64,000 nt of DNA, from contig OZ024938.1 of NCBI GenBank assembly GCA_964017235.1, positions 62,921,816-62,985,815 of the forward strand. The letters are read 5' to 3'. This document shows positions 1-64,000 of the stretch, piece after piece. The position numbers were made by a program, and so were the translations under genes. The DNA comes from Sabellastarte sp. h YS-2021 (lineage: Eukaryota; Annelida; Polychaeta; Sabellida; Sabellidae). Numbering within the stretch: position 1 is the first letter of the stretch; every line of letters starts with the position of its first letter. Under the pieces are notes generated by a model. That model did no database searches and was not told the origin of the DNA. It saw only the letters and a program-made list of their open reading frames with translations.

Positions 1-1274
1 TGGTAGTCTACCCAGATACATCAGTTTTGTTTCTTTTAGCAGTCAATGTATTTTTGTATTCTGTACTGATTACACTGAAATAATGAAATAACTTGTTTTT
101 GAACAGTTTTAAATTTAGCATCAACTATCAAGGACAAATACTTTTTGACTAAAGAGGGAGGAAATGTAATAAATAGTAAATAAGCCTTATACTATGCTAG
201 ACTGCCAACAGTTAGAACTGTATGTAATATAATCTAGAACTATGTGTAATGCATATGTATAACTCTTTAACCTGACACCTCTCTTAAATGAGAAAAACTC
301 CAGATTCCTGGTAAAGTATTTTTGCATCCCTTGTACATAAATTTAATAATTGTTCAGTTATGTACTTGCTTTCTAGTTGAATACATGTGTTAAAATCTAA
401 ATTCTTGTGCTCCTACAACTTAGGTTATGACAAAATATTTACGAAAATGATAAAAGAAAATACCTGCTCTGGATAAAGCTATATACTCACTAACGAGGTA
501 ACCGAATTAAGGAGATCTAAAACAAAACGAACTTTATATAAAACCACAATAATGATATGAAGATAGTTGATAGCAACCCTATCCATGCAATATAACCTAG
601 ACCTATTTAATCCCACTAAGTAGCTTCAGTATCTTCATTGAATCTAGTGCCTGTTTCAGATCAAATATTAATGATTAATTATGTTTCGTTTTAAATATTG
701 TATAATTATTAATCAGATGCCTTATATTTATTGTCACGAATTCTATAAAGTGTTCTAGAGACACAGACAATGTGTTCCTAATCCATTGCTGTATTTTCTT
801 AAGACAAAGTTGGGGGAATTGTAAACTGCCTAGAAGAAACTCCAGTTGTAGTCTTTACTGGTTGAAACTCCAGTTACAAGGTAATAAATCCCAATTAGGA
901 TTTCCTCTAGTGCTAGCTACAACTAGAGTTTCCCGTAGAGCTTTTATATATACACACATCACATATATATAGGCCTTCGCATCTCATAGCACACCAGTAA
1001 ATCTCATAGCACCTATTGCTCCAGTCCAAAAATACATCTGGCTATAGGGTGTCACACAAAATACTGTCAGATGTTTATATGATAACTTTCAGATGTTTAT
1101 ACTATATAGAACCATGATAATGTGCCCTGTCAAAAAACAGGATTATCTTAAGGGTTCCAGTTTCGCTGTTTCTAAATTTTAGAATTTCCATTGGGTAATA
1201 TGGAAAATATCACAAAAAATTTGATCTAAATAAAATTACCTAACTGAATAACATTGCAAAATCAAGCCTTTATG

Positions 1275-1290
1275 TATATATATATATATA
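1275..1290. repeat. (TA)8 microsatellite
   Basis: Uninterrupted TA dinucleotide run inside AT-rich sequence. Nothing functional is implied. Confidence 0.9.
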
Positions 1291-3061
1291 AAACAAATTG
1301 ATGCATTTAAAACTTGGTTGATTAAAGAAGACCATCGATTTGTCCCACACATAGAAATTTGTCTAATTCTATTTCATTTAAGTATAAGATAGTTTAAAAA
1401 CAAGATACTAAGCAGTAACATCCACTGGAAAAAAGCACCCAATTGAATAACATTCTGAAATCAAATTATAAGTTTTAAACCACGTAAACTGCTTAATAAT
1501 TGGGCAATTTTAATGAAACAATCATTATAAAATGGAGAGCTGCATAGTCATTAAGAATGTATCTCTGCATATTTCATGAGAGTCCATTATAGAGAAACTG
1601 ATGAATGCTGTTCCATTCTACAAACATGATTGTGCAATATAATCTCAAAAAAATTTTTCAAAAAAAACAAAACAAAACAAAAGCAGTGAACAATGGATTA
1701 AACATTGATAACCATTTTATAACAGAAAAATAACTACTTTTGCTTGGACTTACTTTTGAATTGGCAATTCCATCACAAAATACACTCTAAGTAAAGGACT
1801 CGGCCTTCATCCTTTATTTGACATTTTTGCGATTGAAGTTCCAATAAGTCCAAATGAATGTAGCTTATTTCTGCACTAAAATGTTTATAATTATGTGTAA
1901 AATGGTCATGGATAGCATAAAACTATGCATAAAATGGCCTTTTTTTTACTTTGAGCCTGGCATTTTTTTTCTGGATAATTATGTTTAAGTGCAAATGTAA
2001 TTTCATGGTTGTATGTATTCATGCCTAGCAAAGAAGTCTCAATCTGCTTCCACAATCTTCCTGTTTGTCTGTCACAACATTACTCTTAGAATCATGAACA
2101 AAGCAATGTCTTGTATGGTGTAATATGGAACAATGGCTTTTCCGTCATGGGTTTCCCGTTACTTTTCCGTGGTTTAGAAACAAGCTTTTACAATTTCTAG
2201 TATGTACCATATCATTTGTTTTACGTAAGTGCTATTTCCTATCCACCACAAGGATGTTTATGTTTACATATGACATATGACTGGTATCCGAGAATACCGG
2301 GAATCGTGATGTCACCTCTGATGGATTGTGGGATTGGGAGGGAAAAATACTTCCTGTTCTAGTTTTATATACTCAAATATGGTGGAATATGAATAAATAT
2401 CCTGGGAAATATTGCAGAGTTGTTCTAAAATGTGTATCAGATAATTATTAATTGGTACACAAGGTATATTTTTGTGCTCTTTATGATGGTTGCCATGTTC
2501 TATTTTTTGGTGTATTTTCATTGTAATATGGGCGATAATAAGGGTGACAGACTTGCAGCTTCTCATATTGTTCTGTATGAATCAGCTCTCAGGAGTGCTT
2601 ACTTGTTTTCACATTGGTTTGACTGATCGCTGCTGCCGGATTACGATCTCCATTGAATAATTTCTTTAGCTTTGGATTTGTTTTTCCTTCTTTATTTTTA
2701 ATTGTACTGCAGGGATGGGGAAATTATATTGGGATACTTAAGGTGACCTTAAGCTTCAATTAAGAAAACCTAAATCACTTTTCAAAAAAGTCCTGTCAAT
2801 CCACTTTTACAAAGGTGGCGTTAATTTCGCCATGCCGTCAATTCTGCCCACTTGTGTGTATAAACGGTGAAACAAAATCCTGACAAAAATGCTTTATATG
2901 CTTAGAGATGATGTATTTTGTTGAAACACTAAGTGATCCACATGTTCACAGTCACCAGGGTACATTTTTTATTGTTAAAAATGGTCACGCCAATTTTTTG
3001 AGAGTGGTGTTAAATTTACAGGAAATGCATTATATTTTTACCAAAAATTTATTTTTTTCGC

Positions 3062-3081
3062 GGGGGGGGGGGTAACCCCCC
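3062..3081. repeat. G11-TAA-C6 homopolymer pair
   Basis: Eleven G residues are followed by TAA and six C residues. The two runs are complementary, so the site is a small hairpin candidate and also a likely sequencing or assembly weak point. Confidence 0.8.
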
Positions 3082-3540
3082 AAGTTTATTAATCGTCGGT
3101 GACAGTGTAGAATCGCGGTTGGCCACTGACGTTTTCCAATGATCGATTATTAAGCTTATATCTTACCTTTCCTGATTTATATCAATATCCACGTATTATA
3201 AAAATATTTTAGGTATTTTTACTCAATAAACTGACAGTTTTGTCTTGAATTTCAAGTTTGTTTATGTCTACCGCCATATTTTCAGTAAGTGGATGCTTTC
3301 GGTAGATTCTAAATGTCGGAACACCGTTATTCTTACCGGATTGACCTATACTTTATCCCGGAAAGTATTTTTTAAATTATAAACAATAACACAGTAAATA
3401 ATCGATTATGGGTCAATTATCGCTCGGAAAAATGGATGGATAATCGACCATGAAAATTGGAGGCGATTCCCAGCACTACTAGTTATGGTATGTCTGATGT
3501 GAACCCCCACCTTACGTAATATCTGGATCCACCCCTGTTC

Positions 3541-4059
3541 CCCGACTCTGTAAAAGCATAAAATCACCCATTTTTAAAGTATCACAGGTACACATACACA
3601 CTAAAATGATTTGACCGGCCACATTTTATTCAAACACCAAAATATTCACATGTTCCTCAACCCTCTAAAATCGCAGATTTTGATGTTCCTCCACCCTGTA
3701 AAAGCATGAAATTGCCTAATTTTAGAATATTCCAGGTACACATCCACACTAAAATGATTTGACATGACACATTTTATTAGAACACCACCTCACCCACATG
3801 TTCCTTCACCCTGTAAAGTCACACATTTTGATGTTCCTCCATCCAGTAAAGCATGAAATTGCCTATTTTGAGACTATTCCAGGTACACATCCACACTGAA
3901 ATGCTTTGACATGACACATTTTATTCAAACACCACCTAATCCACATGTTCCTCCACCCTGTAAAGTCACATATTTAGATGTTCCTCCACCCTGTAAAAAC
4001 ATGAAATCTCACAGTTTAGTATTCCAGGTTCACATCCACACTAAAACTAGACCTACGCA
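3541..4059. repeat. Tandem array, about 147-bp unit, 3.5 copies
   Basis: The phrase CAGGTACACATCCACACTAA recurs at 3585, 3733, 3880 and 4025, giving periods of 148, 147 and 145 bp. Each unit also holds ATGTTCCTCCACCCTGTAAA and a run starting ACATTTTATT. No coding frame persists across units. The period equals nucleosome-core length, as in several other unrelated-looking arrays here. Confidence 0.88.
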
Positions 4060-4625
4060 TTAGAGAACCGATGCAAATTTGTATCCACCGAAAAGACAAC
4101 TCACCAAAGCCAGTGAATCATCTTGAAGGAGGGGCCCCAAGGTCAAATCTGAAAACATCATCAGATTTCCAGCCCATGACCTCCTATAAGTTGGTTTCAT
4201 ATTGCAAACCTCTAGTACCAATAATAAGCAAGTTATCAGCACTTTTAAGTTTGGTTATTGTCGTTTGACCTTGAAGGAGGGGTACAAGGTCAAATCTGAC
4301 CACACCAAAAGAATCTCAGCCCATGATTTCCTACATGTTGGTTTACCATCCCAAACCTCTAGGACCAATAATAAGCGAGTTATAAGCACTTTTAAGTTTG
4401 GCTATCCTCGTTTAACTTTGAAGGAGGGCTCCAAGGTCAAATCTAACCACACCAAAAGATTGCCAGCCCATGATTTCCTATAGGTTGGTTTACCATCCCA
4501 TACCTCTAGGACCAATAAAAGCAGTTTTAAGTTTGGCTATCCTCGTTTGACCTTGAAGGAGGGATCCAAGGTCAAATCTGATCACACCAAAAGATTCGTG
4601 GGGCATCCTCAGCGCTGAAGTGAGT
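4060..4625 (-). repeat. Tandem array, about 146-bp unit, 4 copies
   Basis: ACCAATAATAAGC recurs at about 4218 and 4364, a 146-bp period. Read on the minus strand each unit has TATAACTCGCTTATTATTGG, then GTTTGGGATGGTAAACC, then GGTCAGATTTGACC and a CTTCAAGGTCAAA block. It is the same family as the plus-strand array at 27640-28230, and a more distant relative of the array at 55145-55790. Confidence 0.85.
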
Positions 4626-4639
4626 GCGCGCGATGGTGG

Positions 4640-6330
4640 ATGGTATGTACGTTACTGAGCGTCCCCCCACTGTGTACATGACACAGATCCTCCTCTCCTC
4701 CCCCATCCCCCACTAGGGACATGTGTCACTGAGCGTCCCTCACTGCGTATACATGACTGAGATCCTCCTTTCCTCTCCCATCCCCCACTGAGGACATGTG
4801 TCACTGAGCGTCCCCCACTGCATACATGGCTGAGATCCTGCTTTCCTCTGCCATCCCCCACTGAGGACATGTGTCACTGAGCATCCCTCACTGGTGTACA
4901 TGGCAGAGATCCTCATCTCCTCTCCCATCCCCCACTGGGGACATGTGTCACTGAACGTCCCCCTCTGCGTACATGGCTGAGATCCTCCTCTCCTCCCCCA
5001 CCCCCCACTGGGGACATGTGTCACTGAGCGTCCCCCACTGCGTACATGCCAGAGCTCCTCTTCTCCTCCACCATCCCCTACTGGGAACATATGTGAGTGA
5101 GTGTCCCCCACTGCGTACATGACACAGATCCTCCTCTCCCATCCCCCACTGGGGACATATGTCACTGAGCATCCCCCACTGCATACATGCCAGAGATCCT
5201 CCTCTCCTCCACCATCCCCCACTTGGAACTTATGTCAGTCAGTGTCCCCCACTGTGTACATGCCAGAGATCCTCTTCTCCTCTCCCATCCCCCACTGGGG
5301 ACGTGTCACTGAGCGTCACCCACTGCATACATGGCAGAGATCCTCCTCTCATCTCCCATCCCCCACTGGGGACATGTGTCACTAAGCGTCCCCCACTTCG
5401 TACATGCCAGAGCTCCTCCTCTCCTCCACCATCCCCCACTGGGGACATGTGTCGCTGAGCGTCCCCCACTGTGTACATGGCGGAGACCCACCTCTCCTCC
5501 CCCATCCCCCACTAGGGACATGTGTCACTGAGCGTCCCTCACTGCATACATGCCAGAGATCCTCCTCTCCTCCACCATCCCCCACTGGGAACATATGTCA
5601 GTGAGTGTTCCCCACTGCATACATGGCACAGATCCTCCTCTCCCATCCCCCACTGGGGACATGTGTCACTGAGCGTCCCCCACTGCATACATGGCTGAGA
5701 TCCTCCTCTCCTCCCCCATCCCCCACTGGGGACATGTGTCACTGAGTGTCCTCCACTGCGTACATGGCACAGATCCTCCTCTCCCATCCCCCACTGGGGA
5801 CATGTGTCACTGAGCGTCCCCCACTGCATACATGACACAGATCCTCCTCTCCCATCCCCCACTGGGGACATATGTCACTGAGCGTCCCCCTCTGCGTACA
5901 TGGCTGAGATCCTCCTCTCCTCCCCCATCCCCCACTGGGAACATATGTGAGTGAGTGTCCCCCACTGCATACATGACACAGATCCTCCTCTCCCATCCCC
6001 CACTGGGGACATATGTCACTGAGCGTCCCCCTCTGCGTACATGGCTGAGATCCTCCTCTCCTCCCCCATCCCCCACTGGGGACATATGTCACTGAGCATC
6101 CCACACTGCATACATGCCAGAGCTCCTCCTCTCCTCCACCATCCCCCACTGGGAACTTATGTCAGTCAGTGTCCCCCACTGTGTACATGCCAGAGATCCT
6201 CCTCTCCTCTCCCATCCCCCACTGGGGACATGTGTCACTGAGCGTCCCCCACTGCATACATGGCAGAGATCCTCCTCTTCTCTCCCATCACCCACTAAGG
6301 ATATGTAATATTAAGCATCCTTCACTGCAT
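4640..6330. repeat. Minisatellite, 73-bp unit, about 23 copies
   Basis: GACATGTGTCACTGAGCG recurs every 73-75 bp from 4718 onward, with shorter variants of about 61 bp where part of the CTCCTCTCCTCC tract is missing. Units consist of CCCCCACTGGGGACATGTGT, GAGCGTCCCCCACTGC, a GTACATGGC word and the pyrimidine tract. The long open frames of the Gly/Trp-rich and Pro/His-rich kind are a by-product: 73 is not a multiple of three and frames rotate. A second array of the same unit lies at 20888-21408 on the other strand. Confidence 0.92.
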
Positions 6331-6424
6331 ACATTACTGGAATCATCCTCCTCCCAAGGTTTTTCATTTCTGCACAGTGTACTAAAAATAGCCTTAGAGA
6401 TGCCCACAAGGAGAAAGTCCCTAT

Positions 6425-6715
6425 GAGAAGGTAAAAGGTCAATCAAGGTTGCACACCTACAAGGTTGCACATTCTAACCAAATTCCTACAAGTTGTGATT
6501 CCTGAGACGTAGCCGAGACAAGATGTTATAGGTCGAGGTTACTACAGAAAGGTTAAATCAAGGTCACACCATGACCTTCCACACCTACACCCCCAACCAA
6601 TGTCGCAACCAAGTATTAACTTCATACACCTTACAGTTTCTCACCTTACAGTGAGATATAGTTGGACAAGATTTTAAAGGTCAAGATCATTACAGCAAGG
6701 TAAAAAGTGTAAGTG
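6425..6715 (-). repeat. Family A 146-bp repeat units, minus orientation
   Basis: About two diverged copies of the unit that fills family A elements, read on the minus strand: CAAGGTCACACCATGACC and CACCTACACCCCC are complements of GGTGTGACCTTG and GGGGGTGTAGGTG. They stand head to head with plus-oriented units that begin at about 6716. Confidence 0.75.
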
Positions 6716-7400
6716 TACGTGTGCAACATCATAGTGTGACCTCGATTTAACCTTTGACCTTGCCATAGTAACCTTTAGTTTGAAAATCTTTTCCGGGCTA
6801 TATCTCATAAACTGTAAGACATAGAAAGTTGCTTCTTGGTAGGGTCCTTAATTAGGGGTGTAGGTGTGCAACATCATGGTGTGAACTTGAGTTGACCTTT
6901 GACTTTGCTGTAGTGACCTTGATCTTTAAAATATTGTGTGGGCTGTATTTCGGAATCCATAGGGTGTAGAAGGTTGATACCTAGTAGGAACATTGGTTGA
7001 GGGTATAGGTGAGCAGCATCATAGTGTGACCATGATTTGACCTTTGACCTTGCTGTAAGATTGAAAAAAAAATTGTTTGGACTATATATCTGAAACCGTG
7101 AGGTGTAGGAAGTTGATACTTGGTGTGCACATTAGTTAGGGAGTGTAGGTGTGCAATGTCATGATGTGACCCCTTGAGTTGACTTTTGACCTTTTGGTAG
7201 TGACCTTGACTGTTAAAATGTTGTCTGGGTTATATCTGGGAAACTGTACAGCATAGGAAGTTGATACTTGGTTGGGAAATTGGTTAGAGGGTGTAGGTGT
7301 GCAAGGTCATAATGTGAATTTGATTTCCATCTGACCTTGCCGTAGTGACCGTGACCCTTGAAATCTTTTCCAGGCCATATCTTAACTAGAGATTGCATCT
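6716..7400 (+). repeat. Family A 146-bp repeat units, plus orientation
   Basis: Four to five diverged units of the family A type: TATCTC..AAACTGTAAG, GAAGTTGATACTTGGT, GGGTGTAGGTGTGCAA, then GACCTTGATTTGACC and GTAGTGACCTTGA. They are more degraded than those at 7770-8760. The stretch ends near 7410 in GTATCCCCGGACG, half of a family D-type hairpin. Confidence 0.8.
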
Positions 7401-7489
7401 CGACACAGTGTATCCCCGGACGGGACATAGTTAAGGCGTGAATATGTCGGTCTTGAGCCTGTTTCCTGGAGCACCAGGTCAGGATTCTC

Positions 7490-7672
7490 CATAGTACCAG
7501 ATTACTCCCAAAAGCTAATCACTAGTTCTTTCAGTTATATCTGTCTTTAAAAATTCATAGATCCAGAAGATCCATATAGTGATCCGGATCACTTCCAAAA
7601 ATCAATCATTTCATCCTTTTACCTTTTCAGACATATTCTAAAAATTTCATCAAAATCCGTCCATAAGTTTTT
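7490..7672. repeat. Left part of 280-bp dimer array, split by family A
   Basis: Holds ATCCAGAAGATCC, the 16-bp palindrome AGTGATCCGGATCACT and the phrase ending CCATAAGTTTTTT. The same unit resumes at 9193 on the far side of the family A element, so this is the left side of an interrupted array. Confidence 0.8.
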
Positions 7673-9192
7673 TACCCCACAGCCCTTAAGGGCTGTTGGG
7701 GTATTGTTTTCACCCATGGTGTCCGGATGGGTGGGCGGGCGGGTGAGCGGGAAATAGTTTGTCCGGGCTGTATCTCAGAAACCGTAAGGTGTAGGAAGTT
7801 GATACTTGGTAGGGACATTGGTTAGGGGGTGTAGGTGTGCAACGTCATGGTCTGACCTTGATTTGACCTTTGACCTTGCCGTAGTGACCTTGACCTATAA
7901 AATATTGTCCGAGCTATATCTCGGAAACCGTAAGGTGTAGGAAGTTGATACTTGGTAGGGATATTGGTTAGGGGGTGTAGGTGTGCAACGTCATGGTCTG
8001 ACCTTGATTTGACCTTGCCGTAGTGACCTTGACCTATAATATGTTGTCCAGGCTATATCTCGGAAACTGTAAGGCTTAGGAATTTGACATTGGTTAGGAG
8101 GTGTAGGTGTGCAATGTCATGGTGTGACCTTGATTTGACGTTTGACCTTGCTGTAGTGACCTTGATCTATAAAATGTTGTCCGGGCTATATCTCAGAAAC
8201 TGTAAGGTGTAGGAAGTTGATACGTGGTACGGATATTGGTTAGGGGGTGTAGGTGTGCAACGTCATGATGTGACCTTGATTTGACCTTTGACCTTGCCGT
8301 AGTGGCCTTGACCTATAAAATTTTGTCCGGGCTATATCTCAGAAACCGTAAGGTGTAGGAAGTTGATACTTGGTAGGGATATTGCTTAGGGGGTGTAGGT
8401 GTGAAACGTCATGCTCTGACCTTGATTTGACCTTTACCTTGCCGTAGTGACCTTGACCTATAAAATATTGTCCGGGCTTTATCTCGGAAACTGTTAGGTG
8501 CAGGAAGTTGATATTTGGTAGAGACATTGGCTAGGGGGTGTAGGTGTGCAGCATCATGGTGTGACCTTGATTTGACCTTTGACCTTGCCATAGTGACCTT
8601 GACCTATAAAATCGTCAGGGCTGTATCTCTGAAACCGTAAGGTGTAGGAAGTTGATACTTGGTAGGGACATTGGTTATTGGCTATAGGTGTGTATTATCA
8701 TGGTGTGACCTTAATTTGACCTTTTACCTTGCCGTAGTGACCTTGACCTTTAAAATCTTGTTGCACCTTTGGGTCTGTCTTTTGATGCAGATTAAGCAAA
8801 AGTCATATTAGAATTTATTAAGAATTTTACTTTCATAACTTCCCATTGTAAGAGATAGAATTTCATCAAGTGAAAGTCAAGATTTTACTCCAACACCACA
8901 CATAAGCATTCATTAAATGTATTACCACTTCTGTATGCATGGTAATATTCAAACCATCTAAACCATAATTTGGAAATGCAGATGTACATAAAGAGTGTTG
9001 AATTTTAGTTTACTGATTAATGCTGTCATCTTGTCATTGAATTATCTTGTTTTAATACTTGTTTTGGACCTTTATATAACTGACAGTGTTCTGAAAGTAT
9101 CCTGAAGTTTGTACTGTACAGTACTTCTATATCTCATGGTGTTGAAAATATTTCCCAAGGCTGTGGGGTACGGGCATCTCTGATGCTATTTT
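7673..9192 (+). mobile_element. Family A element, complete copy 1 (Helentron-associated/DINE-1-like)
   Basis: The left end is TACCCCACAGCC (7673-7684), part of a palindrome around GCCCTTAAGGGC at 7675-7701, followed by TATTGTTTTCACCC and a GGGCGGGCGGG tract. The middle is a 146-bp tandem array. A unique 3' part of about 430 bp ends in the perfect inverted partner GGCTGTGGGGTA (9159-9170), a small hairpin GCATCTCTGATGC (9174-9186) and TATTTTTT. Subterminal inverted repeats, internal tandem array, 3' hairpin and T-run insertion are the pattern described for non-autonomous Helentron-associated elements; that class assignment is inference. No protein is encoded. Confidence 0.75.
7770..8760 (+). 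repeat. 146-bp tandem array inside family A copy 1, about 7 units
   Basis: TATCTC begins at 7771, 7917, 8056, 8189, 8335, 8480 and 8624, mostly 144-146 bp apart with two shortened units (139 and 133 bp). Each unit reads ATATCTCGGAAACCGTAAGG, GTAGGAAGTTGATACTTGG, GGGGGTGTAGGTGTGCAA, GACCTTGATTTGACC and TAGTGACCTTGACC. Confidence 0.92.
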
Positions 9193-10650
9193 TTAGTTAT
9201 CTTGTGCACAAACACATCTGGCAGCCTGGATCCACATGATCCAGACAGTGATCCAGATTAGTCACAAAAACTAATCACTTGTTCTTTGTCCCATTTAAGA
9301 CATTTCCTGAAAATTTCATAAAAATCCATCCATGACCTTTTGAGCTATTTGTCTTTAAAAATTACATTTCTTGGATCCAGAAGATCGAGATAGTGGTCCA
9401 GATCACTGGCAAAATTGAATCATTTCTTCCTTTTACCACTTCTTCCTTTTACCATTTGTAACATATCCTAAAAATATCAAAGTCCATCCCAAGATTATGT
9501 GGCAGCCTGGATCCAGATGATCCAGACAGTGATCCATATCACTCCAAAAATTTAATCACTTGTACCATATAGGTCATTTGCTGAAACAATCCATCCATAA
9601 CTTTTTGAGGTATCTGTCTTTAAAAATTACATTTCATGGATCCAGAAGATCCATATAGTGATCCGGATCACTTCCAAACTTCAATCATTTCATCCTTTTA
9701 CCTTTTCAGACATATCCTAAAAATTTCATCAAAATCCGTCCATAAGTTTTTGATTTATCTTGTACACAAACACATCTGGCAGCCTGGATCCAGATTATCC
9801 AGATCACTCCCAAAATCTAATCACTTGTTCCTTGTCCCATTTAGGACATTTCCTGAAAATTTCATCAAAATCCACCCATGACTTTTTGAGCTATTTGTCT
9901 TTAAAAATAATATTTCATGGATCCAGAAGATCCAGATAGTGGTCCAGATCACTCGCAAAATTGAACCATTTCTTCCTTTTACCACTTCTTCGTTTTACCA
10001 TTTGTAACATATCCTAAAAATATCATCAAAATTCATCCTAAAATTATGTTGCAGCCTGGATCCAGATGATCCAGACAGTGATCCAGATCACTCCAAAAAT
10101 GTAATCACTTGTTCCTTGTACCATTTAGGTCATTTGCTGAAAATGTCATCACAATCCATCCATAACTTTTTGAGGTATCTGTCTTTAAAAATTACATTTC
10201 ATGGATCCAGAAGATCCATATAGTGATCCGGATCACTTCCAAAATTCAACCATTTCATCCTTTTACCTTTTCAGACATATCCTGAACATTTCATCAAAAT
10301 CCACCCATAAGTTTTTGAGCTATATTGTACACAAACACATCTAGCAGCCTGGATCCGGATGATCCAGACAGTGATCCAGATCACTCCCAAAATCTAATCA
10401 TTTGTTCCTCGTCCCATTAAGGACATTTCCTGAAAATTTCATCAAAATGCACCCATAAGTTTTTGAGCTATTTGTCTTTAAAAATTAAATTTCATGGATC
10501 CAGAAGATCCAGACAGTGATCCGGATCACTCCCAAAATTTAATCATATCTTCCTTTTACCATTTTGGTCATATCCTGAAAATTTTATCAAAATCCATCTG
10601 TCAGTTTTTGAGTTATCTTGTTCACAAACAAACAAACAAATAGAGGGCCA
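9193..10650. repeat. Tandem array, about 280-bp dimer of two 140-bp types
   Basis: ATGGATCCAGAAG-type starts recur near 9364, 9636, 9916, 10200 and 10493 (272-293 bp apart). Two alternating half-units both hold GGATCC, a dyad GTGATCC(A/G)GATCAC and ATTTCATCAAAATCC. One half ends in TTATCTTG(T/A)ACACAAAC, the other in ATTTGTCTTTAAAAATTA. On the minus strand the unit reads ATAACTC, AAAAACTTATGG, GATTTTGATGAAATTTTCAGG in pieces, the clearest copy of the core shared by arrays in this window. The array ends in an (ACAA)n run at 10625. Confidence 0.88.
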
Positions 10651-11378
10651 AAAATGACCCTCGGTCAGGTACTTTGGCGGTCAGTGGATGACCTTAAATG
10701 AAGATCTGTAACCGGTAAGCCAGGATGCTGGTACTCCATCATGTACTCAACCTCCAAAGCCATTTTCAATAGTTTCCATGCAATGTAGTCAGCATTAAGT
10801 GTGAAAATATCTCCAATTTTGCCAAAAATGACCCTTGGTCAGGTACTTTTGCGGTCAGTGGATGACCTTAAATGAAGATCTGTAACCAGTAAGCCTGGAT
10901 GGGAAAAGTCCATCATGTACTCAACCTGCAAAGCCATTTTCAAAAGTTTACATGCAATATAGTCAGCATTAAGTGTGAAAATATCTCCAAAAATGACCCT
11001 CGGTCAGGTACTTTGGCGGTCAGTGGATGACCTTCACTGAAGAGCTTCAAGGTCAAATTTCTGCATGCTTACAGAGGACATATATACGTATTATATATAC
11101 CAGCCATAGGATGATCTGACTTTCTGTATAGGAGAACTGGGCCAAAAAGTGAAAAAATGGCCAAAATCTGACCTTTAACAGGCCACCAGTGACCTTGAGA
11201 TTGAAGGTCAAGGTCACAAAACAATAGCGTTCGTGGCATTGCCCATATATACCCACATACCAAATTTGAAAGTTCTAACTAAAATATTTTTTAAGTTATC
11301 GCATCCAAAAGGAAATCTCTGCGGCGGCGGCGTGACCGTACTGAATCCTAAGTATCCCCGACTTTCGTCCGGGGATAC
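10650..11378 (-). mobile_element. Family D hairpin-headed element, minus strand
   Basis: The head is at 11352-11378: GTATCCCCG and CGGGGATAC arms around a short loop. Then, reading leftward, come CGCCGCCGCCGC, AGAGATTTCC and ATAACTTAAAAAATA. A unique part follows, with GGTCACTGGTGGCC and GGCCATTTTTTCAC. The tail holds about 2.4 tandem copies of a 160-bp unit containing TACCTGACCGAGGGTCATTT. The same order recurs at 61633-62150 on the plus strand, so it is a dispersed family. The outer left limit is uncertain. Confidence 0.7.
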
Positions 11379-11597
11379 AATTAGTAGGTTGAAAAGACAG
11401 AAGCTCAGGGATGACCATTTATCAATGTCCTTGAGGTTCTTTAGCCTGCCACTAGGGATAGGATACAATGACAGAAAACTGCCAATTTAGGTGGTCATCT
11501 GAGCCACTATATATCTGCCTGCACCTGTGTTTGAACAGAAGTCCTTTGTGTCCCTAGGTGAGTGTGTTACCCACTAGGCCACAGTAGCGGATAGCCA
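11379..11597 (-). mobile_element. tRNA-derived SINE, minus strand
   Basis: On the minus strand the segment starts with a tRNA-like head: A-box-like GGCCTAGTGGGTAACAC (11564-11580) and B-box-like TGTTCAAACACAGG (11524-11537), at tRNA-like spacing. A tRNA-unrelated body follows, abutting the family D head at 11378. It is not a working tRNA: the acceptor stem and T arm do not pair. Internal Pol III promoter boxes plus an unrelated body are the definition of a tRNA SINE. Confidence 0.65.
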
Positions 11598-11599
11598 CA

Positions 11600-12110
11600 T
11601 GGAATATACCAGTTACTAACTTGAATATACAAGTTAATAACTTAATTGAATATACCAGTATGCTAACTGGAATACATGAGTTAGCTAACTTGAATACACA
11701 AGCTACTAAGTTGAATATACCAGTATGCGAACTGGAATCAATGAGTTATTAACTTGAGTATACCAGTAAGCTAACTGAAAATATATAAGTTACTAAGATG
11801 AAAGTACCATTTGGCTTACTGGAGTGGATCAGTTAGTAACTGGAATATACAAAATATTGACTTGAATATACCAGTCTGCTAACTAGAATCAAAGAGTTAT
11901 TAACTGGAATATACAAGTTACTAACTTGAATATACCCGTTAGCTAACTGAAAGATACAAATTACTAACTTGAATATATCAGTTAGCTAACTGAAATATAC
12001 GAGTTACTGACTAGAATATATAGGAAGATTACTGAAATATAAAAGTTACTAAGTTGAATATACCAGTTGGCTTACTGAAATAGATGAGTTAATAACTGGA
12101 ATATGGTAAA
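11600..12110. repeat. 33-bp minisatellite, about 15 diverged copies
   Basis: Alternating phrases GAATATACCAGTTAGCTAAC and GAAATATACAAGTTACTAAC repeat with a period of about 33 bp (about 66 bp for the pair). The words TTAGCTAA and TTACTAAC are nearly self-complementary. Copies are strongly diverged. Confidence 0.85.
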
Positions 12111-12119
12111 TTAGTTGTC

Positions 12120-12660
12120 CTAATGAATTTTTACACTCTTCAATATTTTTTGGGTTTGGTGAACTTTGGCGTACTTTTGAGTGAGTAATAGCACTTTTAC
12201 CTAATATAATTATATGGCTTATATAACTCTCAAACTATTGCATTTAGAGTATTTTGTTCCAATATGTTGTTCAGCTACTTTCTCAGCTACAACATGGTCA
12301 GTAGTTTGGAAGTGTATCTCAAAAGCTACGTGAGTGATAGCTACTTGTCAATTTTTAATGATCACCATAATGAGTAAATGGCTTATATCTTCAAAAGTAT
12401 TGCAGCTAAAAAATTTCTCTCAAATATGTTGTTCATCTACTTTTTGTGAACTGTAACATACTTAAGTTTCACAACTGCTGCCCAATGCACAAGTGAGTAA
12501 TGGCAATTTTATTGCTACTTTTATTAAAAATATGAAAAATCACCAATATCTCACAAACCGTAAGAGATAGAGCAATTTCGAGCAAATTTTTGACCCACAG
12601 GGTAGTGCAAGGGTATCCTATGCAAAGGGAAAATATTTCAATTTTCACCACGTTTGGAGT
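12120..12660 (+). repeat. Degraded units of the 155-bp and 169-bp families
   Basis: From 12170 there are two or three poor copies of the 155-bp family (AACTATTGCATTTAGAGTAT, TTGTTCAGCTACTTT, GTGAGTGATAGC). About 12540-12600 is one copy of the 169-bp core (ATATCTCACAAACCGTAAG, then AGCAATTTCGAGCAAATTTT, then GACCCACAGGG). The segment ties the two families together in one block. Confidence 0.65.
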
Positions 12661-12767
12661 CCATCTTGCATTTTAGTGGAAAATGAAAAAGTGTGAATAT
12701 CTTGGAAAAGGTATTTCTTTCCCTGTAATGCTCAGCGGGAGATACATACCGCGACAGTGGTCTTGTT

Positions 12768-12938
12768 GTATCTACCGGATGCATCTGGTGGATACTATGG
12801 TTTTCGCGGGGGTATGCCGTCGCCGCCACTGCCGCCGCAGTGTGTAGATGATTTCTCATTACCCCTCTGCAGCCAAAAGTATTAGCAGTAGAGGCCTCAA
12901 ATATGCAGGATAGGTTCAATGGTACAAAAGCTTTTTTT
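12768..12938 (+). mobile_element. Head of another hairpin family (variant F), truncated
   Basis: The head is an imperfect 28-bp palindrome at 12768-12795, with arms GTATCTACCGGATGC and GCATCTGGTGGATAC. It is followed by TATGGTTTTCGCGG and a GTCGCCGCCACTGCCGCCGC tract, then CAGTGTGTAGATGATTTC. The segment GTATCCACTGGATAGCCG with CAGTGTGTAGAGAG at about 27465 is a second copy. It is cut off by the family C head at 12941. Confidence 0.55.
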
Positions 12939-13329
12939 TTAAGCGTCCCGCAAGGGACGCTTGTTTGTGTATGGGAGAGCTTCCGGCTCCGCCGGCTCCG
13001 CATTTTGTTTTCCTTATAACTCTGTAACCGTTAGGCGGATTCTTTTCAAATTTGGCAGGTTTAGGCAGTAGCCTTGGGGAATTTTTTTGAATATGCTGCA
13101 ATGACATTTCAACCAATCAGAGAGGTCACATGACCAAAAATGTCTTTTTTCGATGGGGAAGCTTGTCCGGATGATAACTTGAAAGGAATTTTATCAATTC
13201 ACCTGAAACTTGGCAAATACATTCATTCTATTAAAATCTGGAAATCATTAGATTTTGGCATTGATTGGTCAAGAAATGGCCAGGTAATTAATGATTAATT
13301 AATCATTACGAATTTTCCAAATAAGGAAA

Positions 13330-14440
13330 ACACAAAAATGCTTATATCTCGAAAACCGTGCTAGATAGAGCGATTTCGACGAAATTTTTGACCCACAGGG
13401 TATCTCTGCGGAGTAGTTTTCCCAATTTTCAAAAAATTTTTGTCTCGCCCAAAATGGCGGCCATTTTGAATTTTCGAAATTTTCGCAAAAATTGCAAAAC
13501 ACAAAAATGCTTATATCTCAAAAACCGTGCTAGATAGAGCAATTTCGACAAAATTTTTGACCCGCAGGATATCTCTGCGGAGTACTTTTCCCAATTTTCA
13601 AAAAATTTTTGTCTCGCTAAAAATGGCGGCCATTTTGAATTTTCGAAATTTTCGCAAAAATTGCAAAACACAAAAATGCTTATATCTCGAAAACCGTGCT
13701 AGATAGAGCGATTTCGACGAAATTTTTGACCCGCAGGGTATCTCTGGAGAGTAGTTATCCCAATTTTGAAAAAAAAAATTTCTAGCCAAAAATGGCGGCC
13801 ATTTTGAATTTTCGAATTTTTCGCAAAAATTGCAAAACATAAAAATGGTTATATCTCGAAAACCCTGCTAGATAGAGCGATTTCGATGAAATTTTTGACC
13901 CACAGGGTATATCTGCAGAGTAGCCATGCCAATTTTCAAAAAAATTTTGTCTCGCCAAAAATGGCGGCCATTTTGAATTTTCGAATTTTTCGCAAAAATT
14001 GCAAAACATAAAAATGCTTATATCTCAAAAACCCTGCTAGATAGAGCGATTTTGACGAAATTTTTGACCCACAGGGTATCTCTGCAGAGTAGCCATGCCA
14101 ATTTTCAAACAAAAAATTTCTCGCAAAAAATGGCGGCCATTTTGAATTTTCGAATTTTTCGCAAAATTGCAAAACACAAAAATGCTTACATCTCGAAAAC
14201 CGTGCTAGATAGAGCGATTTCGACGAAATTTTTGACCCACTGGGTATCTCTGCAGAGTAGCCATGCCAATTTTCAAATAAAATTTTGTCTTGCCAAAAAT
14301 GGCGGCCATTTTGAATTTTCGAATTTTTGCGCAAAAATTGCAAAACACAAAAATGCTAATATTTCGAAAACCGTGCTACATAGAGCGATTTCGACGAAAT
14401 TTTTTATCTTCAGGGTATCTCTGCAGAGCAGCTATCCCAA
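13330..14440 (+). repeat. 169-bp tandem array, about 7 copies
   Basis: CTTATATCTC recurs at 13341, 13510, 13679, 13848, 14017, 14185 and 14356, giving 168-171 bp. Each unit has ATATCTCGAAAACCGTGC, GATAGAGCGATTTCGACG, AAATTTTTGACCCACAGGG and the near-palindrome AAAATGGCGGCCATTTT. The 135-140 codon open frames seen on both strands shift frame each unit and are not genes. Confidence 0.93.
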
Positions 14441-16306
14441 AGAGCTTTCACTTGGTGAAGTTTCAGACCCATAGCTAATTGCTCACCTACTCAAAAAGAG
14501 TAAATGCGAATTACCTCTAAAAGTATTGCAGATGGCCAATTTTTCTCAAATAACTCATTCACCTACTTTTGGAAGAGCTTTCACATGGTGAAGTTTCAGA
14601 CCCATAGCCAATTACTCACCTACTCAAAATGAGTAAATGCGAATTATCTCTAAAAGTATTGCAGATAGCCAATTTTTCTCAAATAACTCATTCACCTACT
14701 TTTGGGAGAGCTTTCACATGGTGAAGTTTCAGACCCATAGCTAATTAGTTACCTACTCAAAATGAGTAAATGCTAATTATCTGTAAAAGTATTGCGGATA
14801 CCCAATTTTTCTCAAATAACTCATTCATCTACTTGTGGGAGAGCTTTCACATGGTGAAGTTTCAGACCCATAGCTAATTACTCACCTACTCAAAATGAGT
14901 AAATGCGAATTATCTCTAAAAGTATTGCAGATAGCCAATTTTTCTCAAATAACTTATTCACCTACTTTTGGGAGAGCTTTCACTTGGTGAAGTTTCAGAC
15001 CCATAGCTAATTACTCACCTACTCAAAATGAGTAAATGCAAATTATCTGTAAAAGTATTGCAGATAGCCAATTTTTCTCAAATAACTCATTCACCTACTT
15101 TTGGGAGAGCTTTCACTTGGTGAAGTTTCAGACCCATAGCTAATTACTCACCTACTCAAAATGAGTAAATGCGAATTATCTCTAAAAGTATTGCAGATAG
15201 CCAATTTTTCTCAAATAACTCATTCACCTACTTTTGGGAGAGCTTTCACTTGGTGAAGTTTCAGACCCATAGCTAATTACTCACCTACTCAAAATGAGTA
15301 AATGCGAATTATCTCTAAAAGTATTGCAGATAGCCAATTTTTGTCAAATTAATCATTCACCTACTTTTGGGAGAGCTTTCACTTGGTGAAGTTTCAGACC
15401 CATAGCTAATTACTCACCTACTCAAAATGAGTAAATGCGAATTATCTCTAAAAGTATTGCAGATAGCCAATTTTTCTCAAATTAATCATGCACCTACTTT
15501 TGGGAGAGCTTTCACTTGGTGAAGTTTCAGACCCATAGCTAATTACTCGTCTACTCAAAATGAGTAAATGCGAATTATCTCTAAAAGTATTGCAGATGGC
15601 CAATTTTTCTCAAATAACTCATTCACCTACTTTTGGGAGAGCTTTCACTTGGTGAAGTTTCAGACCCATAGCAAATTACTCACCTACTCAAAATGAGTAA
15701 ATGCGAATTATCTCTAAAAGTATTGCAGATAGCCAATTTTTCTCAAATAACTCATTCACCTACTTTTGGCAGAGCTTTCACTTGGTGAAGTTTCAGACCC
15801 ATAGCTAATTATTCACCTACTCAAAATGAGTAAATGTGAATTATCTCTAAAAGTATTGCAGATAGCCAATTTTTCTCAAATAACTCATTCACCTACTTTT
15901 GGGAGAGCTTTCACTCTGTGAAGTTTCAGACCCATAGCTATTTATTCACCTACTCAAAATGAGTAAATGCTAATTATCTGTAAAAGTATTGCGGATACCC
16001 AATTTTTATCAAATACTCATTCATCTACTTGTGGGAGAGCTTTCACATGGTGAAGTTTCAGACCCATAGCTAATTACTCACCTACTCAAAATGAGTAAAT
16101 GCGAATTATCTCTAAAAGTATTGCAGATAGCCAATTTTTCTCAAATAACTCATTCACCTACTTTTGGGAGAGCTTTCACTTGGTGAAGTTTCAGACCCAT
16201 AGATAATTATTCACCTACTCAAAATGAGTAAATGTGAATTATCTCTTAATAGTATTGCAGATAACCAATTTTTCTCAAATAACTCATTCACCTACTTTTG
16301 GAAGAC
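14441..16306 (+). repeat. 133-bp tandem array, about 14 copies
   Basis: AGAGCTTTCAC recurs at 14441, 14574, 14707, 14840, 14973, 15106 and 15239, exactly 133 bp apart, and continues to about 16300. Each unit holds GGTGAAGTTTCAGACCC, ATTACTCACCTACTC, AAAATGAGTAAATGCG and AATTATCTCTAAAAGTATTG. It is very homogeneous, so probably recently amplified or still being homogenised. The same unit forms the arrays at 46330-46820 and 51775-52205. Confidence 0.95.
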
Positions 16307-16314
16307 CTTTCACA

Positions 16315-16714
16315 TAGGGGTGGGACGAGTACAAATAATTCGGGTCGATTACTCGCGGACCAAAAATCGACTCGACATCGAGCACTCGCGAAGTTTAGTA
16401 TCCACCATTACAGGAACCAACATCCAATATGGCGGCTCCCGTAAACAATAAAAATATAGAGGTAAAAGCTTTGAATCGCTTGAATTAGCTGATGTCATCA
16501 TATAATATACTTAATATTATGTTAAAAATGGTGGATTATGCGATTTAATGCTAGCAAGGTATGTTCTTTAATTTTTATTTCCTAAAAAACGTAACCGCTT
16601 CAATAGGTTGTTATGTACTTGTATACATACGAGTAGTCGACTCTTAAAATTGGGATCGAATTTTCGTGAAATTTGCCTCGCTCGGCGAGTGTCGACTGCT
16701 CGGTCGCACCCCTA
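16315..16714. mobile_element. hAT-type MITE, 400 bp, with 8-bp target duplication
   Basis: The left end TAGGGGTGGGACGAG is matched in inverted orientation by the right end CTCGGTCGCACCCCTA. The element is flanked by the perfect 8-bp duplication CTTTCACA at 16307-16314 and 16715-16722. Short TIRs starting TAGGGG(T/C)G and 8-bp duplications are hallmarks of hAT transposons. The inside (ATTACTCGCG, CGACTCGACATCGAG, ACTCGTATGTATAC-like words on the other strand) has no transposase frame, so it is non-autonomous. It sits in the last 133-bp unit of family C copy 1. Confidence 0.88.
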
Positions 16715-16722
16715 CTTTCACA

Positions 16723-17085
16723 CACGAAAATGAAAAGTTGTGAATATCTCGGAAAAGCTATTTCTTCTGCTTTAATGCTCGGCGGGAGATACACACCACG
16801 GCAGTGGTCTTGACAAAAATTTTTGTCTCCCCAAAAATGGTGGCCATTTTGAATTTTCAAAGTTTTTGCAAAACACAAAAATGCTTATATCTCGAAAACC
16901 GTGCTATATGGAGTGAACTCAACAAAATTTTGGACCTGCTGGGTATCTCTGCAGAGTAGCCATGCCAATTTTCAAAATATTTTTGTCTCGCCAAAAATAG
17001 CGGACATTTTTAATTTTTTTATTTTTTGCAAAACACAAAAATGCTTATATCTTGAAAACCGTGCTAGATAGAGCAGACTGCGCTG
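16723..17085 (+). repeat. Residual 169-bp units after the MITE
   Basis: Two degraded units of the 169-bp family: ATATCTCGAAAACCGTGC at about 16888 and a TATCTTGAAAACCGTGC at about 17047. They are preceded by GAATATCTCGGAAAAGC and GCTCGGCGGGAGATACA, which match 12690-12750. They break off at GATAGAGCAGACTGCG. Confidence 0.75.
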
Positions 17086-17306
17086 ACTTTGGTTGCCACA
17101 ACAGTATAAGGCTAGAAACGAAGCATTTTCTTAATACTTTAGCACTCACCTTTATATTCTTTTCGGGACGCTTTGTTTTTGCTATGCAAAAACATTATCT
17201 TTTTTTTTTTGCGAGCGATCCTCTAGTTTTTTTGTTTTTTTTTTATAAAGAGGTAACATATATACAACTCCAACTTTTCACATGTTATATAGACTTTAGT
17301 GCTTTT
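17086..17306. other. Short unclassified segment
   Basis: Unclassified sequence between the family C residue and family A copy 2, with T-rich runs (for example 17198-17210). No open frame or repeat relationship that I can support. It is the left flank of the family A insertion, ending in a run of five T. Confidence 0.5.
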
Positions 17307-18761
17307 TACCCCACAGCCCTTAAGGGCTGTCGGGGTATTGTTTTCACCCATGGTGTCCGGATGGGCAGGCAGGTGGGTTGGCCGGCGGCGGGAAATAGTT
17401 TGTCAGGGCTGTATCTCAGAAACCGTAAGGTGTAGGAAGTTCATACTTGGTAGGGACATTGGTTGGGGGGTGTAGGTGTGCAACGTCATGGTCTGACCTT
17501 GATTTGACCTTTGACCTTGCCGTAGTGACCTTGAGTTTGAAAATCTTATCCGGGCTATATCTCGGAAACTGTAAGGTGTAGGAAGTTGATACTTGGTAGG
17601 GACATTGGATAGGGAGAGTAGTTGTGAAAAGTCATAGTCTGACCTTTATTTGACCTTTGACCTTGCCATAGTGACCTTGACCTATAAAATCCTGTCCGGG
17701 CTATATCTCGGAAACTGTAAGGTGTAGGAAGTTGATACTTGGTGGGGATATTGGTTAGGGGGTGCAGGTGTGCAACGTCATGGTCTGACCTTGATTTCAC
17801 CTTTGACCTTGCTGTAGTGACCTTGACCTATAAAATGTTGTCCGGGCTATATCTCGGAAACTGTAAGGCATGGGAAGTTGATATTTGGTAGGGACATTGG
17901 TTAGGGGGTGTAGGTGTGCAATGTCATGGTGTGACCTTGATTTGACCTTTGACCTTGCCGTAGTGACCTTAACCTATAAAATCTTGTCCGGGCTATATCT
18001 CGGAAACTGTAAGGTGTAGGAAGTTGATATTTGGTGGAGACATTGGTTAGGGGGTGTAGGTGTGCAGCATCATGGTGTGACCTTAATTTGACCTTTGACC
18101 TTGCCATAGTGACCTTGACCTATAAAATCTTGTCAGGGCTATATCTCAGAAACCGTAAGGTGTAGGAAGTTGATACTTGGTAGGGACATTGGTTAGGGGC
18201 TATAGGTGTGTATTATCATGGTATGACCTTAATTTGACCTTTTACCTTGTCGTAGTGACCTTGACCTTTAAAATCTTCATGGACCTTTGGGTCTGTCTTT
18301 TGATGCAGATTAAGCAAAAGTCATATTAGAATTTATTAAGAATTTTACTTTCATAACTTCCCATTGTAAGAGATAGAATTTCATCAAGTGAGCCTCAGAT
18401 TTTGCTCCAACACCACAATAAGCATTCATTAAATGTATTACCACTTCTGTATGCATGGTAATATTCAAACCATCTAAACCATAATTCGGCCATGCAGATG
18501 TAGATAAAGAGTGTTGAATTTTAGTTTACTGATTAATGCTGTCATCTTGTCATTGAATTATCTTGTTTTAATACTTCATCTTTATACGCATTATCTTTCT
18601 TTTAAACATTATTTCTCCATTTAAACATTGTTTGGACCTTTATATAACTGACAGTGCTCTGAAAGTATCCTGAAGTTTGTACTGGTACAGTACTTCTATA
18701 TCTCATGGTGTTGAAAATATTTCCCTAGGCTGTGGGGTACGGGCATCTCTGATGCTATTTT
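17307..18761 (+). mobile_element. Family A element, complete copy 2
   Basis: Same structure as copy 1: TACCCCACAGCC at 17307-17318 within the GCCCTTAAGGGC palindrome, TATTGTTTTCACCC, a G/C tract, about six 146-bp units (17400-18280), the shared 3' unique region, GGCTGTGGGGTA at 18728-18739, GCATCTCTGATGC at 18743-18755 and TATTTT. The 3' region carries a 40-odd-base insertion near 18575-18625 relative to copy 1. Having two full copies fixes both ends of the family. Confidence 0.78.
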
Positions 18762-19022
18762 CTGTAATTACATTATTACATCACTACACAGAAAGGAAAG
18801 TTTAACATCTTTACTTCCTAGAAACTTGTACAATGTATACAAATAAGGTACTAATACTAAAAGAAAATAAGAAGTAACAGATATTAAAGATAAACCTTCA
18901 ATTGATAGGTAAAACTGTAGACTAATGTAACAGGGGTAATTTTAAAAATCTGGAGAGGAAGGAGAGGAAGCAGTATCATAACTACTACTGGAAATACTTT
19001 TGCAAAATTATAAACACTTACA
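18762..19022 (-). other. Probable LINE 3' untranslated remnant
   Basis: AT-rich sequence lying downstream (minus strand) of the LINE coding fragment at 19027-19495 and bounded by family A. No poly-A end is visible, so assignment to the LINE rests on position only. Confidence 0.4.
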
Positions 19023-19026
19023 ATAT

Positions 19027-19495
19027 TTAAAGTTCAATTTCTGAAAAAATATCTTCGCAATGTCCCCATCTGGTTTTAAATAAGTTTATACCAGTATCTG
19101 TTTGTGCCAAATATTTTTGCTCTAGAAATTTTCTTTTTAATTCTTTCTGCAGACAAAATATGTTAAGATGGCTGTTTTTTCTCGATGTTTGGAAAATGTA
19201 ATTCCTTGATAGGAGAAGTATGAAATTTATTGGCCAAAAGAACTGATCATTTATTAGATATCCAAGTATCTTCATTTTGGCAGTGAACACAAGAGGTATC
19301 CCCATTTTAATTTTTAACCAAGTTTCTATATTATTCTACAAGTCTTCACCTTTAACACAATCGCTAAGCAAGTGGAGACATGTTTCTGTGTATTCATTGC
19401 ACATATTACACATCTTGTCTTCTTTAATTTTCACCTTATGCAGGTAGTCATTAAGCGTCCCGCAACTTTAATTTTCACCTTATGCAGGTAGTCAG
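19027..19495 (-). pseudogene. LINE (L1/Tx1-like) ORF2 C-terminal fragment
   Basis: On the minus strand the frame reads LNDYLHKVKIKEDKMCNMC, then NEYTETCLHLLSDC: a C-x2-C-x8-H-x4-C knuckle of the kind found at the C-terminus of L1-clade reverse-transcriptase proteins. It continues through NIETWLKIKMG to INFILLLSRNYIFQT, LKRKFLEQKYLAQ and the tail ending FSEIEL, a layout typical of these proteins' last 100 residues. One in-frame TAG at 19336-19338 sits where the family usually has Trp. The 5' side is cut by family C copy 2. Function is lost; only the 3' end of the element survives. Confidence 0.72.
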
Positions 19496-19510
19496 TAAGC
19501 GTCCCGCAAG
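19423..19510. repeat. 44-bp tandem duplication across the family C boundary
   Basis: Positions 19423-19466 and 19467-19510 are near-identical. Each holds about 28 bp of LINE sequence (TTTAATTTTCACC, TTATGCAGGTAGTCA) followed by the first 14-15 bp of the family C head (AAGCGTCCCGCAA). They differ at about two positions. The duplication therefore happened after, or during, insertion of family C. Confidence 0.9.
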
Positions 19511-20887
19511 GGATGCTTGTTTGTGTATGGGAGACCTTCAGACTCCGCCGGCTCCGCATTTTGTTTTCCTTATAACTCTGTAACCATTAGGCGGATTCTT
19601 TTCAAATTTGGCAGGTTTAGGCAGTAGCCTTGGGGAATTTGTTGGAATATGCTGCAGTGACATTTCAACCAATCAGAGAGGTCACATGACCAAAAATGTC
19701 TTTTTTTCGATGGGGAAGCTTGTCCGGATGATAACTTGAAAGTAATTTTATCAATTCACCTGAAACTAGGCAAATACATTCATTCTATTAAAATCTGGAA
19801 ATCATTAGATTTTGGCATTGATTGGTTAAGAAATGGCCGAGTAATTAATGATTAATTAATCATTATTAATTTTCAAAATAAGGAAAACACAAAAATGCTT
19901 ATATCTCGAAAACCGTGCTAGATAGAGCGATTTCGACGAAATTTTTGACCCACAGGGTATCTCTGCAGAGTAGTTATCCCAATTTTCAAAAAAATTTTGT
20001 CTTGCCCAAAAATGGCGGCCATTTTGAATTTTCAAATTTTTTGCAAAAATTGCAAAACATAAAAATGCTTATGTCTCGAAAACCGTACTGGATAGAGCGA
20101 TTTCAATGAAATATTTGACCCACAGTGTATCTCTGCAGAGTAGCCATGCCTATTTTCAAAAAAATTTTGTCTCGCCAAAAATGGCGGCCATTTTGAATTT
20201 TCGAATTTTTCGCAAAAAATTGCAAAACATAAAAATGATTATATCTCGAAAACCCTGCTAGATAGAGCGATTTCGACGAAATTTTTGACCCACAGGGTAT
20301 CTCTGCAGAGTAGCCATACCAATTTTCAAAAAAAAAATTTCTCGCAAAAAATGGCAGCCATTTTGAGTTTTCGCATTTTTCACAAAATTGCAAAACATAT
20401 AAAAATGCTTATATCTCGAAAAACCGTGCTAGATAGAGCGATTTCGATGAAATTTTTGACCCACAGGGTGTCTGAGGAGTAGCCATGCCAATTTTCAAAA
20501 AAATTTGGTCATGCCAAAATTGGTGGCCATTTTGAATTTTCAAATTTTTGCGCAAAAATTTCAAAACACAAAAATGCTTATATCTCGAAAACCATGCTAC
20601 ATAGAACGATTTCGACGAAATTTTTGATCTTCAGGGTATCTCTGCAGAGCAGCTATCCCAAAGAGCTTTCACTCGGTGAAGTTTCAGACCCGTAGCTAAT
20701 TATTAACCTACTCAAAATGAGTAAATGCTAATTATCTGTAAAAGTATTGCGGATACCCAATTTTTATCAAATAACTCATTCATCTACTTTTGGGAGAACT
20801 TTCACTTGGTGAAGTTCCAGACCCGTAGGTAATTACTCACCTACTCAAAAGGAGTAGATAGCTCTTAATAGTATTGCAGATAGCCAT
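19497..20887 (+). mobile_element. Family C composite element, copy 2
   Basis: Head hairpin AAGCGTCCC...GGGATGCTT at 19497-19518, the same 370-bp leader as copy 1 (TAACTCTGTAACCATTAGG, CAAATTTGGCAGG, a GTCACATGACC palindromic word, AATTAATGATTAATTAATCA), then about five 169-bp units (19880-20660) and about 1.7 133-bp units (20665-20887). It ends abruptly at the 73-bp minisatellite. Array sizes differ from copy 1 (7 and 14 units). Confidence 0.72.
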
Positions 20888-21408
20888 GTACACAGTGGGG
20901 GCCACTCAGTGACACATGTCCCCAGTAGGGGATTGGGGAGAAGAGGAGGATCCAAGCCATGTATGCGGAGGGGGACACTCAGTCAGACATGTCCCAAATG
21001 GGAGATGGGGGAGGATTGGAAGATCTCAGCTATATACATAGTGGGAGACTCTCGGTGACACATGTCCCCAGTGGGGGATGGTGGAAGAGAGGAGGATCTC
21101 AGCCATGTACGCAGTGGGGGACGCTCAGTGACACATGTCCCCAGTGGGGAATGGTGGAGGAGAGGAGGATCTCAGCCATGTACGCAGTGGGGGACGCTCA
21201 GGGACACATGTCCCCAGTGGGGGATGGTGGAGGAGAGGAGGATCTCTGCCATGTATGCAGTGGGGGACACTCATTGACATAAGTTCCCAGTGGGGGATGG
21301 TGGAGGAGAGGAGGATCTCTGGCATGTATGCAGTGGGGGATGCTCAGTGACACATGTCCCCAGTGGAGGATGGGAGAGGAGGATCTGTGTCATGTACACA
21401 GTGGGGGT
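20888..21408 (-). repeat. 73-bp minisatellite, about 7 copies, opposite strand
   Basis: The same unit as 4640-6330, reverse-complemented: ACACATGTCCCCAGTGGGGG, GGAGAGGAGGATCT, CAGCCATGTACGCAGTGG, GGGACGCTCAGTG. It begins directly at the broken 133-bp unit and ends directly at the DIRS coding remnant (21409), so both edges are junctions rather than gradual decay. Confidence 0.9.
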
Positions 21409-22639
21409 TGTTTTCAACTTCATAGGTTACCAGTTCGACCTGAAAGAGGGCAAGGTCAAACCCACACCAGAACGTTGGAAGACCTTGACAGACAAGATAC
21501 AGTCAATACTGTCCGGTCCGGTATGCCCCTTCACCTGAGGCCCATACAGTGGCACTTGGAAAAACAACTGTAGGGTCCCGGAATCACTAGAAAAGGTGAT
21601 CCCCATTCCCAAGTCACTTCACCCCCATCTAAGATGGTGGCTGGAGGAAAGCAATGTGCTACTGGGTCAACCATTACACCCTCTAAAACATGCTCTGCAA
21701 ATATTTACAGATGCATCAAAAGAAGGGTGGGGCGCTCACTTAGACGAGCACACTGCAAGGGGAACTTGGTCCCTTCCAGAAAGCAAATTCCACATAAACC
21801 ACCTAGAGCTGAAAGCAGTATTTCTAGCTCTAAAAGAGTTTCGAACCCTCTGCTGCAACAAGACAGTACTGATAGCTACAGACAACACAACAGTGGTAGC
21901 CTATATCAACAAAGAGGGGGGGATGAAGTCGGGCTCTCTGTGTGCCCTACCGTGGAGGATCCTGTCCTGGTGTACCAGGCAGCAGGTAACCCTCAGGGCA
22001 CGTCACATCCCCGGCCGGGTGAAAGCAGACAAGCTATCCAGACTGGGCCAGACCATTCAAACAGAGTGGTCACATCACCCAGAAGTGTTCCAAGCTATAT
22101 GCTCCCGGTGACACCAGCCTCAAGTTGACCTGTTTGCCACCAGATTCAACAACAAACTACCTCGGTTTGTGTCACCGGTACCAGATCCCCAGGCTTGGGC
22201 AGTGGATGCACTCAGCCTTTCCTGTGAAGGCTTGGACCCATATGCCTTTCCACCAGTAGCCATCTTGGGCAAAGTGGTGGAAAAGTTACAGGACTACCCT
22301 TGCAACAGGATAATACTGATTGTCCCAGGGTGGCCCAACATGCCCTGGTTCTGGGATCTAGTGGCAATGTCCAGTCATGTCCCACTGTGTCTGCCCAACA
22401 TACCCAACCTATTGTCTCAACCATTCAACCAGGTCCTCCACAGGAACCTGGCAAATCTGAATCTTCATGCCTGGCTCCTAGAGCCTCAGCAATCAAGGAG
22501 CAGGGCTTCTCTGAGGCAGTGGCAGCACGAATTGAGGCTCCTCAAAGAGGATCAACTAGATCAGTCTATGAGGCAAAGTGGACCATTTTTACACAGTGGT
22601 GCCTCAGTAATCAGGTGGACTTCATGGCACCACCTCTGA
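21409..22639 (+). pseudogene. DIRS RT (end)-RNase H frame, broken
   Basis: FIGYQFDLKEGKVKPTPERW (21419 on) is the end of the RT domain. Frame changes follow near 21535 and 21575. From 21596 the RNase H domain is readable: in the segment beginning MIPIPKSLHPHL, the carboxylates D39 (FTDASKEGWG), E71 (HLELKA), D96 (ATDNTT) and D145 (ADKLSR) are all present, although HIPGRVKADK looks two or three residues short. A TGA at 22109-22111 interrupts the same frame, which resumes as VDLFATRFNN and SPVPDPQAWAVDAL to about 22400. The enzyme would copy element RNA to DNA and degrade the RNA template; this copy cannot. Confidence 0.85.
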
Positions 22640-23443
22640 AAGCCATTGCTGACTTCCTCCTGCATTTGTTTCAGGACAAGAAGTTGCAACCAGGCACTAT
22701 TGATGGTTACAGATCTGCCATTGCTGACAAACTGGGTAACTCCACCATTAATGTCAGTAAAGATGAGAATCTCACTCGTCTCCTGGATAGTTTCCATAGA
22801 GACAGAACCAAGGGCAGGATGTTTTCCTGTTGGCTTTGGGTTCTGGTAAGCGCAGATCCATGTTTGGTTACATAGGAACATCAGACACCAGTAAGACTGG
22901 TCTAAGGTCTCCTTGTACCCTTCACCCAGCTTTCTGTCCAAGAATCAGCTGGCGAAGGAGGGACCAGATAGTGTGGCCCCAGTGGCCATACCAGCTCTGG
23001 CCCCTTCTCTGGATAAGTCACTCAAGGGTGACAGGTCACTATGTCCAGTTAGAGCCCTGCACTACTACCTGGACAGGACCTCAGATCTTAGGCAGAATAA
23101 GGAGTTGGTCTTTGTCTCCTTCAAGAAAGGGTTGGATAAAGACATCTCATCTGTCACTATCTCCTTATGGATCAAACAGACTGTGATCCTATGCTATGAG
23201 CTCTCGGACCAAGAGTCCCTCACCCTACATCAGGTTAAAGCCCATGATGTTAGGGCCTTTGCTGCTTCTAAGGCTTTTCAATCAGGAATCTCCTTAGAGC
23301 AGATTTTGTCAGCCTGTCACTGGAAATCTCATAACACTTTCACCCAGTTTTATTTGAAGGATGTTGCTTGGGCTTTCTCTGAGCTTTTCCATCTAGGGCC
23401 TGTGGTGGCTGCTCAGCAGATACACCACCAGACCCAGAACTGA
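22480..23443 (+). pseudogene. DIRS tyrosine recombinase, broken by two frameshifts
   Basis: The N-terminal core-binding part (VAARIEAPQRGSTRSVYEAK, FLLHLFQDKKLQPGTIDGYR) is in frame 1 and overlaps the RNase H frame, as in other DIRS elements. Near 22820 a deletion of some tens of codons and a frameshift lead to frame 3, where the first catalytic box ALGSGKRRS survives. Near 22913 frame 2 takes over to the TGA at 23443. The remaining catalytic residues are visible there: H-x-x-R (AHDVRAF, residues 111-114 of that segment), H136 and the nucleophile Y147 (TQFYLKD). In an active element it integrates the circular DNA copy. Confidence 0.86.
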
Positions 23444-23789
23444 GGAGATTTTTGTATATATATCTAATTATGTACATACTGTAAATATGTACATAATGTT
23501 AAATGTAAATATGGATAAATTAAAAAAAACAAAAAAAACTCGACTTGCTTCCCTTGGGTAGTTTATTTCTTATGGGACTGAACTCAGCCCTCTCTACCTA
23601 TTCTCAGGTCTTCCTGAGAAAGGGGGGGGGGGCGAACTTGGACTTCCGGTTAACCGGTCAGTTTTAACCTACCTTGACCTGTGGGGTCACCTGACCCTGG
23701 GTCAAATATGGGCCTTTCAGTTTTGTTTCTTTTATGAGTTCACACATGTCCCTAGCAGCTTACCCGCCTTCCAAGCGGTAGTTATTCAG
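23444..23789 (+). other. DIRS 3' non-coding region
   Basis: Follows the recombinase stop. Contains TATGTACATACTGTAAATATG-like dyads split around 23470-23500, an A-rich run at 23521, a G12 run near 23625 and CCGGTTAACCGG at about 23645. It leads to the repeated words of the 3' end. No gene. Confidence 0.55.
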
Positions 23790-24153
23790 CAATTGTCCAT
23801 TGGATAGGATGTATTAACGCAATAAAATTGCAAATTTAATAAGTAAATAAAGTTAATACCCTATCCAATGGACAGGCAAGGCCCACCCAACCGGCCCCGC
23901 TATCAGCTTACTAGGGGTCTTACTAAGACTAGACACGAAAAAGATGCTATGACGTCATGCTGTCTAGACAGGAAGGAAGTACCATGCGCCACCTGGCGAA
24001 TGCACCCTCCTGATGGGTCCTGCCGGTATTATATACAGAACGTCTTTTTCTGGCATTTGGCGGGACCGGTGGCGTCGACCAGTAAAGCAATTGTCCATTG
24101 GATAGGGTATTAACTTATAAAAATTTAATTTACTTATTAAATTTGCAATTTTG
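23790..24153. repeat. DIRS-like inverted repeat set (ITR/internal complementary region)
   Basis: CAATTGTCCATTGGATAGG occurs at 23790-23808 (+), as its complement CCTATCCAATGGACA at 23860-23874 (-), and again at 24089-24107 (+). The complementarity between 23823-23876 and 24092-24153 extends to about 55 bp, including AAATTTGCAATTTT on one side. DIRS elements carry inverted terminal repeats plus an internal region complementary to their ends; position right after the recombinase fits, but a separate hairpin insertion cannot be excluded. Confidence 0.6.
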
Positions 24154-24800
24154 TTTCTTTAAAGGCCCCAACACCTTAGAGTGATTTCGCAATATAATGT
24201 GGGTGTTCCACCACACGACTAAGCTTCCCGATTAAGGGTTTTTTGTAGTCGGTTTCAAAAATTTGCTTAGTCCCAGGCGTTCTGTATGGATCGGTAGTTG
24301 TCGGTTGGGGACGTGAGAAAAATGAAACATGTTTCATATTTTTTGTGACCCAAACCGACTTTTATTTCCCGCCGTCAAGAAAATGTCCAGTCTCAGGCTT
24401 CCTCAGGCCTCCTCAGACCCAACTTTACACAGTCCTATGTTGTCTCAGGCCTCCTGCGACCCTTAGTCCCAGGTGTCCCGAGCTTAGTCCCAGGAAGCCT
24501 GTTGTCAGTCCCCAACTCCTAACAGATCTTTGAAGTTTTATGTGTGTGAAAATGAATCAGTTTCATTACTCCCCAGAAGCCCCAGGCCGTCCCAGGTGTC
24601 CTGCGACTAAGAAATCTGGGTCTGGGACTAAGCCCCGACTAAGTGAAGCCGATCCAAGCCGGCCTCCTCAGGCCACCTAGGACCACACAAATTTAGTTTG
24701 CGACAGTCTGAGGACACCCCAGGTGGCCTGGGACTAAGTACCGATTAAGTACCGACTTTTTTCTGCGTGTCTGAAACCAAAAAGAGGCAAGGGGGGTCTG
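24154..24800. other. GC-rich stretch with repeated CTTAGTCCCAGG words
   Basis: CTTAGTCCCAGG occurs at 24266, 24462 and 24483. Its complement CTGGGACTAAG occurs at 24622 and 24728. Related CAGGTGTCC, CAGGCCTCCT and GGTCTGGGACTA words fill the rest. There is no tandem period and no coding frame. The two strands share the word set, giving a loose, large imperfect palindrome. It sits immediately 5' of a TATA-like box. I do not recognise the family. Confidence 0.6.
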
Positions 24801-24803
24801 GGA

Positions 24804-24836
24804 CTATATAAGCGACCATGCACAGGCTTTCAGTGT
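24804..24836 (+). promoter_or_regulatory. Possible core promoter (TATA box and Inr)
   Basis: CTATATAAG at 24804-24812 is followed 20 bp later by TTTCAGTG (24828-24835), which fits the invertebrate initiator TCAGT; the initiator A (24832) is 27 bp from the first T of the TATA. The clustered words upstream would suit an element or gene promoter. No transcript or frame follows, because a family A copy starts at 24897. Inference only. Confidence 0.3.
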
Positions 24837-24896
24837 TATTGACTGGTTGGCTACTGAGAGACGTGTGTCACTTTCTGCTAGGGGTTTTCAGTTTTT

Positions 24897-25226
24897 ATTG
24901 CCCCACTGCCCTTAAGGGCCTTCGGGGTATTGTTTTCACCCATGGTGTCCGGATGGGTGGGCGGTCGGCGGGAAAAAGTTTGTCTGGGCTGTATCTCAGA
25001 AACCGTCAAGTGTAGGAAGTTCATACTTGGTAGGGACATTGGTTAGGATGTGTAGGTGTGCAATGTCATGGTCTGACCTTGATTTGACCTTGCCGTAGTG
25101 ACCTTGAGTTTAAAAATCTTGTCCGGGCTATATCTCGGAAACCGTAAGATGTAGGAAGGTGATACCTGTTAGGGACATTGGTTAAGGGTTGTAGGTGTGC
25201 AGCATCATGGTGTGACCTTGATTTGA
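24897..25226 (+). mobile_element. Family A element, 3'-truncated copy 3
   Basis: Head palindrome CCCCACTGCCCTTAAGGGCC...CGGGG at 24901-24927, then TATTGTTTTCACCC, a GGTGGGCGG tract, and about two 146-bp units. It breaks off at GACCTTGATTTGA (25226) with no tail region or 3' hairpin. Confidence 0.75.
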
Positions 25227-25510
25227 GCCAAGCCCCAAGGGAGATGACCAAGAGACAGTCCTGGGTCTACCAGCAGATGGGATTCCTAAAGACCCACACG
25301 AAAAAAATGATATAAAAAATGGATAAACAAAATGGCAACCATTTGATTTTCTATCAGTACTATGTAAATGCTTTATTTTCATTGGTCTGTTTAGCTGTCA
25401 TCCTGCTGTTGTTCCTAGTTTAATAAAGTTAACAGGATGAGACGTGGTAACCTTGTACATGTTTAAAATCTCCTGTAGAGTCAAACAGAAAATACAGAAA
25501 AAAGTATTTT
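25227..25510. other. Unclassified segment between elements
   Basis: About 280 bp with no repeat match inside the window and no supported frame. It separates truncated family A from family B copy 1. Confidence 0.5.
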
Positions 25511-25829
25511 TTATGTCGTCACTCTGCGGCGTGGGCGTACGCGTCCGCGTGAACAACTTCTTCTCCAAAACTACACGGCCTAGAGACATGCTGTTTTTTT
25601 AAAAGATACCTTATCTATCGAGGATGAAAAATTGTTCAAGGCATGCAAATCTGTCTGTTCGTCTGTTTGCTAGAGACATTACAAGGGGGGTACCCCCACC
25701 AAAAGTGTGAAAATTTCAACTTTTTATCACAATTTTCTCAGTTCTCTTGCATATATGTACTAGGCCAGAGGTAGATTCTCTTGTGTGAGTATGAGACCTG
25801 GATCTGTCTTACTTTTTTTTTAATAAATT

Positions 25830-27450
25830 TTTTTAATAATTTTTAATGCATTAAAATTCATGAAATCATGCACTAAATCACTTATAACTTCAAAAGTGTT
25901 GCATTTACAGCATTTTGTGAAAATATGTTGTTCAGCTACTTTTTTCATAGCTACAATATGGTGAGTAAGTTGGGTGTCTGTCTCAATAGCTAAGTGAGTA
26001 ATAGCTACTTTTGGGCTTTTCAGTAACTTCCATTATGAGTAAAATCACTTGTAACTTAAAAACTATTGCATTTAGAGAATTTCGTATAAATATGTTATTC
26101 AGCTACTTTTGGGCCAGCTATAACATAGTGAAATTTCAGACCTGTAGCTCATGGCATAGCTGAGTAATAGCTACTTTTAGGTTATCACTGTTGAGTAAAT
26201 CACTTATAACTTGAAAACTATTGCATTTAGAGAATTTCGTATAATATGTTATTCAGCTACTTTTGGGTCAGCTATAACATAGTAAAATTTCAGACCTGTA
26301 GCTCATGGCATAGCTGAGTAATAGCTACTTTTAGGTTATCACTGTTGAGTAAATCACTTATAACTTGAAAAGTGTTGCATTTAGAGCATTTTGTTAAAAT
26401 ATGTTATTCAGCTACTTTTTTCATAGCTACAATATGGTGAGTAAGTTGGGTGTCTGTCTCAATAGCTAAGTGAGTAATAGCTACTTTTGGGCTTTTCAGT
26501 AACTTCCATCATGAGTAAAATCTCTTGTAACTTAAAAACTATTGCATTTAGAGAATTTCGTATAAATATGTTATTCAGCTACTTTTGGGCCAGCTATAAC
26601 ATAGTAAAATTTCAGACCTGTAGCTCATGGCATAGCTGAGTAATAGCTACTTTTAGGTTATCACTGTTGAGTAAATCACTTATAACTTGAAAACTATTGC
26701 ATTTAGAGTATTTTGTTTCAATATGTTATTCACCTATTTTGGGGTCAGCTATAACATAGTGAAGTTTCAGACCTGTGGCTCATTTCATAGCTGAGTAATA
26801 GCTACTTTGAAGTTCTCACTGTTGAGTAAATCAGTTATAATTGGAAAACTATTGCATTTACAGAAATTTGTGCAAATATGTTATTCAGCTACTTTTGGGT
26901 CAGCTATAACATAGTGAAATTATAGACCTATAGCTCATGGCACAACTGAGCAATAGCTATTCTCAGGTACTGACTGTTGAGTAAATCAGCTATAACTTGA
27001 AAAATATTGTATTTGGAGTATTTTGTTAAAATATATTGTTCACCTACTTTTGGGTCAGCTATAACATAGTGAAATTACAGACCTATAGCTCATGCCATAG
27101 TGGAGCAATAGCTATTTTCAGGTTCTCACTATTGAGTAAATCAGTTGTAGCTTGAAAACTATTGCATTTACAGTAGTTTGCTTAAATATGTTGTTCACCT
27201 ACTTTTGGGTTAGCTATAACATAGTAAAATTTCAGACATGTAGCTCATTGCATAGCTGAGTAATAGTTCCTTTGAGGTTCTCACTGTTGAGTAAATCAGT
27301 TGTAACTTGAAAACTATTACATTTAGAGTAATTTGTTAAATATGTTATTCACAGAATTTTTGGTCAGCTATAACATAGTGAAATTGCAGACCTCTATGTC
27401 ATGGCATAGCTGAGCAATAGCTACTTTCAGGTTCTCACTGTTGAGTAAAT
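25830..27450 (+). repeat. 155-bp tandem array, about 10 copies
   Basis: ACTATTGCATTTAGAG recurs about every 154-155 bp (26062, 26217, 26371, 26538, 26693 and on). Units hold ATAACTTGAAAACTATTGC, TGTTATTCAGCTACTTTTG, TCAGCTATAACATAGTGAAA, CAGACCTGTAGCTCATGGC and TAGCTGAGTAATAGCTAC. The same family fills 41430-43790 and 45195-46230. Confidence 0.92.
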
Positions 27451-27639
27451 CATTGTATCCACTGGATAGCCGCAGTGTGTAGAGAGAGATTTCACCATTA
27501 CTGCTCTGATGAAAAAAAATATTATAGCTAGCTTTCTTAAGTTTGCAGTATATATTAATAACCATAAAATGTTGTCTGGGAATATTTTTGGCCTCATTTT
27601 GAGAAACAAGATGGCCACCACAGGTGTTTTTTGTCAGTC

Positions 27640-28230
27640 ATGAAAAGTGCTTATATCTCCCTTATTATTGATCCTAGAGGTTTGGGATGATAAACCAACC
27701 TGTAGGAAATCATGGGGTGGGAATCTTTTGGTGTGGTCAGATTTGACCTTCAATGACCCCTCCTTCAAGGTCAAACAAGGATAGCCAAACTTAAAAGTGC
27801 TTATAACTCGCTTATTATTGGTCCCAGAGGTTTGGGATGGTAAAAAGACAAGAAATCATGGGCTGTGAATCTGTTGATATGGTCCGATTTGACCTTGGAA
27901 CCCTCCTTCAAGGTCAAATGAGGATAGCGAAAATTGAAAGTGCCTACAACTCGCTTATTATTGGTGACAGAGATTTGGGATGGTAAACCATCCCATAGGA
28001 AATCATTGGCTCGGAATCTTTTGGTATGGTCAGATTTGACCTTTGGACCCCTCCTTCAAGGTCAAATGAGGACAGCCAAGCTTAAAGGTGCTTATAACTC
28101 ATTTATAATTGGTCCTAGAGGTTTGGAATGGTAAACCATAGGAAATCGTGGGCTGGGAATGTATTTGTGTGGTTAGATTTGACCTTGGACCCCTTCTTCA
28201 AGGTCGAACGAGGATATTGCATTTGTAGTA
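27640..28230 (+). repeat. 147-bp tandem array, 4 copies
   Basis: CTTATAACTCGCTTATTATTG-type starts lie near 27650, 27799, 27943 and 28090 (period 144-149). Then GGTTTGGGATGGTAAACC, GGTCAGATTTGACC and CCCTCCTTCAAGGTCAAA. It is the plus-strand counterpart of 4060-4625 and is embedded in family B copy 1. Confidence 0.87.
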
Positions 28231-28639
28231 TTTCTTTAAATATGTTTTAACCTATTTTTTACACTTAGACAATTGTTATTTTCCTTCATAATACCATTTA
28301 CAGGGCACAACTTTTTTATCCTTTTCTTCTGTCAGCTTCGGAATTTCTTTCGAACTTGCTGTTCAGTTACCATTTACTGTATTTCTGTACAGCCCTTTTC
28401 CTGATAATTATTCTGTCCTCTAATCACCTTCACAAATCAAAAACACTCAGTCAGCTGACACAGTGCCCGTTCACGGGCACTCTCCTCTTGTTTCTATTAT
28501 CTTGTCAGTCGAATTATGCCTAGTGTTACCTAAATCTAACTTTAGACCTTGCTATAGTGACCTTGAACTTTCAAATATTGTCTCTATGTTACTGGAATTT
28601 GAAGACAGTTTTTGAGATACAAAAGTCTTTTTTTTTTCT

Positions 28640-28766
28640 TTATCTATTCTTCTATAAGAAATTAAGTGTCACCTCAGACTGAGAGGCCTGGGTTTGATTC
28701 CCAGTGATGTGTAAATCAAGACATCATAGCTTAGTGATAGAGCACTTAGTCTGGGTGTATGCAAAT
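28640..28766 (+). other. tRNA-like SINE fragment at the satellite edge
   Basis: GGTTTGATTCCC (28691-28702) is a good Pol III B box, preceded by CAGACTGAGAGGCC. A-box-like TAGCTTAGTGATAG follows at 28727, then AGCACTTAGTCTGGG. The order B then A means that this is not a tRNA gene; it looks like the 3' half of one tRNA-related unit followed by the 5' half of another, the second cut by the satellite array at 28767. Confidence 0.5.
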
Positions 28767-31603
28767 TTAGACAGTTCTTAGCATGACCTCCTTGTACTGG
28801 ATGGTATTTAGACAGTTCTTAGCATGACCTCCTAAATGGCTGTCTAAATGTCATCCACTGCAAGGAGGTCATGCTAAGAACTGTCTAAATCCCATCCAGT
28901 ACAAGGAGATCTCATACCTAGAACTGTCTAAATGTTATCCAGTAGAGGGAGGTCATATCTATGTCTTGCTCAGATGGTTTCTAGTGCCGGGAGGTCGTGT
29001 TTATGGCTGTCTAAATGTCATCCACTGCAAGGAGGTCATGCTAAGAACTGTCTAAATACCATCCAGTACAAGTAGGTCTCATACCTAGAACTGTCTAAAT
29101 GTTATCCAGTAGAGGGAGGTCATATCTATGTCTTGCTCAGATGGTTTCTAGTGCCGGGAGGTCATGTTTATGGCTGTCTAAATGTCATCCACTGCAAGGA
29201 GGTCATGCTAAGAACTGTCTAAATACCATCCAGTACAAGGAGGTCCCATACCTAGAACTGTCTAAATGTTATCCAGTAGAGGGAGGTCATATCTATGTCT
29301 TGCTCAGATGGTTTCTAGTGCCGGGAGGTCGTGTTTATGGCTGTCTAAATGTCATCCACTGCAAGGAGGTCATGCTAAGAACTGTCTAAATACCATCCAG
29401 TACAAGGAGGTCCCATACCTAGAACTGTCTAAATGTTATCCACTAGAGGGAGGTCATATCTATGTCTTGCTCAGATGGTTTCTAGTGCAGGGAGGTCGTG
29501 TTTATGGCTGTCTAAATGTCATCCACTGCAAGGAGGTCATGCTAAGAACTGTCTAAATCCTGTCCACAGGAAGGAGGTCCCATATCTAGAAGTGTCTAAA
29601 TGTTATCCACTAGAGGGAGGTCATATCTATGTCTTGCTCAGATGTTTTCTAGTGCAGGGAGGTCGTGTTTATGGCTGTCTAAATGTCATCCACTGCAAGG
29701 AGGTCATGCTAAGAACTGTCTAAATACCATCCAGTACAAGGAGGTCCCATATCTAGAAGTGTCTAAATGTTATCCACTAGAGGGAGGTCATATCTATGTC
29801 TTGCTCAGATGGTTTCTAGTGCAGGGAGGTCGTGTTTATGGCTGTCTAAATGTCATCCACTGCAAGGAGGTCATGCTAAGAACTGTCTAAATCCCATCCA
29901 CAGGAAGGAGGTCCCATATCTAGAAGTGTCTAAATGTTATCCAGTAGAGGGAGGTCATATCTATGTCTTGCTCAGATGGTTTCTAGTGCCGGGAGGTCGT
30001 GTTTATGGCTGTCTAAATGTCATCCACTGCAAGGAGGTCATGCTAAGAACTGTCTAAATACCATCCAGTACAAGGAGGTCCCATACCTAGAACTGTCTAA
30101 ATGTTATCCACTAGAGGGAGGTCATATCTATGTCTTGCTCAGATGGTTTCTAGTGCAGGGAGGTCGTGTTTATGGCTGTCTAAATGTCATCCACTGCAAG
30201 GAGGTCATGCTAAGAACTGTCTAAATACCATCCAGTACAAGGAGGTCCCATACCTAGAACTGTCTAAATGTTATCCAGTAGAGGGAGGTCATATCTATGT
30301 CTTGCTCAGATGGTTTCTAGTGCCAGGAGGTCGTGTTTATGGCTGTCTAAATGTCATCCACTGCAAGGAGGTCATGCTAAGAACTGTCTAAATACCATCC
30401 AGTACAAGGAGGTCCCATATCTAGAAGTGTCTAAATGTTATCCACTAGAGGGAGGTCATATCTATGTCTTGCTCAGATGTTTTCTAGTGCAGGGAGGTCG
30501 TGTTTATGGCTGTCTAAATGTCATCCACTGCAAGGAGGTCATGCTAAGAACTGTCTAAATACCATCCAGTACAAGGAGGTCCCATATCTAGAAGTGTCTA
30601 AATGTTATCCACTAGAGGGAGGTCATATCTATGTCTTGCTCAGATGGTTTCTAGTGCCGGGAGGTCGTGTTTATGGCTGTCTAAATGTCATCCACTGCAA
30701 GGAGGTCATGCTAAGAACTGTCTAAATCCCATCCACAGGAAGGAGGTCCCATATCTAGAAGTGTCTAAATGTTATCCACCAGAGGGAGGTCATATCTATG
30801 TCTTGCTCAGATGTTTTCTAGTGCAGGGAGGTCGTGTTTATGGTTGTCTAAATGTTATCCACTGCAAGGAGGTCATGCTAAGAACTGTCTAAATACCATC
30901 CACTACAAGGAGGTCCCATACCTAGAACTGTCTAAATGTTATCCAGTAGAGGGAGGTCATATCTATGTCTTGCTCAGATGGTTTCTAGTGCCAGGAGGTC
31001 GTGTTTATGGCTGTCTAAATGTCATCCACTGCAAGGAGGTCATGCTAAGAACTGTCTAAATCCTGTCCACAGGAAGGAGGTCCCATATCTAGAAGTGTCT
31101 AAATGTTATCCAGTAGAGGGAGGTCATATCTATGTCTTGCTCAGATGTTTTCTAGTGCAGAGAGGTCGTGTTTATGGCTGTCTAAATGTCATCCACTGCA
31201 AGGAGGTCATGCTAAGAACTGTCTAAATACCATCCAGTACAAGTAGCTCTCATACCTAGAAGTGTCTAAATGTTATCCAGTAGAGGGAGGTCATATCTAT
31301 GTCTTGATCAGATGTATTCTAGTGCAGGGAGGTCGTGTTTATGGCTGTCTAAATGCCATCCACTGCAAGGAGGTCATGCTAAGAACTGTCTAAATACCAT
31401 CCAGTACAAGGAGGTCTCATACCTAGAAGTGTCTAAATGTTATCCACTAGAGGGAGGTCATATATGTGTCTTGCTCAGATGTTTTCTAGTGCAGGGAGGT
31501 CGTGTTTATGGCTGTCTAAATGCCATCCACTGCAAGGAGGTCATGCTAAGAACTGTCTAAATACCATCCAGTACAAGGAGGTCTCATACCTAGAAGTGTC
31601 TAA

Positions 31604-34600
31604 ATGTTATCCACTAGAGGGAGGTCATATCTATGTCTTGCTCAGATGTATTCTAGTGCAGGGAGGTCGTGTTTATGGCTGTCTAAATGTCATCCACTGC
31701 AAGGAGGTCATGGTAAGAACTGTCTAAATCCCATCCACAGGAAGGAGGTCCAATACGTAGAACTGTCTAAATGTTATCCACTAGAGGGAGGTCATATGTA
31801 TGTCTTGCTCAGATGTTTTCTAGTGCACGGAGATCGTGTTTACATATAGACAGCCATAAACACGACCTCCCTGCACTAGGAAACATTTGATTTATACATA
31901 GATATCACCACCCTCTACTGGATAACATTTAGACAGTTCTAGATATGGGACCTCCCTCCTGTGGATGGGATTTAGACATTTCGCCTGATCTGTCTAAATC
32001 TCATCCACAGGAGGGAGGTCCCATATCTAGAACCATCCAAATGTTATCCACTAGAAGGAGGTCATAGCTGTGTCTTAATAAGACATTTTCTAGTGCAGGG
32101 AGGTCGATTTAGGGCTGTCTGAATGTCATCCACTGCAAGGAGGTCATGCTAAGAACTGTCTAAATACCATCCAGTACAAGGAGGTCTCATATCTAGAACT
32201 GTCTAAATGTTATCCACTAGAGGGAGGTCATATTTATGTCTTGCTCAGATGTATTCTAGTGCAGGGAGGTCGTGTTTATGGCTGTCTAAATGTCATCCAC
32301 TGCAAGGAGGTCATGGTAAGAACTGTCTAAATCCCATCCACAGGAAGGAGGTCCGATACGTAGAACTGTCTAAATGTTATCCACTAGAGGGAGGTCATAT
32401 GTATGTCTTGCTCAGATGTTTTCTAGTGCACGGAGATCGTGTTTACATATAGACAGCCATAAACACGACCTCCCTGCACTAGGAAACATTTGATTTATAC
32501 GTAGATATCACCACCCTCTACTGGATAACATTTAGACAGTTCTAGATATGGGACCTCCCTCCTGTGGATGGGATTTAGACATTTCGCCTGATCTGTCTAA
32601 ATCTCATCCACAGGAGGGAGGTCCCATATCTAGAAGTGTCTAAATGTTATCCAGTAGAGGGAGGTCATATCTATATCTTGCTCAGATGTTTTCTAGTGCA
32701 GGGAGGTCGTGTTTATGGCTGTCTAAATGTCATCCACTGGAAGGAGGTCATGCTAAGAACTGTCTAAATACCATCCAGTACAAGGAGGTCCCATATCTAG
32801 AAGTGTCTAAATGTTATCCACTAGACAGAGGTCATATCTATGTCTTGATCAGATGTTTTCTAGTGCAGGGAGGTAGTGTTTATGGCTGTCTAAATGTCAT
32901 CCACTGCAAGGAGGTCATGCTAAGAACTGTCTAAATACCATCCAGTACAAGGAGGTCTCATACCTAGAAGTGTCTAAATGTCATCCACTAGAGGGAGGTC
33001 ATATCTGTGTCTTGCTCAGATGTTTTCTAGTGCAGGGAGGTCGTGTTTATGGCTGTCTAAATGTCATCCACTGCAAGGAGGTCATGCTAAGGACTGTCTA
33101 AATACCATCCAGTACAAGGAGGTCTCATACCTAGAACTGTCTAAATGTTATCCAGTAGAGGGAGGTCATATCTATGTCTTGCTCAGATGTATTCTAGTGC
33201 AGGGAGGTCGTGTTTATGGCTGTCTAAATGCCATCCACTGCAAGGAGGTCATGCTAAGAACTGTCTAAATACCATCCAGTACAAGGAGGTCTCATACCTA
33301 GAAGTGTCTAAATGTTATCCAGTAGAGGGAGGTCATATCTATGTCTTGCTCAGATGTATTCTAGTGCAGGGAGGTCGTGTTTATGGCTGTCTAAATGCCA
33401 TCCACTGCAAGGAGGTCATGCTAAGAACTGTCTAAATACCATCCAGTACAAGGAGGTCTCATAGCTAGAAGTGTCTAAATGTTATCCAGTAGAGGGAGGT
33501 CATATCTATGTCTTGCTCAGATGTATTCTAGTGCAGGGAGGTCGTGTTTATGGCTGTCTAAATGCCATCCACTGCAAGGAGGTCATGCTAAGAACTGTCT
33601 AAATACCATCCAGTACAAGGAGGTCTCATACCTAGAAGTGTCTAAATGTTATCCACTAGAGGGAGGTCATATCTATGTCTTGCTCAGATGTATTCTAGTG
33701 CAGGGAGGTCGTGTTTATGGCTGTCTAAATGTCATCCACTGCAAGGAGGTCATGGTAAGAACTGTCTAAATCCCATCCACAGGAAGGAGGTCCAATACGT
33801 AGAACTGTCTAAATGTTATCCACTAGAGGGAGGTCATATGTATGTCTTGCTCAGATGTTTTCTAGTGCACGGAGATCGTGTTTACATATAGACAGCCATA
33901 AACACGACCTCCCTGCACTAGGAAACATTTGATTTATACATAGATATCACCACCCTCTACTGGATAACATTTAGACAGTTCTAGATATGGGACCTCCCTC
34001 CTGTGGATGGGATTTAGACATTTCGCCTGATCTGTCTAAATCTCATCCACAGGAGGGAGGTCCCATATCTAGAACCATCCAAATGTTATCCACTAGAAGG
34101 AGGTCATAGCTGTGTCTTAATAAGACATTTTCTAGTGCAGGGAGGTCGATTTAGGGCTGTCTGAATATCATCCACTGCAAGGAGGTCATGCTAAGAACTG
34201 TCTAAATACCATCCAGTACAAGGAGGTCTCATATCTAGAACTGTCTAAATGTTATCCACTAGAGGGAGGTCATATTTATGTCTTGCTCAGATGTATTCTA
34301 GTGCAGGGAGGTCGTGTTTATGGCTGTCTAAATGTCATCCACTGCAAGGAGGTCATGGTAAGAACTGTCTAAATCCCATCCACAGGAAGGAGGTCCGATA
34401 CGTAGAACTGTCTAAATGTTATCCACTAGAGGGAGGTCATATGTATGTCTTGCTCAGATGTTTTCTAGTGCACGGAGATCGTGTTTACATATAGACAGCC
34501 ATAAACACGACCTCCCTGCACTAGGAAACATTTGATTTATACGTAGATATCACCACCCTCTACTGGATAACATTTAGACAGTTCTAGATATGGGACCTCC

Positions 34601-37600
34601 CTCCTGTGGATGGGATTTAGACATTTCGCCTGATCTGTCTAAATCTCATCCACAGGAGGGAGGTCCCATATCTAGAAGTGTCTAAATGTTATCCAGTAGA
34701 GGGAGGTCATATCTATATCTTGCTCAGATGTTTTCTAGTGCAGGGAGGTCGTGTTTATGGCTGTCTAAATGTCATCCACTGGAAGGAGGTCATGCTAAGA
34801 ACTGTCTAAATACCATCCAATACAAGGAGGTCCCATATCTAGAAGTGTCTAAATGTTATCCACTAGACAGAGGTCATATCTATGTCTTGATCAGATGTTT
34901 TCTAGTGCAGGGAGGTAGTGTTTATGGCTGTCTAAATGTCATCCACTGCAAGGAGGTCATGCTAAGAACTGTCTAAATACCATCCAGTACAAGGAGGTCT
35001 CATACCTAGAAGTGTCTAAATGTTATCCACTAGAGGGAGGTCATATCTGTGTCTTGCTCAGATGTTTTCTAGTGCAGGGAGGTCGTGTTTATGGCTGTCT
35101 AAATGTCATCCACTGCAAGGAGGTCATGCTAAGGACTGTCTAAATACCATCCAGTACAAGGAGGTCTCATACCTAGAACTGTCTAAATGTTATCCAGTAG
35201 AGGGAGGTCATATCTATGTCTTGCTCAGATGTATTCTAGTGCAGGGAGGTCGTGTTTATGGCTGTCTAAATGCCATCCACTGCAAGGAGGTCATGCTAAG
35301 AACTGTCTAAATACCATCCAGTACAAGGAGGTCTCATACCTAGAAGTGTCTAAATGTTATCCAGTAGAGGGAGGTCATATCTATGTCTTGCTCAGATGTA
35401 TTCTAGTGCAGGGAGGTCGTGTTTATGGCTGTCTAAATGCCATCCACTGCAAGGAGGTCATGCTAAGAACTGTCTAAATACCATCCAGTACAAGGAGGTC
35501 TCATAGCTAGAAGTGTCTAAATGTTATCCAGTAGAGGGAGGTCATATCTATGTCTTGCTCAGATGTATTCTAGTGCAGGGAGGTCGTGTTTATGGCTGTC
35601 TAAATGTCATCCACTGCAAGGAGGTCATGTTAAGAACTGTCTAAATACCATCCAGTACAAGGAGGTCTCATACCTAGAAGTGTCTAAATGTTATCCACTA
35701 GAGGGAGGTCATATGTATGTCTTGCTCAGATGTATTCTAGTGCAGGGAGGTCGTGTTTATGGCTGTCTAAATGTCATCCACTGCAAGGAGGTCATGGTAA
35801 GAACTGTCTAAATCCCATCCACAGGAAGGAGGTCCGATACGTAGAACTGTCTAAATGTTATCCACTAGAGGGAGGTCATATGTATGTCTTGCTCAGATGT
35901 TTTCTAGTGCACGGAGATCGTGTTTACATATAGACAGCCATAAACACGACCTCCCTGCACTAGGAAACATTTGATTTATACATAGATATCACCACCCTCT
36001 ACTGGATAACATTTAGACAGTTCTAGATATGGGACCTCCCTCCTGTGGATGGGATTTAGACATTTCGCCTGATCTGTCTAAATCTCATCCACAGGAGGGA
36101 GGTCCCATATCTAGAACCATCCAAATGTTATCCACTAGAAGGAGGTCATAGCTGTGTCATAATAAGACATTTTCTAGTGCAGGGAGGTCGATTTAGGGCT
36201 GTCTGAATGTCATCCACTGCAAGGAGGTCATGCTAAGAACTGTCTAAATACCATCCAGTACAAGGAGGTCTCATATCTAGAACTGTCTAAATGTTATCCA
36301 CTAGAGGGAGGTCATATTTATGTCTTGCTCAGATGTATTCTAGTGCAGGGAGGTCGTGTTTATGGCTGTCTAAATGTCATCCACTGCAAGGAGGTCATGG
36401 TAAGAACTGTCTAAATCCCATCCACAGGAAGGAGGTCCAATACGTAGAACTGTCTAAATGTTATCCACTAGAGGGAGGTCATATGTATGTCTTGCTCAGA
36501 TGTTTTCTAGTGCACGGAGATCGTGTTTACATATAGACAGCCATAAACACGACCTCCCTGCACTAGGAAACATTTGATTTATACATAGATATCACCACCC
36601 TCTACTGGATAACATTTAGACAGTTCTAGATATGGGACCTCCCTCCTGTGGATGGGATTTAGACATTTCGCCTGATCTGTCTAAATCTCATCCACAGGAG
36701 GGAGGTCCCATATCTAGAACCATCCAAATGTTATCCACTAGAAGGAGGTCATAGCTGTGTCTTAATAAGACATTTTCTAGTGCAGGGAGGTCGATTTAGG
36801 GCTGTCTGAATGTCATCCACTGCAAGGAGGTCATGCTAAGAACTGTCTAAATACCATCCAGTACAAGGAGGTCTCATATCTAGAACTGTCTAAATGTTAT
36901 CCACTAGAGGGAGGTCATATTTATGTCTTGCTCAGATGTATTCTAGTGCAGGGAGGTCGTGTTTATGGCTGTCTAAATGTCATCCACTGCAAGGAGGTCA
37001 TGGTAAGAACTGTCTAAATCCCATCCACAGGAAGGAGGTCCGATACGTAGAACTGTCTAAATGTTATCCACTAGAGGGAGGTCATATGTATGTCTTGCTC
37101 AGATGTTTTCTAGTGCACGGAGATCGTGTTTACATATAGACAGCCATAAACACGACCTCCCTGCACTAGGAAACATTTGATTTATACGTAGATATCACCA
37201 CCCTCTACTGGATAACATTTAGACAGTTCTAGATATGGGACCTCCCTCCTGTGGATGGGATTTAGACATTTCGCCTGATCTGTCTAAATCTCATCCACAG
37301 GAGGGAGGTCCCATATCTAGAAGTGTCTAAATGTTATCCAGTAGAGGGAGGTCATATCTATATCTTGCTCAGATGTTTTCTAGTGCAGGGAGGTCGTGTT
37401 TATGGCTGTCTAAATGTCATCCACTGGAAGGAGGTCATGCTAAGAACTGTCTAAATACCATCCAATACAAGGAGGTCCCATATCTAGAAGTGTCTAAATG
37501 TTATCCACTAGACAGAGGTCATATCTATGTCTTGATCAGATGTTTTCTAGTGCAGGGAGGTAGTGTTTATGGCTGTCTAAATGTCATCCACTGCAAGGAG

Positions 37601-39850
37601 GTCATGCTAAGAACTGTCTAAATACCATCCAGTACAAGGAGGTCTCATACCTAGAAGTGTCTAAATGTTATCCACTAGAGGGAGGTCATATCTGTGTCTT
37701 GCTCAGATGTTTTCTAGTGCAGGGAGGTCGTGTTTATGGCTGTCTAAATGTCATCCACTGCAAGGAGGTCATGCTAAGGACTGTCTAAATACCATCCAGT
37801 ACAAGGAGGTCTCATACCTAGAACTGTCTAAATGTTATCCAGTAGAGGGAGGTCATATCTATGTCTTGCTCAGATGTATTCTAGTGCAGGGAGGTCGTGT
37901 TTATGGCTGTCTAAATGCCATCCACTGCAAGGAGGTCATGCTAAGAACTGTCTAAATACCATCCAGTACAAGGAGGTCTCATACCTAGAAGTGTCTAAAT
38001 GTTATCCAGTAGAGGGAGGTCATATCTATGTCTTGCTCAGATGTATTCTAGTGCAGGGAGGTCGTGTTTATGGCTGTCTAAATGCCATCCACTGCAAGGA
38101 GGTCATGCTAAGAACTGTCTAAATACCATCCAGTACAAGGAGGTCTCATAGCTAGAAGTGTCTAAATGTTATCCAGTAGAGGGAGGTCATATCTATGTCT
38201 TGCTCAGATGTATTCTAGTGCAGGGAGGTCGTGTTTATGGCTGTCTAAATGTCATCCACTGCAAGGAGGTCATGTTAAGAACTGTCTAAATACCATCCAG
38301 TACAAGGAGGTCTCATACCTAGAAGTGTCTAAATGTTATCCACTAGAGGGAGGTCATATGTATGTCTTGCTCAGATGTATTCTAGTGCAGGGAGGTCGTG
38401 TTTATGGCTGTCTAAATGTCATCCACTGCAAGGAGGTCATGGTAAGAACTGTCTAAATCCCATCCACAGGAAGGAGGTCCGATACGTAGAACTGTCTAAA
38501 TGTTATCCACTAGAGGGAGGTCATATGTATGTCTTGCTCAGATGTTTTCTAGTGCACGGAGATCGTGTTTACATATAGACAGCCATAAACACGACCTCCC
38601 TGCACTAGGAAACATTTGATTTATACATAGATATCACCACCCTCTACTGGATAACATTTAGACAGTTCTAGATATGGGACCTCCCTCCTGTGGATGGGAT
38701 TTAGACATTTCGCCTGATCTGTCTAAATCTCATCCACAGGAGGGAGGTCCCATATCTAGAACCATCCAAATGTTATCCACTAGAAGGAGGTCATAGCTGT
38801 GTCATAATAAGACATTTTCTAGTGCAGGGAGGTCGATTTAGGGCTGTCTGAATGTCATCCACTGCAAGGAGGTCATGCTAAGAACTGTCTAAATACCATC
38901 CAGTACAAGGAGGTCTCATATCTAGAACTGTCTAAATGTTATCCACTAGAGGGAGGTCATATTTATGTCTTGCTCAGATGTATTCTAGTGCAGGGAGGTC
39001 GTGTTTATGGCTGTCTAAATGTCATCCACTGCAAGGAGGTCATGGTAAGAACTGTCTAAATCCCATCCACAGGAAGGAGGTCCGATACGTAGAACTGTCT
39101 AAATGTTATCCACTAGAGGGAGGTCATATGTATGTCTTGCTCAGATGTTTTCTAGTGCACGGAGATCGTGTTTACATATAGACAGCCATAAACACGACCT
39201 CCCTGCACTAGGAAACATTTGATTTATACGTAGATATCACCACCCTCTACCGGATAACATTTAGACAGTTCTAGATATGGGACCTCCCTCCTGTGGATGG
39301 GATTTAGACATTTCGCCTGATCTGTCTAAATCTCATCCACAGGAGGGAGGTCCCATATCTAGAAGTGTCTAAATGTTATCCAGTACAGGGAGGTCATATC
39401 TATATCTTGCTCAGATGTTTTCTAGTGCAGGGAGGTCGTGTTTATGGCTGTCTAAATGTCATCCACTGGAAGGAGGTCATGCTAAAAACTGTCTAAATAC
39501 CATCCAATACAAGGAGGTCCCATATCTAGAAGTGTCTAAATGTTATCCACTAGACAGAGGTCATATCTATGTCTTGCTCAGATGTATTCTAGTGCAGGGA
39601 GGTCGTGTTTATGGCTGTCTAAATGTCATCCACTGCAAGGAGGTCATGCTAAGAACTGTCTAAATACCATCCAGTACAAGGAGGTCCCATACCTAGAACT
39701 GTCTAAATGTTATCCACTAGAGGGAGGTCATATCTATGTCTTGCTCAGATGTATTCTAGTGCAGGGAGGTCGTGTTTATGGCTGTCTAAATGCCATCCAC
39801 TGCAAGGAGGTCATGCTAAGGACTGTCTAAATCTCATCCACAGGAGGGAT
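31604..39850. repeat. Higher-order repeat of 2,042 bp with 603-bp subunit
   Basis: Diagnostic variants recur 2,042 bp apart (31604/33646/35688, 32644/34686, 32978/35020, 36894/38936, 37331/39373). One interval is 2,645 bp (35688 to 38333; 34686 to 37331), that is 2,042 plus one extra 603-bp block. Copies are nearly identical; small differences such as CTTAATAAG versus CATAATAAG near 36157 and 38802 show that 35688- and 38333-blocks are closest relatives. The last copy is cut at 39850. Confidence 0.92.
31936..32033. repeat. 43-bp stem, 12-bp loop hairpin, first of nine
   Basis: The left arm 31936-31978 pairs with 31991-32033 with one mismatch; the loop 31979-31990 is TTTCGCCTGATC. The left arm comes from an inverted satellite monomer and the right arm from a direct one. 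Further copies start at 32539, 33978, 34581, 36020, 36623, 37226, 38665 and 39268, one per 603-bp block. A smaller inverted junction (CGTGTTTA/TAAACACG) lies about 100 bp upstream of each. Confidence 0.93.
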
Positions 39851-40589
39851 ATCTTATAATTAGATTTCTATAGCTTCTACTCTTTATAATGGGTACATTA
39901 CTTTTTTAAATTCATCCAGAACTGATTATTATGGCTTTTTGATCTTTTCACTGACACTTGCTTTATTTTCCAGAAAACTGTATTTAAAAAAAAAAAATTT
40001 GGGTTCAAACAGTATAACAACAAAGAAGAACAAGGCGGCTTCCAAATCTCCACCTCAGAGATCAACTGACCTAATATAAAGCAAATTAAAACTTTTTAAG
40101 ACTATAAATGGAGAAAGAAAGTTAAATTTATGTACTTATTAACTGTTTTAGTTCTACTTGTTCTACTAGCATCTGAAATGGACGTCTTTATCACTTAAAT
40201 ACAGCATTAGGATACCAGACTAGAACCATATATGCCATATATAAATACACGTGCTTTTATGTTAATTTTATTTATTGACCTCCTTGTGGTGGATAGGAAA
40301 TAGACTCTACCTTGTTTTTGTCAAGGCGGAAGTCAGACGACGAGGAAGCCAAAGGAGGTTTGTTTTTGCATTCATATGTATGTTTTTTTTTTTGTAAAGA
40401 CAGCAAATTTTGCTTGATGTGTGATGACACCTATACTCCTACTCTGCATAAGTTGGCCGCAGGCATAAGTTGGCGGCCCTCACCGCACCTTCACAGGGCC
40501 TTAACATGAGTGGCCTAATACACTCAGAAATCATGTACTGCTCAGCCAGTGAAATTCGTCACCCCAGTGAATTTCGTCACCTGCATTTT
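39851..40589. other. No gene recognised; one stray satellite piece
   Basis: Mostly AT-rich. At 40278-40305 GACCTCCTTGTGGTGGATAG with following TAGAC resembles a single inverted sub-unit of the 167-bp satellite. At 40549-40585 GTGAAATTCGTCAC and GTGAATTTCGTCAC form a short direct pair leading into the foldback element. Confidence 0.5.
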
Positions 40590-41014
40590 ATGACAATATT
40601 AAAGAGTTTTTACTGTCTAGTTATGGCATATATGTATACCTTGCCGTTGAAAGAAGCTAGTGGTGGTGGACCAGTTCACGCCCGGGTACCAATTCACGCC
40701 CACTCCTAAATTTATCCAAAACAGTTACAGTTAAACAATAAATAACAAATGTATATGATCAATTTGATGATTATCTATGATGTGGTAAACATCTTCTCTA
40801 TGAAAAATTATTACTCTTCAAGAAAATTGAGGGTGGGCGTGAATTGGTACCCGGGCGTGAACTGGTCCACCACCACTATTCCATTTATTTAAATCTGAAT
40901 ATTGCCCGTCCTTGAGCATTTTTACGGCAGGTGACGAACTTCACGAGCTTCTTTCAACGGCAAGGTATACATAAATGCCATAACTGGACAGTAAAAACTC
41001 TTTAATATTGTCAT
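40590..41014. mobile_element. Foldback/MITE-like inverted-repeat element
   Basis: Outer arms 40590-40658 and 40946-41014 are 69-bp inverted repeats (ATGACAATATTAAAGAG at each end, few mismatches). Inner arms 40659-40704 and 40833-40877 are 45-bp inverted repeats containing CGCCCGGGTACCAATTCACG. A 68-bp segment (40878-40945) occurs only on the right. No frame and no convincing target duplication. Nested arms suggest a foldback element or a MITE within a MITE. Confidence 0.75.
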
Positions 41015-41064
41015 TATTAGCAGTACAATTCTTACGTATGATAACAACAAAAATTTCAGTTTTT

Positions 41065-43968
41065 CAGTCAGCTGACATTATGTTGTCACTCTACGGCGTT
41101 TGCGTGAACAACTTCTCCTCGGAGGCTCCAAAACTACAAGGCCTAGAGACATGCTGTTTTTTTTTTAAAAACCTTATCTATCGAGGATGAAAAATTGTTC
41201 AAGGTGTGCAAATCAGTTCGTCTGTTTGCATGAGACATTACAAGGAAGGTACCCCCACCAAAAGTTTGAAAATTTCAACACTTTATCATGATTTTCTCAG
41301 TGACTATTGCACAAATTTCTCTCATATCTTGCATATATATACTAGGCCAGAAGTAGATTCTCTTTTGTGAGTATGAGACCTGGATCTATTTTTTTATGAT
41401 TTTTTAAAATAATTTTTAATGCATTGAAATTCATGAAACCATGCACTAAATCACCAATAACTTGAACAGTATTGCATTTAGAGCATTTTGTTAAAATATA
41501 TTATTCAGCTACTTTTTCCATAGCTACAACATGGTGAGTAACTTGGGTGTTTATTCCAATAGCTAAGTGAGTAATAGCTACTTTCTGATTTTTCAGTACC
41601 TTTCATAAGAAGTAAAATCATTTGTAACTCAAAAACTATTGCATTTAGGGAATTTTGTATAAATATTACATGGGTTAGCATGAAGTGGGTCGATTCATGA
41701 AGTGGGTCAATTTTCCAAGAAATTCTACCAAAATAAAAGTTTGCTGTAATCCTGTATCATGAAACCCATGTAGTGCTGTCACTCACTAGTGCAAATTAAC
41801 ATCAAATATTGCCCACGTTGGCCGACCGAGTACCGACATATGTCGACTTCATAAACTCATCTCAAAATGAAACTATTTAATTAAAATGTAAAATAATATA
41901 TTGTTTCTCACCCGAATAAATCATTTTAGGGTCATATTTGTCCTTTTATTTCGGTTGTTTATGCATTGTCAAATGTAGGAACACTTTGAAAACTGTCTGA
42001 AATTATCTAATTCAGACTTTATAAAGTGCTGCATAATGGCTATATAATATCATGTACATCTCAAATAAACAAAACTACGGTGTTTTTAAAGATTATTTGA
42101 AATCTTTACGTCAAATAATTGACTTATCAAGTGTGAAAAAAAATAAAGATGCAATTCCGAAACTACATTCAAGCAATGCTTTCCTGATAGGTCATGTGAC
42201 TAGATTTGTACGGACTGTGTAAAGGCCAAAAATATATTTTAAAATGCTGAATAATCCTTCAGTTTTAAAAGATATTCTATCCTTATTATATAAATATGCC
42301 AATATCTTTGCAATCGGATTTGAAAAAATGCATCCGATTATCGCTCATAATAGACCTAGCAAACGATAGTATCAGAAGTAGCGAGTGTCGCGAGAGCACT
42401 AATAAATGTGTTATTCAGCTACTTTTGGGTCAGCCATAACATAGTAAAATTTCAGAACCATAGCTTATTGCATAGCTGAGTAATAGCTACTTTGAGGTTG
42501 TCACTGTTTAGTAAATTGCTTGTATCTTCAAAACTATTGCATTTAGAGTATTTTGTTAAAATATGTTTTTCATGTACTTTTGGGTCAGCTATAACATAGT
42601 GAATTGGCAGACCTGTATGTCATGGCATAGCTGAGCAATAGCTACTTTGAGGTTTTCCCTGTTGAGTAAATCGGTTGTAACTTGAAAAATATTGCGTTTA
42701 AAATATTTTCTATAAATATGTTGCTCACCTACTTTTGGGTCAGCTATAACATAGTAAAGTTGCAGACCTGTAGCTCATTACATAGCTGAGCAATAGCTAC
42801 TTTGAGGTTTTCTCTGTTGAGTAAATCAGTTGTAACTTGAAAACTATGGCATTTAAAGAATTTTGTTTAAATATGTTATTCATCTACTTGTGAATTAGCT
42901 ATAACATTGTAAAATTGGAGATGTGTAGCTCATGGCATAGCTGTGTAATAGCTATTCTGAGGTTCTCACTGTTGAGTAAGTCCGTTGTAACTTGAAAAAT
43001 ATTGCATTTAAACTATTTTCTATAAATATGTTGTTCACCTACTTTTGGGTCAGCTATAACATAGTGAATTTGCAGACCTGTATGTCATGGCCTAGCTGAG
43101 CAATAACTACTTTCAGGTTCTCACTGTTGAGTAAATCAGTTGTAACTTGAAAACTATTGCATTTAGAGTATTTTGTTTGAATATGTTGTTCACCTACTTT
43201 TGTGTCAGCTATAACATAGTAAAGTTGCAGACCTGTAGCTCATTACATAGCTGAGCAATAGCTACTTTGAGGTTTTCTCTGTTGAGTAGATTAGTTGTTA
43301 CTTGAAAACTATTGCATTTAGAGAATTTTGTTTAAATATGCTATTCATCTACTTTTGAATTAGCTATAACATTGTAAAATTGGAGATGTGTAGCTCATGG
43401 CATAGCTGTGTAATAGCTATTCTCAGGTTCTCACTGTTAAATAAATCAATTGTAAATGGAAAAATATTGCATTTAGAGTTGTTTTCAATATGTTGTTCAC
43501 CTACTTTTGAGTTAGCTATATCATAGTGAAATTGTAGACTTGTATGTCATGGCATAGCTGAGCATTAGTTACTTTTAGAGTTTCACTGTTGAGTTAATGA
43601 GTTGTAAATTGAAAACTATTGCATTTAGAGAATTTTGTTTAAATATGTTATTCATCTACTTTGGGGTCAGCTATAAAATAGTAAAATTGCAGACCTGTGG
43701 CTCCTTGCATATCTCAGTAATAGCTACTACCAGGTTCTCACTGTTGAGTAAATCAGTTGTAACTCAAAAACTATGGCATTTGCAGTATTTTCTTCAAATA
43801 TGTTTTTAACCTACTTTTTACACCTAAATAGTTACCTAAGTTACTTTCCTTCTGAATACCATTTGCAGAGCACAACTTTTGTTTCCTTTTCTTCTGTCAC
43901 TTCTACTATGAAACTCAAAACACACAGTCAGCTGACACAGAGCCCGTTCACGGGCACTGATTGCTTTT
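41065..43968 (+). mobile_element. Family B element, copy 2 (both ends present)
   Basis: The head CAGTCAGCTGACA (41065-41077) is preceded by a T run. The 300-bp shared leader is followed by a 155-bp array (41430-43790, split by an insertion at 41668-42404). The tail ends with CAGTCAGCTGACA (43925-43937), the hairpin GCCCGTTCACGGGC (43942-43955) and ACTGATTGC before a run of T. The core GTCAGCTGAC is self-complementary, so the two subterminal copies are both direct and inverted. The layout matches family A. Class assignment as Helentron-associated is inference. Confidence 0.75.
41668..42404. mobile_element. 737-bp orphan insertion in a 155-bp unit
   Basis: The repeat phrase GTATAAATATGTTATTCAGC is split: the left part ends GTATAAAT and the right part resumes ATAAATGTGTTATTCAGC, leaving a likely 6-bp duplication ATAAAT. 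The inserted sequence has no terminal inverted repeat, tandem structure, poly-A tail or tRNA box that I can see. It contains CCGACATATGTCGAC and a long AT-rich centre. Family unknown. Confidence 0.6.
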
Positions 43969-44813
43969 TTTTTTTTTGAAGATTTTTCCAAAACTTGAAA
44001 ATGTTCTTTTACGGTAGACTTATGTAAAATGGCTTACATATCATAATCTCTGTGTCCTTACATCAAAGTGAATTGGTTTTAACTGCTTAAATCAAATTTA
44101 GCCATTTATCTAGTTTAATTCAATGGGGAAATCTTCTGTGCAAATCTCCAGTTTAATATGAGGCCATGCCACGGCTCTACATGCAAGTAAAGTAGAGCCG
44201 AAGTAACTATGTCTATGATCAGTGTTTGAAATGGCTGGTGGCCCAAGGCCACCAACTATTGCAGTTGGCCTACATCTTTGATGATTTCTTGGCCTGGTTG
44301 GCAAATAAAATAACATAATTTACAAAACATAGAATTCTTTAATTTTAAAGAAAATAAAGAAAGACTCTCCTTTTCTGTCCAGATTTCATCTCACTTTGGT
44401 AGCATTTATTATCGCTCATTGCGACAACCACTCGAAACGTTTCCACTGTAAATAATATTAGCCACCTAGTTTGAAATGAACTTCCATTCGAGACTCACAA
44501 TTTCTACTTTTTTTTAGGGTTGTTCTGATAGTTTTTGGTGTGTTTTCGGCTTTTGGACTCATTTTTCTGTGCCCTTAGTACAATTTAAGAACATGTCTGA
44601 TAAATTTTGATCAAAAAGGAAAAGTTTTTTGCAAGTTTTGCAGAGGCCTTTATGGTCCAACAAGAGAACTGGCAACCAGGAACTTGGGCAGAGTTGGGTA
44701 ATGAAACATTTTGAATTCATTTCATCTTCAAAGTACTTTTTCAAAGTATGGGGTGTACTTACATTTATGTTTTTACTTTTTGTGTTATCTTCAGTAATTT
44801 CAGTTCTATCATT
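43969..44813. other. No gene recognised
   Basis: Starts with a T14 run after the family B terminus. The frames near 44110-44316 and 44559-44964 are short and resemble nothing I can name. Contains TGGTGGCCCAAGGCCACCA, a 19-bp palindromic word at about 44238. Confidence 0.45.
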
Positions 44814-46280
44814 GTATCCCCGACGCGAAGCGGGGATACTATGGATTCATCATCGTTGTCGTCCGCGCCCTCGTCCGCGTCCGCAGAGATTTCTTGTTAG
44901 CGACCTACAGTCCACATTTCTTTCCGGATTTCTTTTATATTTGGCAGGTGACTTGATATGGTAGAGGACTCGCCACCCTATCTTTTTGGTAGGCTTTATG
45001 TCTAAATTAGGCCTGTGGTAGACAAAAATGTCTAAAATGTGGAATATTGCTTGTTAGCGACCTACAGTCCACATTTCTTTCCAGATTTCTTTCATATTTG
45101 GCAGGTGGCTTGGTATGCTAGAGGACTCGCCACCCTATCTTTTTGGTAGGCTTTATGTCTAAATTAGGCCTGTGGTAGATAAAAATGTCTAAAATGCATT
45201 AAAAGTCATGAAATCATGCACTAAATCACTTATAACTTGAAAAGTGTTGCATTTAGAGCATTTTGTTAAAATATGTTATTCAGATACTTTTTTCATAGCT
45301 ACAACGTGGTGAGTAACTTGGGTGTCTGTCTCAATAGCTAAGTGAGTAATAGCTACTTTTGGGCTTTTCAGTAACTTCCATCATGAGTAAAATCAATTGT
45401 AACTTGAAAACTATTGCATTTACAGAATTTTGTATAAATATGTTATTCAGCTACTTTTATGTCAGCTATAACATAGTAAAATTTCAGACCTGTAGCTCAT
45501 GGCATAGCGGAGTAATAGCTACTTTTAGGTTATCACTGTTGAGTAAATTACTTATAACTTCAAAAGTATTACATTTAGAGTATTTTGTTTCAATATGTTA
45601 TTCACCTATTTCGGAGTCAGCTATAATATAGTGAAGTTCCAGACCTGTGGCTCATTGCATAGCTGAGTAATAGCTACTTTGAAGTTCACACTGTTGAGTA
45701 AATCAGTTGTAATTGGAAAAGTATTGCATTTACAGAAATTTGTGTAAATTTCTTATTCAGCTACTTTTGGGTCAGCTATAACATAGTGAAATTACAGACC
45801 TGTAGCTCATGGCACAACTGAGCAATAGCTATTTTCAGGTACTGACTGTTGAGTAAATGACTTGTAACTTGAAAAATAGTGCATTTGGAGTATTTTGTTA
45901 AAATATGTTGTTCGCCTACTTTTGGGTCAGCTATAACGTCGTGAAATTACAGACTTATAGCTCATGGCATAGCTGAGCAATAGCTATTTTCAGGTTGTCA
46001 CTATTGAGTAAATCAGTTGTAACTTGAAAACTATTGCATTTACAGTATTTTGCTTAAATATGTTGTTCACCTAATTTTGGGTCAGCTATAACATAGAAAA
46101 AATTCAGACATGTAGCTCATTGCATAGCTGAGTAATAGCTACTTTGACGTTATAACTGTTGAGTAAATCAGTTATAACGTGAAAACTATTACATTTACAG
46201 TATTTTGTTTAAATATGTTATTCAAAACAAAAAAAAATATTATAGCTAGCCTTCTCAAGTTTGCAAAGTATATTACAGGG
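44814..46280 (+). mobile_element. Family D-type head with 158-bp pair and 155-bp array
   Basis: The head hairpin 44814-44839 has arms GTATCCCCG and CGGGGATAC, followed by TATGGATTCATC and a GTCGTCCGCGCCCTCGTCCG tract. Then come two copies of a 158-bp unit (TTGTTAGCGACCTACAG at 44893 and 45051; TATTTGGCAGGTG; CGCCACCCTATC) and about seven units of the 155-bp family (45195-46230). The 3' end is not defined; a segment ATATTATAGCTAGCC near 46237 also occurs at 27520. Confidence 0.62.
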
Positions 46281-46329
46281 TGCACCACAGTACTCTATTA
46301 GTAGGCTTTATGTCTAAATTAGGCCTGTG

Positions 46330-46820
46330 ACTAAATTACTTGCCTACTAAAAATGAGTAATTCTGCATTTTCTCTAAAAGTATTGCAGATAGCAAATTTT
46401 TCTTAAATAACTCATTCACCTACTTTTGGGAGAGCTTTCACATGCTGAAGTTCCAGACCTGTAGGTAATTACGCACCTACTCAAAATGAGTAAATGCGAA
46501 TTATCTCTAAAAGTATTGCAGATAGCCAATTTTTGTCAAATAACTCCTTCACCTACTTTTGGGAGAGCTTTCACTTGGTGAAGTTTCAGACCTGTAGGTA
46601 ATTACTCACCTACTCAAAATGAGTAAATGCGAATTATCTCTAAAAGTATTGCAGATAGCGAATTTTTGTCAAATAACTCCTTCACCTACTTTTGGGAGAG
46701 CTTTCACTTGGTGAAGTTTCAGACCTGTAGGTAATTACTCACCTACTCAAAATGAGTAAATGCAAATTATCTCTAAAAGTATTGCAGATAGCCAATTTTT
46801 GTCAAATAACTCCTTCACCT
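46330..46820 (+). repeat. 133-bp array, left part (split by LINE)
   Basis: About 3.5 units of the 133-bp family (GAGAGCTTTCAC, GGTGAAGTTTCAGACC, AAAATGAGTAAATGCG, TCAAATAACTCCTTCACCT). It breaks at 46820 at a T run and resumes at 51775, so one array was split by the LINE. Confidence 0.92.
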
Positions 46821-47171
46821 TTTTTTTTTTTTTTTTAATATTTTATTGCCTCGTTGTTATACAGTACAGCAAAATAATAATACGTAAAAAAACAATAAAA
46901 TAACAGTAGCAAAATAAAGTAGCAAAATTATACTTTTTGTTGCTATAGCAAGATTGATTTTATATATATACATACCATATGAATTTTGATGATTTAAATC
47001 TGCATTATTTATACACAACATTTAGTGTAGAAGTTAACAATCATTGAGTAATGTTTTGACGTTCTGCAAACACTATTGACATTTACTCTTAGTCTACAAA
47101 CATAAGTATATGTTAATACAATAACATGGTACTGTTTCATAATCTTTGATCTGCATATCTTTGAGTCTTTA

Positions 47172-49260
47172 TTATATCCCCAGACGAAAGTCGGGGATAT
47201 ATTGGATTCAGGTCCGTCGCGCCGCCGCCGCCGTAGAAATTTCCTTGTGGACGCGATAACTCAAAAACAAATTAATATTTTTTTTTCAAACTTGGTACAC
47301 ATGTTAAGGGTGCCCAAAGGAAGATCCCTATTTTAAGGTGACCTTAAACTCCCAGTAAAAAAGAACTTATGGCCACCTTAAGGTCAGAAATTGCACTTTT
47401 GGCCACTTAGAGCCCTGTAGGTCACAAACTATGATGCTCAGCTGGCTGAAATTTTACCTGACAACACATTAATATGTTCTTAGTACATGTGCCGAAAATC
47501 ACGACTTTAAGTTGAGGAGAAAATTGTGTTTGAGGCTCATAAATACCCCCACTTAGGGATTTTTTGCTATACTTTTCACATATTTTGCCCTATAATTTGG
47601 AAGTGGTAATTCTGATGAGTCTCAAACTGCTCTAGGTATAACTTTGATATGTAATCCTTGTCTGTAGAAAATTTTAGGGCTGTAGGTTTACCCAAAGGGG
47701 TCGACTTAAGGTCTCAAAAGTGCCCACAGAGACCCAATTTATGCACTTTTTGCCACTTTCAAGCACTGTAGCTTTCAAACTATGTCTCTCATCTAAGTTA
47801 AATATCATCTGGGAATATATCTATGTGTTTTCTTATATGTGCCCCAACATTTAGGCCTTTAATAGACAGTTAACCTGTGTATCAGGACCATAAACACCCA
47901 CCCGAGTGACCCTTATAAGACATTTTTCACATCTTTTTCCCTGTAACTTGGAAATGGTAAGTCTGAGAAGTTTCAAACTGTATTAGATATATATTCTGTG
48001 TGTAATCTTAGTATGTAACAGATTTTAAGTCTGAAGCTTTAATTTTGAAGGTCAAATTGAGGTCTCTAAAAGGCTCCCAAAGACCCAATATTTGGACTTT
48101 TTGCTACTTTTAAGCCCTGTGACTGTTAAACTATGTGACTGATAGAGCTCAAATCCTATCTGGGAAGATATTAGTATGTTATTTTTATATGTGCCAAAAA
48201 TTAAGGCTTTAAGAAGACATTTAACCTGTGTATGAGGACCATAAATCCCCACCCGAGTGACCATTTTTAGACATTTTTCACATATTTTTCCCTGTAACTT
48301 GGAAATGGTAAGTCTAAGAAGTTTCAAACTGTATTAGATGCATATTCTATGTGTAATCTTAGTATGTGACAAATTTTAAGTCTGAAGCTTTAATTTGAAG
48401 GCCACATTTAGGTCTCTAGAAGGCCCCATAAAGACCCAGTAGTTGGACTTTTTGCCAATTTTAAGGCCTGTGACTGTTAAACTATGTGACTGATAGAGCT
48501 GAAATCTCATCTGGGAATACATTATTATGTTCTTTTTACATGTGCCAAAAATCAAGGCTTCAAGTAGACATTTAACCTGTGTATGAGGACCTTAAACACC
48601 CACCTGAGTGACCCTTTTAAGACATTTTTCACATATTTTGCTCTGTAACTTGGAAATGGTAAGTCTGAGAAGTTTCAAACTTTATTAGATACATATTCTA
48701 TGTGTAATCTTAGTATGTACCAAATTTTAAGTCTGAAGCTTTAATTTGAAAGCCACATCGAGATCTCTAAAAGGCCCACAGAGACCCAATATTTGGACTT
48801 TTTACCACCTTTAAGCCTTGTGACTGTTAAACTATGTGATTGATGGAGCTGAAATCCCATCTGGGAATACATTATTATGTCCTTTTTACATGTGCCGAAA
48901 ATCAAGGTTTTTAGTAGACATTTAACCTGTGTATGAGGGCCATAGACACTCGCCCAAGTGCCTTTTTGGACATTTTTTACGTATTTTGCCCTGTTATTTG
49001 GAAATGCTTAGTGTGACAAGTCTTAAACTGTATTATATATAATTTTTGTTTGTTATGTATGTCCCCCAAAAAGTTTCAGATCTGTAGTTTAATTGCTAAG
49101 GTCTCTTTAACAATTGTAAAATGCCCACAGAAACCCAATTTATGGACATTACGCCACTTTAAAGCCCAGTAACTGTCAAACTATGTGGGTTATAGAGCTG
49201 AAATCTTTGAATTTTTCAAAGGAAATGCCTGTCTATTTAAATTTTGATTATTAATAATGT
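47172..49260 (+). mobile_element. Family D-type head with 350-bp tandem array, nested in LINE
   Basis: The head hairpin is at 47174-47200 (ATATCCCC and GGGGATAT arms around AGACGAAAGTC), then GGATTCAGGTCCGTCGCG, CCGCCGCCGCC, AGAAATTTCCTTGTGG and GATAACTCAAAAACAAAT. About five units of 350 bp follow: TGTAACTTGGAAATGGTAAG-like starts near 47591, 47941, 48293, 48644 and 48991. Units also hold GACATTTTTCACATATTTT, CTGTGACTGTTAAACTATGT and AGACATTTAACCTGTGTATG. The right limit within 49260-49650 is not clear. Confidence 0.7.
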
Positions 49261-49932
49261 TATGGCTATCTTAGTCTTTTAAGAACTTATTTTTGTGTGT
49301 TATACCTCTGCTTGCTGAGTTTTTAACTTTTTAAAATGAAACTGGTTAAACATATTCAAGTAGACAAAATGGACACTTTAAGTGAGCTTTAAGTCCCAAT
49401 ATTAATGAAATCATATCCTTATGTAGTAAAACTAGGGGATTTTTAACCCTCAACTAGCCCAGTTTTATTCAACTTGCCTCAGTTAATTTTGACACAGCTC
49501 CTACAGTTATGAACTCATTTCAGTTGATAATCACATACTTAAAATTCTCAATTCTTTTTGTATTTGAGTACCCCTTTTATATAGATTGTTTGTTTACCAT
49601 TTATCCCCACCTCTGGGACCTCCAGCTATATTGAGTGACACTAAATAAACAAAGGTATTTAATGATATCAGATGAGAAACAAAGAACTCAATGGGGTTGC
49701 AGATCTTGTGTAATAGTGAGAGAGGTGTGGAGAAGGGGAGAGGGGTGGGGGTGGGAGGTAGTGGGCTTCATTACATATAACACAAAGGGGAGTCAGAACT
49801 GAGATTGTGTCACATATTTAGGTTGCATATATATGGACCACAGATATAGGTATAGAGGAAATGAATAACTGAAAACAATTTGCAAATTGTAAAAATAATA
49901 TAATAAAATAATAATACAAATAATTTGTTTTT
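49261..49932. other. LINE 3' region or nested-element remainder
   Basis: AT-rich with a purine tract GAGAAGGGGAGAGGGG at about 49730. No frame. It lies between the 350-bp array and the LINE coding sequence; which element owns it cannot be decided from sequence alone. Confidence 0.4.
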
Positions 49933-50168
49933 AAATAATATTTTATTTGTGAACAAATATAGAAACAGGTATGCGCTTTTGGGATTATGAATTTTAGAAT
50001 GGACATTGAATCATCAATCATTTAAATACTTTGAAGGAAGATTGAAAAGTATGATGAGTTGAGTTAAAATAATATTTTATTTGTCAACAAATATAGAAAC
50101 AGATATGCTCTTTTGGGATTATTATTTTAGAATGGACATTCAATCATCAATCATTTAAATACTTTGAA
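49933..50168 (-). repeat. Direct 102-bp duplication in the LINE 3' region
   Basis: 49933-50035 and 50067-50168 are about 90% identical (AAATAATATTTTATTTGT, AACAAATATAGAAACAG, AATGGACATT, ATCATCAATCATTTAAATAC), period 134 bp. A GGAAGATTGAAAA word follows both. Tandem repeats in LINE 3' regions are common; this one may mark the family. Confidence 0.85.
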
Positions 50169-50397
50169 AATAGGTTTAGAGTTATCATTGCAGGAAGATT
50201 GAAAATATAATTTGAGTTATGTATTCGGCGTCTGGGGGATACACCATCTTCCTTGGGAAGATATAAACAGAGTAGATTGATGTGCTGAAGTTCATATAAT
50301 AATGGGTAATTATGTTTTAAAAAATTCCCGATCAAAACCTGTGGCGTGAGGGATGACCTGTCTGGGGATATGTTGGCGCCGAGTTGGCCCAATCTAG

Positions 50398-51774
50398 TTA
50401 ATCAAAATATTTGTACAAATTGCCAAAAAATTTGTCAAATGCTTCTAGTTTTTCATGTAAAATATAACTCGTTCTCAAAATTTCTAGTTTTTCTTTTACT
50501 AAACATATAAAGTTGGGAAATTCTATTCGCTGATTATTAGATCGTTGTTTATTAATGTACCATTTTCCTAACAATATAATGTAATTAAACACAAACTGTA
50601 CATACTCATCAGTGAAGGAGGTTCTGAAGAATCCAAAGATTATTTCACATATTGTGAAGTTGAACTTTATATTAGTTATGTTATATAGCCATACGGTAAC
50701 TTCCTTCCAAAAGTTATTTGAGTCACTACAGTAGTAAAAGTGGTGCTCTATAGTGTCAGTTTGAATGCAGTAATTACAAGTTTTTGAAGAGATTATCTTC
50801 CATTTGTAGAGATTATATCGACAATTAATGGTTCTATTTAAAACTTTGTATTGGAATGACTGTAAGTAGGGTTCTTTCGTTATTTTATATATTAATATAA
50901 ACACAGACTTCCACTCAATATGTTCCAAAAAAGGGAATAAATCCAACCAAGTTTCTATAGCTGTGGGTTCTTTTACCATATCTCTTATTAGTTCGGAATA
51001 TACTTTCCTACTTGTAATTCTGGTAATTTCTGTTACTCTATTGTTAAGAATTAAACTGAATTTGGGGATTGCTGTATACTTACATGTTACATTGTTTATT
51101 TTTAATTTCCAATATTTTGGAATAGCATCCAATAGGGAGTATATATTAATAATGTTTGTGTTCCATTCTGGCCTTGCTCTTAAGTTTTCGGCTGTTGCCA
51201 ATTTTTTCTCACTATCTAAGAGATCAACTATTTTTAGATTGATTAAGTCGATATCTAATCCTAATTCTTTTGGGTGGATATGTGATTTGTTTATAGTGAT
51301 CTCATTGTTAAAGAATAAATACTCATTCAAAATGTTCTGCAAATTTTCAGGAGGTTTATTTTTTATTTTAAACCATGCCTGTAGGGTTTGCTGATGGAAC
51401 TTTGAAATTAAACTTTTACTGATGTCATTATATGCTGGTTTGTGGTCTAACATAAACTTTTTAAGGCCACATACATTTAAAAATAGATTTAAGCATTTAC
51501 CATCTTCTACAAGTAAATTCTTTATGAAGGATATTTTTTGAGCTTCTTGAAAAGCAAACACCTCCGGCATTTTTAAGCCACCGCTGTCTATAGGTGCTAT
51601 TACAGTTTCTCTCTTAACTCTTGGAGGCTTGTGGTTCCATAAAAAGTTAAAAATTATTTTGTCTAACTGTTCTAAAATGTATTTTGGTGTAAAAGTAGTG
51701 CCGAAAAGATGTACAACTTGAGATAGTATTAAAGTTTTGATTATCATGATGCGTCCTTTCCAAGATAAGCTTGG
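50398..51774 (-). pseudogene. LINE ORF2 C-terminal region (L1/Tx1-like), truncated
   Basis: Open from the truncation point (PSLSWKGRIMIIKTLILSQ) to the stop at 50398, about 458 codons with no internal stop. The start SLSWKGR and IIKTLILSQ, then KIIFNFLWNHKPPRVKR and GGLKMPEV, are the conserved region just after the RT domain in L1/Tx1-type ORF2 proteins. A zinc knuckle C-x2-C-x7-H-x4-C lies at residues 324-340 counted from Met (CNYC...H...C). The endonuclease and RT domains are absent through 5' truncation, so it is a dead copy, but the intact frame suggests a young insertion. Confidence 0.88.
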
Positions 51775-52205
51775 ACTCCTTCACCTACTTTTGGGAGAGC
51801 TTTCACTTGGTGAAGTTTCAGACCCGTAGGTAATTACTCACCTACTGAAAATGAGTTAATGCAAATTATCTCTAAAAGTATTCCAGATAGCCAATTTTTG
51901 TCAAATAACTCCTTCACCTACTTTTGGGAGACCTTTCACTTGGTGAAGTTTCAGACCTGTAGCTAATTATTCACCTACCCAAAATGAGTAAATGCTAATT
52001 ATCTATAAAAGTATTGCAGATATCCAATTTTTTATCAAATAACTCATTCATCTACTTTTGGGAGAGCTTTCACATGGTGAAGTTCCAGACCCGTAGGTAA
52101 TTACTCACCTACTGAAAATGAGTAAATTTGAATTATCTCTAAAAGTATTGTAGATAGCCAATTTTTCTCAAATAACTCATTCGCCTACTTTTGAGAGAGC
52201 TTTCA
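51775..52205 (+). repeat. 133-bp array, right part
   Basis: About 3.3 units continuing the array interrupted at 46820. The first 12 bp are the LINE target duplication. The units are more diverged than those at 14441-16306. Confidence 0.9.
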
Positions 52206-52320
52206 CTTGTTATTTATGAGATACATGAGATATAGTGCTATGATACAAACGTCAAAGTAAAGTTATCAGAAATGCATGCAATTTTAACAAGCTGTAAATG
52301 TATACTAACATTTAAACTAC

Positions 52321-52550
52321 AAGGTAGGGGCATCAGCGGCGCTGGGATAAGTTGGTAACACACTTGCCTCCCACCATTGAGGTCTGTGGTTCAAAGCCCA
52401 AACCCTATGTGGAAAAGTTGGTAGTTGCTTACCAATGGTCCCCATTTTACAGAACCAACTGTATGTACTGGAAGTTAACACACACACACACATACCCCCC
52501 CCCCCAAAAAACAAAACAAAAAAAAAAACAAAAACCAAAAACCGAACTAT
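52321..52550 (+). mobile_element. tRNA-derived SINE
   Basis: The head GGCGCTGGGATAAGTTGGTA carries an A box (52344-52361). GTGGTTCAAAGCC at 52386-52398 carries a B box (GGTTCAAAGCC) at normal tRNA spacing. A body with GAAAAGTTGGTAGTTGC and ACCAATGGTCC follows, then a CA run, a C11 run and an A-rich tail. The tRNA part is too mutated to be a tRNA gene. No clear target duplication. Confidence 0.75.
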
Positions 52551-52559
52551 AATGTAAAA

Positions 52560-54763
52560 CTCAAGTGAAACGCCATACTGAATGATAGGCTGATTATACT
52601 AAGCTTGTTTTAAAATATTTTTTTTTTACATTTTTTTTCATTTTCATTATGTTGGACAGTGGGGTATTAGGCTTATCCTTAAATAAAACTTTTTGATTTT
52701 CATTTTGCAATTTCTTTATTTTTAAGTTTGAAAACTGAGCCAGTAACAATTCCATCAGGCCATTAACTTTTTGCTGTGGCTTGTACTAAAATATCTGTGC
52801 CTCAAATATGTAAGGTGACATATGTTATGTGTTTGTGTGTGATACTATCTGTGTATGGAGTAAGAAATAAAACGTTTGTTACAGTAATGTGCCCTTAATT
52901 CTTCCAAAATGTTGTGATTTTTTTTTTTTTAAATTTTAGGCCTGATGGCATCTCATTTGATGCACAATCTATAAACGTTTTGCTTCTATTTCTATATTTT
53001 CTCAAGGAGTGTGTGGTACTTCATACCCATTGGCATGTTTCACATTGTGACAAATTTGAGCATTTCTTACTGTACAGTTGGTCATGTGGCTCACTTGTGT
53101 ATTAATTACACAGCCACACACAGACATAAGTCCTTAGTTTTTGCACAGTTTCTTATTGCTCTTTTTACCACATTAATATAGTCTATTAAAAGGATGTTTT
53201 TTGTGACTTATGAATTTGGATACCTAGGTTTACACCAATTATATGTTATTAGCTACAAGTTTCAAGTGGTTCATTATCAGCAATAGTCCTTAGGATTACA
53301 CCATATTCATAAGTCCTATGTGATTTGCATTATAGCCATTCAGGTTAATTGATAACATAAATATTTAATATCCTAACTTTAAAGATACGTGGGTAAAGCA
53401 TTAAATTCTGTACAAGTTGATATTAAGAAAATTTATATGCTGTAAATTAACACCCAATTTAAAATTAATTCTCGGTTAAAACATAATATTTTAAACTGAA
53501 AGTGAAGCAACTGCATTGAACATTTCTACATAAGCTGCAGTGTCATTAATTTAAATTTTCCCACTATTCAATTGAAATTACAAAAAAAAGTGGTAAATGA
53601 ATTTTACCACAGATACACCCTTAGTTGTGTTGTTTGTTTTAAAAAGAGGATTGTAGTTGCACTATTCCCATTTTCCCCCATTTAATTGTTGCCATTTTGC
53701 TCTTCATTGAAATATCAGTATATAACGAATAATACATATTATTCATATTATATACATATATCTATAGTATAATCTGACTCTTACATTGCTTAATCTCTGC
53801 CTTATCTAACAGGAGACTCAAAGACACAATTTTTTTTTTATGAAATCATGTGTTTTTATAATTTTGTGCCATATCATGCATTAAAATATAACAAGAAGAG
53901 GGAGTGCTATGTGAATTGAAAAAGTGTCTATTAGAAATATTTGCAGTATTGTCCCCTATTACCCATTTAAGCTGTGGTTTCTTGTTTTCTGCTAACACAA
54001 AGAGTGTTGTAATGGAACTGTTTCATTTGTTGAAAACACATTTATTATTATTTCGATAAAATTTTGTGGTATAATGGAAGTAGAAAATGCTTTTTTGTTG
54101 ACTTTTTTCAGACTATAAGAATAGTATATAGCAAGATGGTATATTAGTTTAATTTCAACAAAAGACTTTAGGAAAATAAGAGTGCCACACTACAGAATTT
54201 ATTGCTGTCCTTTTAACATGAACAACAGGGTAGTCTGTGTAAGGAACTCATAAATCTACCACCATGGTACAGGGGTTTACCATTAATTTTATGATGAAAT
54301 CTTTATGATCTCAGAATATATCTATGCACATTACAGGAAGTGATAACTTCAGAAAATAATAGGATTTCTATACTGTTATTTCTGTCATAAGGTTAGTTAT
54401 GATGTTTAAGTATCTCTGGAAATTCAGTACATGTATATTTTATACTTTTGTTGGTGATATATTGTTAATTGTGGGTTGTGATACTTGGGTTTATTATGAG
54501 TTATGGTTTAAATGATTGCAATAAAAATAATAATGGTTGCACAAAAATCCCCAAAGAAATCTTTCAGGGATTGATGTAATTATTTAAGTGTAAAGTACAT
54601 GTTCTAAATTTCAGTAATATTTTGGAAAAAAAATGGATTTAAAAGACCTTTCAGGAATTATATTGAACTTGACTCTTTGATTATAATAATATCATTCAAT
54701 GTACCATAATCAAGATTCTGTACTAGTTACAACCAGTGTGTGTGTGTGTGGAGTTAATTTTTA
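52560..54763. other. AT-rich stretch, no gene recognised
   Basis: About 2.2 kb of AT-rich, apparently single-copy sequence without frames over 65 codons, without repeats matching elsewhere in the window and without splice-bounded coding patterns that I could defend. It ends with a TG microsatellite at 54735-54750. Confidence 0.55.
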
Positions 54764-55800
54764 AAGCATCCCTGAAAGGGCGCTTATTTGTTTTTTTGCT
54801 TCAGTTTCCTCGCCGCCGCCACATTGTGGTCTCCCTTGAATATCTCCCTTATTATTGGAAGCTTTCTAACCATATTTGGCAGTTATATACCTTTGGTGTG
54901 GGAAAAATTTTCCACATGATTAAATTTGACCTTTATCAAGGTCATTTAATCAAAATATAGTTTTTTGCGAACACCCGCCTGTCATTGCCGCTCAGCAGAA
55001 TCTACTGACCACAGCAGCTTGTCATTCCATACACATGTTTATGCTCAAAAAACGCAAGCTGATTAGATTTTGGGAGCGATCCGATGAAAATTGACCGATT
55101 TATGATTGATTTTCTCACAGGTACCAACCAGAAAGCTTAAAATTCATGTGAACCCCCCTATTGTGTTCTTAAATATTGCATTTAGAGCCATAAAATGTAT
55201 TGTAAGGTAGTAGGAAACCATATGTGGAGAGCCTAGAAAGCAAGTCAATCACCCCGCCCGACCCCCAGTAGGGGTCATCCTGGGGTCATAAAGTAGCGGA
55301 TTTTGACATTTTGCCTTATATCTCCTTTATTATTGCTTTTAGAGCTTTAGAATGTATTAAGAGGTATTGGGAAACAGTATGTTCAGAATTTATATAGCCG
55401 GTCAGATTTAACCCCTAACCCCTCCTTATGGGTCAAACTGGGGTCATAGGATAGCCAATTTTGTGTTTTTCCTTATGTCTCTTTTATTAATGCTTTTACA
55501 GCTTTACAATGTATTAAGAGGTGTTGGAAAACCATATGTGGAGAGTCTATATAGCTGGTCAGATGATTTAGCCCCTGTCCCCCTTTATGGGTCAAACTGG
55601 GGTCATGAAATAGCAGATTTGGTCCTTTTTCCTTATACCTCCTTTATTATTGCTTTTACAGCTTTCAATGTATTGAGAGGGATATAGGAATGCATATACA
55701 GATAGTCTACATAGCCAGTCAGATTTACACCGTCCACCCCCACCTTATGGGTCAAACTGGGCTCATAAAATAGCAGATTTTTTTTTGTATTGCCCTGAAC
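54764..55800 (+). mobile_element. Family C-like head with 158-bp tandem array
   Basis: The head hairpin 54764-54785 (AAGCATCCC / GGGCGCTT) is followed by ATTTGTTTTTTTGC, CCTCGCCGCCGCC, GAATATCTCCCTTATTATTGG and CCATATTTGGCAG. A 200-bp leader precedes about four units of a 156-160 bp repeat (TATATCTCCTTTATTATTGC near 55318, 55474 and 55634; CCCCTCCTTATGGGTCAAAC). The repeat is a distant relative of the 146-bp family at 4060 and 27640. Confidence 0.65.
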
Positions 55801-58800
55801 CAGATATTATTAAAACATGAAGTGCAATGAGCAAGAAATGAGCCCAGACAAGTTAAATATTTCAAGTTCATATGGATTTTGTGAGGTCAGCAGGAAACAG
55901 TGTAATCTAGATACAAGCCACAGCTAGGACCAGACAGTTTGTGGATTATTGAAGTTCTGTATAGAGTCTAACGTATATGACTGTATATTTGAGAAATCCA
56001 TGTATTGATCTCTTATTATTACTGTTGGTTTATAATCACTTGATCCTGTAGATTCCTTTTGTAACAAAGAGAAAGTGAAACATGACCATGATTATTATAT
56101 TGACCATACAGTTAGAACTTTCCGGAAAAAATATTGAGTTGAAGAAGTAGTTTTAGTTTCTTTGTAAAAGAATGATAGTTTATACAAAATTTTGGAGTGT
56201 TATTGCTTTAAAATAGCTGCTGACATCAGTATATAAACAAGTGTTTCTATATTAGTTTGGTTGAGTTATAGTTGATGTGACTGTGTCTAATTGATGGACC
56301 ATAGATGACTAAGAAATCTTGAAATTTTAATCACTTTCAATTCGGAAGTTTTGTTATTTAAATTTTTGAATGCTTTATGTACTGTTTAAACAGGTAGTAA
56401 GAAATGGTAAATTCCAATTAGTAGAGTCAAAAATCTAAAATTCGCCACCTCTAAAACCTTAGTTAATTTTATGAAGAAAATGATGTTTTTGTCTTAAAAT
56501 TGGTATTTTTCAGTTCAAAAAGTCTTAATTCACCATACAGTCAACAAATCTCACCACAATTCATTTATTTTATTAGTATTTTCACATGTGGCGAATTTCA
56601 GATATGTGGCGAATTTTAGATTTCTTACTCTTACTATATGAAAGTTGCCATTACAGGAAGTTCCCCATGAACCAGCTTATTTATGGGGTTTTCTTTCTAA
56701 ATTGGTGATTTCTTTGAAACTTTTAGATACCTGTAATAAACCTTACCTGTACCACACCTTCTGTGAATTATTTTTTGTTTTATTTTCAAGGGTTATTACA
56801 TGACACAGGACTTTTATAGACTGAGGGAAATTTTTATACAATTACCGAGTTCTCAATTTTGTTTTCTGATAATATCCATTCACAGTTTTCCATTATTGAT
56901 GTTTCAGGTGATAATTTGTGGATTGTGATTCCTCTCCATATTTGCATCAGGAACCAAATTAAAATCCAAGCAGATTTTCAATTTCAATAATTTACATGGG
57001 GAAAATGAAAATTTTGATGACACATGGGTGAAATCCAATAATTATAGTTGTAACTGATTTATTTCTGCTGAAAGATTTTTAGTGCAAAAGTATCAATTCA
57101 CAGGTTATATAGGGTATAGTTACAGCAGTTATAAACAGTGGTTGACCTAAAGTTACAATGGTTGGATCACTGCAGAGCATGGAGTGGTACATCATACACC
57201 ACAAATTAATGTTGGTATTCATTTGAACTTTCAATTTCAATATTAAATTTCGGTTTGGCTTTCCATATACAGGTAAATCAGTGTTAAAATATAGGTTTTT
57301 ATGTCATCTTACTAAAATTTGTCACTTTACATGTAAAGTCATAATTTGTGAAACAAACCATATTTAAAAATCATCTAAAATTACAGTGTACAACTGTATT
57401 ATATATTGAAACTAAGTGAATTCTTGCCATCTTGTCTGTCAGAAATTACAAGTAATTGGTTTTGTGTTGACAATTCCAGATATTGGATGCACAGCATTTA
57501 TCTTTGATATATACTCCAGATTTTTATAGCCTTGTTCCTATTATAGGTAAAAGATTAGAAAGTGTTTTATCTTTACATATTAACAACTGACTCCATTATG
57601 GTTGTTTCAGATAAGAAAGATAGCTTGCCTATAATCAAATATCAGTATGCAGAGACTGATATCTATGAAGGTTACTGTGTGTGTTGAAGTACATGCAAAA
57701 TAACATTGTATGGAGACTGATGGTAGGCCTTGTATTTGTGTAATTATATGTATTATTATATACAGTAATACATGTGAATCTGGAAGTATGAAAACAGCCA
57801 GAGATGAAAGAGTTTACCACTGCTCCTGGCAAATTTAAGATCAATATTACAAGAGTTTAAATAATATACTGTCTGGTATAGTCCTTCCCAAAAACTCCTC
57901 AGTGTTTTTATGAGATTTCATTTTTCATGGAAGGCTAGATATCTGATAGAAACTGAGTGAACGTATTATTTTAACTTTCTTAACTTTTAGCAGGGGTAAT
58001 TATATTATTGATTCACCAAATTGATAAAGCTCTATGCTTCATTTGAACTTTTGAAGAGATTTTTAAAGGCTCGTGCTTCTACGGATCTGTTTTTTTGTCA
58101 CTGGACTTTGTGGCGTAGTATGATGAGTACTCATCTCATCACTGGAGTTACGTAGTAATATAGACTATGTTAGTACTTGGATGGGTCATCGTCCGACTTC
58201 TAGGCCAGGTATGGGATGTATCTGTCTCGGAATTTGTTTTGGTCAGCAGACTTTCATAAATTCTAGTGAACTACTCGTGTCTCTGATGGCTTTGAAACAC
58301 TTTTTGGCCTTGTTCGTACAATTTTTAACCAGTTATCTCAGGTTTTTGGAAACCAATACTCCTGACCTTACGAACAGAAGAGATAAGGTATATAATGAAT
58401 AAGGTTACCCTCTTGACTACATTATCAGGGCAGTCAGGAAGGCATAACTCATGAAGTGAAACTGGGCTATTACACACTTGTATAAACATATTCTATTCTA
58501 TACTTTTATGGGGTTTAATCTCTGGTAATGCCTTTTTGAAGAGATGCTATTTTAACCTTTTTCTGAAACAGGCAAGAGTTGGGGTAGAACGGACCTCATC
58601 AGGTAAATCATTCAAAAACCGTGGGAGTGCACAATCGAGCAGCAAAAGCACAGCTGTGTTATCTGTATTTTATTTGAACGATGTGTTATCATATAACTAG
58701 AAGGTATGATGTAAAATTGCAGTTGTATGAAATCTTCAGCCAACGGTAAGGCCAGATTTTGCCTCATATCACACAGGAACACTTGACATTTGGTATGGAA

Positions 58801-60486
58801 ATGAGTGTTAAGACAGTAACTAGTGAGAAATATGCGTATGGGAAAGCCTACTTGATGCATATTGAGTTATATACTCAATTGTTATCAATTGTGATTTTTG
58901 TGTCTTTTGTAGACACTATATCTAGAACCTGTTCTCAAATTTCATTGAACTTTGGTTCTTATTGATTAATTGTAAGGGGGTGATTCTCCACATACTGTTT
59001 CTTAATCAGTATAAGTCAGAAGCTACACACAATTTATAGGGTCCTTTTAGTGACATCCCGAGTGCCATTAATGCACTGTGAACTGATTGGACCCTGTACA
59101 GGGACAGATGCTACAAGTCTATGGAAGTCAATTTGTTGGTACCAGTATAATTTATCAAAAAATAAACAGATCAGGTCTGAATACATTTCAATACTCTGTT
59201 GGTGTTAAAGTGTCAAAATCAGAACATAATTTCACAGCATTTGTCAGTTAGAATGTTTTATAATATTGGATATATATATAGTTAAAGTGTAATCATTATG
59301 ACCAAGAATTCAAGCATGTCTCCATTATCTGGCTTTATATGGTATCGTTGTTACCCAATGAACATGTCAGTGTTGGCTGTAAGTAACCATAAAATGCTGT
59401 ACAGCCTTGTGGATGAATGGTCACAGTTTCAACAAATACTAGAAAGCATTCATAGACTGTAGATGTCCACCAGAGGGTGTTTCCCAAAAATTTGGGATTT
59501 TTTTTTTATTCAGAGACCAAAATATGACCTAGATCTTTTCCAAAATGTAATCAATTGTTCGTTTGGCCAGGCCATACCCAGATAAGTGATTTCAAAAGGA
59601 TCTGGAAATTATTTTTGGAGTAATCACAAACACAGACTGACAAACAGACAAATTAATTCATCAAAAAACTTAACCACCTCGCCACATTCAATCTAAAATT
59701 TAACAAGTATTATGTAAAGCTTAAGAAATAGCCTATTCTCAATTTTTCAAGCTATTTCTTCACTGCTGAAAACTGAATAGAAAAAAAGGCAAAAAGCCAA
59801 AGGTTAATCGGCCTTAATTTCTCAATTTCTTGTACACTTTCATATTCAGTATCGCTGTTCTGTTTAAAATAGCAGCATATTTTGCTCCTTAACGAGTAAG
59901 TAAAGGCAGCCTCATGAGTATCTAGAACCAGAGAGAGCAATTTTCATGGCCTTTTTACTCAGAAAATTGGGCTTACTGTAAACGTGTAAATATTCTCTTG
60001 GCTAAAGTGTCCATCTGGTTTAAATGAACATCCTGGCTTTATACTCCTCATTTAAACTTCGGCTAATCATAACGGTGATCCCCTTCAAATAGACTTCTAA
60101 TACACAGTAACACAGTTCTACTAGAGCTTGAAAATTATTTAAAAAGTTGTCAGTATTTCAGAAACTTACAGTGTTTGTATACATGTGTAGTCTGCCATTG
60201 TACACCATGCTGTTGGGCTTTGTGTACAACATGCTGTAAGCTCAATGCTCACTAATGAGAATTCTGTGTGTAAAGTACAGTGTATGTAGCTTGGCCAAAG
60301 GCTTTCTTTTGCCCAAAACTCCAGGAATTTCTTTCATATTGAGTAGGAAATGTGAAATTTCTCATCACTACAATATTCACAACTGAGATAAGACATGTAT
60401 CTATTTGAGAATTAGGAGTCCTACCCATCATATTTGGGATTTTGGTAACAGTTTTAAGGAGTCCTCTAAGGCCAGTGATCTAAACA
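55801..60486. other. AT-rich stretch, no gene recognised
   Basis: About 4.7 kb of AT-rich sequence with only short frames. Nothing repeats elsewhere in the window except a 5S-like word (58169) and an ACAAACAGACAAA-type phrase near 59640. It may be intronic or intergenic host sequence; no exon could be supported. Confidence 0.55.
58130..58225 (+). other. 5S rRNA-like fragment
   Basis: GTTAGTACTTGGATGGGT at 58169-58186 matches the conserved internal segment of eukaryotic 5S rRNA, including its internal promoter box, and is followed by CATCGTCCGACTTCTAGG, weakly like the 5S continuation. The flanks do not fold as 5S. It could be the head of a 5S-derived SINE (SINE3) or a pseudogene fragment. 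Confidence 0.35.
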
Positions 60487-60632
60487 GGTCAAAGTTTGGC
60501 ACTGAATCAAGCTGGCCAAGTGATTTAACAGGCCAAAGTTGGGCACGGAATCAAATGGGCCCAATGAGTCAAAAGGTCAAAGTTTGGCACTGAATCAAAC
60601 TGGCCTTAATAGGTCAAAGTTTGGCACTCAGG
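60487..60632. repeat. 44-bp minisatellite, 3.5 copies
   Basis: GGTCAAAGTTTGGCACTGAA-type starts are at 60487, 60531, 60575 and 60612 (44, 44 and 37 bp apart). Confidence 0.88.
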
Positions 60633-61632
60633 TAATTATATCTCATGTCTGTGGTCATGATTTTGTATCCAGCTGATGGCAGCATGCTCGAGGTGTTCAC
60701 TGAGGGTAAATCCTAAAGTGACCTTAGGTTTGATAAGTTAGGTTCATTTGAAAAATCTGATGCAGAGCTTCAGTAAATGTTCATTCTTATTGCTTCATTT
60801 TAAAGAAGGGAATTATTCATGAATCACCATCTATGAGTATTTGCTTTTTCAGTCTTTCAAAATTATTACCCAATCCGAAGTATCAGAATATTCTAAATTG
60901 GCTTCTCTGGACATTTAAATTAGGTTAAGTTGCAGTTAGAGTTGAAGTACTGAGAAATGCACTGGAATACAGACAACTTGTGAAACTTAATTACATCTTA
61001 TGAAACTTATGAAATTTGCCGTGTCTAGTATCTGAAATTTGCCACTAGGAGGCTTCCTTTATGAGTAAGATTAATAATCTAAACTTTTATCAATTTAGCA
61101 TCAGGAGAACAGAGGCCCGCATGTGGTCACAATCATCATAGTTAATGTGTTGAAGAATTTCCCCTAGGTCCTGGAAATAGAAGGGGGATTCCTCACTGCT
61201 CTAGAAATCTCTATATTTCTTACTGTAACTAATACACCTCAGCAAGGCTTCATCGAACTTGAGTTGTTTCTCTAAGTGTATTGTGAGTTACTACTTTGCA
61301 CAGAAGCCTCATCCCGGACAATCTCTGTGATGAGCATCTTGATGTGTTTTGTGTACATTTATTTGGTTTTGTTGTTTGGTTTTTCTAAAAATGTAGAAGA
61401 GAAAGAAATACATTCCTGTTATAGATTTTTGGATGCTTGTTACCTTTAAAAATTGGATGTTGAACTTTGGAATCATTTCAATTTAATCATGAGTTTTTAG
61501 TTGATCAATGGAAATTGATAGTTGAGTGCAATGCATTACATTGTGTTTTAACTCAGGAACCTGGATATCTGATCAATGCAGGACACTTCCTTTTGGTAAG
61601 GTTTCAAGTGTTTATATTGTTTTGGTATTATT
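60633..61632. other. No gene recognised
   Basis: About 1 kb of AT-rich sequence without a supportable frame or repeat, ending at the family D head. Confidence 0.5.
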
Positions 61633-62150
61633 GTATCCCCAGATGAAAGTCGGTTATACTTAGGATTTGGTACGGTCACACCACCACCGCCGCCACCACA
61701 GAGATTTCCTTTTGGACACGATAACTTAAAAATTATATTAGAGAGACCTTTCAAATTTGGAATGTGGGTATATATGGGCTATGCCACAAACGCTGTTGTT
61801 TTGTGACCTTGACCTTCAATTTCACTGGTGGCGTCTTAAAGGTCACATTTTGGCTATTTTTTCACATTTTGGCCCAATTGTCATGTACAGAAAGTTAGAT
61901 CATCCTATGGGAGGTATATAAAATACATGTATATGTCCTCTGTAAGCATTCAGAAATTGACCTGAAGCTCTTCATTGAAGGTCATTAACAGACTGCCACA
62001 GTACCTCACCGAGGCCATTTTTGGAAATATTTTCACACTTAATACTGACTATATTGCATGCAAACTATTGAAAATGGCTTTGGGGGTTGAGTACATGATG
62101 GAGTACCAGCATCCAGTTTGTTGACCTTGGCTTTTGTTTTCAAGGTCACC
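61633..62150 (+). mobile_element. Family D element, plus-strand copy
   Basis: A degraded head hairpin begins GTATCCCC at 61633 (right arm mutated to GGTTATAC). Then CACCACCACCGCCGCCACC, AGAGATTTCCTTTTGG, GATAACTTAAAAATTA, CAAATTTGGAATGTGGG and TATATGGGC. The order of unique words (GTTGTTTTGTGACCTTGACC, TGGCTATTTTTTCAC, TATGTCCTCTGTAAGCAT, GAGTACATGATGGAGTACC) is that of 10650-11378 on the other strand. The 3' end is not identified. Confidence 0.7.
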
Positions 62151-62289
62151 TTAGGCCTGCTAAAATGACTCAAAATGGTACCTTTTAGTGCATATATATG
62201 TCTATATAAGACTGTGACGCCATATACCTGCTTTAATATTGGCTGTATAACTTATTGGCTCATGTTAATTATCTCTAGATGGCCTGCTG

Positions 62290-62495
62290 GACAGATTATG
62301 TATGGCATAATTACATAGCCAAGTGAGTAATAGCACTAGTAGATACTTTTGAGTAAAGTATTTATAACTCAAAAAAATGACTGCATTTACAACATTTTGG
62401 TAAAATGTGTTGTTCAGCTACTTTCTCCATGCCTACAAGGTGGTAACTTTTTCAGAGGTCTGTCTCAATAGCTACATGAGTAATAGCTATAAAGG
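62290..62495 (+). repeat. Single diverged unit of the 155-bp family
   Basis: AAGTGAGTAATAGC, TTATAACTCAAAAAAATGAC, TGCATTTACAACATTTTGG and TGTTGTTCAGCTACTTTC place it in the family of 25830-27450. It precedes yet another GC-rich head. Confidence 0.7.
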
Positions 62496-62503
62496 CTGGG
62501 GTT

Positions 62504-63005
62504 AAAGTCGTCCCCTGCGACGTCTGGGCGCGGCGGCGGCAGGCATAAAGCTTGCGGGTCTTTCACAGCCTGAACTCCTTCATGGATTTTCACCAAATTT
62601 TCAGGGGATGTTTATCCCAAGAGTATCTAGAGCTGATAAGGTTTTGGGGGTATCCGGTGACAACTGTTGCCATGGCAACACTTTTAAGATTTTCGGGTCT
62701 GAAAGTTGTGGGTGTTCCACAGCCTAAACCCGTGCACAGATTTTTACCAAATTCTCAGGACATGTTTTCCCAAAGTGGATCTATAGCTGATTAGGTTTTG
62801 AGGGGTATCCAACGGCAACTGTTGCCATGGCAGCACTTTTAAGATTTTCAGGTCTTAAAGTTTGTGCGTGTTCCACAGCCTAAACCCCTATATGGATTTT
62901 CACTGAATTTTCAGGATATGTTTACCCCAAGAGGATTTAGAGCTGATTAGGTTTTGAGGGGGTATCCAGCGACAACTTTTAAAATTTTGGGGTCTTAAAG
63001 TTTGT
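62504..63005 (+). mobile_element. Hairpin-headed element (family E) with 155-bp x3
   Basis: GTCGTCCCCTGCGAC is a small hairpin at about 62508, followed by GTCTGGGCGCGGCGGCGGC. Three units of 154-156 bp follow (CACAGCC at 62564, 62718 and 62874): AACTCCTTCATGGATTTTC, ACCAAATTTTCAGGGGATG, CCAAGAG(T/G)AT and GACAACTGTTGCCATGG. The hairpin, GC triplets and AAATTTTCAGG core repeat the plan of families C and D. Confidence 0.6.
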
Positions 63006-64000
63006 TCTAAAATCTTTAATGATTTCTGTAACCTATCAAATAGTCAAAGTTATCAATGTTTAAGTGAGCATACTGTTTGATTTTATTTCTGACTCTACAT
63101 TGTTAAGCACTGTTATATTTATCGTATTGGCAGCTGCAGTCAGTGAGTGGGCATATATCACAGAATTTACAGTTATATACTGTATTGTTAATTTATTATA
63201 GTAGGAGATGACAAAAAATAACTTGTTTGTTAAATAATTTCATTCAAATTCAAAAGTTCATACACAATACATCTGTACACTCAAACAGTGCAAAAAAGCT
63301 GTATTGAGAAACAAACTTTTACGTTTCTCCACTCTGCTAAGATTTTTAAGTGCAGTTAAACTATTCAGGGACAAATCTTCATGTCTCTTAACTCTGTTAA
63401 CATTTGAAGTATTATAATGGTCTGAACAAACCGCAAGAGACACAGTCCTATTAGTATTCAGGTCAAATCATGTACAGAGCTGATCATACTTTAATTGGCT
63501 CACAGTATTGATTGTTTGCCAACAGGTTTCCGCATGTAGAGTGTTGAAATAACCACAAATGTCGTAACACAGAAGTTTCCAGAAACTGTGTCTTGTGTCA
63601 GAGTTAGAAATCGGCTATGATCAGTTTCTGTTTTGTGTGTGTATATTATATATTCAATTAAATGCTTTCATGTTTACCTAATTTAGTGGTCTTAATTACA
63701 ATTAAACGATGTAACAAATATACCTGTATGTTGCAAAATGCTGTTAAAATCAGACATATGTTTTTCACTTTGTTGACAAATGGATATGTTTTTGTTTTTG
63801 TAAAGGATTGCCTTGGTAACAGTATTAAGGGCCTGTTCATCAATGACGATGCGATACAAGCTAATCCGATTATAATGTTGGAACTGATGTGATATAACTT
63901 GTCAATACAGGCCACAACAATTGTATCAAATACTCAAAACAATTACATTGTGAAGAATTCTCCAACATTTATCAGATTGCTTGATATTGTTAACACATTA
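63006..64000. other. AT-rich end of window, no gene recognised
   Basis: Only short frames (up to about 85 codons) on both strands with no family likeness. No repeat links to the rest of the window. Confidence 0.5.

Follow-up and report, generated by a model that had tools for sequence, protein, structure and literature searches.

A two-box core at the left ends of HINE-type elements and its traces in tandem arrays of Sabellastarte sp.

The window, a 64,000-bp stretch of contig OZ024938.1 from the sabellid annelid Sabellastarte sp. h YS-2021 (assembly GCA_964017235.1), holds 16 families of tandem arrays. Those arrays that bear the core described below are best explained as central repeats of HINEs, which are non-autonomous Helentron relatives (rolling-circle transposons). 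The features are as follows, where figures of the form n/N give the number of shuffled sequences that reach the real score.

7673..9187, plus strand: D-type HINE retaining its two ends, with hairpin ACAGCCCTT/AAGGGCTGT and then a G-rich microsatellite
9189..11380, minus strand: one or more HINEs; hairpin at 11351-11379, core 11300, F174 array
12939..17194, plus strand: C-type HINE, from left hairpin to right palindrome
13015..13055, plus strand: full 41-bp core of the C-type left end (0/1000 with the C group held out)
13173..13213, plus strand: C-type left-end core 2, 158 bp downstream of the core at 13015 (0/1000)
13327..14440, plus strand: H169 array, with one left core half per 169 bp
14441..16313, plus strand: I133 array, a relative of J155; core unrecognized by the matrix
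17307..18757, plus strand: second D-type copy, with cores at 146-bp intervals beginning at 17410
19495..20661, plus strand: another C-type HINE, whose left end and two cores lead into an H169 array and then I133-like sequence
24900..25226, plus strand: D-type HINE, short third copy; cores at 24990 and 25129
25874..28490, plus strand: arrays J155 and B147, in that order, and the palindrome AGTGCCCGTTCACGGGCACT in a putative right end
42403..43965, plus strand: J155 array; putative right end of the same kind as at 25874..28490
44814..46820, plus strand: L-type HINE; hairpin GTATCCCCG...CGGGGATAC, GTCGTCCGCG microsatellite
47172..49039, plus strand: M-type HINE; hairpin TATATCCCC...GGGGATATA, CGCCGCCG run, core 47255, M351 array
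54765..55781, plus strand: N-type element; C-like left end (by eye), N160 array
61634..61760, plus strand: P-type left end, with core 61720 behind a decayed TATCCCC hairpin and a CCACCGCCGCC run

The C-type HINE at 12939..17194 opens with the hairpin AAGCGTCCC-gcaa-GGGACGCTT and a short GC-rich repeat, followed by core 1 (13015), core 2 (13173), the H169 array, and the I133 array. It closes with the subterminal repeat GGGACGCTT at 17165 and a palindrome. By eye, ∼0.4 kb of other sequence lies within this element near 16320-16720. No right end with GGGACGCTT was found for the second C-type HINE (19495..20661). The 5′ hairpin was recognized in 26 of 31 C-type copies, and the flanks of the copies differ by eye, save for one identical pair.

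In the D-type HINE at 7673..9187, core 7769 is itself the first monomer of the D146 array, and the right end consists of the subterminal repeat GGCTGTGGGG (9159) and the palindrome GCATC-TCT-GATGC. Inspection by eye places this copy in an A/T run of an E-array core. The second D-type copy carries its right subterminal repeat at 18728. On the minus strand, the F174 array of 9189..11380 is followed by a TTTG microsatellite (∼10640) and the E293 array, which holds seven core matches in one register, ∼146 bp apart, from 10617 to 9349; a separate E-type hairpin was not seen within the window. The L-type HINE comprises arrays L157, J155, and I133, and its core is represented by the right half only, in L157. 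The N-type element has a core-like stretch at 54839, in register. No right end was found for the M-type HINE, and no matching left end was identified for the arrays at 25874..28490.

The 41-bp core reads [GT]ATAACTC-NN-AAAC, 19 bp, AAA[CT]TTGG, and it adjoins the left-end microsatellite. The starts of the two boxes are 33 bp apart, which corresponds to about three helical turns. The left ends were first aligned by eye. For the statistical tests, we used a left-end-only matrix with whole left-end groups held out and 1000 dinucleotide shuffles; this superseded an earlier matrix whose training set mixed left ends with arrays and which yielded 27/500 for H and no signal for B. Ten of 11 left-end cores, including that of the M-type HINE, beat all shuffles with their group held out. 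The core-like stretch of the N-type element was not significant (459/1000, held out). When the window was scanned with a matrix of nine left-end cores, five of which it had itself supplied, 37 places reached at least 11 bits, as opposed to none in the reversed window. Two of these, the F-type core 11300 (minus strand) and the P-type core 61720 (plus strand; 27.4 bits), were absent from matrix training; relatives from the M group were included, and both cores still scored 0/1000 when the M group was held out.

Across seven left ends, pairwise identity is 0.77 in the right box and 0.72 in the left box (the E, X1, X2, and X3 left ends were retrieved through the left box, so that theirs is not independent), compared with 0.39 in the middle, 0.34 downstream, and 0.29 upstream; permuted sequences gave 0.26-0.33. 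The shared core is real. It is part of HINE-type left ends, which have the boxes and their spacing in common even where the flanks are otherwise unrelated. The original prediction of a shared module with fixed word order is borne out. Several of its instances, the E293 minus strand, 13015, 7771 (core 7769), and 47251 (core 47255), indeed carry the core in one register.

The two-box pattern with a free gap has 10,381 matches in the genome against 9 in the reversed control, and 94 of 100 among the two-box matches listed have the same 19-bp gap. When left ends were retrieved by microsatellite and left box alone, the right box stood at offset 33 in 20 of 30, and the right box as written was absent in seven of 30. 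A second core pattern gave 7,759 genome matches (none reversed), mostly C-type among the matches listed; the sets of 7,759 and 10,381 can overlap. The word GATTTTGATGAAATTTGGCAG from the original prediction, with up to three mismatches, matched 912 times versus 60 reversed, mainly as the E-type version, and a shortened GATTTTGATGAAATTTGGCAG joined to the left box gave two matches, one at the right spacing. Core matches are spread over many contigs. The core patterns had no match in viral contigs, and Rfam gave no match at gathering scores.

The expectation that the core runs through nearly all array families is wrong. The left-end matrix supports the full core in three of 16 families (D146, E293, and M351; 0/300 for the E293 and M351 arrays) and its left half alone in three more (B147, J155, and H169; 0/300 each), in which the full core was reached by 9/300, 25/300, and 168/300 shuffles, respectively. 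The instance claimed at 13343, in H169, therefore holds for the left box and fails for the full core. Weak halves were seen in F174 (left, 5/300), P156 (left, 7/300), and L157 (right, 7/300). The instance at 62570, in P156, is unsupported: its full-core score was reached by 26/300 shuffles, and only a right-hand resemblance to E293 is left (pairwise 38 versus a shuffle maximum of 31). A148, C73, G64, I133, K41, N160, and O44 gave no core signal with the left-end matrix and 300 shuffles. These tests took the longest tract of each family and, for K41, only 28836-30300. Pairwise BLAST placed four of 120 family pairs above all of 40 shuffles; it is too weak to detect the core between families, and profile tests were required. 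I133 is related to J155 (63.7% over 586 bp).

The units described as 280 and 350 bp are dimers of ∼146 and ∼175 bp. The E dimer has a core in both halves, and the second half of the M dimer has a weak left box only, in the first units. Wherever successive cores are recognized, their phase is conserved inside the units. The core window is modestly better conserved than the rest in all five array families compared and is the best window in one of the five; conservation within arrays does not clearly mark out the core. Tracts of the six core or half-core families and of I133 measure 0.25-1.9 kb in the window, short of the many kilobases of classical satellite arrays.

Several structural features assign the core-bearing elements to the HINEs. 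A typical left end consists of a hairpin, a short G+C-rich or GTCY-like microsatellite, and then the two-box core. Perfect 9-bp stems form the 5′ subterminal inverted repeat in C, D, M, L, and F; hairpins with one mismatch occur at several E loci, two of three X2 loci, and one of seven X1 loci, and the decayed N-type and P-type left ends have no intact stem. GTCCGTCC lies 5-35 bp before the left box in 67 matches versus three reversed; since a microsatellite run can be counted more than once, the 67 correspond to ∼61 distinct places. GC-rich runs are seen by eye in the C, D, M, N, and P left ends. A 3′ subterminal repeat complementary to the 5′ one, with a palindrome, is present in C (17165) and in the two long D copies (9159 and 18728); M, L, N, and P yielded none. 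As for the insertion contexts, TT precedes 25 of the 26 recognized C-type 5′ ends, a D-type HINE lies in a T run of the E array, and one M-type HINE is inserted after TTT in a Rep reading frame. We found 24 Helitron_like_N matches and scanned 15 with 1.5-kb flanks, six of these further upstream. No autonomous partner was found among the 15; the sole core near them was that of the M-type HINE inserted in the reading frame, and the six upstream stretches lacked the core.

Published precedents exist for arrays in bivalve HINEs and, in fly DINE-1, for a core next to the microsatellite. Cg_HINE of Crassostrea gigas resembles the elements described here in its left flank (subterminal inverted repeat, partner repeat, and a microsatellite, with several of GTCY, GTCC, or GTCK), its central arrays of mostly 140-180-bp monomers in one orientation, with two arrays in some elements, its right flank (subterminal repeat and palindrome), and, apparently, its oligo-T insertion (PMC7492417). 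By description, its CL4 monomers are also comparable, having two conserved segments in common with the otherwise dissimilar CL1, 2, 10, and 13; in contrast to our elements, the passages cited describe no microsatellite-side core common to unrelated left flanks (PMC7492417). DINE-1 and mini-me of Drosophila likewise have a GTCY-rich microsatellite in a conserved block, central repeats, and subterminal inverted repeats. They insert at TT and carry a highly conserved core, 33 bp long in mini-me and more than 90 bp in DINE-1, at the same place in the element (PMC2374699, PMC4067079). Unlike here, their central repeats are said to lack homology among species, and core-derived arrays are not described in the sections cited (PMC2374699, PMC4067079). 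A putative fly core sequence scored 0/2000 with the left-end matrix. A putative moth repeat gained no support (142/2000). Neither sequence had copies in viral contigs, and the fly one had none in prokaryote contigs.

Likeness by description extends to bivalve satellites. The BIV160/Cg170 superfamily comprises related, diverged monomers that share two conserved motifs, and Cg170 is partly carried in Helitron-type elements (PMC5139131); the names suggest monomers of ∼160-170 bp. The pearl elements CvA, CvE, CvG, DTC84, and MgE are described as modular, with short ∼160-bp arrays and, in some, a microsatellite-like segment (PMC7492417, PMC5139131, PMC11136912). In what these sources on HINEs, DINE-1, and bivalve satellites present, we found no description of a fixed-spacing core across unrelated left ends.

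Whether Cg_HINE arrays were captured or self-formed is discussed as open (PMC7492417). Here, left ends or first monomers were compared with later repeats of the same element over 84 bp, with shuffled queries reaching 43. The values were 80, 76, and 68 for D, 68 for E (L082), 78 for L, 84 for X1, and 73 and 71 for X2, which shows that in these five groups the array monomer duplicates the left end of the same element. No capture is therefore needed there, and the copies favor an internal origin over capture. The M left end matches its own array at 37 of 84 and shows no likeness beyond the core, and the C left end is also unlike its arrays beyond the core, so that capture is possible in C and M. 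Exchange of arrays between elements does occur, as I133 follows two different left ends (C-type at 14441 and L-type at 46334). Several other arrays keep half of the core or none.

On balance, these sequence patterns make the left-end core a probable cis site and seed of the central arrays. The core would be bound by the transposition machinery or by a host factor that it uses, and the need for binding would keep the boxes while their surroundings change. Replication slippage or unequal exchange at the core could then duplicate the core-to-core segment, giving arrays of ∼130-190 bp, and the array copies, freed from constraint, would decay. For the fly core, an importance for transposition was only suggested by the authors (PMC2374699).

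We regard it as rather unlikely that common descent alone accounts for the core, such that the left ends are old, diverged relatives within one HINE superfamily and the boxes are functionless leftovers. M, F, P, and X3 share more words around the core, as relatives would, and identity in the middle and downstream exceeds that of permuted sequences. However, neutral decay is not expected to spare boxes and spacing while middles change, and across groups the boxes stand well above the middle and upstream sequence. Repeated capture of one module by different elements followed by re-amplification, as originally read, is improbable. Although the shared I133 array and the unmatched C and M arrays would suit it, the module occupies the same place in six left-end groups, beside the microsatellite. 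A 45-bp piece, if captured, would have brought its middle along whereas the middles differ, and arrays in D, E, L, X1, and X2 match the left end of the element that carries them; the module is better read as a regular part of the HINE left end. Slightly less probable still is that a host protein preserves the array boxes to serve a chromosomal role, as with CENP-B boxes in satellites. Such a role would fit the better conserved core window and the left box kept in the H, J, and B arrays, but the full core prevails in left ends and is rare in arrays, the reverse of what a function in arrays predicts, and the matches are scattered over many contigs. Chance similarity of AT-rich sequence, with which 116 of 120 family pairs not above all shuffles would agree, is refuted for the left ends by the held-out tests and by the reversed window and genome controls, and is possible for A148, C73, G64, K41, O44, and N160.

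If the left-end core is such a cis site, it may tentatively be viewed as an ancient site of Helentron-type transposition, kept with the same 33-bp spacing from flies to clams, and as the seed, by duplication of the element's own left end, of much dispersed bivalve satellite DNA with 130-190-bp monomers. A core of fixed spacing that connects arrays with left ends provides a testable marker for the origin of arrays and the function of the core, and it offers a way to group satellite families that seem unrelated when named by unit.

Several pieces of tandem array and element end could be aligned by eye in a single 41-bp register: [GT]ATAACTC, two unconstrained bases, AAAC, a further 19 unconstrained bases, and AAA[CT]TTGG. 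The left box (ATAACTC-NN-AAAC) and the right box (AAA[CT]TTGG) of this core are retained at a fixed spacing and a fixed position in the element, while the surrounding sequence differs. A first weight matrix, built from ten cores of the window, was run on 18 targets with 500 shuffles each, related families being jointly held out. The leaders of the C and M types and the tandem arrays D146 and M351 (letter and unit length in bp) scored above all 500 shuffles; shuffles beat J155 in 4, E293 in 10, and H169 in 27 of 500 cases, and 11 of the 18 targets were not significant. In a stricter test with 11 left-end cores in six groups, entire groups held out, and 1000 shuffles, no shuffle reached 10 of the 11 cores. 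Their top match lay at the expected place in nine and in the second monomer in type D. The remaining core, from the N left end, was matched by 459 of 1000 shuffles.

When the matrix was built from nine left-end cores (five taken from the window), 37 matches reached the threshold of 11 bits in the window, as opposed to 0 in the reversed window. Two of the matches (11300, minus strand, and 61720, plus strand) are themselves absent from the matrix, though it contains their relatives.

The fixed spacing was also evident across the 1.786-Gb genome, in which the window corresponds to C19:62921816-62985815. The left box followed by a gap of 4–34 bp and the right box gave 10,381 matches, compared with 9 for the reversed pattern; in a by-eye count, the gap was exactly 19 in 94 of the 100 matches listed (all on contig C1), and the sequences between the boxes were of several kinds. 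A related pattern gave 7,759 matches versus 0 for its control, nearly all C-type among the 100 matches listed. The most independent test required only GTCCGTCC, a gap, and the left box, and not the right box, and retrieved 67 matches (about 61 distinct places) versus 3 in the control. Among 30 loci so retrieved, which represent at least five types, 20 have a right box starting at offset 33, two at 34, and one at 30, and seven lack it. Conversely, of the loci retrieved by the right box alone (L001–L008), L002, L006, and L007 carry a partly decayed left box at the same distance.

Comparison of seven left ends of different types gave a pairwise identity of 0.72 for the left box and 0.77 for the right box, versus 0.39 between the boxes, 0.34 downstream, and 0.29 upstream (permuted values 0.26–0.33). 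Three of the seven had been retrieved by the left box, so more weight falls on the identity of the right box.

The elements show the anatomy already published for HINEs, non-autonomous Helentrons (PMC7492417). The C-type leader aligns in 31 copies from a sharp border, with TT, AAGCGTCCC-gcaa-GGGACGCTT, a GC-rich short repeat, and the core; the 5′ hairpin was recognized in 26 of the 31 copies, 25 of these with TT upstream. By eye, a single pair of copies has identical flanks; those of the other copies differ. In the window C-type copy, GGGACGCTT and a palindrome form the right end, 4.2 kb downstream of the left end. At 19422–19509, a 44-bp direct duplication repeats the border between flank and C-type left end, so that two 5′ ends follow one another. 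For the D type, both ends could be placed:

7673–9187: D-type element with hairpin, G-rich microsatellite, core (equal to the first monomer), array, GGCTGTGGGG, and palindrome

Both ends recur in a second D-type copy (17307, 18728). Perfect 9-bp stems are present in the M, F, and L left ends, and the stem search of the window found none in N and P. A D-type element is inserted within the T run of an E-type array core and an M-type copy within a Rep reading frame, so both types represent insertions. At L044 (C11:69208214-69208780), the M-type HINE interrupts a Helitron Rep frame directly behind the HLH stretch. The core itself may be a landing site for HINEs, as at 7668–9190 the D-type HINE lies inside the A/T run of the E-array core, and at L038 a C-type copy immediately follows the left box in a B147-like monomer. 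Of 24 Helitron_like_N matches, 15 were scanned together with 1.5-kb flanks, and for six of the 15 the scan was extended further upstream; no autonomous partner was found. A 449-amino acid reading frame at 50398–51747 (minus strand) with the zinc-binding domain of reverse transcriptases (PF13966) is probably a LINE remnant.

Bivalve HINEs with central arrays and GTCY microsatellites, and segments common to some dissimilar HINE monomers, have been published (PMC7492417), as have two motifs common across members of the BIV160/Cg170 family (PMC5139131) and a conserved core adjoining the microsatellite in DINE-1/mini-me (PMC2374699). We found no published description of a single fixed-spacing core over unrelated HINE left ends and arrays in a search that covered mainly the main text of freely accessible papers. 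A putative version of the fly core sequence matched the left-end matrix better than all 2000 shuffles, which is only a lead. A putative moth repeat sequence did not match (142 of 2000 shuffles).

The original prediction placed the core in nearly all arrays; it is real in 10 of 11 left ends, but the full core is supported in only three of 16 array families. These families were sorted by hand from 64 overlapping TRF rows. For each family, the matrix was run on the longest tract (for K41, on part of it), leaving out the family's own left-end group where known. None of 300 shuffles reached the full core in D146, E293, or M351, and none of 300 reached the left half in B147, H169, or J155 (full core in B147, 9 of 300). 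Weaker half matches were obtained for F174 (5 of 300), L157 (right half, 7 of 300), and P156 (7 of 300), and neither core nor half core was detected by the matrix against 300 shuffles in A148, C73, G64, I133, K41, N160, and O44. Successive recognized cores or half cores, leaders included, are mostly spaced by 133–176 bp. Direct family-to-family comparison is weak at showing the core: only four of 120 pairs (I133–J155, B147–N160, E293–P156, and B147–H169) exceeded all 40 dinucleotide shuffles.

TGACCTT, a nuclear-receptor half-site, is a second word common to array families and is strongly enriched, with 60 occurrences in D146 (6713–8761, 17400–18277, and 24973–25226; mean of 0.65 in 20 shuffles) and 13 in B147 (4122–4597 and 27643–28216; 0.2 in shuffles). 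An 11-kb array at 28836–39841 has 41/167-bp units, a higher-order repeat of about 2.04 kb, and hairpins recurring at 0.60 and 1.44 kb; the core was absent by matrix scan of the array and by a shuffle test on 28836–30300. A GC-rich 73-bp array lies on opposite strands at 4654–6296 and 20882–21407, with no core and no element ends recognized.

In the D, E, L, X1, and X2 types, the arrays consist of copies of the left end of the element that carries them. An 84-bp comparison of the first monomer (or left end) with subsequent repeats of its own element gave 80, 76, and 68 matching positions for the three copies of type D, 68 for the E-type locus L082, 78 for L, 84 for X1, and 73 and 71 for a pair of X2 loci, compared with up to 43 for a shuffled query. 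The 157-bp tandem unit of X1 contains both its GTCC microsatellite and the core. The M left end matched its array at 37 of 84 positions, below the control, and the C left end has no likeness to its array beyond the core. The own-left-end matches in D, E, L, X1, and X2 speak against repeated capture and re-amplification of one module, as originally proposed, as the general rule; capture may apply to types C and M. Exchange of arrays between elements is real, the I133 array being found behind both C-type and L-type left ends.

Function of the arrays themselves is argued against by the frequent loss of the core within them and by array cores whose conservation only slightly exceeds that of the rest of the unit. 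Both boxes are retained, as is the distance between them (about three helical turns), so the core would be a cis site used by the transposition machinery or by a factor of the host. The core-to-core segment may be duplicated during rolling-circle replication or by unequal exchange, after which the array copies would decay.
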